Of a DNA stretch of 64,000 nucleotides, positions 1 through 64,000 are shown in pieces. This DNA comes from Thunnus maccoyii (taxonomy: Eukaryota > Chordata > Actinopteri > Scombriformes > Scombridae), in NCBI RefSeq assembly GCF_910596095.1, contig NC_056537.1, forward strand, positions 3,386,574-3,450,573. Reading direction: 5' to 3'. The notes below the pieces were generated by a model, which worked only from the letters and a program-made list of their open reading frames with translations, had not been told where the DNA came from and did not search any database. Positions within the stretch are counted from its first letter, which is position 1, and each line of letters starts with the position of its first letter. The position numbers and the translations under genes were made by a program.

Positions 1-665
1 GTGGTGGAAGAAATATTCAGATCCTTCACTTAAGTAAAAGTATCAATACAACAATGTAAAAATACTCCATTACAAGTAAAAGTCCTGCATGTAAAACCCT
101 CCTACAGTAAAAGTACATAAGTATTATGAGCTTGATGTAGTTAAAGTATTGCAGTAAAAGTACATAAGTATTATGAGCTTGATGTAGTTAAAGTATTGCA
201 GTAAAAGTACATAAGTATTATGAGCTTGATGTAGTTAAAGTATTGCAGTAAAAGTACATAAGTATTATGAGCTTGATGTAGTTAAAGTATTGCAGTAAAA
301 GTAGTGGTTTGGTCCCTCTGACTGATATATTATTATATATGACATCATTAGATTATTAATAGTGAAGCATCAGTGTTAGAGCAGCATGTTACTGTTGTAG
401 CTGCTGGAGGTGGAGCTAGTTTACACTACTTTATATACAGTTAGCTAGTTTAGTCCAGTGGTTCCCAACCTAGGGGTCGGGCCCCTCCAAAGGGTCAGCA
501 GATAAATCTGAGGGGTGGTGAGATGATTAATGGGAGAGGAAAGAAGAAAAAACAAAGTTCTGATACACAAATCTGTTTTCAGTTTTTGGACTTTTTCTCT
601 AATCTTTGATTTTTGCTGAAATATTGGATCATTTGAACATTTATTGAAATGAAAGCATGTGAGAT
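1..665. mobile_element. Composite hAT-like nonautonomous element, inverted relative to 8980-9545
   Basis: The left part (GTGGTGGAAGAAATATTCAG, many AGTAAAAGTA repeats) is a fish short-transposon terminus. From about 300 to 665 the sequence is the reverse complement of 8980-9350, including the GTGGTTCCCAACCTAGGGGT segment. It is cut by the window's left edge and lies in intron 4 of TnI-1. Confidence 0.75.
107..302. repeat. 47-bp tandem repeat, four copies
   Basis: The GTATTATGAGCTTGATGTAG unit starts at 121, 168, 215 and 262, giving a constant 47-bp period with essentially identical copies. The related element at 9.36-9.43 kb has only about two degenerate copies, so the array expanded locally and recently. 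Confidence 0.9.
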
Positions 666-1268
666 GTACAAGTTAACCAAAACTGTCAGCTATCATCTAA
701 ACTACCCTCTGGTTGGAGGGATAAAACGACAAATTATATTATTATATAAGTAAAGATGGTTGATTTATCTCTGTGTGACAAATGTGGGGCATTTTAAAAC
801 AAAATATGTTTTAAATAGTGATGCTAGTGTCCACATTAGTGAGAAAGTTGTTTGCCTCATACAGCAGCTGCAGCACATTACTGCCTCCAAAAACAAAATG
901 TCTAGTTTTTATATTTTTCACACAAAGTATAAATCAAACAGCTTTGGAGTTGTTGGAAGCTACTTTCAGTCTTTGTGCTAAGCTAATCTGATCCCATCCA
1001 TCCATCTCTGTACTGATCACACACACATTCATCTGATATTTTGCAAAATGTTGAATATTTCAAGAAATATTTAGCACTCATAACAGAAATGTGCTTTTCT
1101 TTTTTTTTCTCTTTCAGCCATGTTGGTGACTTCCTACATTTCCCACAATGCCTTTCAACCAGAAGCCATCAGATAGATGGTATAAACTTGTATAAACTAT
1201 TAAGTAAAAGCAGCTGTAGTTACAATAACTAGCTAACAAGTAGAAATTTGACTCCCTCGTCCTCTCAC

Positions 1269-2477
1269 CATGAGGGCGGCCTGGTCTCCGCTCTTCTCTG
1301 GGGCGGGACAGTGTTCGGCCATGTAGGCCTCCTTCGCCACGACAAGTTCAGCTTTCTCCTGCTCGATCCAGTTGGCAGCGATCTGAAGGATCAGACTCTG
1401 CGGGGGGGGGAAACAACAACAGGGAAACAACATCTCAGAACATGTTATTTTCTAACTCTGTAACATTGGGTTGAATAAGTGATTTAAAGCTCAACACTGA
1501 GTTTTTTTAAAGCTAATCTTTTTCAGGAAAGGTCTTGGAATCACCTTCTGGCTTCAGCTAGATGCCCTACAGCACTATATACGTTACATCTGTCGCATTG
1601 CTCATAGAACTATTTTTATCTGTGTGGTCCCTGTTAAAAATTCACTATACTCGCCGCCTTCACCGAGGAGCTGCAGATTGTTCAAAATGCTTTAACAAAG
1701 ACAAAGAGTCACATTATTATTGTTGGTTTCTCTCTATTGGCTGTTGGTTTTACAGTTTACAAATCAATATAAAATGTTGGTTATTACTGTCAGGATCTAC
1801 GTGATGAAGCTCCTGAGAACATTTCTGAATTGTTGCGTCCATTTAGTAACTTAAAGTGTCTCAGATCAGCCAACCAGAGTCGTAACTTTGGAATAATTCA
1901 CCTTTTACTGTTAAATTATCCAGCTCAACAGAGATGTTTTTTAAAACTTTATTTTATTTCTGCATTATAACCATTACATCATCTGTTTCCGTAAACATAA
2001 ATCTTGTTATTTTCATGTTTGCTTGTTGCTTTTGATGTGTGAAACACTCTGTAATGTTTGTGATATATAAATAAATCTTAAATTTACTTAAATAAACAAA
2101 TAAAATAACACATAAACTTTTATTCATGCACCTTTTATTGTGATAGAAATCAATATGTTTAGCTGTTGGTTTACCTTCAGATGATGCCTGCGGCTGTTAG
2201 TCATCTTTTTCCTGTTTAGGAGGAAGTTGTGTCAAATCAACATGTGATATTCATATAGATCATTTTACATTTAGCCAGTATGTATTCATCCAGTATATTG
2301 AAATTAAGCAGATTTCTGTCCTTGTTTCAGGATAATATTATAAAATACTGAAGAAAAATATAAATCTTTTCACCATTATTGCTTTTTTTACACATATTTT
2401 CAGGTAATTGTGAGATTATGTGCTTGTAAACATTATATTTCAGGTGAGATTTAATCAGAGAAAACTTACTCGGACAT
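1269..2477 (-). CDS. tnni2: Troponin I, fast skeletal type, copy 1 (TnI-1), partial: exons 2-4 only
   Basis: Inhibitory subunit of the troponin complex of striated-muscle thin filaments. Visible coding exons, read right to left: exon 2 at 2470-2496 (ATG at 2477-2475, coding 8 nt), exon 3 at 2175-2211 (37 nt) and exon 4 at 1269-1397 (129 nt). They join in frame to 58 residues starting MSEKKMTNSRRHHLK, then SLILQIAANWIEQEK and ending SGDQAALM. Acceptors end in CAG; donors are GTAAGT, GTAAAC and GTGAGA. This is the N-terminal troponin C-binding helix region of fast troponin I. Exon 3 is 3 nt shorter than in copies 2-4, removing one residue before KKMT. Exons 5-7 are not found between 1 and 1268, which is mostly a mobile element, so the rest of the gene lies beyond the left edge. 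The noncoding first exon and promoter are at 3638-3840. Confidence 0.93.
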
Positions 2478-3637
2478 CTTGGCGGCGGTTCACAACCTGC
2501 ATGAAAAAAAACCACATTGAAGGAAGGAGACATTTTTAGTCTTTTTGACCCCTGCTGAGCACCGTAGTCGTTCACATCATGACTTCAGCGTGAGGTTCTG
2601 TGAGATCAGCATGTTCTGCTCCTGCCGATGGAGATGGATGGACGAGAATATTTGTGCTGTAACGTGATCTGAGGCCACAGCTGAAGAGCAGCGACGTCGA
2701 CTGAACTAAACTGGGACGGTCCGGATCGGGTGTCTCTTCTCGAAGGCTTTACGACCAGCGTGAAGAGTTGATTTAAAAAAAAAAAACTTCTCCAGCGGAA
2801 TATTATAAAGCAAAATATCAGATCCACGTTTGATTTAGTGTCATCTCTTAATGAAGATCTTAATCAAGTTCCCAGTCAAGATCCAGATTGTCTTTAATAG
2901 TTTAAGTGAGCTTTTTGTTTGAAAGTGTTAAATTTAACAGCTTAAAAAGTTGTTTAACTGTGTTGTTTTTCTGAGTTTCATTCAACGAGGGTAAGGGATT
3001 TAAATTTACAACTTATAACACTAAAAATAGAAGAAATAATGGCCAAGAATCCATATCCATATTAATTAAATGGTTAATTAAGCACTCGAGAGTCTTTAAA
3101 TCTGAGTATTATTGTCCCATAGTGTAAAATAAGCTTTAAAGGTGAATATTGTCTCGTCTGCTGTAGCTGGAAACAGCAGAAAGGATGTTCTCAGTCAAAA
3201 AAAAAACATGTTTTGTTAAATTTTTTGATGCAAACCAGGCCATCACATATGAATCATGTACAGAAAGAAGATCCTGACTGTGGTATTTTAGTTTAAAGGT
3301 TCTACTGAATCACTTTCTGACACTGAGCTGCAAACAGCTTCAGGACCATAAAACATAGCGCAGCTCTGCTGAACAGCTCACATAAATTAAAGTCTGTCAC
3401 ATAAATAAAAGTCTGTCAGGAAAAGATCGAATATCACTGGCAAACATGTAGAAAGTGAGTTCAGGATGTCAGGATGTCAAAGGAGTAACAAACTACAATC
3501 TAAAGGATGATTTTTTTAGAAACAGAGTCTGGAAATCTTTTTCTTTTCTTTTCTTTTCGTTTTCGTTTTCGCAGATGAAATAAAAGATGCTGATCTCAGA
3601 GAGGCTCAAAGAGGCTGGAAAAAAGAAGATTTCTCAC

Positions 3638-3713
3638 CTGTTGCGAGGAGGAAGAAGAAGAAGAAGAAGAGCGCAAATCACACTTGGTGGAAGAAAAGGA
3701 GACACTGCCAAAG
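3638..3713 (-). other. TnI-1 noncoding exon 1 (5' UTR)
   Basis: A splice donor (CAACAG|GTGAGA) ends the exon at 3638. The upper end is estimated at about 28 bp below the TATA box, so it is uncertain by about 10 bp. On the transcript strand the exon contains a run of CTT triplets (plus strand 3649-3670, GAAGAAGAAG). TnI-2 has a similar pyrimidine run in its exon 1. The ATG-bearing exon 2 follows after a 1.1-kb intron. Confidence 0.65.
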
Positions 3714-3740
3714 CCACAGACAGTGAAATATGAAAAAGGG

Positions 3741-3840
3741 TATATATGCTGGATTGTCATGTCTCAGCAAAATGCTCAGATCCTCTTTATGGAAGTGGAT
3801 TCCCGGTCAGACCAATGGGCTGACGAGCTCCTGAAATACA
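3741..3840 (-). promoter_or_regulatory. TnI-1 promoter: TATA, MEF2-like site, CCAAT box and conserved distal block
   Basis: A TATATATA box lies at 3741-3747, an A/T-rich MEF2-like block at 3782-3792 (CCTCTTTATGG on the plus strand) and a CCAAT motif at 3812-3816 (ATTGG on the gene strand). Next to it is a conserved GAGCTCCTGAAATAC stretch (plus strand). The order and spacing recur at all five genes. A (GT)n repeat at 3897-3952 bounds the module on its distal side. Confidence 0.8.
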
Positions 3841-3896
3841 CCCGGCCCAGCCCCGATCTGCAGACAGCCCTCCCGGATCTGATGCAGATTCACTGT

Positions 3897-3906
3897 ATGT
3901 GTGTGT

Positions 3907-3947
<41 letters not shown>

Positions 3948-3952
3948 TGTGT
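3897..3952. repeat. (GT)n microsatellite
   Basis: About 56 bp of GT with two GA interruptions. It lies just upstream of the TnI-1 promoter module and is potentially polymorphic. Confidence 0.95.
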
Positions 3953-5226
3953 GAGGGGGGAAGGACCAGTCTCAGAAGTCTTTCAGAAGTCCTTAAACAG
4001 CTTTAAAATGCACCGATATTCACCTTCTCTCTCAAGTTCTCTTTCTTGAAGCATCGTCATCAATGTTAACCCCATGATGTCATCTTTAATGACTACACCT
4101 TCACATCAGATTGAAATATTCAGTTGTGTCTCACATTTGGTTTTAATAAAGTTTTCATGTTTGAAAACCTCTGAGCTCATAATAATAACGACCCGACGGA
4201 GGAGCTAACAGCTTCAGCTGTAGATTTCTGTACCTACATGTTTAAAAAGAAGAAAGAAACAAGTATGTGTGGATACAGTGAATGTCTGTGAGTAAATACA
4301 TCACTTTATTTTTATATTTTATTGTTTATTTGTTCATATTTACGTATATATATTCTCTTTCTTTGTTTGTTTGTTTGTGTTCTGCATGTTTCTGTTCTCT
4401 GGAATGATAATTGAGAGTTTGAAGAACTTTTGAAAAAAGAAAAATTAAAAAAAGAAAAAAAAAATCTCATCATAAAGTCCATTTATTTAGTTCTTCTGGA
4501 GCTTTCGATCATATCACACATTGTCTTCATCTGCAGGTGGAGTTTGCTCCCTTGTTGTGGAACTGGAGACGATCAAAATCATGTTTTTTTTCTGAGCACT
4601 TTCAGGATTTCTCGTCCATGTTGGACAGCTGGATGAACTTCATCTGCTGATGAAGATAATGTGATATGATTGAGAGCTCCAGACCAGCTACCAAATGGAC
4701 TTTGTGACACATATTAAATCTCCAAAAGCAGAACTCAGACCTTTTTGTTTACTGTAGCACTTCATTACTTTATGATCCAAAGTCATTTCTATTTTTTGTC
4801 AACTTTACTTTTTTACTTTACTCTTTAGAAATATTGAAAAAAAACTCAGTTATTTATGAATTTGTGCATTTAAGTGTTAAAATAAATGATGAGAGACGTG
4901 TGATTTATGAAGGTTTAATTTAGCAACTGACATTCAAGGTTTTTCAAAGTGTTTAGTGGTTTTGTAGATCATTTACTGTATTTTAGTCTTGTTTCTTTCA
5001 TGTAAAAGACTATCATCAGTGTCTCTGTTACATTCTGAAACTAATTTAAAATGAAACTAATCTCTAATATTGTAGAAAATGTCCTTTATATATGTAGTAT
5101 TTATATATCTCACCTTTCTCAAGAAATATTTTAGTGTCAGTTTGATGTGTTGTGTGAAAAACCAAAAAGAAGGATTGATACACGGATAAAAGTAGCGAAC
5201 AAAATTCTTTGTCTTATTTTAAAAGA
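3953..5226. other. Intergenic, TnI-1 promoter to TnI-2 3' end
   Basis: AT-rich DNA with no gene seen. The only structured part is the hairpin element at 4496-4682, listed separately. Confidence 0.6.
4496..4682. repeat. Inverted-repeat (hairpin) element
   Basis: The left arm CTGGAGCTTTCGATCATATC and the right arm, whose complement reads CTGGAGCTCTCAATCATATC, pair over roughly 40 bp with an internal spacer. The same GAGCTTT/GAAAGCTC hairpin design recurs at 26558-26667, so it is probably a small foldback family. Confidence 0.65.
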
Positions 5227-5232
5227 TTTATT
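5227..5232 (-). promoter_or_regulatory. Poly(A) signal of TnI-2
   Basis: AATAAA on the minus strand, about 280 nt downstream of the TnI-2 stop codon. It is the first canonical hexamer I found there. The cleavage site cannot be seen from sequence alone. Confidence 0.5.
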
Positions 5233-5509
5233 TCTAATGAAAACCTGTACATTTTGAAATGATGTTTCTCTGTCAGACGTTTGGGTTTTTTTTTTAAACT
5301 GTGTACATGATGTCGTGACTTGGTTTCAGTTCTGTGTCTCACGAAGTGGGGGGGGGGAGACGGTATCACAAAAACAACCAAAAGACAACAAAAAAGCTCT
5401 CGTCCCTGAGTGTCCTGCTGCTGTGGGGGACACAAGAGACACATTGAGTCACTCAGACCTCGGACAGAAACGTCTTCCCTGCTGTCATCCTCGCCGGTCC
5501 GGGAAAGGT

Positions 5510-8413
5510 TTAGGAAGTCTCAAACATCTTCTTCCTGTCAGCCTTATCCTCAATGTTCTTACGCCAGTCGCCGACCGCCTCTGTTGGCTGAAGAGATGCA
5601 GATTCGTTAATACAAAGACTCTTTTGTGACAAAACCTAAGAACTTACACATCTTTTCAAAGAGTTTCTGTGTTTTTCCTTCATTCCATTAATGTATAAAG
5701 GTATAAAAAGGTATATAAGGTATAAAAATAAACCTGCAGTCACTTAAAACTGCTTTAGAAACAATAATATATCACACAATAATGTCTGTCATGTAATTAA
5801 GCGATCTGATGCTGTGAACATTAACAATACTTCAAACTTCATACTTCAAATTTTCTAGAAAGCACTGAAATGTTTTTACTGGCAGGTTTTTAAACTTGTC
5901 TTAAGAAAATGAGGCTGTAACACCGGCTCCTTCAGAGAGTGTTGCAATGTGGGTTGTTTGTAGCCTTAATGTCGCTAAGCTAGCAAGTTTCATGAGTCTG
6001 TTTATAGTGAGTCTGTTAGGCTGTGTTCACATTACAGGCCTCAGATCCGTGATCCAGATATTAGTGATTAATGTATATATATATTATTACATTATAGATA
6101 TTAGTGACATGTATCTGGATCCGATGTGCAGATTTGCAAAGATTAAACTGAAGTGTGAGCTGCATGTGAACTAGGGATGTGCAAAGGGCCTAGTATTTGT
6201 ATTTGTATCTGTATTTGTTGAGGCAGCAAAATTATTTGTATTTGTATTCGAATAAAAGTGGAAATAAGCTTAAAAATCCTGTTTTTGTTTTCATTACGCT
6301 TTTAATTTTAGAAAATTTAAGCGTTAAGTGTTCATGAAGCGTGTGTCAGTAGTTCAGCTTTATCTCTGGGGAACACTCCCTAAATCTGGGAGTAATGTCC
6401 AAATTAGGAAATGTGCGTCATGTAGCAGGTGGATGTGACTCCCTTCATTAAGACCTGCTGATAGATGTAACAGCGGAGCAGAGGAGAGTGACTGAGATAC
6501 ATGGTTTATTTTTCTTCCCGAAAACAAATAATTTTTAAAATATTTGTATGAAACAAATATTCGGGGAAAAAACCCTATTTGTGCTTTGCCGAATAACATA
6601 TTTGTATTCAGGCACACCCCTAATGTGAACAGGAATAATAACAATAACGTCATCTGTGCTGAACAGTCAAATCATAATGGCGTGTTTATGTTATGATGTG
6701 TTCGCGTTCGGTTACGATAAATTCCTTCCAGTTTGGCTTGAATAGAAGAAGCTTCTCCATAAATATCCAACAGATTTGAAACTTCCTCGTCTCTCCGTCG
6801 ACTTTCCTGCTTTCACCATATCGAACGTTATTTTCTGTGCTGCTTTTGGTTGGAGAGAGTTTAATTGAAATAACTTATTTATATTTCAAGCATTATTATT
6901 ATCAAGCTTAGGACCAACTGTCTTCATGCTGCTTCTGAACCTCCAGGTCAGGAAAATACCAAACAGTTGGACTGCTGGTTGCACTGGTTGCACTGGTTGA
7001 ATTCCTGACATTTCTTTTTTTATTAAATGTTAACGTTTGACATCAACACCTCTAGTTCCTGCTGCTGTCACATGACCCTTTGTTCATCATGGAAGGAATC
7101 ATGTGACAGCAGTCTCAACAGTCTTTTAGTCTGAGCTGATTTTAAGCTTTGTGATCAGTTTTCTGGACTCGTTCCTCACCTCCTCTTTGACCTCCTTCTT
7201 GACTTGCTTCAGGTTGGCCCTCAGGTCCATGGTCACCTTGTGTTTGCCACCCAGCAGAGCCTGCAGCATGGCGTCAGCAGACATACGCACCTTCTTCAGG
7301 GCTGGTTTCTTCACGCCAGCCAGCTCAACCACCTTCAGCTTCAGATCCTCAATCTGGTCACAGAGAAACATCATGTGATAGCATGTAATGGCATTTCTGT
7401 CTTTTACACTCATATTATTGCTAAATCTTTTGCCAAAAATGACAGAAACTGCTCCCTACAGGACTGGTTTTCATCAGGAGATCATACTGGCACCAATAAA
7501 AACCTGCTCAAGACAGCACAAGGAGAGAAACTCTATCAGAAGTCTTTTTAGTCGCTTATCGGTTAAAACATCAACCGAGTTTAGGTTCTTCATCTAATAG
7601 AAAAAAAAAGCAACCTTTGTCTTTGAGTTCTAGAGGTTCTGAGTGGTAAAAAAAGATATTTCGTTGTTGCTCTCTCGTTGAATTTTGTTGTTCATTTCCA
7701 ATTAAAACAAATTCCCAGATTAGAGTAACAATCAAACTCTAATCATCAATGCCTTAATGGATCAATATGCTCATCAGATTTAACGGAAATCTGCTCAACA
7801 AGATGTATGTGTGTAGAGTAGAGCTGCAACAATTACTCAAATAATCAATAGTTGATCTATTTTATAATCGACGTTTTCAACGTTCTTTAAGCTAAAAAGC
7901 CAAATATTTGCTGGTTGAAGCTTCTTGACTGTTGATCAGACAAAACAAGACATTTGAAGACATCAACATGGACTCTTAAGAAATTAACTGATTAATTGAT
8001 TATTTAAATAATCAGTAATTGCAGCTGTTTTGGATTGTTGGTTGGACAAACCATCTCCTTGCACTGACATTTCTGCCATTTTTAGCTGAATAAGTAATCA
8101 GTAATTAAAATAATCATTAGTTGCAGCTCTAGTGAGCAAAATCCAGAACTGAGAAAGAACTGAATCAAATGTTCACATTAAAACATCTTTGTTACTCATG
8201 AAGACAGATGAGTCGATGTGTGTTTGAGATATATTCACTTATTTGACTTCAGTATTAAAAACAATCGGGTCAGTTAATTTTACCAGGAAGAAAAATACCT
8301 GTTGGTAATTAATAGGTATTTTATCTATTAATCAATTATCAGTCAGTTTCACAGTTTTAGTCAGTGGTGGAAGACGATCCTTTACTGAAGTATCAACAGT
8401 GCAATATATACAG

Positions 8414-8454
<41 letters not shown>

Positions 8455-11400
8455 ATAAATACTCCATTACAACTAAAATCCTGCGTTGAAAATGTCACTA
8501 AAATTAAATTATGTTAAGTATCAAAAGAAAAAGTGAGTTTATACAATTATAAACTGTATTATTAACTACTTTATAAACTGTTGGTTGGTTTAATCTGCAA
8601 CAGTGCATCATATTTTACAGTAGCGGAAAGTAACTAAATACATTTACTCAAATACTGTAATTAAGTACAATTTTGCAGTACTTGTACTTTACTTGAGTAT
8701 TTCCATGTGATGCTACTTTCTACATTTCAGAGGGAAATATTGTACTTTCTACTCCACTACATTTATTTGACAGCTTTAGTTACTTTTCAGATGAAGATTT
8801 GACACAATGGATAATATAACAAGCTTTTAAAATACAACACATTGTTAAAGATGAAACCAGTGGTTTCCAACCTTTTTGGCTTTTGACGTCTTACAAAAAG
8901 CAGTGTGTAGTCGGGGTCACATTTCACATGTCTATGAGTTGTTAACAGCTCCACCAAATAGTGATTTTTCCCTCTAAACTTCTCACATGCTTTCATTTCA
9001 ATAAATGTTCAAATGATCCAATATTTCAGCAAAAATCAAAGATTAGAGAAAAAGTCCAAAAACTGAAAACAGATTTGTGTATCAGAACTTTGTTTTTTCT
9101 TCTTTCCTCTCCCATTAATCATCTCACGACCCCTCAGATTTATCTGCTGACCCTTTGGAGGGGCCCGACCCCTAGGTTGGGAACCACTGGACTAAACTAG
9201 CTAACTGTATATAAAGTAGTGTAAACTAGCTCCACCTCCAGCAGCTACAACAGTAACATGCTGCTCTAACACTGATGCTTCACTATTAATAATCTAATGA
9301 TGTCATATATAATAATATATCAGTCAGAGGGACCAAACCACTACTTTTACTGCAATACTTTAACTACATCAAGCTCATAATACTTATGTACTTTTACTGC
9401 AATATTTTAACTACATCAAGCTCATAAATAATAAATTTTAATCTGTGAAGTTTAAGCTGTAATAAATGTATTGGAGTAAAAGTATAAAGTAGCATTAAAT
9501 GGAAGTACAGGACAGTAAATACTTGAGTAAATATACTTCACTGGTTATAGTTTCAACATAAACTCTTCCTCACCTCTTTGTCACTCTTCTTCACTTTGAC
9601 CTCGGCGTCGTACCTCGTCTCATCGATCTTGTCGATAGCCTGATAGATCTTCTTGCAGACTTCCTGTTTACAAATAAACAAACACAAACACTTTTTTCTC
9701 AGCTGTTTATTAGTCACATACAAACAGAGAAAACCCAGTTAGGATCATTTTTTAAGGTTATTAAGACTTGTTTAAATCACTGAAATTAAATTTTTTTATT
9801 AGATTATTTGGTCTTTAGGAAATATTTATAGATCTTAAATCTTTTGTCTTTATTTATTTTATCCAAAAACAACAAAATGAACATAATAAAAACACAACTT
9901 CCCCCATATAATGAAGTCAAGTTTTATATTATCTGTTTTATCTCAGTTGAGGCAAATTCTTTATTAACAAGATGAGATTACTTTAATCTAACAGATGTTG
10001 ACATGTATCTCACATCTGTTAAAAATCAGTGCATGTGACCAGATTCATTTTTTGGCCTCTACTGGTTTTCTTATCTGCTTGTCTTTTCTATATATCACAC
10101 CTCAAAGTGCAGGATTTCCTTCTTTATTCAGGATACGAGGAATAATCGCGTCAGGATCAATGTTAAATCTGTCTCCTGATTTTTGTTGTCATGTTTGCAA
10201 TAAGAAAAAAAAACAGTTTTTACAGTAACTGATTGAAACATGTTGTTTAAGTGTTTTATGTCCCAAAAAGAAAAAGCAACATTAAAATACTTCACATTTT
10301 TTGCCTGGAGACAGTGAAATATAAACCTGCAGGATAAAAACAGGGTCTCACCAGGAGGGCGGCCTGGTCTCCGCTGAGGTCGGGTTTGGGGCAGTGCTCG
10401 GACATGTAGGCCGCCTTCGTCACCTCGAGATCCTTCTTCTCCTGCTCGATCCATCCGGCGGCGATCTGCAGCATCAAACTCTGCAGGGAGATAAAAAAAA
10501 AACAGTTAAAGGTGAAAGCGTTTCGACTAACAACAACAACACCGACAACCACGAGGTTTTGTTCTCACCTTCAGATGATGCCTGCGGCTGGACGTCATTT
10601 TCTTTCCGCTGTTAGATAAAAATTAGAACGTCATCATCCGTTCATATCGTTTCTTAAAGAACAGCTCAACATTTTAGGAAATATATTCACTCTCAGATTA
10701 GAGAGGTATTGATCTTCTCATCTGTGAGTTAAACAAGTGAGATCAAACATGTTTATTAGTGAGATTTTCAGTTTTCAGTCTTTATGCTAAGCTAAGCTAA
10801 GCTAAGCTAACCAGCTGTAACAGACAGGTATCAATTAAAGCTGCAACTTTAGTCGATTAATTGACTAAAAAGTTTGATTTTTTTTCAAGCAAAAATGTTA
10901 AAAAGTCACTGGTTTTGCTGCTTTTATTCATCATGTTTGACAGTAAATTAAATATCTTTTGGTTTTGGACCGTTGATTCATCTCTTGAGCTTTGGCGAAG
11001 GATAACAGGCATTTTTCACTATTTTCTCATGATTCAGAGTTAAATTAAATCATTGGAAAAAAAAATAAAATCAGCAAATTTAATCAATAATGAAAATAAT
11101 CGTGCAGCTCTGGGATTCATCTTCTCATCAGCTCTCTGCCAGAAAAGTATTTATTTCCCCAAAATCTCTAAATATTACTTTAAAACAGGCCAAAAAAAAA
11201 GTATTTATTGATTTATTCTCCAGTTTCCAGACGATCATTTATAGATAAATAAAGAGACTTTTTTCATACAACCAGTAGATGTGAATCATAAATAACAACA
11301 TACAAACACTCACAGCATGTAAATACAGTGAGGAGTGTAAAAACAAAATTGAGATAAAACTCACTGATATCACATTGAAGTTTGTCTTTTACTACTAATA

Positions 11401-13142
11401 ATTATCCGTATGATCCTCCTGCTTTAATATATTTCTCCTCAGGCATACCAGCAGCATGTACAGCTGCTGTCATCTGAGGCTAAATGTTTGACCTTCAAAC
11501 TCTCTTTACATCTGTTCGGATCAGTTTAGAAACATTTCAGCCGCACTGACGGCAGCAACAACACGTCGATCCAGACTGAGATATCTCAACAAGCACGACG
11601 ACGGATCAACGTCATCGACTTGATCCTCTGACATTTCAGCAGGTCAAAATGTTCATTTGATGACAGGAAACCTCGAAAACTAAACCTAAACCTTTTCTGC
11701 TCCCTGAAAAAATGTATTGATTGTTTCTTCAGATGATTTTCATACAATTTTATACTTTTTTTATTCCTATTTTCTGATATTTCTTAATGTCAGACATCAA
11801 ACTCCAGTCTCTGTCTCCATAAAAGATGTTATATTTTATAAATACATTAAAATGTTATTAATAAACCGGAGCTCAGTGCGATTTAAGTTGATTTATTTTG
11901 GGTGTGAAACTGATGTAACTATAAATCCTTCAGAAGGTTCCTGTAAATAACTACGTAGCATGTATGTTGCCGGGTGAGTTTATTTATCTGTTTATGTGTT
12001 TACAGCGTGTTTTATATTATAAAGAGCTGCAACTAACGATTATGTTCATCACTGATTAATCTGTCGACCGTTTTCTTTTTAATTGATTAGTTGTTTGGTC
12101 CGTAAAATTTCAGAAAATGGTGAAAAATGTTGACACAATTCAAATATATTCAGTTTACTGTCATAGAGACTAAAGAAACCAGAAAATATTCACATTTAAG
12201 AAGCTGAAATCAGAGAATTTGGACTTTTTCTTCTGAAAAAAAATGACTGAAAACGATTAATCTGTTATTAAAATAGCTGGGGATCAATTTAATAGTTGTC
12301 AGCTAATTGATTAATTGTTGCAGTTCTCTATATATAAATATTATATATTTGAATTAGTATATTTAAGTCAATAAATTAACTATTCACTAATTTAATTATA
12401 GCGTAAATAGAGACTGTTAAATCTGCACAATCAATCAATGAGCTGAAATTATTTTCTAGTGTAATCATGAAACTGTGAAAAATGTGACATTTGTCTAGTT
12501 TAAAAACATAAATAATAATAATATAATATATATAAGAAGTGAATAATGAATTTACTTTGATTGATTTAATTGGAGACGTTATTTCAGTGAGGTTCTTCTT
12601 ATGAACTCAACGAAACTAAACTCTAATTAAAGACTGAACTTTGTCTTTATTTTCCACATAACTGGCACAAAATTACACTGTAGACAAAATTATAGATTAT
12701 AACGCCGAAATCAATCATTCCTCTTTAAAATTTGGGATCACTAGATGTTTAAAGAAAAGGATTACATATTTTATTCATTTACTTCTTTTTCCTGCCAGGA
12801 CAGACTTTTGATCATCCCTGTGTTTCTCCCTGATCAGTCATCAATTAACACTGAATTAGACACATTATTATAGACATTATTTTGTGACGCACACTGATGT
12901 TTAAATCCAAAACTTCCTACACAAAGATTAGAGAAATGACAGACCTGTAAAATAAAGTTTAGCCTGTTCAGACGAGTCTAAGATGTCTTAAAAATGTCAT
13001 TTAAAGGGCTGTTACAACTGTTTCAAAAGAATAAAATAAAATATGATGCTGGTGATCAGATCAGTTTTTGTTACACTACTGTCTTTTTTTTATGACATCA
13101 GAGAAGAAGAAGAAGAAGAAGAAGATGTACTCACTCAGACAT
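5510..13142 (-). CDS. tnni2: Troponin I, fast skeletal type, copy 2 (TnI-2), complete, 172 aa
   Basis: Inhibitory subunit of troponin; it holds actomyosin off until troponin C binds calcium. Coding exons: 13135-13142 (exon 2 runs to 13167 with 5' UTR), 10569-10608, 10352-10480, 9574-9663, 7180-7353 and 5510-5587, stop TAA at 5512-5510. All junctions are GT-AG and in frame. Residues 1-16 are [16 protein letters not shown]. Residues 17-59 form the troponin C-binding helix ([18 protein letters not shown]). Residues 60-89 start the coiled-coil arm with troponin T ([18 protein letters not shown]). Residues 90-147 carry the inhibitory and switch regions ([20 protein letters not shown], then [16 protein letters not shown]). 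The C terminus is [21 protein letters not shown]. Human fast troponin I has the longer SGMEGRKK where this protein has ADRKK. A poly(A) signal (AATAAA) lies at 5232-5227. Mobile elements fill intron 5, including 8.62-9.54 kb. Confidence 0.96.
6172..6622. mobile_element. hAT-type MITE with perfect 8-bp target duplication
   Basis: The 451-bp element starts TAGGGATGTGCAAA; its other end, complemented, reads TAGGGGTGTGCCTG. It is flanked by an identical ATGTGAAC at 6164-6171 and 6623-6630. An 8-bp duplication with short TA-G-rich inverted ends is typical of the hAT superfamily. It lies in intron 6 of TnI-2, inside what looks like an older repeat. Confidence 0.8.
7820..8131. mobile_element. Short inverted-repeat element, GAGCTGCAAC family, copy 1
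   Basis: The element begins AGAGCTGCAACAATTA and ends in the complement of AGAGCTGCAACTAATGATTA. The AT-rich centre contains AATCAGTAATTG-type inverted motifs. Related copies lie at 10.84, 12.02, 26.74 and 31.78 kb. Confidence 0.65.
8365..8600. mobile_element. Fragment of the GTGGTGGAAGA-type element
   Basis: CAGTGGTGGAAGACGATCC followed by AATACTCCATTACAACTAAAA resembles positions 1-90. An (AT)n(GT)n run at 8420-8455 has expanded inside it. Confidence 0.55.
8618..9543. mobile_element. Nonautonomous element of the AAGTAACTAAATACATTTAC family
   Basis: The left end is CAGTAGCGGAAAGTAACTAA; the right end, complemented, is CAGTGAAGTATATTTACTCA. I know this as an abundant fish MITE type, probably hAT-related. 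It is interrupted by the nested element 8858-9189 and lies in intron 5 of TnI-2. Confidence 0.7.
8858..9189. mobile_element. Nested hAT-like MITE (CAGTGGTT termini)
   Basis: The start CAGTGGTTTCCAACC and the complemented end CAGTGGTTCCCAACC are terminal inverted repeats. The flanks GATGAAAC and GACTAAAC match at 6 of 8 positions, consistent with an aged 8-bp target duplication. Confidence 0.65.
10837..11113. mobile_element. GAGCTGCAAC-family element, copy 2
   Basis: AAAGCTGCAACTTTAGTCG at the left and ATAATCGTGCAGCTC at the right are inverted ends. The centre is degenerate. It lies in intron 2 of TnI-2. Confidence 0.5.
12023..12328. mobile_element. GAGCTGCAAC-family element, copy 3
   Basis: It begins AGAGCTGCAACTAACGATTA and ends TTAATTGTTGCAGTTCT, an inverted pair. 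The interior has the CACATTTAAGAAGCTGAAAT segment also seen in the copy at 31.78 kb. Confidence 0.6.
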
Positions 13143-13224
13143 TTTGGCTGTTTTTGATCTTCACACCCTGTTCAGAGACAGAAAACACTGATCAGTCAAA
13201 TATAAGCAGACAGTTTACATAAAG

Positions 13225-13590
13225 AAGCTCAAGGCTGTCCACAGAAGAACTGGACACGGTCCCGCTGCAGCTTGGTTATCAATTAGCGACCCCTGGACCC
13301 TCCGGAGGAAACACGATACTTTTACTATCACGGAAAACGGCTGCCAGCGATCACAAACCAGCTAATTTGGGACGGCAGGGGGTCAGATGCCAGGCCCTCC
13401 CGCTCGACAGTTGCCCCCTCTGAAGACATTCTGACTGGAATTGAACTTCTTACAGCGAGCCAAAAGACCTGAGCACGAAATGCCACCGGCGGAGGAACCA
13501 AATGTAGCGCTAAGCACGTGGTGAGAGGCGTTAACACCAATTCCAACATCCTGCAGTGGCATGCCGTGGCAAAGCTGTGTCCACAAACAG
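13225..13590. other. GC-rich block of unknown origin in intron 1 of TnI-2
   Basis: Base composition changes abruptly from AT-rich to about half GC, with no open frame that resembles a known protein. It could be a fragment of a transposable element. I do not recognise the family. Confidence 0.35.
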
Positions 13591-14642
13591 ATTCAGTGTC
13601 TTAGTCACAATCTAAAGAATTAGAATCTATATAAAAATGTCTTTACACTTCAACACTGGAGGGTTTGGGATTAAAAAAGGTCACGAAGGTCAGAAAACTC
13701 TTAACAAAGAACATTTATGTTTCTGCAAGTACTTAAACAATCTACAGTCACAAAGCTGCTCTCAATATATGAAAAAAACAGTCACAACAAAGCGTCCAAT
13801 CACAGCCAAAAAGGAACATTATTCTATAAATCACTGTTCTCAATCCTCATCCTGAAGAAATACATAAAAGTTTATGACAAAAGTCTTGAGCTGAGAGTTA
13901 TAGAAATCTGCAGGTAGTGTAATTTCCAAATAACTTCCAAGAAGGTTCCTGGATTGTACTAATTGCAGGGAAGTTACACTCTTTAATTAATTAGTTCACT
14001 TCCAATTTAATTAAGAGAGTCAGCTGAGCATGCAAACATTTTAAAGGCAGGCATACAGTTCAACATGTATGAGGAATGAATAGTGAAGGAATATTTAGAC
14101 GGGTTTAGATTAGTTCCTGTTCTCCTTTTAATTACCACTAAATGACTTCAAGACACTTCCTGCACATTATTATGAGATTATTTGGAAATTACAGACACAT
14201 CAAATAAACTGCTACCTACTTGTAATCTGTAGATATTAAACCTCAAAGCCTCCATTAGCACCATGCAACCTTAACAAAACATCATCAGTTTGTAATTAGC
14301 TGATTTACGTTAAAAGACAAGCCGACCGAACCCTCGAGAGCCAAAATAAGACGACAAAAAAGACGAATCAGCTTCAGTTTTAAGTCCAAACTTAAGTCTG
14401 ATTGAAGGTCCTGCAGTTATTTCACCATTCAGCTGAATGTCCTACAGTGTCCTTCAATAAGTCCAACAAGTCTCAGCTGCTGTAAAACTCTCTGTTTCTA
14501 CCTCTGAACGCAGCCTCAGAGGTCAGAGGTCACACCTGCAGCTCCACCTTTTAAAAAAAAAACCCCACTTAAGTCCCACCTGTGAACCAGACCACAGAGC
14601 GACTCTGTATTGTTTCCTACCAGAGCGAATGAAGTCCCTCAC

Positions 14643-14710
14643 CTACTGAACGTGAGAACGTGAGGAGGAAGGTGGAAGAAGAAGAAGAAGGGGGGTTTGA
14701 CACTGGCAAG
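14643..14710 (-). other. TnI-2 noncoding exon 1 (5' UTR)
   Basis: The splice donor TTCAGTAG|GTGAGG ends the exon at 14643. The transcription start is estimated from the TATA box at 14737. The exon carries a CTTCTTCTTC run on the transcript strand, as in TnI-1. Intron 1 is about 1.5 kb and contains the GC-rich block at 13225-13590. Confidence 0.65.
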
Positions 14711-14736
14711 TCCAGAACAGTAAAGATTAAACAGGG

Positions 14737-14832
14737 TATATAAGGTGTGATGTGCACACTCAGCAGAAAAGTCAACCCTATTTATGGTAGCAGAGCCACA
14801 TCAGACCAATCGGTCGACAGGCTCCAGAAATA
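14737..14832 (-). promoter_or_regulatory. TnI-2 promoter: TATA, MEF2-like site, CCAAT box and conserved distal block
   Basis: A TATATA box lies at 14737-14743. CTATTTATGG at 14778-14787 is the best match to a MEF2 site among the five promoters. CCAAT is at 14806-14810, followed by the conserved block (GGCTCCAGAAATAC, plus strand, one or two changes from the other copies). The TATA-to-CCAAT offset is 69 bp. Confidence 0.8.
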
Positions 14833-15313
14833 CCACCGCAACTCTCCGAGGAACATCGTAAATTTCTGCCAGAAGGAAGTCGCCTCCCTGGACTGGACGC
14901 GGGACAGATGCTATCAGGTTCCCTGGCAGGGAGAAAAGTGACGGGATGAAGCAATTGTGGCACAACAGCCAGGCAGCGTATGAGACTTGATCACTGCTCA
15001 TAGATTCAGTTGGTTTTATAGCTGCAGCTTAACAGGACAGCAGTGAGAACAGCGTGTGAAGTCGTCAAGAATTCCTGTAAGCTAACGAGGCTTAGCTCGA
15101 CTTAACCTGGATTCATAAAACCGGATTTGAGTTTAAACTCAGCTGTTGTCGCACAGTTTTAAAATGAAACTCTGGGTTCTATGTAAGCGACATAAATGTG
15201 TTAAACAATCACTGATGAGAAGTTATTCTTCATTAGAGCAACATCTGAATTAAGAAGCCGGTTTAATGTCAGTTTAAAGTTTCTAAATGTTTTACACATT
15301 GATCTTGGATTAA

Positions 15314-15775
15314 AGGTGGAGTCAGTCATTCTGGAGGAAAAAGATTGTTGATATTTGAACTAAACACCCAAACAAATCCATTTGTGCTCCTTCTGAGGCT
15401 CCATCCCCCTGAAATTCATGGATACAGATTGCCATGGCAACGAGCAAAAGAGTAATATGGCGGACCCAGAGCGATGCATCAGCTATAGAATCACCGCTGC
15501 TCCTCTCACACTTTAACACGAGCGGAAAAAGATGTGTTTCTTGTGAGCACAACAGTCAACAGTCCGTCCACATTTACCGCCGCTCTGCAGCCTCCCGACT
15601 CCTCCTCACCCGACCGGCGTTCAAGCAGCCGTCTGTCTGTCAGCTGAGAGGACGGCGGGCGGAGAAACTGCCTCCACCAGGCTGACCGGCAGCAGAAACC
15701 AAAACAGTTTGCAAGAAATCCACAGTGTTTGTATTTATTCACTAGTGTACTGGATTAGAATCGCTGACTCTACCT
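15314..15775. mobile_element. TTAA-flanked inverted-repeat element
   Basis: The element begins AGGTGGAGTCAGTCATTCTG; its other end, complemented, begins AGGTAGAGTCAGCGATTCTA. TTAA stands on both sides (15310-15313, 15776-15779), the target of piggyBac- and Kolobok-type transposases. No transposase frame is present, so it is nonautonomous. Confidence 0.75.
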
Positions 15776-16259
15776 TTAAACAGATTAGTTTTAGATCAAA
15801 GTGAAGTTTTTTAACTTTGGCGCCAAAAAAGTATAAAACACCATAATTTAATGAAGCTTGCAGCCAACAGTCAGAGGAATTAAACATAGAATATATCATT
15901 TAAATTAATTACATTACATATAAAAACACATCAGTAACCTTAAAAATGAACACTGACATCTAAATTACAAAACCAGTTTAAATTATATGAATGGTGACAG
16001 TTGATGTAAATTTACAGATTAAACATACATTTAAAATTGGATTTGACCACAAAAGTACCAGAAATCATGATTTAATAAAGATATAATTTTGATATTTGGA
16101 AATAAATTTGTTTCTTTAGATATTATTATATATTAACTATTTAAATACTATATCTGTACACTGATAAATGCATCAGTAATCTTAAAAATAAACAGCATAT
16201 AAGAGTAAAGAAAATGATCACAGACCACAAATCTAAGTTTAAATTCCATAAATAGATAT

Positions 16260-16505
16260 ATTTTAAATCGAGGCCTGAAGCAGCAGGACCGACATTAATA
16301 GCGCGTCTGTCCGTCCTGGGAGAGAGTTTCTCCTCCTCTCTTGCTCTTCCTGAGCTTTCTTCCATTTTTTCCCCTTAAAGAGGTTTTTTTTGGGAGTTTT
16401 TCTTTATTTGAATCGAGGGTCTGAGGACAGAGGACTGTAAAACCCCCTGAGGTACATCTGTGATCTGTGATATTGGGCTGTACAAATAAAACTGACTTAA
16501 CTTAA
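16260..16505 (+). mobile_element. LINE-like 3' end
   Basis: The stretch ends GATATTGGGCTGTACAAATA then AAACTGACTTAACTTAACTT, a short simple-repeat tail. This is the form of 3' untranslated ends of abundant fish LINE (and derived SINE) families. The 5' portion is missing. Confidence 0.6.
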
Positions 16506-17109
16506 CTTATATACAGATTTAAAGTTGAGATTTTGTTTCAGTTTAAAATGAAGCTTCAAATTTTGGTGCCACAAAAAATACAAAAACCATCATATAATTG
16601 CACCATCATAACCACCAGTTAGAGCAATTTGAGACAAAATGTTGTATGTAGACTTTTAGATGAGTAAAGAAGTTGGTTTCTTTAAATATTAAAGATTGAC
16701 TGAATGGTGCTGCCATGTATAGCTTAAATACAGCTACAATAACTATATTAATATATGTTTTTTTTAGGAAAATTAAGAGGAACATCAACAGTTTCCAGGC
16801 CAGACAAAACTTCATGCAGTGTTTACATTAAAAGTGAAGTGAGAAGAATAAAATGAATTTACTCACCGTTTGTAGAACTTCATGGTGCCGCCGTTTGTTT
16901 GTGATCAAAGTCACCAAACGTGAAGGAGATGTAGACCCAAGAATTGTGATTTGATGGAAATATTTAGCAAGAAGCCAAGTTTTTAATGTTTGAAGCTAAA
17001 GCTAAAGGAGAGAAGATGTGCAGGAAAAGTAAAAACATCCAGCAGAGAACAGAGAGGCTCTCCACTGACATCTGGTGGTTCACATGAAGACAAATCTACA
17101 GTAAAGAAC

Positions 17110-17560
17110 AGGTTCACTTCTTGCTGTAATCATTCCTCCTGTTCATACTGACCATTAGAAGATCCCTTCATGATGACCTTACAATGGAAGTGATGGGGAA
17201 TAAAATAATATGAAGATTCATTCATCCAAAGTCTCTCTGTTTGTTACTATACTTCCACCTGCAGCTCAACAGGGAAACACTGTCCGAGGAAACACAAAGA
17301 GGGAATTTGATGCTAAAAAAAGAGTGTAAATGTGTCAGATATCCACTTGATATGACTAACTCAGACTGCTGAAGCCTCATATAAGCTTCACAGAGACTTT
17401 TAAATGACTGTGTGGACACACTGTGGATTTTGGCCTCCATCACTTCCATTGAAAGCACATTTGAAGGATCTTTTAATATCCAGTATGAACAGGAGGAATG
17501 ATTACAGCGAAGAAAACCTCTTTGACTGTTCATATGGACACCTGACTGCTGGTTTAACAC
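17110..17560. mobile_element. Foldback MITE, copy 1 of 3
   Basis: The left arm from 17123 (GCTGTAATCATTCCTCCTGT) recurs as its reverse complement ending at 17508 (CAGGAGGAATGATTACAGC). Pairing extends inward through AATGGAAGTGATGG in both arms, about 100 nt each. It sits about 400 bp downstream of the TnI-3 stop. Confidence 0.78.
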
Positions 17561-17961
17561 ACTGGGAATGCTGGGAAGTCGTCCTTTAAGAGGAACTCTG
17601 TAATTTTAAATGTACGTTTAAACTAAAGTGACTTCTGAACCTGCAAATAGCTCCTTCTTTGGAATTTATCTTTGTCTAAATGTCAGTTTCAGATCACACC
17701 AAAATCTAACTGGTTTAATAGCAATAAGAGAATATGCAGATAACTTTGGGTTGTCAGATTAACAGTGTTGAACATAAAACCTCTTTGGTTACTGATCTCA
17801 GCTAAACTTCCAAACATCATCTGGAAAAAACTGCAGTATGAGAGCATTTCCTTATTCCAAAAAATAATTTAATGGCACGAGTGTTTCCAATTGCATGAAA
17901 AAGGAAAGATGTAACAGGTGGAAGAGCTGTGAAACTGTGAAAGAGTTTGATTTGAAAGTCT

Positions 17962-20900
17962 TTAAGAAGTCTCAAACATCTTCTTCCTGTCAGCTTTGTC
18001 CTCAATGTTCTTACGCCAGTCGCCGACGGCCTCGGCACCCTGCGGGACAGACGGGTTCAGGTCACGTGTCCGACATCAGGTGGATATGTAACAGTAGAAA
18101 GTAAATATGTCGCTGTGGCTCACCTCCTCTTTGACCTCCTTCTTGACCTGCTTCAGGTTGGCCCTCAGGTCCATGGTCACCTTGTGTTTTCCACCCAGCA
18201 GAGCCTGCAGCATGGCGTCAGCAGACATACGCACCTTCTTCAGGGCGGGTTTCTTCACGCCAGCCAGCTCAACCACCTTCAGCTTCAGCTCTGCGATCTT
18301 AAAATGGCAGACGGAGCGTTAAAGTCCAAACACAGCTGAGAGATACCTGCCTTTACCAAAATCTGGTTTAGCCCCGTTTTGACCAAAAGTTACAGGAACC
18401 CGAGGAACTGAACTAGAAACTAAAAGTTCCTGTTTGTGTTTCCACCACATCTGAAGAACCTGGTAGATCGTGCAGATTAGACCCGTTAGGAATAAAAAAC
18501 ATAACAGCAGTGCTTTTATTTCTGCTTTAGAACGAAACAACATGAAACAATCAGAAAATAAAATTAATTTCTCTCATTCACCGGCTTTGTTTTCACTACC
18601 GCCGCTCCCTCTCTTCATTCACTCTCTAGCTCGCTCTACCACCTCTGCTCTCTCTCTCTCTTTTGGTCGGTAAGCCGACAGCAAAGTCTAACTTTACTTT
18701 TAAGACTGACAAACAAAGAGAAATGTCTTCTCCTCATCCTAAATCCATACTGGAGCACTTCTTTGTTTTATGAATGAAACAGTACACAATCAGCGACGGT
18801 CAGCCCTGCAAACCCCGCCCCCCACGCTCCTGTACTTTTCCGGTGGAAACGCCGGTAGATGAACTGAGTTCCTCAAAAGGTTCTTAGTCGTCGGGGAAAG
18901 TTCCTGCAGTGGAAACGCAGCCATAGACGCACCAAACTAAATAAAAGGAACAATCTAACTGATCTGGTTGTGCTTTGAACTTTGACTTTGGTTTCAGGCA
19001 CTCCCGTCCCCCTCCGATGTTCTTTACTTCTACTTTTTTTAATTTACTACCCTATGTGAAGCACATTGTAACATGGTTTTTTGAAAAATAAAGATTATTA
19101 TTACATTGAGACTCCAAGACTTTTCAGAAAGAGAAAAGTAATTACAGTTTACTGCTCAAAGAGAAAATAACAAAATCATTCCATGATTTGTAATTTAATT
19201 TGTTGAGTTCAATTTGTTGTTTGTTGTATTAGATTGATAATTTGTACATTCAAGAAAACAAGTTATTTTCAGTGTTGATGCTTGTTGTCTCTGACTCTTT
19301 TGACATCATGCTATTTTCTACGAATTTTTAAAAATAATCCCCAAAATTGAGATTCATATCTTTTACTTCTGAGCCAAGATTTGTTACCCAAGAAAACACT
19401 TTTAGAGCTGCAGCTTCAATGTTGCAGCAGACTGTGCTGAATATTGTCTTTTGTAATTTATATCCAAAATATTTATGTAACTATTCAATTAGAAAACTTC
19501 CCCTCTGCACCCAAATATGTCCTGTTCTCATGGATGACCTTCTTCTCTAGAGGATCATCATCTAATTACACATCATCTAAATCATAGTACAAAGATAAAT
19601 CTTACAACAAATCTTTAGTTTCAGTTACTCTTTGACATGTAATACCTGGTAAACAGCATCTATAACTCAGAGATGTCTTTACCTCTTTGTCTGTCTTTTC
19701 CACTTTGGCCGCAGCGTCGTATCTGTCCTCATCGATTTTGTCAAGGGCCTGGTGCAGCTTTTTGCAGATTTCCTGTTATTATATATATAAAAAAAGAGAA
19801 AGGTTTCTCTCACAAAATCAACTCTTCACAGTCTCAGTTCCTCCTCTTTAAAGGACAAGTTCATACTGACCATTAGAAGATCCCTTCATAATGACCTTAC
19901 AATGGAAGTGATGGAGGACAAAATCCACAGTCCTCCTTCTGTGCAAAAAAATGTATTTAAAAGTTTATCTGAAGCTAATATGAAGCTTCAGCGTCCAAAT
20001 GAGTCAAATCAAGTAGATATCTTTCAACTTTACAGTCTTTTTAGTGCCAAAGTTCCTCTTTTTGTTACTATACTTCCACCTGCAGCTCAACAGGGAAACA
20101 CTGTCCGAGGAAACACAAAGAGGGAATTTGATGCTAAAAAGACTGTAAATGTGTCAGATATCCACTTGATATGACTAACTCAGACTGCTGAAGCTGAATA
20201 GAAGCTTCACAGAGACTTTTAAATGACTGTGTGGACACACTGTGGATTTTGGCCTCCATCACTTCCATTGAAAGCACATTTGAAGGATCTTTTAATATCC
20301 AGTATGAACAGGAGGAATGATTACAGCGAGGAAAACCTCTTTCACTGTTCATATGGACACTTGACTGCTGGTTTAAGACACACTTGAATGTTTTTGCATT
20401 TTATATCTGCCTCCTTGGATTGTACATACGTTTTATTGTATTTTAACATTCTACTGTTCTCTAAAAGACGAAGAAGACAGACTTGAATATTGCGAACTAT
20501 TCCTTTAAGACTCAAAGTGAAGTTTTTATCTGTGTTTTTTTCTGTGATTTTTTTACCACCAGAGACGCCTGGTCTCCGCTCAGGTCGGGGGCGGGGCAGT
20601 TCTCTTCCATGTGAGTTTCTTTAGCAGCCGCAATGTCGGCAGCTTCCTGCTCCAGCCAGCCGGCAGCGATCTGCAGAATCAAACTCTGCGGGACGAAGAC
20701 AAAGAGAGTTAAAGACCCCCTTCGCTCAAAAATGTTTGAGCGTCTCTGTGCAGAATGATGTTTGTGCAGAGTTTGTTTTCACATTCATCTGCTGAAAGTG
20801 GAAAGTTTCTCTGAGCTCGTTGAAAATCTGATTTTAAAGGGCGGGCCTATGAAAAGGATTTGTGACATCACAACTAGTTTGGAGCCAATTGTGGTCCAAT

Positions 20901-21531
20901 ATTCAATTTACACAAGTGCAATGTGGAAAATTGAAGCCTCCGGTGCACAAACACACAGTGAAGGAGTAAACATCTGGTGTCCAGCAGGAAAACAAGATGT
21001 AATTTTAAGGATTTTAACACAGTAATTACACTTAATTATACACATTATTGTTCCAGACAGAATATCTTTATATGTCTCAGTACATATCTGCAGAGGATCT
21101 GTAAGTTATTCCAGTTTCGCAAACACAACAGCGACACAACCCTGAAAAAACTGTCACATTTTAAAGATGTTATTGCGAACATGTCAGCACATGTATATAT
21201 ATATATGTATATATATATATATACATATATATATACACACATCCAGTAGACACAGAGCAACATGATCATCCAGCTGTGTTTGAGTCCATGATGGAGCTGA
21301 ATCTACTTTATTTTCTGGTGGATAATAACATAATTCTTGTAGGATCTTACCTTGAGATGATGCCTGCGGCTCGATGTCATCTTCTTTCCCCTTTAATGAT
21401 TGGAAACGTGATATTTATTATATAATTTAGGGATTTAGCAATTCTCAATAAAATGTTAAATGGTTTAAAGGTTGAGAAATACAGATTGTAAGAATCTGAA
21501 TCTGAGAATAAACTTTTACTTACTCAGACAT
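17962..21531 (-). CDS. tnni2: Troponin I, fast skeletal type, copy 3 (TnI-3), complete, 172 aa
   Basis: Troponin inhibitory subunit; the most compact gene of the array (3.6 kb from ATG to stop). Coding exons: 21524-21531 (exon 2 runs to 21556), 21351-21390, 20557-20685, 19683-19772, 18124-18297 and 17962-18039, stop TAA at 17964-17962. The protein starts [16 protein letters not shown]. Exon 4 encodes SLILQIAAGWLEQEAADIAA and ends SGDQASLV. Exon 5 contains LDKIDEDRYDAAAKV. Exon 6 has [20 protein letters not shown] and [16 protein letters not shown]. Exon 7 is [21 protein letters not shown]. The exon-4 donor is a weak GTAAAA. The N-terminal helix is less basic than in TnI-2 (EAAD for EKKD), while exon 6 is almost identical to that of TnI-2 at the DNA level. 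A likely poly(A) signal, ATTAAA, lies at 17873-17868. Confidence 0.96.
18350..18925. repeat. Repeat-like block in intron 5 of TnI-3
   Basis: AAAGTTCCTGTTTGTGTTTCC near the left and AAAGTTCCTGCAGTGGAAAC near the right form related boundaries, a pattern I associate with fish short transposons. The evidence is limited. Confidence 0.35.
18990..19105 (+). mobile_element. LINE-like 3' tail
   Basis: CCTATGTGAAGCACATTGTA followed by AAAATAAAGATTATTATTAC resembles the common LINE 3' terminus with an ATT-repeat tail. It lies in intron 5 of TnI-3. Confidence 0.5.
19850..20385. mobile_element. Foldback MITE, copy 2 of 3
   Basis: Same family as 17110-17560: GTTCATACTGACCATTAGAA at the left, CAGTATGAACAGGAGGAATG near the right. 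The centre is about 100 bp longer than copy 1 and matches copy 3. It is in intron 4 of TnI-3. Confidence 0.75.
20720..21020. repeat. Possible dispersed repeat in intron 3 of TnI-3
   Basis: TTTGTGACATCACAACTAGT and neighbouring sequence look like a fish interspersed repeat, followed by an (AT)n run at 21191-21240. No second copy in this window supports it. Confidence 0.3.
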
Positions 21532-24152
21532 TTTGACTTCTTTTTAGTTTCAGACTCTGTTAACAAGAAAAATTGAGACAGTTAATACAAAAAAATATCA
21601 CACAGTTAGGTCTGATGTCTTGATACCAAAACAATACATATTTATATAATGAACTTTGGTGAGTATAAACACTTTTTTCTTCAAAAATTGTCATTTTTCA
21701 TTTAATAAAAAGAGTCAAATTTCTCAAAAACATCAGTGTTAGTTTAAGTATCTCTACAGGAACATTAAACAATAAAACAGTAATAGTATTATATGACAAA
21801 AATATCATTTAATTCAAGAAATATGTGATAAAAGAAGAATAAGAGAACACATCCCAACACATCCAGACACAAACTAATCAGTACTTGTAAAGTATTGATA
21901 CCCTCCCACATCTTCATAATCTACTATAAAATGTTTTTTTTTTAATTGTTTTCTAATGAAAATAATAAATATATTAACAATTTCCAACTTTTCATTCCAT
22001 AGATTTCGTCAGTCAGTTTAACACTGAGTGAGGTTGTTCTGTTTTCAGTCTCGGGGGACGTTTTGACACTTCAGCTGACATCGGGATCAGACCTTTGACC
22101 TTTGACCCTTCACTTAGACTCTTTGATTGACAGGAGGAACGCTACACCTGTTCTTGTTTTTGACTATGTTTCAGCAAAAAACGTCACATCAGCACTTTCA
22201 TAGTTTTAATATACTGAATATAATTTCAGTTTAACAGAAAATTATTCTGATAACAAAAATACAAAACTTGTAATAACATTTGTTAGTTTTTCTCTTTTTA
22301 AAAAAATATCATTATGAATTTAATTATGCAGGTTTTAGCCTGCCAGTAGTTCTAGTCACTATTTTTTTTAAATTTTTGCAATCCAAGACATTAATTGGTT
22401 TGATTACAGAATAATAAATAGTAAATCAATTACAGCCCTGTGTGGAAATAAATGAATGTTATTGTATTATTTCACAAAATGTTATTATGATGAACTGAGA
22501 TCATCATAATAATCACATGCTTAAACATTAAGATTTCTAAATTAAAGAAAATTTCTTGTAACTAATTGTTACTTTAAATGTTATGTTGTTTGATTATAAC
22601 TTTATATTAAAATGTGTATTAAAGTTAAAAGTTAAAATGTTATTTTAAAATCTAATTTCCTAATTCAACTTTGTTATTATGATGCCTAATTTTTCTTTTT
22701 AATATTTTATTGTTAGGCTTGAATGTTCTACCTTGTCTTTGTTCTGTAAAGCACTTTATACTTGTTATTGATCGGTTATGTTATTGATATATTATCGATT
22801 ATATTCTTTCCTTCATCTGTGTAACTGGAAAACAAAACAATGATTTCCTGTAATGACAAACTGTTGCTTCAGGATGGATCAGAGACTGAAACAAATCAAT
22901 AAACCATTTTAAAAAATATAAATTTGGTGTCAATTTTTATATCAGTGTTTGTCAACCTGTGGTCTGAGGGCCTCTGGGGGGCCCTTCAGCAGGTCCCAGA
23001 AGACTTGTGTGTCTTATGATAATTTCCATGTTTTAAAAATAGAAACTTCAGGGGTCAAGGTTCATATTATCCCTAATCAGGTCACAGCTAGTCCTGGCTC
23101 AGGGTCAAAGGTCAACAGTGACATTTACGATGAGCTCTTTATGGGCTGTAACGTGTTTTAGCTAATCTGAAAGAAGAGGAGGAAGATCTTAATAGAATCC
23201 TTTTCAACATTTTGAAGGATGAATCAACAAGCATCAGATTTTAGTTATTAAACATTAAATTAACCATTTTGGTCGACTTGTTGTCTTGCAAGAAGTCAAA
23301 CTCTCTCATTAAATTAAGTTTTCTTCTCTTTTACCAGTCTGCTCCCTGACGTTAGCCTCCGCTGTGGTTCAGTTTGAAAGATGCTGCTGATGGTGTTTGC
23401 AGCATCTGTGATCAAATCAACGTCTTCTTTCTGTCTTTCTGAGCTCACAGCGCTGATTTTAGCCTCAGAGGGAATGTCAACCAGCAGAAGTAATCTGATA
23501 TTTTGGGTTATTTTTCACAGAAAGGTAACTGGATCTACCAGCAGCCAAATGAGACAGTTAATGGAGATCTGAGAGGAACTTCTATACATCAGTTTTTGAT
23601 TCTACACATTATGGAGAAAGATAGAAGAAAGCATCCATAAGTTTTTAGGTCCTTACAGAAAAACTCAAACTCTGAAATCCAGACTTATTGTTTTAGTTAG
23701 TACACTTTAGTTATTTCTGGTTAGTCTGGTTGAGAAACTTAAAACATTTAACATTTAGAAGAAGAAAACATAACTGAGGAAATTTAGAAAAATCCAACAT
23801 TTAAACTTTCACTTCCTGTTTTCAAGGTGTAAAAACCACTTTTTGGAAATGTGTTTCATTCTTTTAAACGTTAAAGAAGATCACGACTTAATGTTACACT
23901 TCAACAAGGCCAAAAAGAATAAAATATGGAACAAAAAGAAGAGTCTTTGTCACCATATTTGTGAATACATGATAATTATTTTGAATATAAACAGAAAATA
24001 TGATTAATTCTCTTAAAACACACAGCGAACAAACTGATTTCTGCAAAAGGTGAACTGTTCTGGTAGAAATCCCCCTTTTAAGACTCTTTTTTAAAGTGAG
24101 CATCCCCATTCCCTATAGCCACTAAATCCACAAAGAAAAAACAGTTTCTCAC

Positions 24153-24215
24153 CTACAAAGTGACGATGAGGAGGGCGGCAGAGACTGACTGAAGGACAGA
24201 GAGACAGTGAGGCAG
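24153..24215 (-). other. TnI-3 noncoding exon 1 (5' UTR)
   Basis: The donor TTTGTAG|GTGAGA ends the exon at 24153. The upper end is inferred from the TATA box at 24244. Intron 1 is about 2.6 kb, AT-rich, with no recognised gene. Confidence 0.65.
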
Positions 24216-24243
24216 TCAGACTAAAAAGTGTAATCTGTGGGGG

Positions 24244-24335
24244 TATATATGCGTTTGGACGGGGGGTTTGGAGGTTCCTCTTTATGGACATGAGGGAGTC
24301 TTGAGACAAACCAGGCCAATGAGCTCCTGAAATAC
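24244..24335 (-). promoter_or_regulatory. TnI-3 promoter: TATA, MEF2-like site, CCAAT box and conserved distal block
   Basis: TATATAT lies at 24244-24250, CCTCTTTATGG at 24277-24287 and CCAAT at 24316-24320, run directly into GAGCTCCTGAAATACC. The spacer of about 8 bp between CCAAT and the conserved block in the other copies is missing here, so the two motifs are fused. The TATA-to-CCAAT offset stays at 72 bp. Confidence 0.78.
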
Positions 24336-25540
24336 CTTCATACTTTGACCGCTCACCTCGTAAATCCTTCGTCACTGACATCTGGTCAGCAGTCCTCATT
24401 GGGGCAGGTCAGGCTGTCAGCCGGACATGAAGAGATCCGGAAAAGAGTCAAGAAAAATATTAATGATTGTCATTTAACTGGATGATGAATTGCAGTTATG
24501 AGAGACGTTTAAAGATGTAGCTACTGTACCTTATTTTTTTTTGACTTGTGTCTGTCAGAGCTGCTTCGGTTAATGTTCACAGCAACTGAAACTACAACAG
24601 AGACAGAAATTAAAAAAAAAAAAACAGCAGTAGACAGTTTTACCTCTGAGCCAAAACTGTATAATATGTATGAAAAACTGAATTAATCTGTTAAATGAGA
24701 GATTTCTAAAAACAGTTATTAATGACACTCAAAACACTAAAAAATCAGACTGTCGCTCACCTTCTGTGACTGAATAGTGTCCATCTCGGATCAATAACAT
24801 CCATTTGATAATCATGTTTTGTTTTGTTTTTTATCAGTGGAAGTACAAACACATTCTAGTAAAAAAAAAACATACATTTTACAACAAATTTTTTTTTAAA
24901 GTATCATAAAGTCTGAGTTCATAAAGATGTTTGATGTTATCCATCTTGCTCAGTTTGCATTCATCAGATGTTATTAATAAACTGTAAACAATAAAATGCA
25001 AAATGTATAATTAGTCCAAATTTAAAGTGTTTTATAAAGTGTAAAAAAGCACAAAAAAAAATACAATGAAAAAGTTTTTTTTAAAAAGCCGAGTATTTGT
25101 GAAGTAGTCTGCTGCGGTAGATTGTAAATTTTGTACATCTGATGGAAACCAAACATTTTCTAAATTAAAGCATTTTATCTGAATTTTCAGAATTCTGTTT
25201 CTGACTTTTCCTGTCCGACATCACAATGTTTCTTGAGATGTTGGCAGAGGACTGTAGGTTGAAAACAGTTGAGTAGTAGGAAAGCAGCAGGTGTGGAACA
25301 GGAAGTCCTCTGCTGACACCATGTGGTTGATGTGGATTATAACAGCATGAACAGCGTATTTCTATACTGACAGATACTCTAGTGGTGTTGGAATTAAAGC
25401 CCTGACACATGAGACATATTGTATCTGGGCCTTTGCTGAAAACAGCACATTTTTGCATCAAAGCATTTAAATAAATCAAGATTTGAATGTAAAAAGTGTA
25501 AAAATCTTGGAAAAAGTCCCCCTATTTTACATTTTTAAAC

Positions 25541-25887
25541 AGCATATAAACATGTATTAATTGGTTTATAATACAATATAATGTAGTTATAAGCACATAA
25601 TAAGGACATTTTTATGTGTTTATTAATGTACAGTATTTGTCAACAATTATAATTTGATAATTATAATTATTATAATAATTATAACTTACTATGAAAACAT
25701 ATTTTATATCATTACAACTGTGTTTTTACTATATTTTCATTCATTATCTGTTTATACAGCAGTAAACACGTCTGGGTGTTGACAGGAGGAGTTATAGTTG
25801 TTGACTAATACATTAATAAACACTCATATCTGTTTACAATTATATAATAGTGTGTTATAAACCATCTATAACTGTTTATATACTGCT
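25541..25887. mobile_element. AT-rich inverted-repeat element
   Basis: The left end AGCATATAAACATGTATTAA then TTGGTTTATAA pairs with the right end, whose complement reads AGTATATAAACAGTTATAGA then TGGTTTATAA. Arms are about 40 bp and imperfect. No coding capacity. Confidence 0.6.
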
Positions 25888-26557
25888 TATAAAAGCTGAA
25901 TAGGAGACTTAAAGTAAATAATAAATATGCTTATAGTTCTGGTTAAAAAAGTATAAAAACATAGCGTAAAAATGTACAAATATCTACGATAAAATACTCT
26001 ATAAAATACGTTTCCTTCTTAGGTGACCTGAATGTGAAACTCTGGTCATGTGAGGATTATATAGTAACAATAATAGTACATGGATGGGACTGAAGAGTGC
26101 TGCTGCACATGGTTGAAAGCTCCAGAAAAAGCTGAACCTTGAGTGGAGCTCATTTTATCATAGATATTTAGATTTTTTTTTGTTTGTTTGTTCGTTCTGT
26201 GTCACAGAACAAAAAAATATGTAATTTGAAGACATTAATCAGAGAAAAACAAAAAGTAATTTTCTGAATCTGTTTAGCTCGTTATCACATATAAAAGATT
26301 ATAATTATTATAATTAAAAGAAACAAATGTGCTTTGTTGTAATGGTAGTTTTCAAAAAACAGCTAAGTTTGTAATTACACTAAAAAGTTGCGGTGTAAAA
26401 TTGCATTCGGTCTGATTAAAAAGATACATACAGATATAGATAGATATAAAATAACATAATGTAAAGAAATGTGTATTGATTTGAGCTTCATTCTGGACCT
26501 TGTGAACATAAATCTGTGATCAATTATTCTAAAGTAAAGGTTGACTTTCTATCTGTT

Positions 26558-26667
26558 CCAGAGCTTTTGACTGTATCCCACAGCCTTCTTCACTGAATGA
26601 TAACAGGTGATTATTCTGTACATACAGAGGGCTGAAGAAGGCTGTGCCACACAGTTGAAAGCTCTGG
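26558..26667. repeat. Hairpin repeat
   Basis: CCAGAGCTTTTGACTGTATC / CCACAGCCTTCTTCA pairs with its reverse complement (GAAGAAGGCTGTG, CAGTTGAAAGCTCTGG) across a short loop, giving a stem of about 40 bp. A half-copy (GGTTGAAAGCTCCAG) lies at about 26110-26125, and a related hairpin at 4496-4682. Confidence 0.7.
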
Positions 26668-26743
26668 AAAAACGAGGGAACTTTGAATTTAGACCATTTT
26701 ATCGGAGATATAATGATTTTTTTCCTGAAATGTCATCATTTGA

Positions 26744-27040
26744 ACTAGAGCTGCGACGATTAGTCGGTTAATCAGTTAGTTGTCAACTATTTTGATAATC
26801 AATCAGTCATTTTGAGTCTTTTTTTTTTTTTTGAAAGTCAAAATGTTCTGATTCCAGCTTCTTAAATGTGAGTATTTCCTGGTTTATTTGGTTCTCTATG
26901 ACATTAAACTGAATATCTTTGGGTTGTGGACAAAACAAGACATTTTGTGGACGTTATCTTGGGCTTTTGGAAAATAGTGATCAACATTTTTCACCATTCA
27001 CAAACAACCAAATGATTAATCGACAAAAAAAATAATTGCC
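26744..27040. mobile_element. GAGCTGCAAC-family element, copy 4
   Basis: It begins AGAGCTGCGACGATTAGTCG. The right end is degraded (AAATAATTGCCAG). The interior shares TTCTTAAATGTGAGTATTTC (inverted) with copies 3 and 5. Confidence 0.5.
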
Positions 27041-27944
27041 AGATTAATATAAGAGGAAAATACTCATAAACTGCATCCTTACTTTGAATTTAGCAGTATT
27101 TTAGTATTTTCCTGAATCTGTCAAGACAAGAATTAAACAAGGACACTTTTCACAGCTCCCCGAACACATGAATCTGGATGGAAACATGGATATTGTGTCT
27201 CGTCTCTCACTGACATCCACAACACAACAAAGTGTAACAACACAACCTCATTAAAGCTAGAACTCACTTCCAAACAGGACTTGTGCTATTATAATGTTCA
27301 GGAACGATTAATTAACATAAATCTGTCAAATACAGAATAAAAATCATCTAAACTTTGATCTACAACAACATGATGATTTTGGTTTCTTAAATGTTTAATT
27401 AGAAGATGTTTCAACTTCAGTGGAGAAGTTGTGAACATTAACTTTCACTTAAATGTCTTTAAGGTCACTGAAGTCATTTTGAATATCAAAAAAACAAGCA
27501 TGAGTTCTGTTTTGAGGCGAGCGTTGCTTTAACGTTTGACAAAAAACAAACACAGAAGAACAAGATTAAATGTTAAAAGTGAACTTAAATTTGATCACAG
27601 TGTGTCATTCACTTTGTCTGCAGTGTTGCGTGCGTCACTGAGTCAAAGACAGAATATCTCATGACAGCAGATGTAGGAAACAAAAACACATTTATTACAA
27701 AAACACTAAGAGCAGGAAGTTGTCAAAAGTGAAACAGGAAGTCACACGACAGAATAAAGGTCTGAATGAAACGCTTCTGCTGAGGTTCGAAAACTACATC
27801 TAAACAACTTTTTAGCTATGCAGACGTAAAATAACAGACCAAGCTGAAACTTACAGATTTAATGAAACAAAATTTCAATTCAATGAAAATTTCCATAAAA
27901 AGTGCAAACAGCCCAAAGCAACTACAGGAGCAGAGTTTAATTCT

Positions 27945-30900
27945 TTAGGAAGTCTCAAACATCTTCTTCCTGTCGGCCTTCTCCTCAATGTTCTTACGCC
28001 AGTCGCCGACCGCCTCTGCAGGCTGCAGGACACAAACACACAGTCAACAGTTTTACTCTCTGATTCGACTCTGTCTTTACTCTGTCTGACCTTCCCGCTG
28101 TGGCGACTCACCTCCTCCTTTGCCTCCTTCTTCACCTGCTTCAGGTTGGACCTCAGGTCCATGTTGACTGTATGTTTGGAGCCCAGCAGAGCTTTCAGCA
28201 TGGCGTCGGCGGTCATGCGTACCTTCTTCAGAGCGGGTTTCTTCACTCCAGCCAAGTCGACCACTTTGATCTTCAGCTCTTCAATCTAAGAGCGACCAAG
28301 CAGTTTAAAGCTATAATATGTAATTATTCCACATTAAAATGTCTAAAAACAACTAGACCTATGTTATATATTTTGTTGAGTTGTGTACTTAGATTATCCC
28401 AAATGTTTCCAACAATGTTCAAACCCAGAGAAATCTGTAATTTAATCAAAGTAACGGACTGTTTCATACCTCCTCTACCAAAGAGTAAACACGTACAAGA
28501 TGCATACGGCGGCGCTGCGTTTGTCCGCTACAATGACGTCTACCAAAGAGTAACTTACACACATACAAGATAATACATCGGCGTTGTGGTTGTTCCACAG
28601 AATCTGTTATAAATTGACTTTTATTAAGTTTTAAGCCACATTTTCATGATAAATTTAGGTGGTTTTTAACTATATCTTTTAGCTGGAAGAAGGATTTTAG
28701 TCATTGGACGTCTGGATCTTAAGTTATCAGAGAAATAAACTGGGCAAACGTTAGCAGCAGCTCGGCTAACAGCCTCTCCAGGAGGTCCGGTGCTCACCCA
28801 ACATCGTCGGAGAAACACCGATTTTTTAGGTGAAACAGCTTTAATTAGTATTTTTAATGATTTTAATCTGCATGTACGTTTGTTCTGGAGATGATGTTTT
28901 AAATTTGAGAGAGAAATTAGAGGAAAATCATAGAAAGAACTGGAGATTATTGAGTCTGAGCTAAAGTCTGTCAGTTGGTCTGTTGGCTTTTGTGTACAAA
29001 TAAAAAAAGGAGGATTTTTTTCTCAACATTCAGTTTGAATCATTTTTAGCAGTCGACAGTAACAGCTGTCTTTGTTTACCATAATGACACACACACAGAG
29101 CAGGAGGACATGTACCTCTTTCTTAGCTTTGCCCACTTTGACCTCCATGTCGTACCTCTCTTCATCCACTTTGTCGATTTTGGCGCCGAGCTTTCTGCAG
29201 ACGTCCTGAAGGAAACAGACAGATGTGATGTTTGTTTACTGATCAAAACTCACTGTTGCTCTTATATGTTCTGGTTTGGTTTTATTCTATTCATAAATAT
29301 AACCTACACATAACACATTTTGCACACATATTCACCAGGAAAACTAACAAACAGGTTAAAATAATGCAGATAAAATACAAAAACCACAAAACAAAGAAAC
29401 TTTAAACAGCATAAAGTTAAATAAAGGCCCTATTTTAACTGTGCAAACGCAACAACGAGCGCAAGGCGGCGGGTCTTCATGCACATCTGTTGTTTTGGTT
29501 CATTTATGTGCAGCAGCGCAACGTGCAAAAGGGCTGAGTGAAGGTGAATATAGATCAGCAGGTGTGGTGATTAATAAATACTCTCTCAGCCAATCACATC
29601 ACTGCTCTCATAGCTCTAGCTCTGAAACAGTTGAGCCAATTGCATGGTTGACAGGAAGACAACAGGAGGGTTAAGATGTCCCTGTTTGCCTTTTATTAAA
29701 TCAAATACACCACTATTTATTCATATCTTCACTGTACTGTAGCTGCACTTTTGGTCTCCTGTTTAATCGGCTTTATTCTATTTTACTGTGTCTTTTTTGT
29801 CTTTTTATATTGCATCATGTTCCTTCTCTTAATGCTTTTTATGTTATATGTAAAGCACTTTGAATTGTCTTGTTGAAACTGTACAAATAAACTTGCCTTG
29901 CCTAATAATAACGACAACAGTCAGTAGTCAAATAAAAAGAAACATCATCTGCATAAAAATACATTAAAATTAAGTTAAGTAGGACGACTGAACGATTCCT
30001 GTACCTCAGCTATGTTGGCTCAGGTTTTTGGGCTTAAGTTTAGGTTAAATGATAATTCTGTTGTGTAAAATAAGACGACAATGCACCAGTGCATCAGCTA
30101 AAGAGAATCTGATAGAGAGAAAGTGATAAATCTCCAGCATATGACTCTAAATTTGAAGTTGTAGCTTCTCTCACAACGAGGGCGTCGTGGTCTCCAGTCG
30201 TGGTGGGTTTGGGACAGTTCTCATCCATGTAGGCCTTCTTGGCAGCTACGAGGTCTTTTTCCTCCTGTGCGATCCAGCCCGCCGCGATCTGCAGCATCAC
30301 ACTCTGCAGGAAACAGGGAGAGTCAACAGAGAGTCAGTGAAACAAAAAAACAAACAAACAACAAAAAAAACCTGCCTGCAATGTTGGTTTATAATGATTT
30401 CATTCATGTCATTCACTAGTTTTTATTTTGGATTTGAAGATTTGTTGTGATTTTTATTTTAATTTCACTTAAGTCCACTCGCAAAGAGATGATCTAAAGA
30501 TGTTTTTCATGCAAAATTTGGCATCACACAAAATCACAGTGTGTCAAACTCCAAAAAATGTGGTTTGAATTTCAAACATGTAGATTTCACATGTTTGAAA
30601 TTCTATAAAGATTTGTAAATATTAACAAATAACACTAAAATGTTACTGTTTTCTATCATATCCTCAGCACAGTCACTTTTTTATCGCTTAAGTTATTTTT
30701 TAAAAAACATCCGTCATCTTGTTTTGGCCATATTAATATATCTCAGTCTATATATCGTCAGGTCAGAATGACCCTTCACCTCCTCACTGCTAACTGCTTA
30801 AATGTTTGTAAAACAGGAATCAAAGATAATTCAACTTAATTTAATTCCTGTCAACTTGTAACTGAACATCATAAGGGACACTAATATGATCTCGGGTCAG

Positions 30901-33900
30901 TAGAGTGTAAAACAAAAGCAAAGCGTATAAAATACGATGATGGAGAGTAATTAAATTATCAGCAAACATATAATCTGGTACAGTTTGTGGTTGAAAGACA
31001 GACAGCAGCGACCACATCAATATGTAAACAATTTCAAAATATCTGGTATTTATTTAAACATTTTCTGTAACTGGAAGAGTGAGAAATGTGTTTCCTGTTT
31101 GCTGCATGATGAAGCAAAAAGCAGAAATGATTTTTAAAAAAGTCCAAATTTGTTCTTTTATGTTCCTTGTCATGTAATTTTTGTTGTAAAGCACTTTGTG
31201 CTGCATTTCTTGTATGAAAGGTGCTATACAAATAAAGTTATTATTATCATTATTATTATTAAATGTTAATATTTTCTGGTTTTTAGTCCTTTGTGACAGT
31301 AACTGAATATCTTGTGGAGAAGAAGACATTCGAGGACGTCACTCTGGACTTTGTGCACCAGTGACCGACATTGATTTGAATTTTTTGACATTTTAAGGAC
31401 CAAACTAATCAATTAATTGAGAAAATAATCGACAGATATATCGTTGGTTGCAGGCCTGGACATCTGTGTTCATAAGAAAGAAACTTGTTTCCAGGAAAAA
31501 TAAGTTTGGAAACGTATTCAATCCAAGTTTTCCAGCATCAGCAGCTTCCTGTTTGCTTTGAAAATTATTTAAAAAAAAAAAAACCCATCATGAAACACCT
31601 TCTGTGTGTTTGACAGTTTCCACCAGCAGGTGGCGCCTCGGAGCTTTAAACTGTCTCAGCTCTGACAGCTGTGATGAAGAGCGACAGAGACTTTATTTAG
31701 ATTTACCAGGAAAACAACATGTCTGCTCCATTTTTTAGTATTCATCACATAACCACAACATTTATAGTGCTGATGACAGTCCTACAAATGATTATTTTCA
31801 TTATGATTGTCGATTATTTTCAATAAATTAGTTGTTTGGTCCAGAAAATGGTGAAATATGTGGATCAATGTTTCCCAAAGATCAAGATGACGTCAAGATG
31901 ATCCAAAAATATTCAGTTTACAGTCATAGAGACTAAAGAAACCAGAAAATATTCACATTTAAGAAGCTGAAACCAGAGAATTTGGACATTTTTTTTACTT
32001 AAAAAATGACTCAAAATGATTAATCAATTATTAAAATAGTTGGCATTTAATTTTATAGTCGGCAACTGACCGATTAATCAATTAATCATTGCAGCTCTAA
32101 AAATTATTTCACCCATAATGCAAACAAAACACAAACATGACACACACAAATCTAAACACATACACACACCCTTCCAAAGACGACACACGCTAATTAAGCT
32201 GCTGGTTTTCTGCATTATTCATAGGAAACCATACTGGTACGACACATGATTGATTACTGATCAAACTTTCCTTTTATGAAGGATCAGATATTGGGTAGTT
32301 GAGAAACACACAAAATTCTTATATTTCCTGAAATCTAAATACAAAAGATGACAGATTGTCCTATTTTGATGCAGAAACTGACAAAATTTAACTGATTCCA
32401 GCTTCATAAATGTGAATATTCGATGCTTTTGTTTGTCATTTATGATAATAAACAGAATATTTTGGAGATATTTGGTGGAATAAAACAACACATTTAAATA
32501 TACTAGCTTAGGTTTCAGGATATTAAGGTGGGAATTTTACATTTTTTCAGACATTTCATGGACAAAATGACTGTTTAGTTCTCTACTCGGTAAAGCAGGT
32601 AATCAAACTTTTCCACAGCAGCTGTTACAAATCAGCAGCTGCTTCATTTCTGAAATATTGAAATCTGTATCAGCAGCTGCAAACCAGCCGATCAATCAAA
32701 CTCAGAGAGACAGCAGACGATCGACAGACGCTGTCGTACCTTTAGGTGATGCTTGCGGCTGGAAGTCATCTTTTTATGTCTGGAAAGAGCAGAAACATTG
32801 TTAGAGTCAATTCAACACTGCTAAAACCAGCGTCAACCAAATTATAAAAACTAAAAATCCAAAGTAGATTAGAATATTATCAGACCCTTAAAAAGAGATT
32901 ATGAATTGGCAGAATATCTCTCTACTGTTAGAAACAGAAAGCAGAGACTGATCATAACCGAGTAGAGGCTCAGCGACCACAAATCGAAAGAGGACGACAC
33001 AAAAAAATCACGGCAACCAAAAGAAAACAGAGTACGTGGTCACTGTTGGACAGGTGAGGCTCTTCCTGATGAAATAAGGAACATTTACTTTAACGAGTTC
33101 AACTCTAAAAGCTTAATGAGCTCTCAACATTAAAAATACTCCTCGGAGAAAGAGACAGAACAAATCCTGCTTCCCGTTATGTATCAACATCATAATAAAC
33201 ATCATAATAAACATAATAATAAACATCATAATAAACATCATAATAAACATCATAATAAACATCATAATAAACATCATAATAAACATGCCACAGCCTGAGA
33301 CACACACACATTAAATACATGCATAGGATCTACTACAGGGCTGAACAATTTTCAAATTGCAATGTCAAAATACCATTTGAAATGAAATATTGTCGTACTG
33401 CAGAGATAAACTTGCCAAAAATCACATCATAATCATTTTAATCTGTTTTTCAATGAAAATGAGTATAATGATATATCGCAAATGACATCACAATCACAAT
33501 ATCAGTCAAAATAATTGCAATTAGATATTATTTCAAAATCGTTCAGCCCTCATATACTGTATATATATATATATATATATAACTATATTACTATATATGA
33601 ATCTTAATGTTGTGTTAATGTTCATATTATTTTGTACTGTACAAATATTTGGAGTCAACATTGTTCTCATAACTTTCATGCCAATAAAGTCTTTTTACTC
33701 CTCTTCATTAATCTGTCGTTTATCTGAACGTTCACATCCTGCTGCGTGATGATGATGAAACAACAGCTGAACTTGTTTCATTAATGGCGTTTACACTTTC
33801 TGATGAAGGTTCATGATTTTTGTGTCATTTTTCATCGTGTTAGTGGTCTTTGGTCACTTTCTTTATTCATTCCTCCCTTATTTCCTTCTTTTACTTTCTT

Positions 33901-34898
33901 TTTTCTTCCTTCTTTCCCCTTTATTTCTTTCCTCTCTTCCTTCCTTCTGTACTTATTTCCTCATTGCCCTCCTTTTTTCTTCCTTTCCATCCTTTTGTCT
34001 TTCTTTCTTCTTTCTCCATTCCTCCCTTCTTCCTTTTCATCTTTGTCTTGACTTTCTTCCTCTCTGTCTCTCTTCATTCCTCCTTTATTTTTTCTTTCCT
34101 TTCTTTTTTCTTTCTTTTCATTCTTCCTTCTTTCTCTTTTCAGTCTCTCTTTCTTCTTTTCTCCATTCCTCCTTTCCTTCTGCACTTATTTCCTCATTTC
34201 CTTTCCTTTTTTCTTCCTTTCTTTCCATCCTTCCATCTTTCCCCCTGCTTTTTCTTTCTTTTTCTCCATCTCTTCCTTCTGTGCTTATTTCTTCATTCAT
34301 CCCTTCTTTTTTTCCTGCCTTTCTAACTTCTTTCCTGTGATTCTTTCCTTCTTTCTTTACTCTTGCCTTCATCTTCTCTTCCATTCTCTCCTCCTCTTCA
34401 TTTCTTTCTCTCTCTCTTCATTCCTCCCGTCTTTTCCTTTCCTTTGTTTCTTGTTTCATTTTTATTTATTTATTCATTTATATTCCCCTTCTTTCCTCCT
34501 TTCTCTCTTTACATTTATTTATTCCTCCATTATTGCTTCTTTTCTTCCTTGTTTCCTCACTTCTTTCCTTTCAATTGTTCTTCCTTTCCACCCTCTTTCT
34601 TCTCTTTCTTTACCTCCTTTTCTTCTCAAACTGGGAAACCTGAAAATCTCAAAACCTGCAGATTCGTTTGCACTCAAAACGAATCTCTGTTCTTCACAAT
34701 AAGTACTTTTATTTTGGCTACTTGAGTGTATTTTACTGCTAATACTCGTTAACTTAAATATAACTTTGATTTTCACATTTTAACACTTTGGCACTGGTTT
34801 GTTTTCTATGATGTTTCAGTTTTAACATGTTAAACACAGCGAAACATATTTTTACACTCAGAAAATCAATAATCAAGAAGCAACACTTACTCAGACAT
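27945..34898 (-). CDS. tnni2: Troponin I, fast skeletal type, copy 4 (TnI-4), complete, 172 aa
   Basis: Troponin inhibitory subunit. Coding exons: 34891-34898 (exon 2 runs to 34923), 32740-32779, 30175-30303, 29116-29205, 28112-28285 and 27945-28022, stop TAA at 27947-27945. The protein starts [16 protein letters not shown]. Exon 4 encodes [18 protein letters not shown] and ends [10 protein letters not shown]. Exon 5 has [19 protein letters not shown]. Exon 6 reads [20 protein letters not shown] then [16 protein letters not shown]. Exon 7 ends [21 protein letters not shown]. The [10 protein letters not shown] stretch matches TnI-5 rather than the [10 protein letters not shown] of copies 2 and 3. 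SGDQAAL of the other fast copies is changed to TGDHDAL. A likely poly(A) signal, ATTAAA, lies at 27863-27858. Introns carry LINE tails, a minisatellite (33186-33286) and a 770-bp polypyrimidine tract. Confidence 0.96.
28306..28620. repeat. Interspersed repeat in intron 5 of TnI-4
   Basis: It starts TTTAAAGCTATAATATGTAA, the same AAAG...ATATG start style as other TTAA-type fish elements. It contains a local duplication: CTACCAAAGAGTAAAC and CTACCAAAGAGTAACT about 65 bp apart. The right boundary is unclear. Confidence 0.45.
29680..29905 (+). mobile_element. LINE-like 3' end
   Basis: TATGTAAAGCACTTTGAATT and ACAAATAAACTTGCCTTGCC form a typical LINE 3' terminus with a short TTGCC repeat tail. 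It lies in intron 4 of TnI-4. Confidence 0.6.
31150..31262 (+). mobile_element. LINE-like 3' tail with ATT repeat
   Basis: TTGTAAAGCACTTTGTGCTG and GGTGCTATACAAATAAAGTT run into TATTATTATC repeats. It is the 3' end of an otherwise lost retroelement, in intron 3 of TnI-4. Confidence 0.65.
31775..32100. mobile_element. GAGCTGCAAC-family element, copy 5
   Basis: The right end ATTAATCATTGCAGCTCT is the family terminus. The interior CACATTTAAGAAGCTGAAAC matches copy 3. The left terminus is eroded. Confidence 0.5.
33186..33286. repeat. 12-bp minisatellite, about eight units
   Basis: The unit AACATCATAATA is repeated with one variant unit. The minus-strand frame reads as repeated MMFI and is not a protein. 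It lies in intron 2 of TnI-4. Confidence 0.9.
33858..34628. repeat. 770-bp polypyrimidine tract
   Basis: The plus strand is almost all C and T, built of TTCC, TTTC and CTTT units with sparse ATT and A interruptions. Long open frames on both strands here follow from composition alone. It lies in intron 2 of TnI-4, so the transcript carries the purine-rich strand. Confidence 0.92.
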
Positions 34899-36601
34899 GT
34901 TGGCGGTTTTTTTTCTTCACGACCTGTTTGAAGAAAAAAAAAAAAAAACACAGAACAGAAGAAAAACTCATTGAGACAAGGTACGTAATAAACAATGTAA
35001 TCATCTGCTTGCTGCTTAAATATCAGAGCGATTCAGACCCTCCTCTGCATGAAATGTGATCTGTTATAACAGTTGATGAGCGGCTGAGTGGTGACAGAGC
35101 TAAGTTTGGAGTTTAGAGTCGCCGGGGGTCAAATGTCGACACTGACGCTCCGCGATAAGCTCCTTTACAGGTGTTCAAAACCAAATATCCTCTGGGAGTT
35201 AACACTTCAATTCCTTTCATGGATGAGAATCCGTCCAGCAGAAATGTGCAGCGACAGCACGTTAGCCGCCAAACACCCGGCTGTCAATAATACACACACA
35301 CACCCTCACACACACCCCACAAAAACGAATCCGTCTCAACTAGTCACTCAGTCCAAGGATCAGATTTCACAAGTTATTTTTCCTAAAAATAATTTAAGGT
35401 TTTAGTTTTCCATCTTATTAAGCCAGAATCTTGAAACATGACCGAAGCAGACTGGAAATATCTCAACACAGAGACAGAGACTCAATAAAAGAATCAGATT
35501 AACTGGATTCAATTCTTTGCTTGTTATTTTTTTTCTCAGCACAAAATAAACAAAAAAATATCTCTCAATTTTCCAAGACCAAAGTTCCAGAGACATCCAG
35601 AAAAAAAAGTATAGAGATCAAATTTCTACACTCGCCAAGTTAGACTTAAAAAATGAGAATACACTGTAAAAACTGTAAAAAACTTTGTCATTTTATCGTC
35701 TAATTTTAATTTTTTTTTGCAGATCAAAGCTCTAGAAATGTCAGAGTGTAGAGATCAAGTTTCTAAATGCTTTAGAAAAGAATGCACTGTAAAACATCCC
35801 AGTGCAAAGATCACATTTCTAAACTTTCCAAACCAGCCAACAGCTGTAAAAAATAATTCTAAAAAATCCATGCAAAATTTGAGTTTCCACAACAAAGCCA
35901 ACTTGTTTCAGCGTTATTTTCACGATGCTATTTAAACAACCAGCTGTCCTTTCTCTTGTTTTGACTCAAATTTCTAGAAAATTCCTGAATCTAAAGGAGA
36001 AACTGAACTCGGAACAAGTGGAAATACCTCAAAATTTTGTTGTGATTGCTTAAATATGACATTAAAATGTTTAGATGGATAAGATTAATATTTTTTACAG
36101 TGTACTCTCTGAAACCTGAAATCTGATCATCCTCTCTCAAAGCCAAAAGATCTCAAGCAAAGACCAGAGCTAAAATAAGCTAAGCAGAGGAATACAATTT
36201 CTAAACTTAACAAATTATTCAAATAATAATCCGTCTTGACTTACTAAACCAGCCAAATGCTTCAGAACTGAGGCTCAATGATTATAATTGTACAAATATA
36301 AATCCTTAAGCAGACAAAACAGCATCCACAGCCTCATGCTCATTAAATACAATGTTCAAACTCGCAATCTTCAGTAATTAGCCCTCTCCTTCACCCTGGA
36401 TCACATTTCCCTCCTCTTCTTAACAAACCCCAGAGGTCAGGACTTTCATCACCTTAACACTTCACCAACAAGTCTCCCCAAAACGACTCTAAGTGTCTCT
36501 ATGAAGCAGCAGCTTCATATCAATTTACCAGCTTCCACTCAGGCATGTACAGAGAGGAGGAGGAGGAGGAGGAGGAAGAAAGAGAAGGAAAGCGGTCTCA
36601 C

Positions 36602-36648
36602 CTACGACGAGACGGAAAGACGAGGAGGAGAGCAGCAGTAGCCACTGG
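36602..36648 (-). other. TnI-4 noncoding exon 1 (5' UTR)
   Basis: The donor GTCGTAG|GTGAGA ends the exon at 36602. The start is inferred from the TATA box at 36674. A GGA-repeat (plus strand, about 36555-36590) lies just inside intron 1. Confidence 0.62.
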
Positions 36649-36673
36649 CACTGGGAGGAAATCACACTGGGGT

Positions 36674-36765
36674 GTATATATATGAGGGTTCAGATATGGA
36701 TATGGAGCTCCTGTTTATGGAAATGCCGGATCCTCAGACCAATCGGCCAACAAGCTCCTGAAATA
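36674..36765 (-). promoter_or_regulatory. TnI-4 promoter: TATA, MEF2-like site, CCAAT box and conserved distal block
   Basis: TATATATATA lies at 36674-36683, CTGTTTATGG at 36711-36720, CCAAT at 36739-36743 and AAGCTCCTGAAATAT immediately after. The order matches the other four copies; the TATA-to-CCAAT offset is 65 bp. Confidence 0.8.
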
Positions 36766-37059
36766 TCATGATGTTCTGCCAGCTTCATCCTGTAAATCAG
36801 ACGTCGATGAGGAGGAGCCTGATTTCACTTTAGGACTCGGTGCCACCAAGACACTATAAAAGGGAGGAAAAGGATGATGGTGATTGATATTCAGTATAGA
36901 ACCACTGATGAGTTGAAATGCTCAACCAGAAGAAAACAGAACTGATCAAGTAATTGGACAGAATGGTCATTTCTGTGTTTTGGGGTTGTTTTTTGGTTTA
37001 TTAACATCTGTGAGAAATACCTTCAAGACGCCAGAGTTTAAAGGATTTAACTGGTGACT

Positions 37060-37215
37060 TTCTATATTTTTCTTATTGTCACCAAATCTCATGTTTGGAT
37101 CCAAACCAACAATGAACTCATCCTACTAACAAGTATTGTGTGTGTATCCAAAAGCCTGATATATCTTATTCCTCTGTGCTGTAGACCTCCACTGTTGTCC
37201 AAAAACTATTAAAAA
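37060..37215. mobile_element. One end of the 39.1-kb foldback family
   Basis: CAATGAACTCATCCTACTAA and CCTGATATATCTTATTCCTC match 39148-39215 in the same orientation. Only the left arm is preserved. Confidence 0.6.
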
Positions 37216-39094
37216 CATGTCGTCCATGAAGAGAACAGTTACCATACAACAGAGTTCTAGTGATGATTTGTACTGGATACACGAACTGCAAATTAAGAGT
37301 TGTTGTTCTCATGCTGGAGTCCACACATAATTTAAAGAAAATTAGCTGATTTTGTGTTGTTACACTCCTCATTTAGACCCTAATAACTCTTTAAACCAGG
37401 TTTCAGATTTGTGAAGACAGAAAAGAATGATGATTTGACTGATTATCCAGGTCTGGCTCAAAACCTGATTTGCCAAACTTGGAACCAGATTTACCCCAAA
37501 AAACATTTTTGAAAAGGTCTAATCAAAAGCCACCAATCTAGCCCCAACACCAGCTATACATCATTCTTGACAGTAATTTGCATCACACTTCATAACTTGG
37601 TTTTATTCAAAAGTCTGTTCAAGAAATGTGTCGCGTTAACAAAAATAAATCCTATTAACTGAGATGTCCATGTGTCTTCAGGACTTATAATGTGTCAAAC
37701 ACTAACGTGCCATCGCCAATTAGACACAAATTTCTCACAAATGACACGTCCTTTAAAATTGGAAAGCAAATCATCAAATCAAATCCTAGCGTCTCCCCGC
37801 CGCCGCCTTCACTTACAGATCTTATCTGTGGAGATTCGTCTCGGCAAAGTAAATAACCAGCAGAGCCTCCTCCACAGCTGCCCAACACCTCCGAACACAG
37901 GACCAAGCTGAAGGTTGTCAAGCTAACGGAGAACGAAGTTGTTGAGCTGAAACCCAAAACAGACTTCGAATTAGGGACACAGTCTTGGAGAACACCCCCT
38001 TAAAACCCCCTTAAATCCTTTCCTGTCAAGTTTTAATAGGCATTGAATGAGTCGTTCTTTTAAAACAGCACAATTTGATCCTCATAGACTAAAACCTCTG
38101 CTGTAACCACTTACTTTTGGGTATATTTAGGCAGCTTGTCTCCTCTAATGTCCCCTTGATTTTATGTTCACCTGTGGATAGATGAAGAAGATGATGTTTT
38201 TCAAGGGTTTTTAAGGTATGTTTGGCTCCTAGAGAAAAGCAGAATCCAACAGCTATCTTTAAATATTGACGTTTCTGAGGTTTTCTCAAGAATAACAAGA
38301 AATAAAGTAATCATCTTGAGATGCCCATGAGTGCCAAATTTCAGGTATAAAATACACAAGTTTAATTTTGGCAGGAACTCCTGTTTACCTGAATTTGTAA
38401 GATGGACCAAAGTTTTCGATCATCCAACCTTGAAAGCAAACTTCCTCGACATTTTCTAGTTTGCATTGAAAGTTTCTCACTTATAACTTCACAGAACATA
38501 AAAAGACATTTAACACAGCCATGTAGTGGAAAAACAGCCCAGCCTGGATTTTCACAAAATTACAAAATCAAAGGTACGATGAACTTGCAGCATCCAGACT
38601 CTTAGGGGTTCAGAAACAGGCTAAAAAGATAGAAACCACCAGTGAAACTATGATATAACTTTTAACTATTGCTCCAAATAAAGTGCTTAACAAGCTCGCA
38701 TTTCTGCCGTCTATAAATATCACCTAATCACCGGCTGGCCTGGTTAGCGTTTCATCTTGGACTGCTGTTTCGAGAACTTAAAAAGGCTTCCAGACTTTTC
38801 TCTGGCCACAGAAGGCCCTCTCATATTAACACTTGATGCTATAAAAATGTTTGGGCATGATTTCAGGTAGGCAGGAATTTGGCTGAGTTTCTATGTGGAT
38901 GACATTACCTTGTGACTCGCTCAAAAGCATTCTTACTTTATTCCTCTTAAGGGGGAATTTACCTGAGCAAAAATGCCACCTGTAATGTTGTAATGTTTTT
39001 GTATTTATACTGGAAACTGCAGGTGGTTCAACTAAATCCCATTTTAAGATTCAGTCAGTTAAAAGATCTATCTTTTTGTTGTTAAAAGATAAGG

Positions 39095-39960
39095 CTGGTG
39101 GTTTTCTGTTTTTCTTATTGACAACAAATCTCATGTGCACAGCAAAGACAACAATGAACTCATGCTACTAACAAGTATTGTGTATGTATCCAAAGCCTGA
39201 TATATCTTGTTCCGTACACCTCCATTGTTGTCCAAAAACTATTTAAAGGACAAGAATGAGTCACACCGCTGCACTGGGTGACATGGTCCTTCATTATGAG
39301 GAGTTTGGTCACGCTAGTTTGTTTAGAAACGGCTCTAAAGACTAATAACAGCGATAATGTTTTCAGGCTCCAGAGAGTAGTTCTGTGTAAAGTAATGCGG
39401 TAACATGATTCTGTTTACAGAGCTTTATTAGCTTGTTCTACGTATCACAACCTCTTGTTCTTCATTACAAAGTGGTTGTGATATGTAGCACAATAAGCTA
39501 GCTGCTCTACAGAGACTGAAACAGTGACATATTAACTTCATCACAAAGAGTTTGAGCAAGTTAGTTTGTTTAAAACGGCTCCAAAGACTAATAACAGCGA
39601 TCATGGTTTCTGCGTCCGGAAAGTAGCTAGTTTGTTGTGCTATCACAGCCTCTTGACTTTGTAATGAAGTACAATGTAGTACAAAGTCAAGAGGTTGTGA
39701 TATGTAGCACAACAAGCTAATGAAGCACTGTAATTGGAACCGCGTTCTTGCACATGCCTCACATGGAGCTACTGTCCAGAGACTGAAAACTTGATCTTTG
39801 GAACCGTTTCTAATCAAAGTAACATGACCAAACACTTCATAATGAGGGAACATGTCACCCACTAATTGACGTGTTTTTAATAGTCGACCAACAACGGAGG
39901 TCTATGGCACAGAGGAATAAGATATATCAGACTTTGGTTTCTAGGTAGCCTGTAAGTTCA
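39095..39960. mobile_element. Foldback element with internal hairpins
   Basis: CCAAAGCCTGATATATCTTG at 39190 recurs inverted near 39940 (complement CCAAAGTCTGATATATCTTA), with the neighbouring ACCTCCATTGTTGTCCA also inverted. Inside are smaller palindromes (TATCACAACCTCTTG with CAAGAGGTTGTGATA). The 144-residue open frame across it is not like any protein I know. Confidence 0.65.
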
Positions 39961-41689
39961 ATAATTAATCATTAATGCTTTAATCAAATGAGTTTCGTGT
40001 CGTTAACAATAGAGAAAAAGCAGTCTGCAGTTTAACAGTTAATCTCGAGTGAATCGTGTTCGTTTCCACAGACACTAAGATTCTGGGAATACAGCAGATA
40101 TTTGACTGACACTTTGATGAAGATCTACTTGACTTTTAAGCGATCAGACAGACAAATATTATCATTGATTGATCCCTGATTGGATTCGATTTTAAAAGGT
40201 TACAAACCAAAATTGTTCAAAACTGAACAATCCGGTATTGGATCACAAGCTTTAATAATAAAGACTTAATTGTTTTAAGTCAAAGGCATCTGATTTTGTT
40301 TTTGTTTTAAGGATATGTTACTCATCCAAGCTTCACCTGTTCTACATTACTAACAGAATTAAATAAAAAGGTACCAGTACTGTAAACCAGCAGCTGCCAT
40401 AACATGCAATTGAACATATTTGGAAACTAAGACTTCCAATAACAAATGATTAAAGAATGAACATTTACCTTAAAACTTTTCTTCAAGGAAATTGTTATTT
40501 TTTCTATAATTAGTACCAAAGTTTAGGAAACTATTTAGAAACTATTAGGAAATTGCTGACTTGTAAAAAAAAACAAAAAAAAGCTAATCATTCAATAAAG
40601 TACCAGGGCAGGTATAAAAAGGTTATTTTCATGGAAGTCAAAGTTTTAATCTTTTATTGCACAAGTCTATAGCAACAGATATAGAAACAGAGATCCATGT
40701 GGAAAACAAATAAGAAGCTAAAACCTGAAGACTAAATATATCCAAGTGAATAATATTACATCAATCATTACATTCACAAAAGCACCGGAGTTACTGATCT
40801 CCTAGTTAACTCTTAAGCAGTGATAACCATCAGACCAACTGACTGTAAAGGTGTCAACGGAGCCGTAAGCATGTAGCTGGTCAGACTATAGGACTGAAGG
40901 CCGGGGGGAATGGTGGTGATAGGTTTGCGTGAGGTGCAGACAGCGGAGATGATGGCATTTAAGTCATGTTAGGAATGTAGCAGCGGAGTGTGATGTTGGG
41001 GGTCAAGCTCATAGTTCTGTCAGAGTTGGGCGGGTGTTATACTGCGGAGACGCTTGACACACAACTTGAGCCTCGGGAATGTTCGAGCAGGTCCGAGTTT
41101 GGAAATGTGACTGAAGCGTGTGCCCTTTCCTCACTATGTGAAAGCATTTATAACTATATGTGTATGTTTACATGGAGTTTGATTCATACTCCGGACATAA
41201 ATAGCAGTTTGTTTAGATCTGTTCACCATCTGGTTGTGTTTGGAGTATGGAGTAAATGTCTGTAGTGTCACCCGTGGGGATGGTTTAAGGTCGGATTTAC
41301 TGCTTGTCACTGAGGTTATTGCAATAAACTGCATATTTCAATATAGCAAATGAGTGAAAATGTGCTCCACTGTTAGATAATACATCAGACAAAAGTCTTC
41401 CTCAGTGTCAAAATTTCATTAACTCATTTTGTGACTTTTTAATTTTGAATTTATTTGTTTCTATCTAAATTTTGCAAGTTGATGCTGAGTCACCAGTTCA
41501 GGCTGATGCTTTGAATATCCAAGGCGAGGTCACTCAATATGAACCAGCTTGTTTTTAAAGATACTAAACATTATTACTGATGTTTTTTCATCACTGCATC
41601 TTGTCTAGAATTATGAGAAATACTGTATTATACATTCACCTGCAGAGCAGCCGGAGAAACTTGTCCAGTTTCAAGTTTTAATGGTGGTA

Positions 41690-42096
41690 TTGGGTGGTGT
41701 AGTGTAGTGGCCCTTAATGGTCAGGCACCATCATATCTTAAAGAGCTCATAGTACTGTATTATCCCACCAGAACACTGCACTCCCAGTATGCAGGCTTAC
41801 TGGTGGTTCCTACAGTCTTTAAAAGTAGAATGGGAGGCAGAGCCTTCAGCTATCAGGCTCCTCTCTGGTGGAACCATCTTCCAGATTCGGTCCGGGGTGC
41901 AGACACCCTCTCTATGTTTAAGAGTAGGCTTAAAACTTTCCTTTTTGATAAAGCTTATAGTTAGGGCCGACCAGGCTCACCTTGGATCAGCCCTTAGTTA
42001 TGCTGCTATAGGCTTAGACTGCTGGGGGACTTCTGGCTCTATGTGGAAAGTGCCCTGAGATGACTTTTGTTGTGATTTGGCACTATGTAAATAAAA

Positions 42097-42139
<43 letters not shown>

Positions 42140-42140
42140 A
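41690..42140 (+). mobile_element. L2-like LINE, 3' end of ORF2 plus 3' UTR
   Basis: The frame 41707-41961 encodes APSYLKELIVLYYPTRTLHS, then GGRAFSYQAPLWWNHLPDSV and FKSRLKTFLFDKAYS. This is the recognisable C-terminal end of L2/CR1-type LINE ORF2 proteins in fish. The short 3' UTR ends in an (ATTG)n tail at 42097-42139. The element is 5'-truncated and not a host gene. Confidence 0.85.
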
Positions 42141-42199
42141 TTTGTGGTGGTGTACTGGAGTGCAGGTATGTTACTTGGGTGGACACTGAAACTCAGGAA

Positions 42200-42626
42200 T
42201 TTCCTGGATAATGAAATGATCCTATAGGCTTATATTATGACCACCAGTTTCAAATATTTCAATTTTGTTTTTGAGAAATAAAGTTTTGTCCGTGATTTTG
42301 GGGGACAGCTAAGAATACTACAATACCGATGCGTCTTGGCTGCCATTGCTATGGAGACGAAACCATGGGTGCAAATCAGAGCGTAATGAACTCAAAACAG
42401 TTAATCGCTGAAGTTGTTAACAAAACATGTCACCATATTTGCTGAATTCACTCAAAAGTGACCCAGAAATTAAAAGTAAACTGATTCACTCTGTAGATTC
42501 TAAAATCAGTTTTCTCAACATCGTAACTTTTAGCTTCTACACGCTGTAAGCTGCACACATGATCAAATTTTAAGCTCAGCGATTGGCTGTTTCTCACTGA
42601 TATGCACACTGGGAGCCATAGTTAAC
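42200..42626. repeat. Interspersed repeat paired with 61830-62255
   Basis: Shared, diverged segments in the same order: TTTCCTGGAT, GAAAT(A)A...GTTTTGTC, ATACTACAATACC, GCTATGGAGA, GCGATTGG and TGGGAG(C/T)C...TAGTTAA. The family is unidentified. Confidence 0.6.
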
Positions 42627-43734
42627 ATCTGCCCCAAAATTTTTATGTACACAGTCTTTGATTTTTTCCTAAAGAACCAGATATTCTCTAACACAGTTGT
42701 TCATCTTTTGTTCTGACATGAAACTCTCTCAGTGCTCAAACTGTGTTCAGACTGTGAGTCACTAACATTGTCTATGGGAATAATGAATGGAATTTTTACT
42801 TTTACACCCAAAATAGCTCCTCCTACTTCAGACTACAATTCGTAGTGTAACTTTTATACACTTTTTACAGTTGTGATCAATCGACTATGATCAATATTTA
42901 TTCATTCCCCACATCAGAAACAAGACGTCAGATTCTTTTTGGAGCTGGACTCAGGGAAATTTTGTTGAACAGAAACGTCATGTGACCGCACCTTTATCAT
43001 GTGTAAATTGAAGTGGGACACAAGTAGAAACCACCACACCTAAGTACCAAACACACCTCTGTTCAACCATCAATATATTCTAAACATCATAATAATTTAA
43101 AAATAATTTAATAATATAAGAATATCCACTAAGACACATTAGAAAAGTTTCAATTATCCATGACAGACAAATGTGTTGTGTAAAAGATGTACTGACCGTT
43201 CTGACACATCCATCATTGGTTTAATGGTTTTGTTATACTGCACTAATTTAAAATATAAAGATAGAGCACAAAACTTCCAAAAAGACCAACATAAAAGTCA
43301 TATGACTCAAAAAAAAGTTCTGACTTTCTATTTCTAAAGGAGAAGCTGTTTTCCATTCACTCTAAACTGTCATATTTTTAGAAGCTTGGAGCAGAATCTA
43401 GTGGACATTTGAGGAACTGCAGCTTAAGACTTCAAATTTCGGTCTGATTCAGCCACTATGGCTGCATGTTTTATACTTATATATTTGTTATAGTGGTATA
43501 ACTACTATTCTGGCTGTTCTTTTTGTTTACTGGTTTACTGGTTGATCCCCAAATCCAACCATGTAAAGCAAGATGGTAGAAAACATAATGTAAACAAAGC
43601 TGTAACATTTAAGGACACCTGTGCCCTCTATTGACACTTAGACTGGATTGAACCTTCACTCAGCAGGTGCTCTCAGAGTCTCACAGCATGTCTTTGGTGT
43701 CAGTTTCCACCTTCGATAGAAGAGACTTACCTCC

Positions 43735-43790
43735 TTTTTAATCTCCTTCTTCTCTCACTTGAAGTTGGCCTTCATCAGGTCAGAACGGCC
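43735..43790 (-). pseudogene. Relic troponin I exon 6 (3' part), with in-frame stop
   Basis: On the minus strand this reads DLMKANFK-stop-EKKEIKKE followed by a GTAAGT donor. It lines up with the end of exon 6 in the intact genes ([16 protein letters not shown] followed by GTGAG). The relic has a 3-nt insertion, a premature TGA and several substitutions. No matching 5' half of the exon and no exon 7 could be found beside it. It lies in the gap between TnI-4 and TnI-5 in the array's orientation, so a lost tandem copy is the simplest reading. The match is short, so chance similarity is not fully excluded. Confidence 0.6.
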
Positions 43791-45059
43791 AAATCAGCGA
43801 GCTACAACAGGACCGGAAGGGGAGGATTGGAAGGGCAGTTTATTCCCAAGCTTAAATGTTATTTCATATGGTGTAAAAGCATGCATCTGCAACTCAAATT
43901 CAGAGATAAAATATTATATTTCAAACTGAAAAAAATCTAAGAGATCTTTGGTTGCAGAAAATGAAATGCACTGCAGTTAAACAGTGTCCAAAATGTCTTG
44001 GTGCCATTAGCTCTGTTAAAGAGATCTTTGCGTGACACAAAACACATCAACAGGTATTTCTCATATTCAACTGTCACCCAATAACTCTGATGTAACACTT
44101 TAACGCCGACGCCTGTTGCAATGTCTTGTTTAATTTAGAAGCGCTAAAAGACATGACATTGAGAGCAGCTGATTTCACTGATTAACAACTTTCATTCAGA
44201 GAGGAAGAACTAATCAGTGAAATCAGCTGCTGCAGTGTTTGACTGGAACAGAAACCTGTAGACAAATATGTGCTCTAACCTTGTCTACTCCTGAAAAGAC
44301 TTATTAACTTATTCATTTGTGAGTTTTAGAGGTGTTGGTAGATGTATTTTTTAAATTTGGACAGAATCAGGAAAGTTTCGCAACTATTTCCATTGTTTAT
44401 GCAAAGCTAATTGCTTCCTAGCTCTAGCTACATAGTTACTGGGCATGTATAAGTATAAAAGTGGTATCAAGAAAGCGAATAAGCAAATTTCCCAAAATGT
44501 CAAACTACTCCATCAACTGTTGTAGCTCTCTTCTCTTCAGATTGCCCTTCTGCTCAGTTCTCTCATTTCTAATTCTGGCTGGTGTGAGTTTAAGTGAAGA
44601 GGCAGCTGTTATCTGAGGATATGATACAGCCGTCAGCAGAGGTCAAATATAACCTGCAGTAACCCCAAGGAATTAGATGCCAAATATTCAAGATATTGTT
44701 GAGCCGGCCAAGTGATAACTGTTAGTCAGACTTGGTACAGAATGAGGCCAATAAACAAACATACAGACGTCCCATCAACAATATTCAACCACCAAGTGTA
44801 AATGAAACCCTCTTTTTGACACTAAAACTATGTCATATTTTACTGTCAGTACAGATTAGAGTCTGACGTGATCAGGATTAACGTTGCACTTAAGTTCTGT
44901 AACATTGTACGGTTGAGATCAGGAAACACAAGCCTCTGGACTGAATGTCTGACAATCCAACAGTTGTTTCATATGGGTCAGCTATCATTGGCCATAATGT
45001 ATGACTGTTTGCTCAGCAAATATACAGCAAATCACTTATTATATAACAACCCAACGAAG

Positions 45060-45275
45060 GCAGATGAACGCCCACCTAGAGTCGGATTCTGCTCGAGGTT
45101 TCTTTCCCATTAAAGTGGAGTTTTTCCTTGCTGCTGTCGCCAAGTGCTGCTCATGGGGGGAATGTTGAGTCTCTGTAAAATAAAGAGTACAATCTAGAAA
45201 GCTTTATGGGAAAAGTGCCCTGAGATAACTTCTGTTGTGATTTGGCACTATATAATTAAAATTGGCTTAACTTGA
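45060..45275 (+). mobile_element. LINE-like 3' UTR
   Basis: AGAGTCGGATTCTGCTCGAG, TTTCCTTGCTGCTGTCGCC and TGATTTGGCACTATATAATT are the standard end of a common fish LINE. It shares the TTGTGATTTGGCACTAT ending with the element at 41690-42140. Confidence 0.7.
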
Positions 45276-45281
45276 CTCTAC

Positions 45282-45550
45282 TTTTATTAGGAACACCTGT
45301 GGAATCAAAAGTGTTCCTAATATTTTGTCCATACATGAGAGGGGTAAAATATTAGAAACATTTTTCAATATAATCCACTCCGGTACACCACGACCGACCA
45401 CTACGACCTCAATAATAAACATAAAGTAGAATCATCACCTTTCTGACAAGGTCAACAAAAACTGAAAATGTATAAGCTTCATAAAAGTAGAATTTATGGC
45501 AGAGCTGTTGTATCAGATTCTATTAGATTGCACAGGTGTTCCTAATAAAG
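45282..45550. mobile_element. Small element with 25-bp inverted ends
   Basis: The left end CTTTTATTAGGAACACCTGT and the right end, complemented CTTTATTAGGAACACCTGTG, are near-perfect inverted repeats. They belong to a well-represented fish MITE type with TTATTAGG(A/T)ACACCT ends. There is no transposase. Confidence 0.75.
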
Positions 45551-46984
45551 TGCTCGGTGGGTGTATATCACAAGCTGGAACCTGGAGCCAGATATATAAA
45601 AGATGGTTACAAATCAATAATTTGATGAGCAAGTTATTTATGACTTTAAAAGTAATCTTTCAACTTCTGATTTAAGGCATCAAAAATGGGCATAATATTA
45701 TAGTAACAAGACCTTAAACGTCACTTGTGCGTAAAAACTTACCTATATGTGCATTAATACCCTGAATATTAATCTTTGCTGGGCCTGAGTCACAGTTTTT
45801 ACTCCGGTGATGTCAAAGGTTGGTTTTTATCTGTATTTAGTATTTGATTTATATTGTGCTGTGTGGCTTCAGCTGACATGAACAGGAAGTTTTATATCCT
45901 GCTGCCACATATCACTGACACGTAATCAGGGTTTTTAATGTATTCTGTGACAGTTCAACCAAACACAACATCTCTCTTTATGGAACTGGAAACTGCAGCT
46001 CCCAGACTAAAGGAGCTGCATAACCTTTCAACATTGGTATTCTTATTTTATCGCTCTTTTCTTTTACTGCCTGCCAAATCACAAAAATGCTTTCAGATTA
46101 ATGGTCCAGAGGAGGACACAGCAACAGAAAAAGTGAACGGACCTACCTCTGCAGCAAACCACACCAAGCCGTGTTTAAGTAAATCTGCAAGAAGAACAAA
46201 GAAAATCCAGTGATTATTGTGAACAACATGATTTTTAATGTCTGCAAATAATGAAACTTGACTTTATAACTTACCTCATCTTGGTCCTACTGGAAAAAAA
46301 AGGCTGAGGTTGAGATACAGTTAGTGTTTAGCTGTAGAAGTCAACTGACTAAATATTTGTATTAATTTCTACAAAATCAATATCACTGCTATTTCTGAGT
46401 CTGTTCTCCAAATCGGCAACATACAATTCTTTTTTAAAGACTTAAAATTTAAAATTTGTATGTGAAGGTTGAAGAAGTTTTTTTTACATTAGTAAAGCCT
46501 GTATAAGGACTGGCACCAAGATAATTTCTGTGATTTAGCTCAGTCTGTTGTTCATGCTAACAGCGACAGATAACATTAGCTAACAGTTACAGTTAAACTA
46601 ACCAGTGAGTGCTATCTAAAGTATGTAAACCTTTAAAACAAATCCAAATCCAAAATCAAAATCAAATTTCTTGTATCAATATTCTATGACCTGAGGATTC
46701 CTACATTTGGGAAACATCATCATAAAATGCCTGATTAGTATAAAAACTGTTAGCATAAAGACTGTTAGAGAGCATCAACTCTAAAGCAATTATCATTTTA
46801 ATAACAATATTTTTCTTTACAAATCATCTTAAATAAGTCTGGTGGGATTTAGATGTCTTTAAAGCTAATACAAATTCACATTTTGTCACTTTTAGCATAA
46901 TGCTAATGTCAGCTAATCTCTCTGCTTCTGCAATATGCATCCCGATTTATTGCCAACAATCCGATATATTAAAGATATATATGA

Positions 46985-47130
46985 AGCAACTACCAATGTG
47001 ATATGATACGATTCACCCGTTTTCACGCAGCGCGATTCGACACAATTTAATTCAACACGATGCGAATCAACGCGATACGATGCAATTAGACGCAATGCAG
47101 AGGAACGATGCTATGCAATTCAATATGGTA
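46985..47130. repeat. Degenerate CGATNCGATT-type short repeats
   Basis: Repeated 10-12-bp variants such as ACGATGCGAATC and GCGATACGATGC, interspersed with ATTC. The pattern matches fish repeat elements, but the period drifts. Confidence 0.5.
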
Positions 47131-48086
47131 CAGAGAGTTTGATTTTATTTCTGAAACACACAGCAAGTCATAAATTGACGAAAAGTGTAATTTTTACTTT
47201 ACATATTTGCTTCTCTAGTACTGCAACTCAGTAAATATGTCATTTATTTCTTTTTGACCTCGAAAAAAATCACACGGACCTTTCACAAACAGGCCTTTTC
47301 ACAAGTCTTTTGTAGGGTAGTGTTCTCTGTCTCCAGTTTACATGCATGTGCTCCGTAACCCAAACAATTACTATCAAAATAGTTTAATAATCCACTTACT
47401 GTGACGTGCGGAACAATAACTCTAGGACGCAAGTTCCACCCAGAATGTTTTGGTAGCACACTCGGCTGTAGCATGTTAGCACACAAAAGAAACAGTTTAG
47501 AGAGGAAGAATCAATCTAAATATCAAATAATTTGTCACAAATTATTGATCACATTTCTAAATAATAAAGGCATAGTGCATCTACTAATAATAATACCAAT
47601 GCAAAGATGTTTCAAATGATGTATCGCAAGTTCATCCCAAATTGCATCAGGTGCAAACTTTTTTAATCGAGGCAATTGCAGCGTGAGCGCTTATGCCGGT
47701 CGGTGCAACCGTCCCTAGCATATACTGGGTAATCTGAGAAACGGACCAAACTCCCAGAAGTGCAGGGTGGCTCTTTAACTGAACACTGACGCTGTGATTT
47801 AAATTTAGGATCTAAATTTACATCTTCTGAAAATGATCTTGTGTTTACAAAGTCAACAAGACTGTGAGCAAGATGAACATGAAGCTTTTGTATTTAATGT
47901 GACAGCAACAAGACGAGAAAAGTACATCACATTTCTGTTTGAACATAGAAAAGATGACATGATGCTGTTTAGCACAGACTATAGGCTGAATTATACTTCT
48001 ACAAAGAGTCGTTTGCTAGCAATGTGACCGTTGTGTTTAGGCTCTAGAAAACTGAACGGGTCAAAAAACTGTGAACATTACTGACC

Positions 48087-48278
48087 GTTAGCTTGCCAGG
48101 CTGCACTCTGTGTCTACAGTCGTGTATTTCCAAAGTACAGATTTGCATTCATTGCATTATAAATCAGATTAAGGTTCTTGACGTTAGCTTGCCAGGCTAC
48201 ACTCTGTGTCTACAGTAGTGTATTTCCAAAGTACAGATTTGCATTCATTGCATTATAAATCAGATTAAGGTTCTTGAC
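48087..48278. repeat. 96-bp tandem duplication
   Basis: GTTAGCTTGCCAGGCT starts at 48087 and again at 48183. The two 96-bp units differ at only two positions (GGCTGCA/GGCTACA and CAGTCGTG/CAGTAGTG), indicating a recent duplication. Confidence 0.93.
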
Positions 48279-49004
48279 TCGTTTTCAAGACAGTATAAGC
48301 TTTTTGTGTATTCATCCGTGTTTCTATAGAGACATTAGTGTAGGTTTGAGGAGGATACTTTGTAGACATGGTGACAATTGGATGCAGAAGTATAAATCAG
48401 CCTTAAAATAAACAAAAGCAGGTTTGATTTACCACTCGTGTCCTAACTGATATCATACAGTACAAATATATCACAGCACAGTGTCAATACAGGCTGAAGC
48501 AGAAGGCAGCTTAGATTTAACTGAAGAGTTTTGTCCCAATGTGAGATATCCAAAAACTACAGAACTCAAAAAAACTACTCCAACCCTTCCTTATCTACCT
48601 CAGCTCACATTACAGATTTCCTAGATTTAAACAGTACAAAACTCAGCTCATGCCTGAAAACAGCTGAAACTAGTCACTAGGTGACATCACGGCTTTAAAG
48701 CAAAAAAGGATAATTAATAGATATAACCAATTAAGGAGATTAAGGCCATATATACTAACTGTACCATACCAGAAGCTTAGAAAGCACTACAATCTTTCTC
48801 CTGACGTGTACCTTTGGTTGTTAAAGTATCCAAGGTATTCACCACAACTTTCATGTCTTATCTGTTCAATAAAAGTCAAAGTTTAAGGTGGATATGCAGC
48901 ATTTTGGAATAAAACTCTTCAGTTACACAGAAGACATTAGACCTGATTTCTGTCCTTAAAATTGAAAATCACTCTTAAGGCCAACAATCAATGACAGACC
49001 ACAT

Positions 49005-52000
49005 TTAACTATCAAACATCTTCTTCCTATCAGACTTGTCTTCAATGTTCTTACGCCAGTCTCCCACATCGCGCAGCTGCTTGTCCTGTGAACACAGACA
49101 ATATTTATTTTAGTTCAGATGTAAAATGTAAAATGATAAAATACAAAAAAAGACGGAAATTGCCAAGAGCCAAATGGTGATAAGTTCCAATGGACCAGTG
49201 TAAACTCTCAACCAGTCATACTAAGACAAAACTACGACTCTATCAAACTGGTGCCTGTTAGCTGCTACTGAAGACCAATGTTCATGGTAGGTGTAAATAT
49301 AATCCAGCTACATAAAGTACATTAGAGTCAGACACTATTCAGACACATTCTTCTACTATTCTATAGCTTTGTTTATGGTGATCTAGCCAGTAGTTATTCA
49401 ACCATGAAACTGCTGGATGAACAAATTACAAACCCCACCGATATCGCCATCCTTAATTTCAATTTATTAAAAATTGGATTCATACTGTAAATTTAGCCAT
49501 TGTTTCTATGGGTTTATGAATGTACTATTAAAGTAATTACTGGGATCTGGGAACCAGTGAACATTTTTCAAACATGAGCAGTCAGCGGTTTATCCGCAAT
49601 ATTTAAACACCTTTATTTGGAGGTCAAACTTCAAGTGAGAACACCTGAAATTTTATGTGATACGATTGGGTAATAAGTAAACTTCCAAATAAGTTAACTG
49701 AACTTGGTTTAACACTGGGTATTGAATGTCAATACTTTAAAATGTGTCTGCAGCACAGAGTATCAAAAGTGCCAAAACTTGGCATCAAATGTCTGGTCAG
49801 ATTCAGAATCTTGTTGACTTCTTTGATCAGATGGTTTCTGATTTAAATCATAATTAAGGTCAGTTTGAGATTAAATTTTATTTAGACAAAGTTCTTGTGT
49901 TTAGACAAGATTTAACATTTGAGAACTGGAAAACAAGGTATTGAAAAAAGTATTTTTTATTTGTGTTGAAATAAGGTTCATTATTGTTTTTTCTCGTTAT
50001 TATTGCTAATTTTTCTTGCTCTCTCACACGTCTTTTTAGCAATGTTGCAGTGTTCATAGATTTCACCACCAAACTTGGCGAGTACAATGAGGCCAAACCC
50101 ACAAAAATAAGATCTAAGTTGTAACCAACCAGAATTATCCCTAAGCCCTGCCTGCTAACGTACGGGAGCCGACAACGGCCGTGTTTGAAATTATTTTTTT
50201 TAATGCTGCTATTTTAGAGATCACAAGTTAATTATTTCGTTATTTCAAGAAAACAAGTGTTTTTATCACGAGATAACGAGATAATCTCTGACCCTTCTAC
50301 TGTTTGGACTCCCAGGCTGAGAGGTCATATTTTCTTGGATTTCTAACACTATGTATTCTTTATTTTCAAGCCATATCCACACATGGATACAGTATGCTGT
50401 ATCTACTTGACAACAGAGGTGAGAGTGCCTGAATGAGTCAGCCATTCAAAACCTCAGGATAGTAAATAAATAAACATAACATGCATAGTGTACTCCATTG
50501 GCTATCATGATGGTTCAGTTATTATTCATCAATAATTAAGGCCAAAAATAACACCAAATATTCATTAATTTGGAAATCAATAGCGTTTGGGAGCCTCTGA
50601 GCAGCACTGTTCCGAAAGTCAACTTTTGGTAGCGTAGCTCCTTTAAGGAACAGCTCAGTGCGTAGTGAGTGTGCTCTCAAGAGAGAGTGAAAGAGTCTGT
50701 GTGTGACAGTGAGGATGCAGCTATCGGAGCAACCCGCCTACCATCCAAGAGCAGGCTGAGCAGGCAGAAAGCGGGAGAGTTTCTGCCGAAAAAAAGCACA
50801 GAGACCCGGGAGACATGAGAGCAGCTGCTCGCTAGCAGCTCTGTGTGTTTACAGCAGAGAGCAGGAGGGAGGACAGACGTCTCACTCTTCTGCTCTGCTG
50901 CTGCTGCAGACTTTCAGTTTATAATTGTAGCGTCTGTAGTCTGACTAAGTATCAATAACACATGTAGTATTTTACAAATTGGAGTTTTTTATTTGATGAA
51001 CGTGGGCACTGATATGTGAAAGACGCCGCCACCCCAGACTAGTCAACACAGGGGAAACACTGATAAAGCTAATGAAAATATGATGCATATTACAAAACAA
51101 ATTTTGTCATGGAGACACACACTAGTTTAATTATTTTGTTAGTATAAAAGATTCTCCTGTGTAATCTGACTTCTGGCTATAGGACAGTGTAATTAGTGAG
51201 ATGTGCCACCGCTCTTCAAAGTCCCTCCATGAGTGCTCTTTTGTGACAGCAATTTCGTAATAACAATTATGAGAGCTCTATTATAGATGTAGCATTGGTT
51301 CAACATAATGGACAATGCATGAAGTAATGACATGCATTGATTAGGTCGTTATTTCAAGATAACAACGCTCATTTTCTCAAAATAACAAAATAACTAATAA
51401 TAATAAATAATTCGTGATTTTGAGATAATGGCATTTTTTTTAAAAAAGCATGGCCATTCTCGCCTTCCATACTAATGGGACAGAAAATAGAGAAATAAAC
51501 TTTCCCTTTGACGTTAAAGCTGCTATAAAGGAAATATAAAAAACAAGATGAAACGAGTTCAGACTGAAAACTAGACGAATCAGGTAGCAGCTCACCTCTT
51601 CTTTCACCTCCTTCTTGACCTGCTTCAGGTTGGCTCTCAGGTCCATGTTGACTGTGTGCTTGGAGCCCAGCAGAGCTTTCAGCATAGCATCAGCAGACAT
51701 ACGCACTTTCTTCAGACGGGGTCTCTTGAACTTTCCCCTCAGGTCCACAATCTTGATGTTGAGGTCTCTGACCTTTAGGAGGATTCAAGACAGAGAGAAC
51801 AATTATAGACTTTAATTAATGGTCAAATTATGAGTCATGAAAGACCAGTGACACATTCTGTGGTCAGCTAAAGATCATTAGTTTGTGTTCTCAAACACGT
51901 GTTCTCGATATTTGTCTGGTGGAACAATAGGATGATCATTTTTACAATTTATTGGTCTCTTTTTAAATTTTTTAACAGAATTTCAAATGGCTGGATTATG

Positions 52001-54388
52001 TTTGAATTCATGGACAGCTACACTTAGCTTTTAAACAAGGTTGTATAACAATAACAGGTTCACAATTCCTCCAATACTTCTCAAATCTTAAAACAACAAT
52101 CAGGAGCCCAAATGAACATTATACATGTTTTTATTGCTGTAATCATTCCTCCTGTTCATACTGACCATTAGAAGATCCCTTCATAATGACCTTATAATGG
52201 AAGTGATGGAGGACAAAATCCACAGTCCTCCTTCTGTGCAAAAATGTATTTAAAAGTTTATCTGACGCTAATATGAAGCTTCAGCGTCCAAATGAGTCAA
52301 ATCAAGGAGATATCTTTCAACCTTACAGTCTTTTTAGTGCCAAAGTCCCTCTTTTTGTTACTATACTTCCACCTGCAGCTCAACAGGGAATCACTGTCTG
52401 AGGAAACACAAAGAGGGAATTTGATGCTAAATGTGTCAGATATCCACTTGATATGACTAATTCAGACTGATGAAGCTGAATATAAGCTTCACAGAGACTT
52501 TTAAATGACTGTGTGGACACACTGTGGATTTTGGCCTCCATCACTTCCATTGAAAGCACATTTGAAGGATCTTTTAATATCCAGTATGAACAGGAGGAAT
52601 GATTACAGCGAGGAAAACCTCTTTCACTGTTCATATGAACACCTGACTTGTTTTAAGATGGACATGAAAAATTGTGAACCTCTCCTTTAAGTGCTAGTTA
52701 CAATAACCTTGATGCATTTTGATGTTCCAGGATGTAAAATCACAGATAGATAGATAGATACACAGATAGATGATTGTGATAGATCACTCCATCTTCCATA
52801 CAGAAGACTTTCTGACACAAAATAGTTTCTAAATTAGATTTTTTTTCCTTGTTTGTTGATTAAAATACCAGCCACAGCCACAAAATCCATCTACAATCAC
52901 CTATATAATACAATGGCAAACACAAATACAATTATTATGGCAGATATTAATAGAAATACTGTTTTTGTGTAGTTGACATACTCAAATGTAAAAGTACAAA
53001 TCAATAGAAAAACACACTAAACCAGCTTTTTTTGAGTTTTTCTCAATGCATTTTCAAGTTCATATCACAACTAAATGTACAAATGTTGATCATAGTGATC
53101 ACTTCATATTAATCTAGATACAAAGAGTATCTGCACATTGAATCAGAGCTCCCTTTACTTTATTATTCACATTTATAAATAAAGTAAAGGGTACTCCTTC
53201 TATCTACAGTTGGTTAATTGTTTTCATCCCACTGAGGTTTTGTGGATGTGCACACAACTACACTTCATATTAACCTCACATACAAAAGGTAAAATAAATA
53301 TATTAAACAGATCTGAGGAAGAACTTCACCTCACCTCATTGAGAACCAGGTTCAGTTTAAACTCAATGCTGTATCTCTCCTCTTCACTGATGTCAATCTC
53401 CTTATGAAGCTTCTGGCAGAGTTCCTGAAGAGAAAACAGTATTTTAGAGTTCAGCAGAAAATGTATTTTTCACCTAAACTCACAAAAGAGCCAAAACTCG
53501 GTTATTTCTTAAAAAGTAATATATGACAAGAGTATAATTGATTTTTGGGAGTAAATAACTGTGAGAACATGTAACTCTTGTCCATGAAATGTATTGGTAG
53601 AAGTAGACTTTGACTCCCACATATAACCGCGACAGCAGTTTAACCCGGACCGACCCGGGACAGTCTGTCTCACCACAAGCTCGTCCTTGGAGTACGGCAG
53701 CTCCAGAGGAGGAATTTTGTCTGCCAGGAACTTCTCTCTCTCGTCGGCCTTCGCTGTTGCTTCAGCTTCCAGCAGATTATTAGCCACCACCAGCATACAG
53801 CTCTGAGGATGACATCATCACACAATTTTAAGTTTTTTTCTACAAACAATTTATTTGTAGAAAATTCATATTTATTAATTTCTTACCTTCAGAGTGTGCT
53901 TACGCCTTGCAGACAGTCTTTTCCTGCAGACAGAAACACAACAACGTTAATCAGGCTGAGTGGAATTAAAGTAGATTTGAGCCATTATGTTGTAAATATG
54001 TAAATCTGTTATTATGATCAGTGGTGGAATGTAACAACTAATATACATTTACTCAATATTCTACTTAAGTACAATTTTATTGTACTTTACTTGAGTATTT
54101 TCATATGATGCTACTTTATACTTCCATAACTACTGTGGTTTTGTCATGTATCAGCTGCACAATCCTCTAAAACTGTTATTTTAATAATGGAAAATGTTTA
54201 TAAACTTAAAACAAAACTTTTTTTTTTTTTTTTTAAGAAATAGAGCTTAAAACTAAAATGCTTAATATGCATATCTGATAAGACATTTATGAAACATCCT
54301 TCTATCTAACAGACAAATAAACATGAAAAAAAACATAATCTGTTGTTTTATGACGATATAATAAACTCATTACTCACTCGTCAGCCAT
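49005..54388 (-). CDS. Troponin I, divergent fast-like copy 5 (TnI-5), complete, 174 aa
   Basis: Troponin inhibitory subunit. Coding exons: 54378-54388 (exon 2 runs to 54413), 53887-53923, 53674-53802, 53335-53424, 51596-51772 and 49005-49085, stop TAA at 49007-49005. The start codon is in a good context (CTACCATGG). The N terminus MADEKRLSARRKHTLK and exon 4 (SCMLVVANNLLEAEATAKAD, then IPPLELPYSKDELV) differ strongly from copies 1-4. Exon 5 encodes LCQKLHKEIDISEEERYSIE. Exon 6 keeps [20 protein letters not shown], one residue longer than in copies 2-4, then [20 protein letters not shown]. Exon 7 is [20 protein letters not shown], ending KKMFDS. The LRDVGDWRKN and RGKFKRP motifs are typical of vertebrate troponin I generally. 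Intron 1 is about 6 kb. I cannot assign it firmly to a named paralogue. It has no cardiac-type N-terminal extension. Confidence 0.93.
50164..51468. mobile_element. Likely 1.3-kb inverted-repeat element in intron 6 of TnI-5
   Basis: The left end GGGAGCCGACAACGGCCGTG and the right end, complemented GGAAGGCGAGAATGGCCATG, agree at 15 of 20 positions. Just inside, GTTATTTCAAGA and AAGATAACGAG-type motifs occur near both ends. A GC-rich segment at 50600-51065 appears to be a separate insertion. Confidence 0.5.
52130..52660. mobile_element. Foldback MITE, copy 3 of 3
   Basis: GCTGTAATCATTCCTCCTGT at 52136 and CAGGAGGAATGATTACAGC ending near 52609 are the inverted arms. It is very close in sequence to copy 2. 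It lies in intron 5 of TnI-5. Confidence 0.78.
54019..54190. mobile_element. Fragment of the AAGTAACTAAATACATTTAC family
   Basis: CAGTGGTGGAATGTAACAAC followed by TTGTACTTTACTTGAGTATT matches the left end of 8618-9543. Only one end is present. It lies in intron 2 of TnI-5. Confidence 0.65.
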
Positions 54389-55119
54389 GGTAGCTGCAGG
54401 ATCTTGATATTATCTGGTAGAAAAAGATGAAAACCTAGATTAAGATTATGTTTGTAGCTTTTGCTGTGTGATAATAGTCAATATCACATAATCAATAATC
54501 CAACCCACCCCTGGTTTTGACTGTCAGGTCAAATTTTAGCAATTGTTTTAGACCCTAATGTGAGCTTTCCAGACACTTAAGGCAAAAATAACATAAATGA
54601 AAGGAGAAATTAAAAAAAAAAAATCCTTTTCTTCATGTATATTAACTAAATAATCTTTCCTCTGGTGCCCCCCTCAGGACAAACGCTAATAAGGCTGTTT
54701 ATAGGGAACAAATTTACACTGAATCTGACATTTCAACTGTGATTTTGGGCACTTTAATTGTCTTTGAACAGCCATCGAATTTCATGCAGCTTTTCTGCCA
54801 TCATTTGGTAAAAAAAAATCTGCAAATTCTTGATCATATCTGTTTCAGACAATGTTCATATAAACATTAAAGCACTCCTGCCTTAAATCTCACATCCCAG
54901 CAGATACAGAATTAGCTTCCACTCCTTTGTATCAATCTACAAGTGAAAAGATAAAAAGTTGAGCTCCCCATTTTTACTTTCCACTGTACTGTTTCTAAGT
55001 CAAACAGTTTCCTGTTTATAGCCATGTCTTTTTCCTGCTGTAGAAACTCACCTGTCTCACATTTCATGAATAGATGTCATGTTAATTCTATCTTAAGACA
55101 TCATGTTAATTCCAGGAAA

Positions 55120-55570
55120 TTTCATGGAACTGAACTTTGTAACCCAGGCGGTGCTAATGCTCTAAAGGACCATACCGCTATTTTTAGCCACACTAGCAGC
55201 TCTGTTGGCTCTGGGGATAAAGGTCCAACACTGTGGTCCAGACTGAAATATCTTATCAGCTATTGGATGGATTGCTATGAAATGTGTATTCCCCAAGAGG
55301 ATAAATCCTAATGACTTTGTTGATCCTCTTAATATTCATCTGGCGCCACCAGCAGGTCAAAATGTGAACATTATTTCATGACAAAATGGGTTTAAAACTA
55401 ATGAATAAATTCCCTTCAGCCTCAACTGTCAAGTGAGACTAATGTTAACATAACATGCTAACATTCCAACACTAGCATGCTAATGTGCTAAATAAAGGCA
55501 TGGTAGCTAATGTGTAAAATGCTATATGCTAAATGTTAGCATTATAACATACTATTAAATGTGTTAAGCA
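55120..55570. repeat. Interspersed repeat (GGATGGATTGC type)
   Basis: CTATTGGATGGATTGCTATG, CCTAATGACTTTGTTGATCC and GGCGCCACCAGCAGGTCAAA match a very common fish interspersed repeat. A second diverged copy is at 58430-58780. Confidence 0.55.
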
Positions 55571-57114
55571 TATTACCACAGTTGAAAACAACACAATAAC
55601 TGGATTTGTTGATATATGCATTCTGAAAAAGGTGCAGGCTGAAGCTACAGCTTATAATGCCGACACTTTTATTCTCCTATTAGCTTGCATGACAATCAAC
55701 ATCAATACCACATCATTCGCATCATATGTTACAAAAACAGTAAAGTAAAAAACATACAGATGTAACTTCGTAAAAAAGAAAGGAATAAATTGCTAGAAAT
55801 AATTAAAAATAATTTTATGACCAATGTTAGCATTATAACATACTATCTATATGTGTTTTAGCATGTTGTCAGATTTTAAAATATCAGCATCGAAGCCATA
55901 AAATCTCTCTGCAATCAGCAATATAATATAACTGTCACCTTTTGGCAAAAAGGGTTTTGGTTAACATTTTGCACAATTATATCATATGTTTAATCTATTA
56001 TGTTTTATGTATTGTATGTTCACGTTTGTGCGTTCTGTTTCAGCTGAATACAAGACAAATTTCCTCTAGCAGACAATGAAGTTGAAGTAAAGGTACTTTT
56101 GTATAATTGCTATAGTTTGTGCCATCTCACATGTAAAAGTACAAATCAAATCCTATATCATGTTGTTGTATTTTCCTCAATGAATACTGACGTTCATATC
56201 ACAACAAAATGGTAGCTAACGTGTAATATACTATGTCTATGTGTGTTTTAGCCTTTAGCATCTAAGTATGTCAGGTTTTACATGCTAACATTAGCAGGTC
56301 AACATTTACAATTGTCCAACACTTCAGTTCTTGACAGGATACCTAAACTAAGAACTAAATTCCATCAGCCTCAGCTGTACTTTTATACTAATGCTAACAT
56401 AACATGCTAAACCTTAGCATGTCACTATTCTGTATTTAGGCAGGTGAACATGCTGGTGTGCTATATTTAGCATCTTTGCCTCACCAAGTAACAGTCAGTG
56501 ACGTAATGAACAAAAAGCAGATGCAGTGTTGAGTCTTTTATAGTCAGACTAACCCACTTTGTTTAATGCAACCAACACGATTTGCTTTGAAATCTTGTAG
56601 TTGTAGTTAAATTACTTCATTTAAGCTATTTTAACTCATTTATTTTACTTCAATTCTACTCAGAAATGTCCATACCAGTTGTTACCTAAAAACGCATTTA
56701 TTCAAAATGTATGTATGTATTACTAAGTCAAGACAATTTTCTTTGTTTTCACTTTGACCAACTTCTTAAAATAAGTTGTCAACTGATTAAAACATGCACA
56801 TCTAAGAACATCTTCTTAAAAATGCCCACACAAATGAATTTCTCCAAAACACCGCAACATAATCTGTAAAACTGTTGGCACTGATGTACAGTATATATGA
56901 TCTGTAGTATGTGATGTAGCCTAACCAACATCCACCATGTCTCATTTAAACACAGTCCTGTCTTGTATCAGCAGCCAGCACTGAATAGGTTTTGATATCA
57001 AAAACCAAACTGAATTTGTAAACAATCAGGCTTTTCAATTCTGCAAAGATTAGATTGTCCCCCTGTTCACATCACTGGTAACACATGTATCCACAGGCAA
57101 GTGTAATGTTCCAA

Positions 57115-57786
57115 CCCAGTCACCAGAAGAAAACGTTGGCATTGAACGTTTCTGCAAACCACAGAAACGTTGAATATATACGTTTAAAAACGTGAATTAC
57201 GTATCTTATCAACATTTCTACAAACGTAGCATATTAACATTTCTATCCGTTGAATAATGATGTTTTATGGTGTCACAATGCTGTGGTTAAGGTCTGGTTA
57301 GGTTTAGGCACAAAGACCGCTGGGTTAGGGTTAGGGGAAAGATCATGGTTTGGGTTTAAATAAAAATTAAAATTTTTTAAAAAACGGCCGATGTCTCACT
57401 AAAAAAAAGCCGGTTTTCTCGCTAGAAAAACGGCTGCAAATGTCCTGATGTCTCGCTAAAAACATCCGCTTTTGTCGGTTGAAACGGGAAGCGGACATTG
57501 GTTTCGGTTTCGAGGTGGTCTCGAACCGTATTCTCTGCTTACTAACTTACTAACCATCCAACTGCCCCTCTTCCTCCTATATAGAAAAGATCAATGCATA
57601 TAGATCACATGTGAACTACGTCAGTTTAGAAATGTTGAGATGATACATATTTTGGAAATGTTGATACAATACGTATTGTTGAAATGTTAATATGCTACGC
57701 ATTTCATGTGTTGAAACGCAGATATCCAACGTTTCTGTGGTTTGCAGAAACGTACGATGCCAACATTTTATTCTGGCGACCAGGCT
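57115..57786. mobile_element. Inverted-repeat element with arms of about 65 bp
   Basis: The left arm (CCAGTCACCAGAAGAAAACG, then TTTCTGCAAACCACAGAAACG) and the complemented right arm (CTGGTCGCCAGAATAAAATG, then TTTCTGCAAACCACAGAAACG) are long inverted repeats. AATGTTC sits beside both ends (57105-57111, 57788-57794), a possible target duplication. No coding capacity. Confidence 0.78.
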
Positions 57787-58429
57787 GAATGTTCACAATA
57801 TGGGGGATAAATAAGCACGAATACATCTTAATGCATCACTGCACAAAAAAGAAATAATTCTGATAGGAAATGCAGATCTGATATGTCTCAGCATTTCATG
57901 CACCAGTTATTCCGGGTACCTTCCAAAACGCATATGACTGTTTTTGATTCTCTGTGGTTGAACAATTTCGTTAAGGTTAGAGAAAGTTCGTAATCATGGT
58001 TAAAAGAAACCAACATTGACTATCGGTACAGTAGAAGATGGGATGTGAACAGTGGCCTCTGGTATCAAAACAGCCCAACTAACTTAACCTTCTCTCTATG
58101 AGGAGGTTTTGAGGTGCTATAACATTATCACACTACTTCCTCCTTTGCTACTGAATCACAATCTACACCAAAAGGTTTTGATATCTGTCACTTGTCCGTC
58201 TCATAGATCAGATACACTTCTATTTCCATACATGTGAAAATCCACACAAACTCAGAGAATCACTGCTTCTCAAGCTTTTTATATGCTCAGAATCTGAAGT
58301 GTAGCCACTCAAATCACACAGATCTCCTGATTGATCAAGAACCCTAGTTTCACCATGAGCTCTCCGGTTTCAAAAAGCGGTTTTACTCATAGAGCCTCCT
58401 TGAAAACTTTCGTCTTAGCCATTTAGCCA

Positions 58430-58780
58430 GCGTGGCTCTAGTGATGGCAATGTTGGTCGGATCACCACTTTGGTCCGGACTGAAATGTTGTCTATTGGAT
58501 GGATTGCCACGAAATTAGGTAAATGTCCTTGTCTGGAAAAAAAATAACTTTTAGCTTTTCCTCTAGCACCATCCTCAGGTCATGATTTTAATTAGTCCAG
58601 TACTTTTGTTTGACCAAATACCTGCATAACTAATGAGACTGCCATCAGCTTCAGCTGCACTTTGTGTTTACAGCTAATAAGTAAATGTTAGCATGTTAAC
58701 ACACCAAACTAAGATGGTGAATATGGTCAACATAACACCTGTTTAACATTAGCAAGATCATTGTGAGCACATTAACATGT
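58430..58780. repeat. Interspersed repeat (GGATGGATTGC type), second copy
   Basis: TCTATTGGATGGATTGCCAC and TTTTCCTCTAGCACCATCCTC resemble 55250-55360, followed by GTTAGCATG-type sequence. Confidence 0.5.
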
Positions 58781-60532
58781 AGCTCACAGAGCTGCCAGCG
58801 TGACACTCACAGTGTTAATGAACAGTTTTTATTGGAACTACTTTATAGAGAATTGTACTTTTTCATTGCTTTGAGGCTCACAAAGGAAATTCCACTCATT
58901 TCAATTTACTGGGGTAAAGGCAGAAATATCACCTTGCAGATAGGTTGATAGATGGTTATATACCACTGGTAAACTGACGCTATAAGTGCCAGCCTTGAGG
59001 CCACTTCCAGATGAAGTTGGAGGCCAGACAGTTGCTGGCTGAGCTGCTTGTAATGTTTAGGAGCTGCGATGGAACAGCGGATTAAGACTCTATTCCTGGA
59101 GCCACAGCTGTTCTTACGTCTTCATTATGGAGCAAAAAAATGACACCAGGCTCATCTTAAAAGAAAAGACGTCTGACAACCACTGCAGGCATCCTAAAGC
59201 GCATAGCTGGCCCGGGAACAAATGGCTGTCATCTGTAAACCAATAACAGGCAGGGCTGACAATGTATTTTAGGACCCTCGAAACACCCGAAACCGGGAGG
59301 ACTTGACAACATGTTGCTGTGGGGATGGAATAATATCTGCAGGGTTAAATTTGGGTGCTGATTTTTGTCTTAGGTAGGTGTGTGTGTTATGGAGAAGGAT
59401 TGTCTCCAGAGGGAGGGTGGAAAAGGTTCACAGTAACCCAACACACAAGAACATCCTTCGGACAGCCAAGACGTTAGAGCATATCGCTAAAATAACTCAC
59501 TGCAGGGCTGACCTCATATGTATGTACAGTTAATCCGCTTTCCACTGACAAAAAAAAAGGTGTTGTTCAGGTTTTGAAATTACAGAAAACAAAAAAAAAG
59601 AGCCAAAAACTGAAACAAAATCAGTCGTAAAAGCTCCTGCGTCTTGTTTTGTAAAGGATAAAATGAAGCTTCACTGTTGCTTAAACATACCAAAGCTTTT
59701 AGAAAAGTTTAAATTTGGTGACTGGGGATTAAACTCGAGTGTAGAGTGACGACAGCAGAGAGGTTTGGCAGCCGCGGTAGATTAGTCCAGGTTTTCCTCC
59801 GAACCCCACAGCGCTGACAGGAGGATAAACATTCGCGGATCAATTTTCAAGTTCATGCCTTGTAGTGGTGTTACCTTTCAGTGCGCCACATCACCAGACC
59901 ATATATTAGACCGCACGCTCATGTCAAAACAATTCTCAACTGAGACAAAAAACTCTTTTAACTTAGGAAATCCAGAAACAACACTCAATATACAACAATA
60001 AAAGGTATATTAATAAAAACTGGATAAAAACCAAAAATCTCCACATCACAAGTCCACCTTGTGTTACACTAAAAGTATATTAATGTCATTTAATACCAAT
60101 TAAACATGACATGTGTGCATTACTAAAATTCTCATTCATTAACACTTAATTCATAACAAAGAACTCCAAAACAACATGAAAACCAGAGAAACAAACAACC
60201 AATGATCAAACTAATTGACATACTGATGAAATATTCAGACGAATGCCTGAAACTGCCAATGTCGATCTACATCATCTCGTAACCGCATGCATCAGATATT
60301 TAGTAAAAGCTCTGATTTTAAGCTCTTTCATTTAAAATTAAAACCTCTTTTCTATAACTTTCCACTAGCAGAATTATTATTTGAACAAACCAAACACAAT
60401 GTTTTCACAACCATACAGACAAGACAAAGACAAAGAACGAGCATGCAAACTAGCAAACGATCACATGAACATCTTATACTGACTTCATCTTCCAAACAGT
60501 AAAACAAAAAACTTCAGAGAAAGAGTCCCTAC

Positions 60533-60585
60533 CTTAACAGAGCAGAGTTGTCAGCTTGTTAGAGTCACAAAGACGCAGACTGAGT
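60533..60585 (-). other. TnI-5 noncoding exon 1 (5' UTR)
   Basis: The donor TGTTAAG|GTAGGG ends the exon at 60533. The start is inferred from the TATA box at 60612. Assignment to TnI-5 rests on the shared promoter layout and the lack of any other gene between here and exon 2, about 6.1 kb away. An RNA read across the junction would settle it. Confidence 0.6.
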
Positions 60586-60611
60586 CCCAGGCAGACGAAG
60601 TGTTAAGAAGG

Positions 60612-60710
60612 TATATATTGCAATCTCTGATAGCTCTCCAAATCCCTGAGTTTCTCTTTATGGAAGTGGATTACTAGTCAAACCAATGAGCTGGCAAGGT
60701 CATGAAATAC
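60612..60710 (-). promoter_or_regulatory. TnI-5 promoter: TATA, MEF2-like site, CCAAT box and conserved distal block
   Basis: TATATAT lies at 60612-60618, CTCTTTATGG at 60654-60663, CCAAT at 60683-60687 and GGTCATGAAATAC further out. The module is kept although the protein is the most divergent of the five. The TATA-to-CCAAT offset is 71 bp. Confidence 0.75.
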
Positions 60711-61829
60711 AGTACAGTGTCATCTGCCCCCTTCCTCGACTCGCGTCATTATAAATAACCCGCCCTTTAAGATGGTTATCTGTATTATATTGTGCCATCA
60801 TGCTTCTGACAGACAGAATGCAAGAAAGTGATTTAAACCACAGAGGCATTTTGTAATTAAAGATTATATATATATATATGTATATACATGTATATAGATA
60901 GATATATAGATTATATATAGACACACATGCTGCTGTGTGAAATCTGTCACTACATCTCTGAAAGATACAACAAAGGCAAATTAACATACTATGAGTTTAG
61001 TAGAGCTAACTCTTACAATTAATTACCCAATTATAAATCTGCAAATATTTAATTTTTCAGTTAAGGTTTAGAGTTTTCCACTGACCACCGGTGGGGTTTT
61101 TATAAATTCTGCATTAAATGTGGAATTAATCAAACCGTATCATATCTTCAAGACCAAATCAAATGGTTTTAAAAGCAGCATAGAAGACTCAGCTGTCAGT
61201 TCTCTGTGAGTTTGACACCATGAGTTGAGCTGTTTTCACATTACAATGTGAAAACGAGGCTCTTGCTCTGCATCTTTGCAGCTAACTTGTTGGCAAATAA
61301 TCTGTTCTGATGTAACTGTTTTGTGCCAAACTTGGTGTTTGAATCTGAAATTTTCAATTTGTCCTCCATCATTAAATCAATCTGTTTTGTAAGAGATGTT
61401 TAATCAACATAATTAGAAATGAACGTATCTGCCAAGTTGCTAACTGTTGATGCTGACAATGTATATCGTTTGTTTTCCTAAAAATACCCACTCTAGCGAT
61501 ACAATATCCACCCGTAGCAGCTGCAACATGATTAAACTTTTTTATGATTCTGTTTAGGCACTCACAGCACTTTGTTGAGTTTCAGGACATATGGTGGTCT
61601 CGGTTAAATATTTCATCGTGTTTACTATTTTAAGTGCTTTTGCAGCTTTAACCTGACAACAAAGGACATCGAGATGTAAACTCTGGTCTCTGGTGTCAAA
61701 GTCTTGCACTTTGTAGATCCATCCGTCCACTAACCAACCAACTCCTTATGACTAACGTGAGTTAATTAAGCTCTTCTACACGAGAAAAACACTGTCAGGG
61801 AGCACCAGGTAGCAATAATGTTGTAGAAA

Positions 61830-62255
61830 TGCAGGACTTTCCTGGATGATGTTGCAATTGTACAGATTTACTAGTTTTAACTATTTCAACTATGTTTTTC
61901 AGAAATTATGTTTTGTCTATCTTTTTGGTGGACGGTTCAAAATACTACAATACCCATGAGCCCCGGATGCCGTTGCTATGGAGAAAAAGCCAGTCAGAGG
62001 TGTGAATCGGGACAGTAGCAAATCTGAAACAGTCCAGTGTTGTATTTTGGACCAAAACAAAGGGCCATAGTTGCTAAATTCCAAAATGAACCCAGAAATG
62101 GAAAATAAAATGATTTCATCTGCAGATTGTAAAATTGTTTTTTTTTCCACCAGCATAATCTTTAGCTTCCGTCCAAAGTTAGCAGTTCACTTAACTGAAC
62201 TTTAAGCTGCGATTGGATGTTTCTTGCCAAAATGCACCTTGGGAGTCGTAGTTAA
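61830..62255. repeat. Interspersed repeat paired with 42200-42626
   Basis: TTTCCTGGAT, TTATGTTTTGTC, ATACTACAATACC, GTTGCTATGGAGA and TGGGAGTCGTAGTTAA occur in the same order as in the 42.2-kb copy. Its right end abuts the TTAA-flanked element. Confidence 0.6.
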
Positions 62256-63068
62256 AGGTAGAGTCAGATATTCTAATTCAATACACTTTTTGTCAAATTC
62301 AGAGAATATCTCCTCATGGTCCACTACCCGTCCCTTCTGTGTGGGAGCTAAAACTGGCTCTGTAAACGGGCATGTTAACACAGTGGCTTGGAGCGTGCCA
62401 CACAACACTATTCCAGCCAATCAGCAGGGGGCGCTGGTGCTCGTGCACAAGACGGGGGGGAAGCCATCAGAGCAGCTGTCTGTGTGAGAACGTGACAGTC
62501 TCCCCCATGGATGTATAATAAGAGCTGGAACGCGGAAGCAAACCCGGAAGCTAGAAACTTTTTTGGTGTATGTGCCGGGCGAGCAATTCCTATAGGACTG
62601 AATGGGTGCCATTTTTAGTCCGGTATCCAGCTCTTATAACACATCCATGGTCTCCCCTCTCTAGCACCCATTAGTGGGGAGGGCTGTCCGCTGTGGCCTC
62701 TCTGCTCTGCGTGTGTGTAGCTCAGCCCCGCCCTCGGTCAAACAGACACACAGACCTGCTGCTCTTTACACATCCATGACACAGAGACAGAGAGCAGAGC
62801 GGAGCAGAGGAGAGAGACTGAGATGAGATGAGTCCCAACCTCACACCCTGCGCTGTGATTGGCTGGGGGCTACACACCCACTACCCAAAGATTGATGCCC
62901 AGAAACGTCCCGAACACAGCAAAATAATAAGAAAATACAGGCAGAGGGCAGAGTCTCTGTAGATACACACACCCCCACACACTTCTAGTGGGTCATAAGT
63001 GATGATTGGGAGGGATTACTCTATGACTCTATACATTGTTTTATAGGAAAATCCTGCATATTACACCT
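62256..63068. mobile_element. TTAA-flanked element carrying a nested MITE
   Basis: It begins AGGTAGAGTCAGATATTC and ends ATATTACACCT, with TTAA at 62252-62255 and 63069-63072. The start closely matches the element at 15314. The terminal inverted repeat is otherwise weak. The nested 144-bp element at 62506-62649 is listed separately. Confidence 0.6.
62506..62649. mobile_element. 144-bp MITE with perfect 8-bp target duplication
   Basis: The left end CATGGATGTATAATAAGAGC and the right end, complemented CATGGATGTGTTATAAGAGC, continue in step to GGA..CGG. It is flanked on both sides by GTCTCCCC (62498-62505, 62650-62657). The 8-bp duplication points to hAT-type mobilisation. Confidence 0.85.
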
Positions 63069-63555
63069 TTAAGGATGTAAATTCAATATCAAAATCTATG
63101 AAGTTGATGAATTTGGTGAAGGTCGAAAGCATAAACATCTAAGAGACAAAAGGCTAAAATCAGACAAAACAATTTATAAGAACAATTAATTATTTAAAAG
63201 ACTTAAACTGCTTACCTTAAATGTGGTCTGGAGTGAACAAGAGAAATGCTACTCACTAAAAAAAAGTAATTGTGATCTACGGACATCAAAACTGGATCAA
63301 ATTTGTAGTTCGACACCAGTAATCTTTAATAGGGTCATAGAGTTCATTTAAAGGGATTTACAAGAAATTATTGGGGGTCATATGTCTCGCTGTCTCACCG
63401 TATAATTACACCTACGTCTCCAGTAAGGATGTGCTAAAGATGACACCCCTTGCTGGGAGTTTTAAGTTTCAGCACTGGGCCAAGTAGGGGGGGCCAAGGG
63501 GCCATTGGCCGCAGCAGCAAGTTCAATCAGTTCTCTTTTTGTTTTCGTATTTTCG

Positions 63556-63751
63556 GAGTTATTGCAAAACTGGCTGTTGGAGACTTAAAACCACCCTGTT
63601 GTTACCAGGTACATGTAATACTTTGCATTTTGCTTGCGTGTGAAAACTTTGCTACCAGTCTGCTATTACATTATCCTGTCTTTGTGTATTTTCTGGAGCT
63701 TATTACCGCGAAACTGTCTGTTGGAGACCTAAAACCACTCTGTCGTTACCA
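63556..63751 (+). repeat. Diverged direct repeat, two copies about 140 bp apart
   Basis: AAACTGGCTGTTGGAGACTT AAAACCACCCTGTTGTTACCAG is echoed at 63711-63751 by AAACTGTCTGTTGGAGACCT and its following sequence. The repeat unit holds no known coding domain. Confidence 0.7.
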
Positions 63752-64000
63752 GAATGAATGGCAGATTGGAGCCGAAAGTTACAGTGTTCGCTTCATTCCT
63801 CACACAACAAACGAGAGAGTACGCTGCCGCTATACACACACATACTTTTTCACCCCCGCACCTCTGAAATGAATCTGGCACCCCTAAGATGCAATCAGTC
63901 AGTTTGACACCATTAGAAGCTTTGCACGTCATAAAACAGCAACAACCAGGAAACAAGACTCGGTCTAAGTCAGAACTAGTTTATGTCCACTGCTTTCTAA

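What the first reader, a model, noticed from the sequence alone, without database searches (positions are those of the whole stretch)
1269..60710. Five co-oriented troponin I genes in one 60-kb tandem array
All five share exon boundaries and phases (coding parts 8/11, 37/40, 129, 90, 174/177, 78/81 nt), each with its own noncoding first exon. Seen directly: intact open frames, splice sites and stop codons in copies 2-5. Fish are known to have expanded fast-type troponin I genes. The inference is that several thin-filament isoforms are available to different fibre types or stages.
Basis: partly seen in the sequence, partly recalled or inferred. Interest (0 to 1): 0.75.

Follow-up and report, generated by a model that had tools for sequence, protein, structure and literature searches.

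The report
Five fast-type troponin I genes
This stretch of what looks like fish DNA carries five troponin I muscle-regulation genes in a row, four of them complete and one cut off by the window edge, each with its own look-alike promoter; it is a known kind of gene cluster, with some unusual differences in the part that switches muscle off.

Summary
On the minus strand lie five troponin I genes with one coding-exon plan and AG/GT junctions. Copies 2-5 are complete (172, 172, 172, 174 aa, no internal stop); copy 1 shows only coding exons 2-4 before the window's left edge. All five match Pfam Troponin; copies 2 and 5, the two searched, score best against solved fast skeletal troponin I. No sixth copy was seen. 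Beyond the finding: a shared ~53-nt upstream block followed by TATATAC lies above each gene and nowhere else in the window. Copies 2-4 lack one residue in the inhibitory peptide, copy 5 does not. Exon 6 of copies 2 and 3 is nearly identical, silent sites included, unlike their other exons; this suggests exon-limited gene conversion (family-wise p 0.017; moderate). The array is of a known kind: tandem TNNI2 expansions are reported in zebrafish (PMC9825255, passages). Fibre-type or stage use was not testable. Species and the sequence left of the window are unknown; the own-genome search did not complete.

The parts
3786..3838 (-). copy 1 shared promoter block (TATTTC...ATTGG...CCATAAA), TATATACC to 3739, proposed first-exon donor after 3638
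2470..2477 (-). copy 1 coding exon 2 (8 nt)
2175..2211 (-). copy 1 coding exon 3 (37 nt)
1269..1397 (-). copy 1 coding exon 4 (129 nt); exons 5-7 not in window
14781..14832 (-). copy 2 shared promoter block; TATATACC to 14735, proposed first-exon donor after 14643
13135..13142 (-). copy 2 coding exon 2
10569..10608 (-). copy 2 coding exon 3 (40 nt)
10352..10480 (-). copy 2 coding exon 4
9574..9663 (-). copy 2 coding exon 5
7180..7353 (-). copy 2 coding exon 6 (inhibitory and switch regions); near-identical to copy 3 exon 6
5510..5587 (-). copy 2 coding exon 7 with stop
24281..24334 (-). copy 3 shared promoter block; TATATACC to 24242, proposed first-exon donor after 24153
21524..21531 (-). copy 3 coding exon 2
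21351..21390 (-). copy 3 coding exon 3 (40 nt)
20557..20685 (-). copy 3 coding exon 4
19683..19772 (-). copy 3 coding exon 5
18124..18297 (-). copy 3 coding exon 6; near-identical to copy 2 exon 6
17962..18039 (-). copy 3 coding exon 7 with stop
36714..36765 (-). copy 4 shared promoter block; TATATACA to 36673, proposed first-exon donor after 36602
34891..34898 (-). copy 4 coding exon 2
32740..32779 (-). copy 4 coding exon 3 (40 nt)
30175..30303 (-). copy 4 coding exon 4
29116..29205 (-). copy 4 coding exon 5
28112..28285 (-). copy 4 coding exon 6
27945..28022 (-). copy 4 coding exon 7 with stop
60657..60709 (-). copy 5 shared promoter block; TATATACC to 60610, proposed first-exon donor near 60533 (read by eye, GTAGGG)
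54378..54388 (-). copy 5 coding exon 2 (11 nt)
53887..53923 (-). copy 5 coding exon 3 (37 nt)
53674..53802 (-). copy 5 coding exon 4
53335..53424 (-). copy 5 coding exon 5
51596..51772 (-). copy 5 coding exon 6 (177 nt, keeps the full-length inhibitory peptide)
49005..49085 (-). copy 5 coding exon 7 with stop (81 nt)

Best explanation
This is a teleost-type tandem array of fast skeletal troponin I (TNNI2-like) genes: at least five, four complete in the window. Each is transcribed leftward from its own TATA promoter with a shared upstream block, and spliced to a troponin I of 172-174 residues. Each protein would sit in the troponin complex, hold actin-tropomyosin off at low calcium through the inhibitory and C-terminal regions, and release it when the switch region binds calcium-loaded troponin C. 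The copies arose by old tandem duplication and are kept by purifying selection. They differ most in the N-terminal half and in the inhibitory peptide, so they most likely give fast fibres several troponin I isoforms. Shown: gene anatomy, family, promoter sharing, selection pattern. Inferred: teleost origin, expression, isoform use, mechanism in the sarcomere.
For: Exon sets, splice sites and open frames. Pfam Troponin, E from 1.1e-45 to 1.1e-44 for copies 2-5 and 2e-7 for partial copy 1, all above the curated cut-off. Best solved match is fast skeletal TnI for copies 2 and 5, the two searched. dN/dS, computed, is 0.20 (copies 2-3), 0.22 (2-4), 0.20 (3-4), 0.29-0.37 (2, 3, 4 against 5) and 0.30 (1-2). 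A shared promoter block stands above each gene: 5 of the 10 pairs of copies align within it (1-5, 1-2, 1-4, 3-4, 2-4; E 1.7e-12 to 1.5e-4), so that every copy aligns with at least one other; the patterns match 5 times with 0 expected (they were written from these five sequences, so the counts describe rather than test). Literature: zebrafish has 14 TNNI genes including two series of tandem duplications, and TNNI2 tandem expansion was already reported (PMC9825255, passages). Crotonylated tnni2b.1, tnni2a.4 and tnni2b.2 were listed together in zebrafish embryos (PMC5827021, one passage). TnI mechanism: PMC9178916, passages.
Against: No RNA evidence. No fish TNNI sequence could be compared directly, so assignment to TNNI2 rather than the fish classes TNNI4 or TNNI5 rests on closeness to tetrapod fast TnI, and the margins are small for some copies (copy 4: 55% to recalled human TNNI2, 53% to recalled human TNNI1). 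Copy 5 is only 51-53% identical to copies 2-4 and 29% (17 of 58) to copy 1. Copy 1 could be a fragment. Five of the ten pairs of copies gave no blastn match in the promoter block, and the tightest form of the block is found only in copies 1 and 5.
Confidence: 0.9

Rival explanations
1. The array is mostly redundant: all copies are expressed together in the same fast fibres for dosage, with no isoform specialisation.
For: All five share the same upstream block and TATATAC; three tnni2 paralogues were listed together in zebrafish embryos (PMC5827021, one passage).
Against: Proteins differ by 17-28% among copies 2-4 and by about half from copy 5; copy 5 keeps a full-length inhibitory peptide that copies 2-4 lack. 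Upstream of exon 3, blastn found no similarity between copies apart from the block, the surroundings of exon 2 and a few short or repeat-like matches, so other control elements may differ.
Confidence: 0.3
2. Some copies are decaying or already silent (copy 1 truncated, copy 5 drifting).
For: No exon 5 of copy 1 in the 1268 nt left of exon 4, while the other four have intron 4 of 249-969 nt. Copy 5 has the highest amino-acid divergence in exon 4 (pN 0.47-0.56 against copies 1-4).
Against: Copy 5 is fully open with all splice sites, keeps LRGKFKRP and the C-terminal motif and the promoter block. Copy 1's three exons are open with dN/dS about 0.3 against copy 2 and its promoter block is present.
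Confidence: 0.15
3. The near-identity of exon 6 in copies 2 and 3 comes from selection on the DNA sequence itself or from chance, not from gene conversion.
For: With stricter tests the signal weakens: silent-codon runs give p 0.036 (mismatches allowed) and 0.12 (none allowed); same-amino-acid codons differ at 4 of 53 in exon 6 against 21 of 80 elsewhere, p 0.0067 before any correction for the comparisons made.
Against: Copies 2-4 and 3-4 differ at 16 of 45 and 14 of 45 such codons in the same exon, so exon 6 is not constrained at silent sites in general; family-wise permutation p 0.017; all-site run test p 0.0002 (but it includes replacement sites, which are conserved in exon 6).
Confidence: 0.35

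Closest known systems
Zebrafish TNNI2 tandem series (tnni2a.x, tnni2b.x)
   Same: Fast-type troponin I genes in tandem; reported in PMC9825255 (passages read), gene names seen in PMC5827021 (one passage)
   Different: No zebrafish sequence was at hand, so copy-by-copy orthology, the inhibitory-peptide deletion and the exon-6 similarity could not be compared
Chicken fast skeletal troponin I (PDB 1ytz chain I)
   Same: Aligns along nearly the whole length of copies 2 and 5; same switch-region core MSADAML.ALLG.KH (MTADAML in copy 4) and C-terminal VGDWRKNIE
   Different: The 4 copies with exons 6 and 7 in the window lack three residues before RKKMF and read KKVR for RRVR; copies 2-4 also lack one residue in the inhibitory peptide and two before VGDW
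Cardiac troponin I (TNNI3, e.g. PDB 8uww)
   Same: Same Troponin family, same mechanism
   Different: Lower score and a one-residue insertion relative to copies 2 and 5; its match starts at chain residue 40, the window copies have no such N-terminal extension

Membership tests
Troponin I (Pfam PF00992) | profile match above the curated cut-off | tested here: met
   5 of 5 proteins, (copy 1 partial, 31.8 bits against 26.2). The Pfam model covers the Troponin family as a whole; troponin I is named by the solved matches
Troponin I | inhibitory peptide and switch region | tested here: met
   present in 4 of 4 copies that include exon 6; shortened by one residue in copies 2-4
TNNI2 (fast skeletal) | closer to fast than to cardiac TnI | tested here: met
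   2 of 2 copies searched (2 and 5) against solved chains; 4 of 4 complete copies by identity to chicken fast (54-62%) and human cardiac TnI (47-51%); partial copy 1 is 41% and 35%
TNNI2 (fast skeletal) | nests with TNNI2 in a tree of TNNI1-5 including fish | tested here: inconclusive
   only four tetrapod references, two of them recalled, and no fish TNNI4/TNNI5; window copies form their own group
TNNI2 locus | neighbours LSP1, PRR33, TNNT3, SYT8 (named in PMC9825255) | tested here: inconclusive
   no Pfam match above cut-off among 87 ORFs of 48 aa or more in 36.9-48.95 and 60.8-64 kb; short exons would be missed and the window may end before them
TNNI2 (fast skeletal) | expression in fast muscle | not testable with these tools
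   no RNA data

The most novel reading that the evidence does not exclude
The array holds two functional grades of fast troponin I (a shortened, less basic inhibitory peptide in copies 2-4, a full-length and extra-basic one in copy 5), and exon-limited gene conversion keeps the calcium-switch exon alike between neighbours while the half that assembles with the other troponins diversifies: a modular way to vary assembly while holding the switch constant.
Probability: 0.25. Interest if true: 0.5.

Novelty: new member of a known kind. Interest (0 to 1): 0.3.

Why it matters
Troponin I sets how strongly a thin filament is held off at rest. Mammals have three genes (PMC9825255, abstract); this window alone has at least five fast-type ones, with a natural one-residue deletion in a highly function-sensitive stretch. 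That gives a natural test of how much the inhibitory peptide can change, and a compact case for asking whether tandem copies with the same promoter block are used together or divided among fibres. As a gene cluster it is of a kind already reported for zebrafish.

Tried and rejected
Sixth copy or pseudogene: tblastn of the five proteins at E up to 10, both strands, gave only weak hits outside the models (the best, E 0.003, lies in the Lys/Glu-rich reading of a CT-rich tract at 34.1-34.4 kb; that run still had exon 3 of copies 2 and 3 one base off, corrected). Other genes: 10 of the 46 exon-free ORFs of 85 aa or more and 87 ORFs of 48 aa or more from two gaps (ORFs with one residue at 25% or more were left out) gave no Pfam match above cut-off; two sub-cutoff matches (PFF1_C, legume lectin) were disregarded. 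ORFs elsewhere in the window and short exons were not scanned. Rfam: none above gathering score. A first, looser pattern for the promoter (CATAAAGAGNNNNTGA) was unspecific: 20 matches against 11.4 expected.

My first tests for gene conversion overstated the case: a Nei-Gojobori count gave p 6e-6, but it counts multi-step codon paths and was chosen after seeing the data; searches are the fairer tests. A possible second case, exon 7 of copies 2 and 4, gave p 0.0089 and 0.059 (2 of 21 silent differences) and is not claimed. The ungapped exon bins for exons of unequal length (copy 5 exons 3, 6 and 7; copy 1 exon 3) are out of register and were not used. The 178-nt repeat 12138/31901 lies in different introns of copies 2 and 4 and was set aside as a dispersed repeat.

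Paper searches used. In their listings I saw no paper on gene conversion between fish TNNI2 copies, and none holds the string kkpalkkvr; only open-licence papers are held, and the long lists were shown in part. PMC9825255 itself raises gene conversion, but for the N-terminal extensions of TNNI3 and TNNI5. Passages of PMC12730502 and PMC12539203 were read and not used. One search was a look-up of a paper that is not held.
Full report
OBSERVATION. The window has no N and is 64% A+T. The recognisable troponin stretches are on the minus strand; its two plus-strand word matches are chance-like, and tblastn on both strands found no plus-strand copy. Gene models were built from open frames bounded by AG and GT and checked by joint translation. 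Copies are numbered from the left, against the direction of transcription. Copies 2, 3 and 4 give 172 residues, copy 5 gives 174, each from an ATG to a stop without internal stop. Copy 1 has coding exons 2-4 only. In the other copies intron 4 is 249-969 nt, but the 1268 nt left of copy 1's exon 4 hold nothing like exon 5. Either its intron 4 is longer or the copy is incomplete; the window cannot tell.

IDENTITY. All five proteins match Pfam Troponin above the curated cut-off. Against solved structures, copy 2 and copy 5 score best with chicken fast skeletal troponin I, 168.7 and 190 bits, and lower with cardiac chains, at best 137.9 and 145.3. Copies 1, 3 and 4 were not searched there. Partial copy 1 does not discriminate (41% chicken fast, 35% cardiac, 41% TNNI1, 38% TNNI2, over 54-58 residues). 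In a small maximum-likelihood tree the window copies form one group apart from all four tetrapod references (support 97), so the TNNI2 label rests on similarity, not on nesting. That the source is a teleost is inferred from the gene family's known tandem expansion there; no species test was possible.

PROMOTERS. Comparing the upstream regions showed a block shared by the copies: copies 1 and 5 align over 66 columns at 82% (E 1.7e-12), copies 1 and 2 over 139 at 71% (E 8.6e-10), copies 3 and 4 over 92 at 74% (E 8.9e-7), copies 1 and 4 over 63 at 78% (E 1.6e-6), copies 2 and 4 over 35 at 86% (E 1.5e-4); the other five pairs gave no match there. The block reads TATTTC..GA.C..., a CCAAT box in 4 of 5 (ATTGG; GTTTG in copy 3), then CCATAAA, and 25-50 nt on TATATAC. 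Patterns written from it match five times in the window, each time above one of the five genes, with none expected in shuffles (since the patterns came from these sequences the counts describe rather than test). The tightest form occurs only in copies 1 and 5. A GTGAG donor follows in copies 1-4 and a GTAGGG in copy 5 (the latter read by eye). Which factors bind is not known; motif names are recalled.

HISTORY. Overall dS is 0.52 (copies 2-3), 0.74 (2-4), 0.90 (3-4), 0.96-1.30 (each of 2-4 against 5), and 0.59, 1.48, 0.87 and 1.53 for copy 1 against 2, 3, 4 and 5 over 58 codons. The duplications are therefore old, and within 120 nt of the exons the introns of the copies compared show no in-register similarity beyond the splice sites. 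Assembly of one locus several times would not give this. dN/dS of 0.20-0.37 between complete copies shows purifying selection.

EXON 6. Between copies 2 and 3, exon 6 differs silently at 4 of 53 same-amino-acid codons (M and W left out), but at 16 of 45 (2-4) and 14 of 45 (3-4); outside exon 6 copies 2 and 3 differ at 21 of 80. Of 38 silent variable codons common to the three copies, 13 of 16 in exon 6 group copies 2 and 3, against 7 of 22 elsewhere; the family-wise permutation p over five exons and three pairs is 0.017. The 96% identity ends within five bases of the exon (7175-7355 for an exon at 7180-7353). The simplest reading is a past gene conversion within the exon, the only stretch still similar enough to pair. 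The evidence is moderate: run tests on silent codons alone gave 0.036 and 0.12.

FUNCTION. Exon 6 encodes the inhibitory and switch regions. The fast and cardiac references read GKFKRP.LRRVR. Copies 2-4 read [11 protein letters not shown], one residue shorter; copy 5 reads GKFKRPRLKKVR. [quoted passage not shown] a review of cardiac troponin mutations). By counting K and R in this stretch, the references have six, copies 2-4 five and copy 5 seven: an inference is that copy 5 inhibits more strongly and copies 2-4 less. It is untested. Whether the short form is general in teleost fast TnI could not be checked; a text search for part of the peptide found no paper, which says little, since sequences are rarely in running text.

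KNOWN OR NEW. Tandem TNNI2 expansions in zebrafish, 14 TNNI genes in all with two tandem series, are in print (PMC9825255, outline and passages). The array is a new member of a known kind. The exon-6 mosaic and the two grades of inhibitory peptide are the parts I did not find described (searches; open-licence papers only).

Noticed in passing
17126-17562, 19859-20381, 52154-52663: Three copies of a dispersed repeat, 61-99% alike by segment: one downstream of copy 3's stop, one in copy 3's intron between exons 4 and 5, one in copy 5's intron between exons 5 and 6; probably a mobile element.
   Followed up: partly
42243-42625 and 61870-62255: About 390 columns of intergenic sequence 69% alike on the minus strand, probably an old dispersed repeat.
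   Followed up: no
105-303: Perfect 47-bp minisatellite, 4.2 copies.
   Followed up: no
33882-34627: CT-rich tract within copy 4's intron between coding exons 2 and 3; its minus strand reads as a Lys/Glu-rich frame that gives false troponin hits.
   Followed up: partly
41617-41961 (+): 115-aa open frame that resembles, from recall only, the tail of a fish non-LTR retrotransposon; no Pfam match.
   Followed up: partly
48086-48278: Two head-to-tail copies of a 96-bp unit, 98% alike, about 0.7 kb downstream of copy 5's stop.
   Followed up: no
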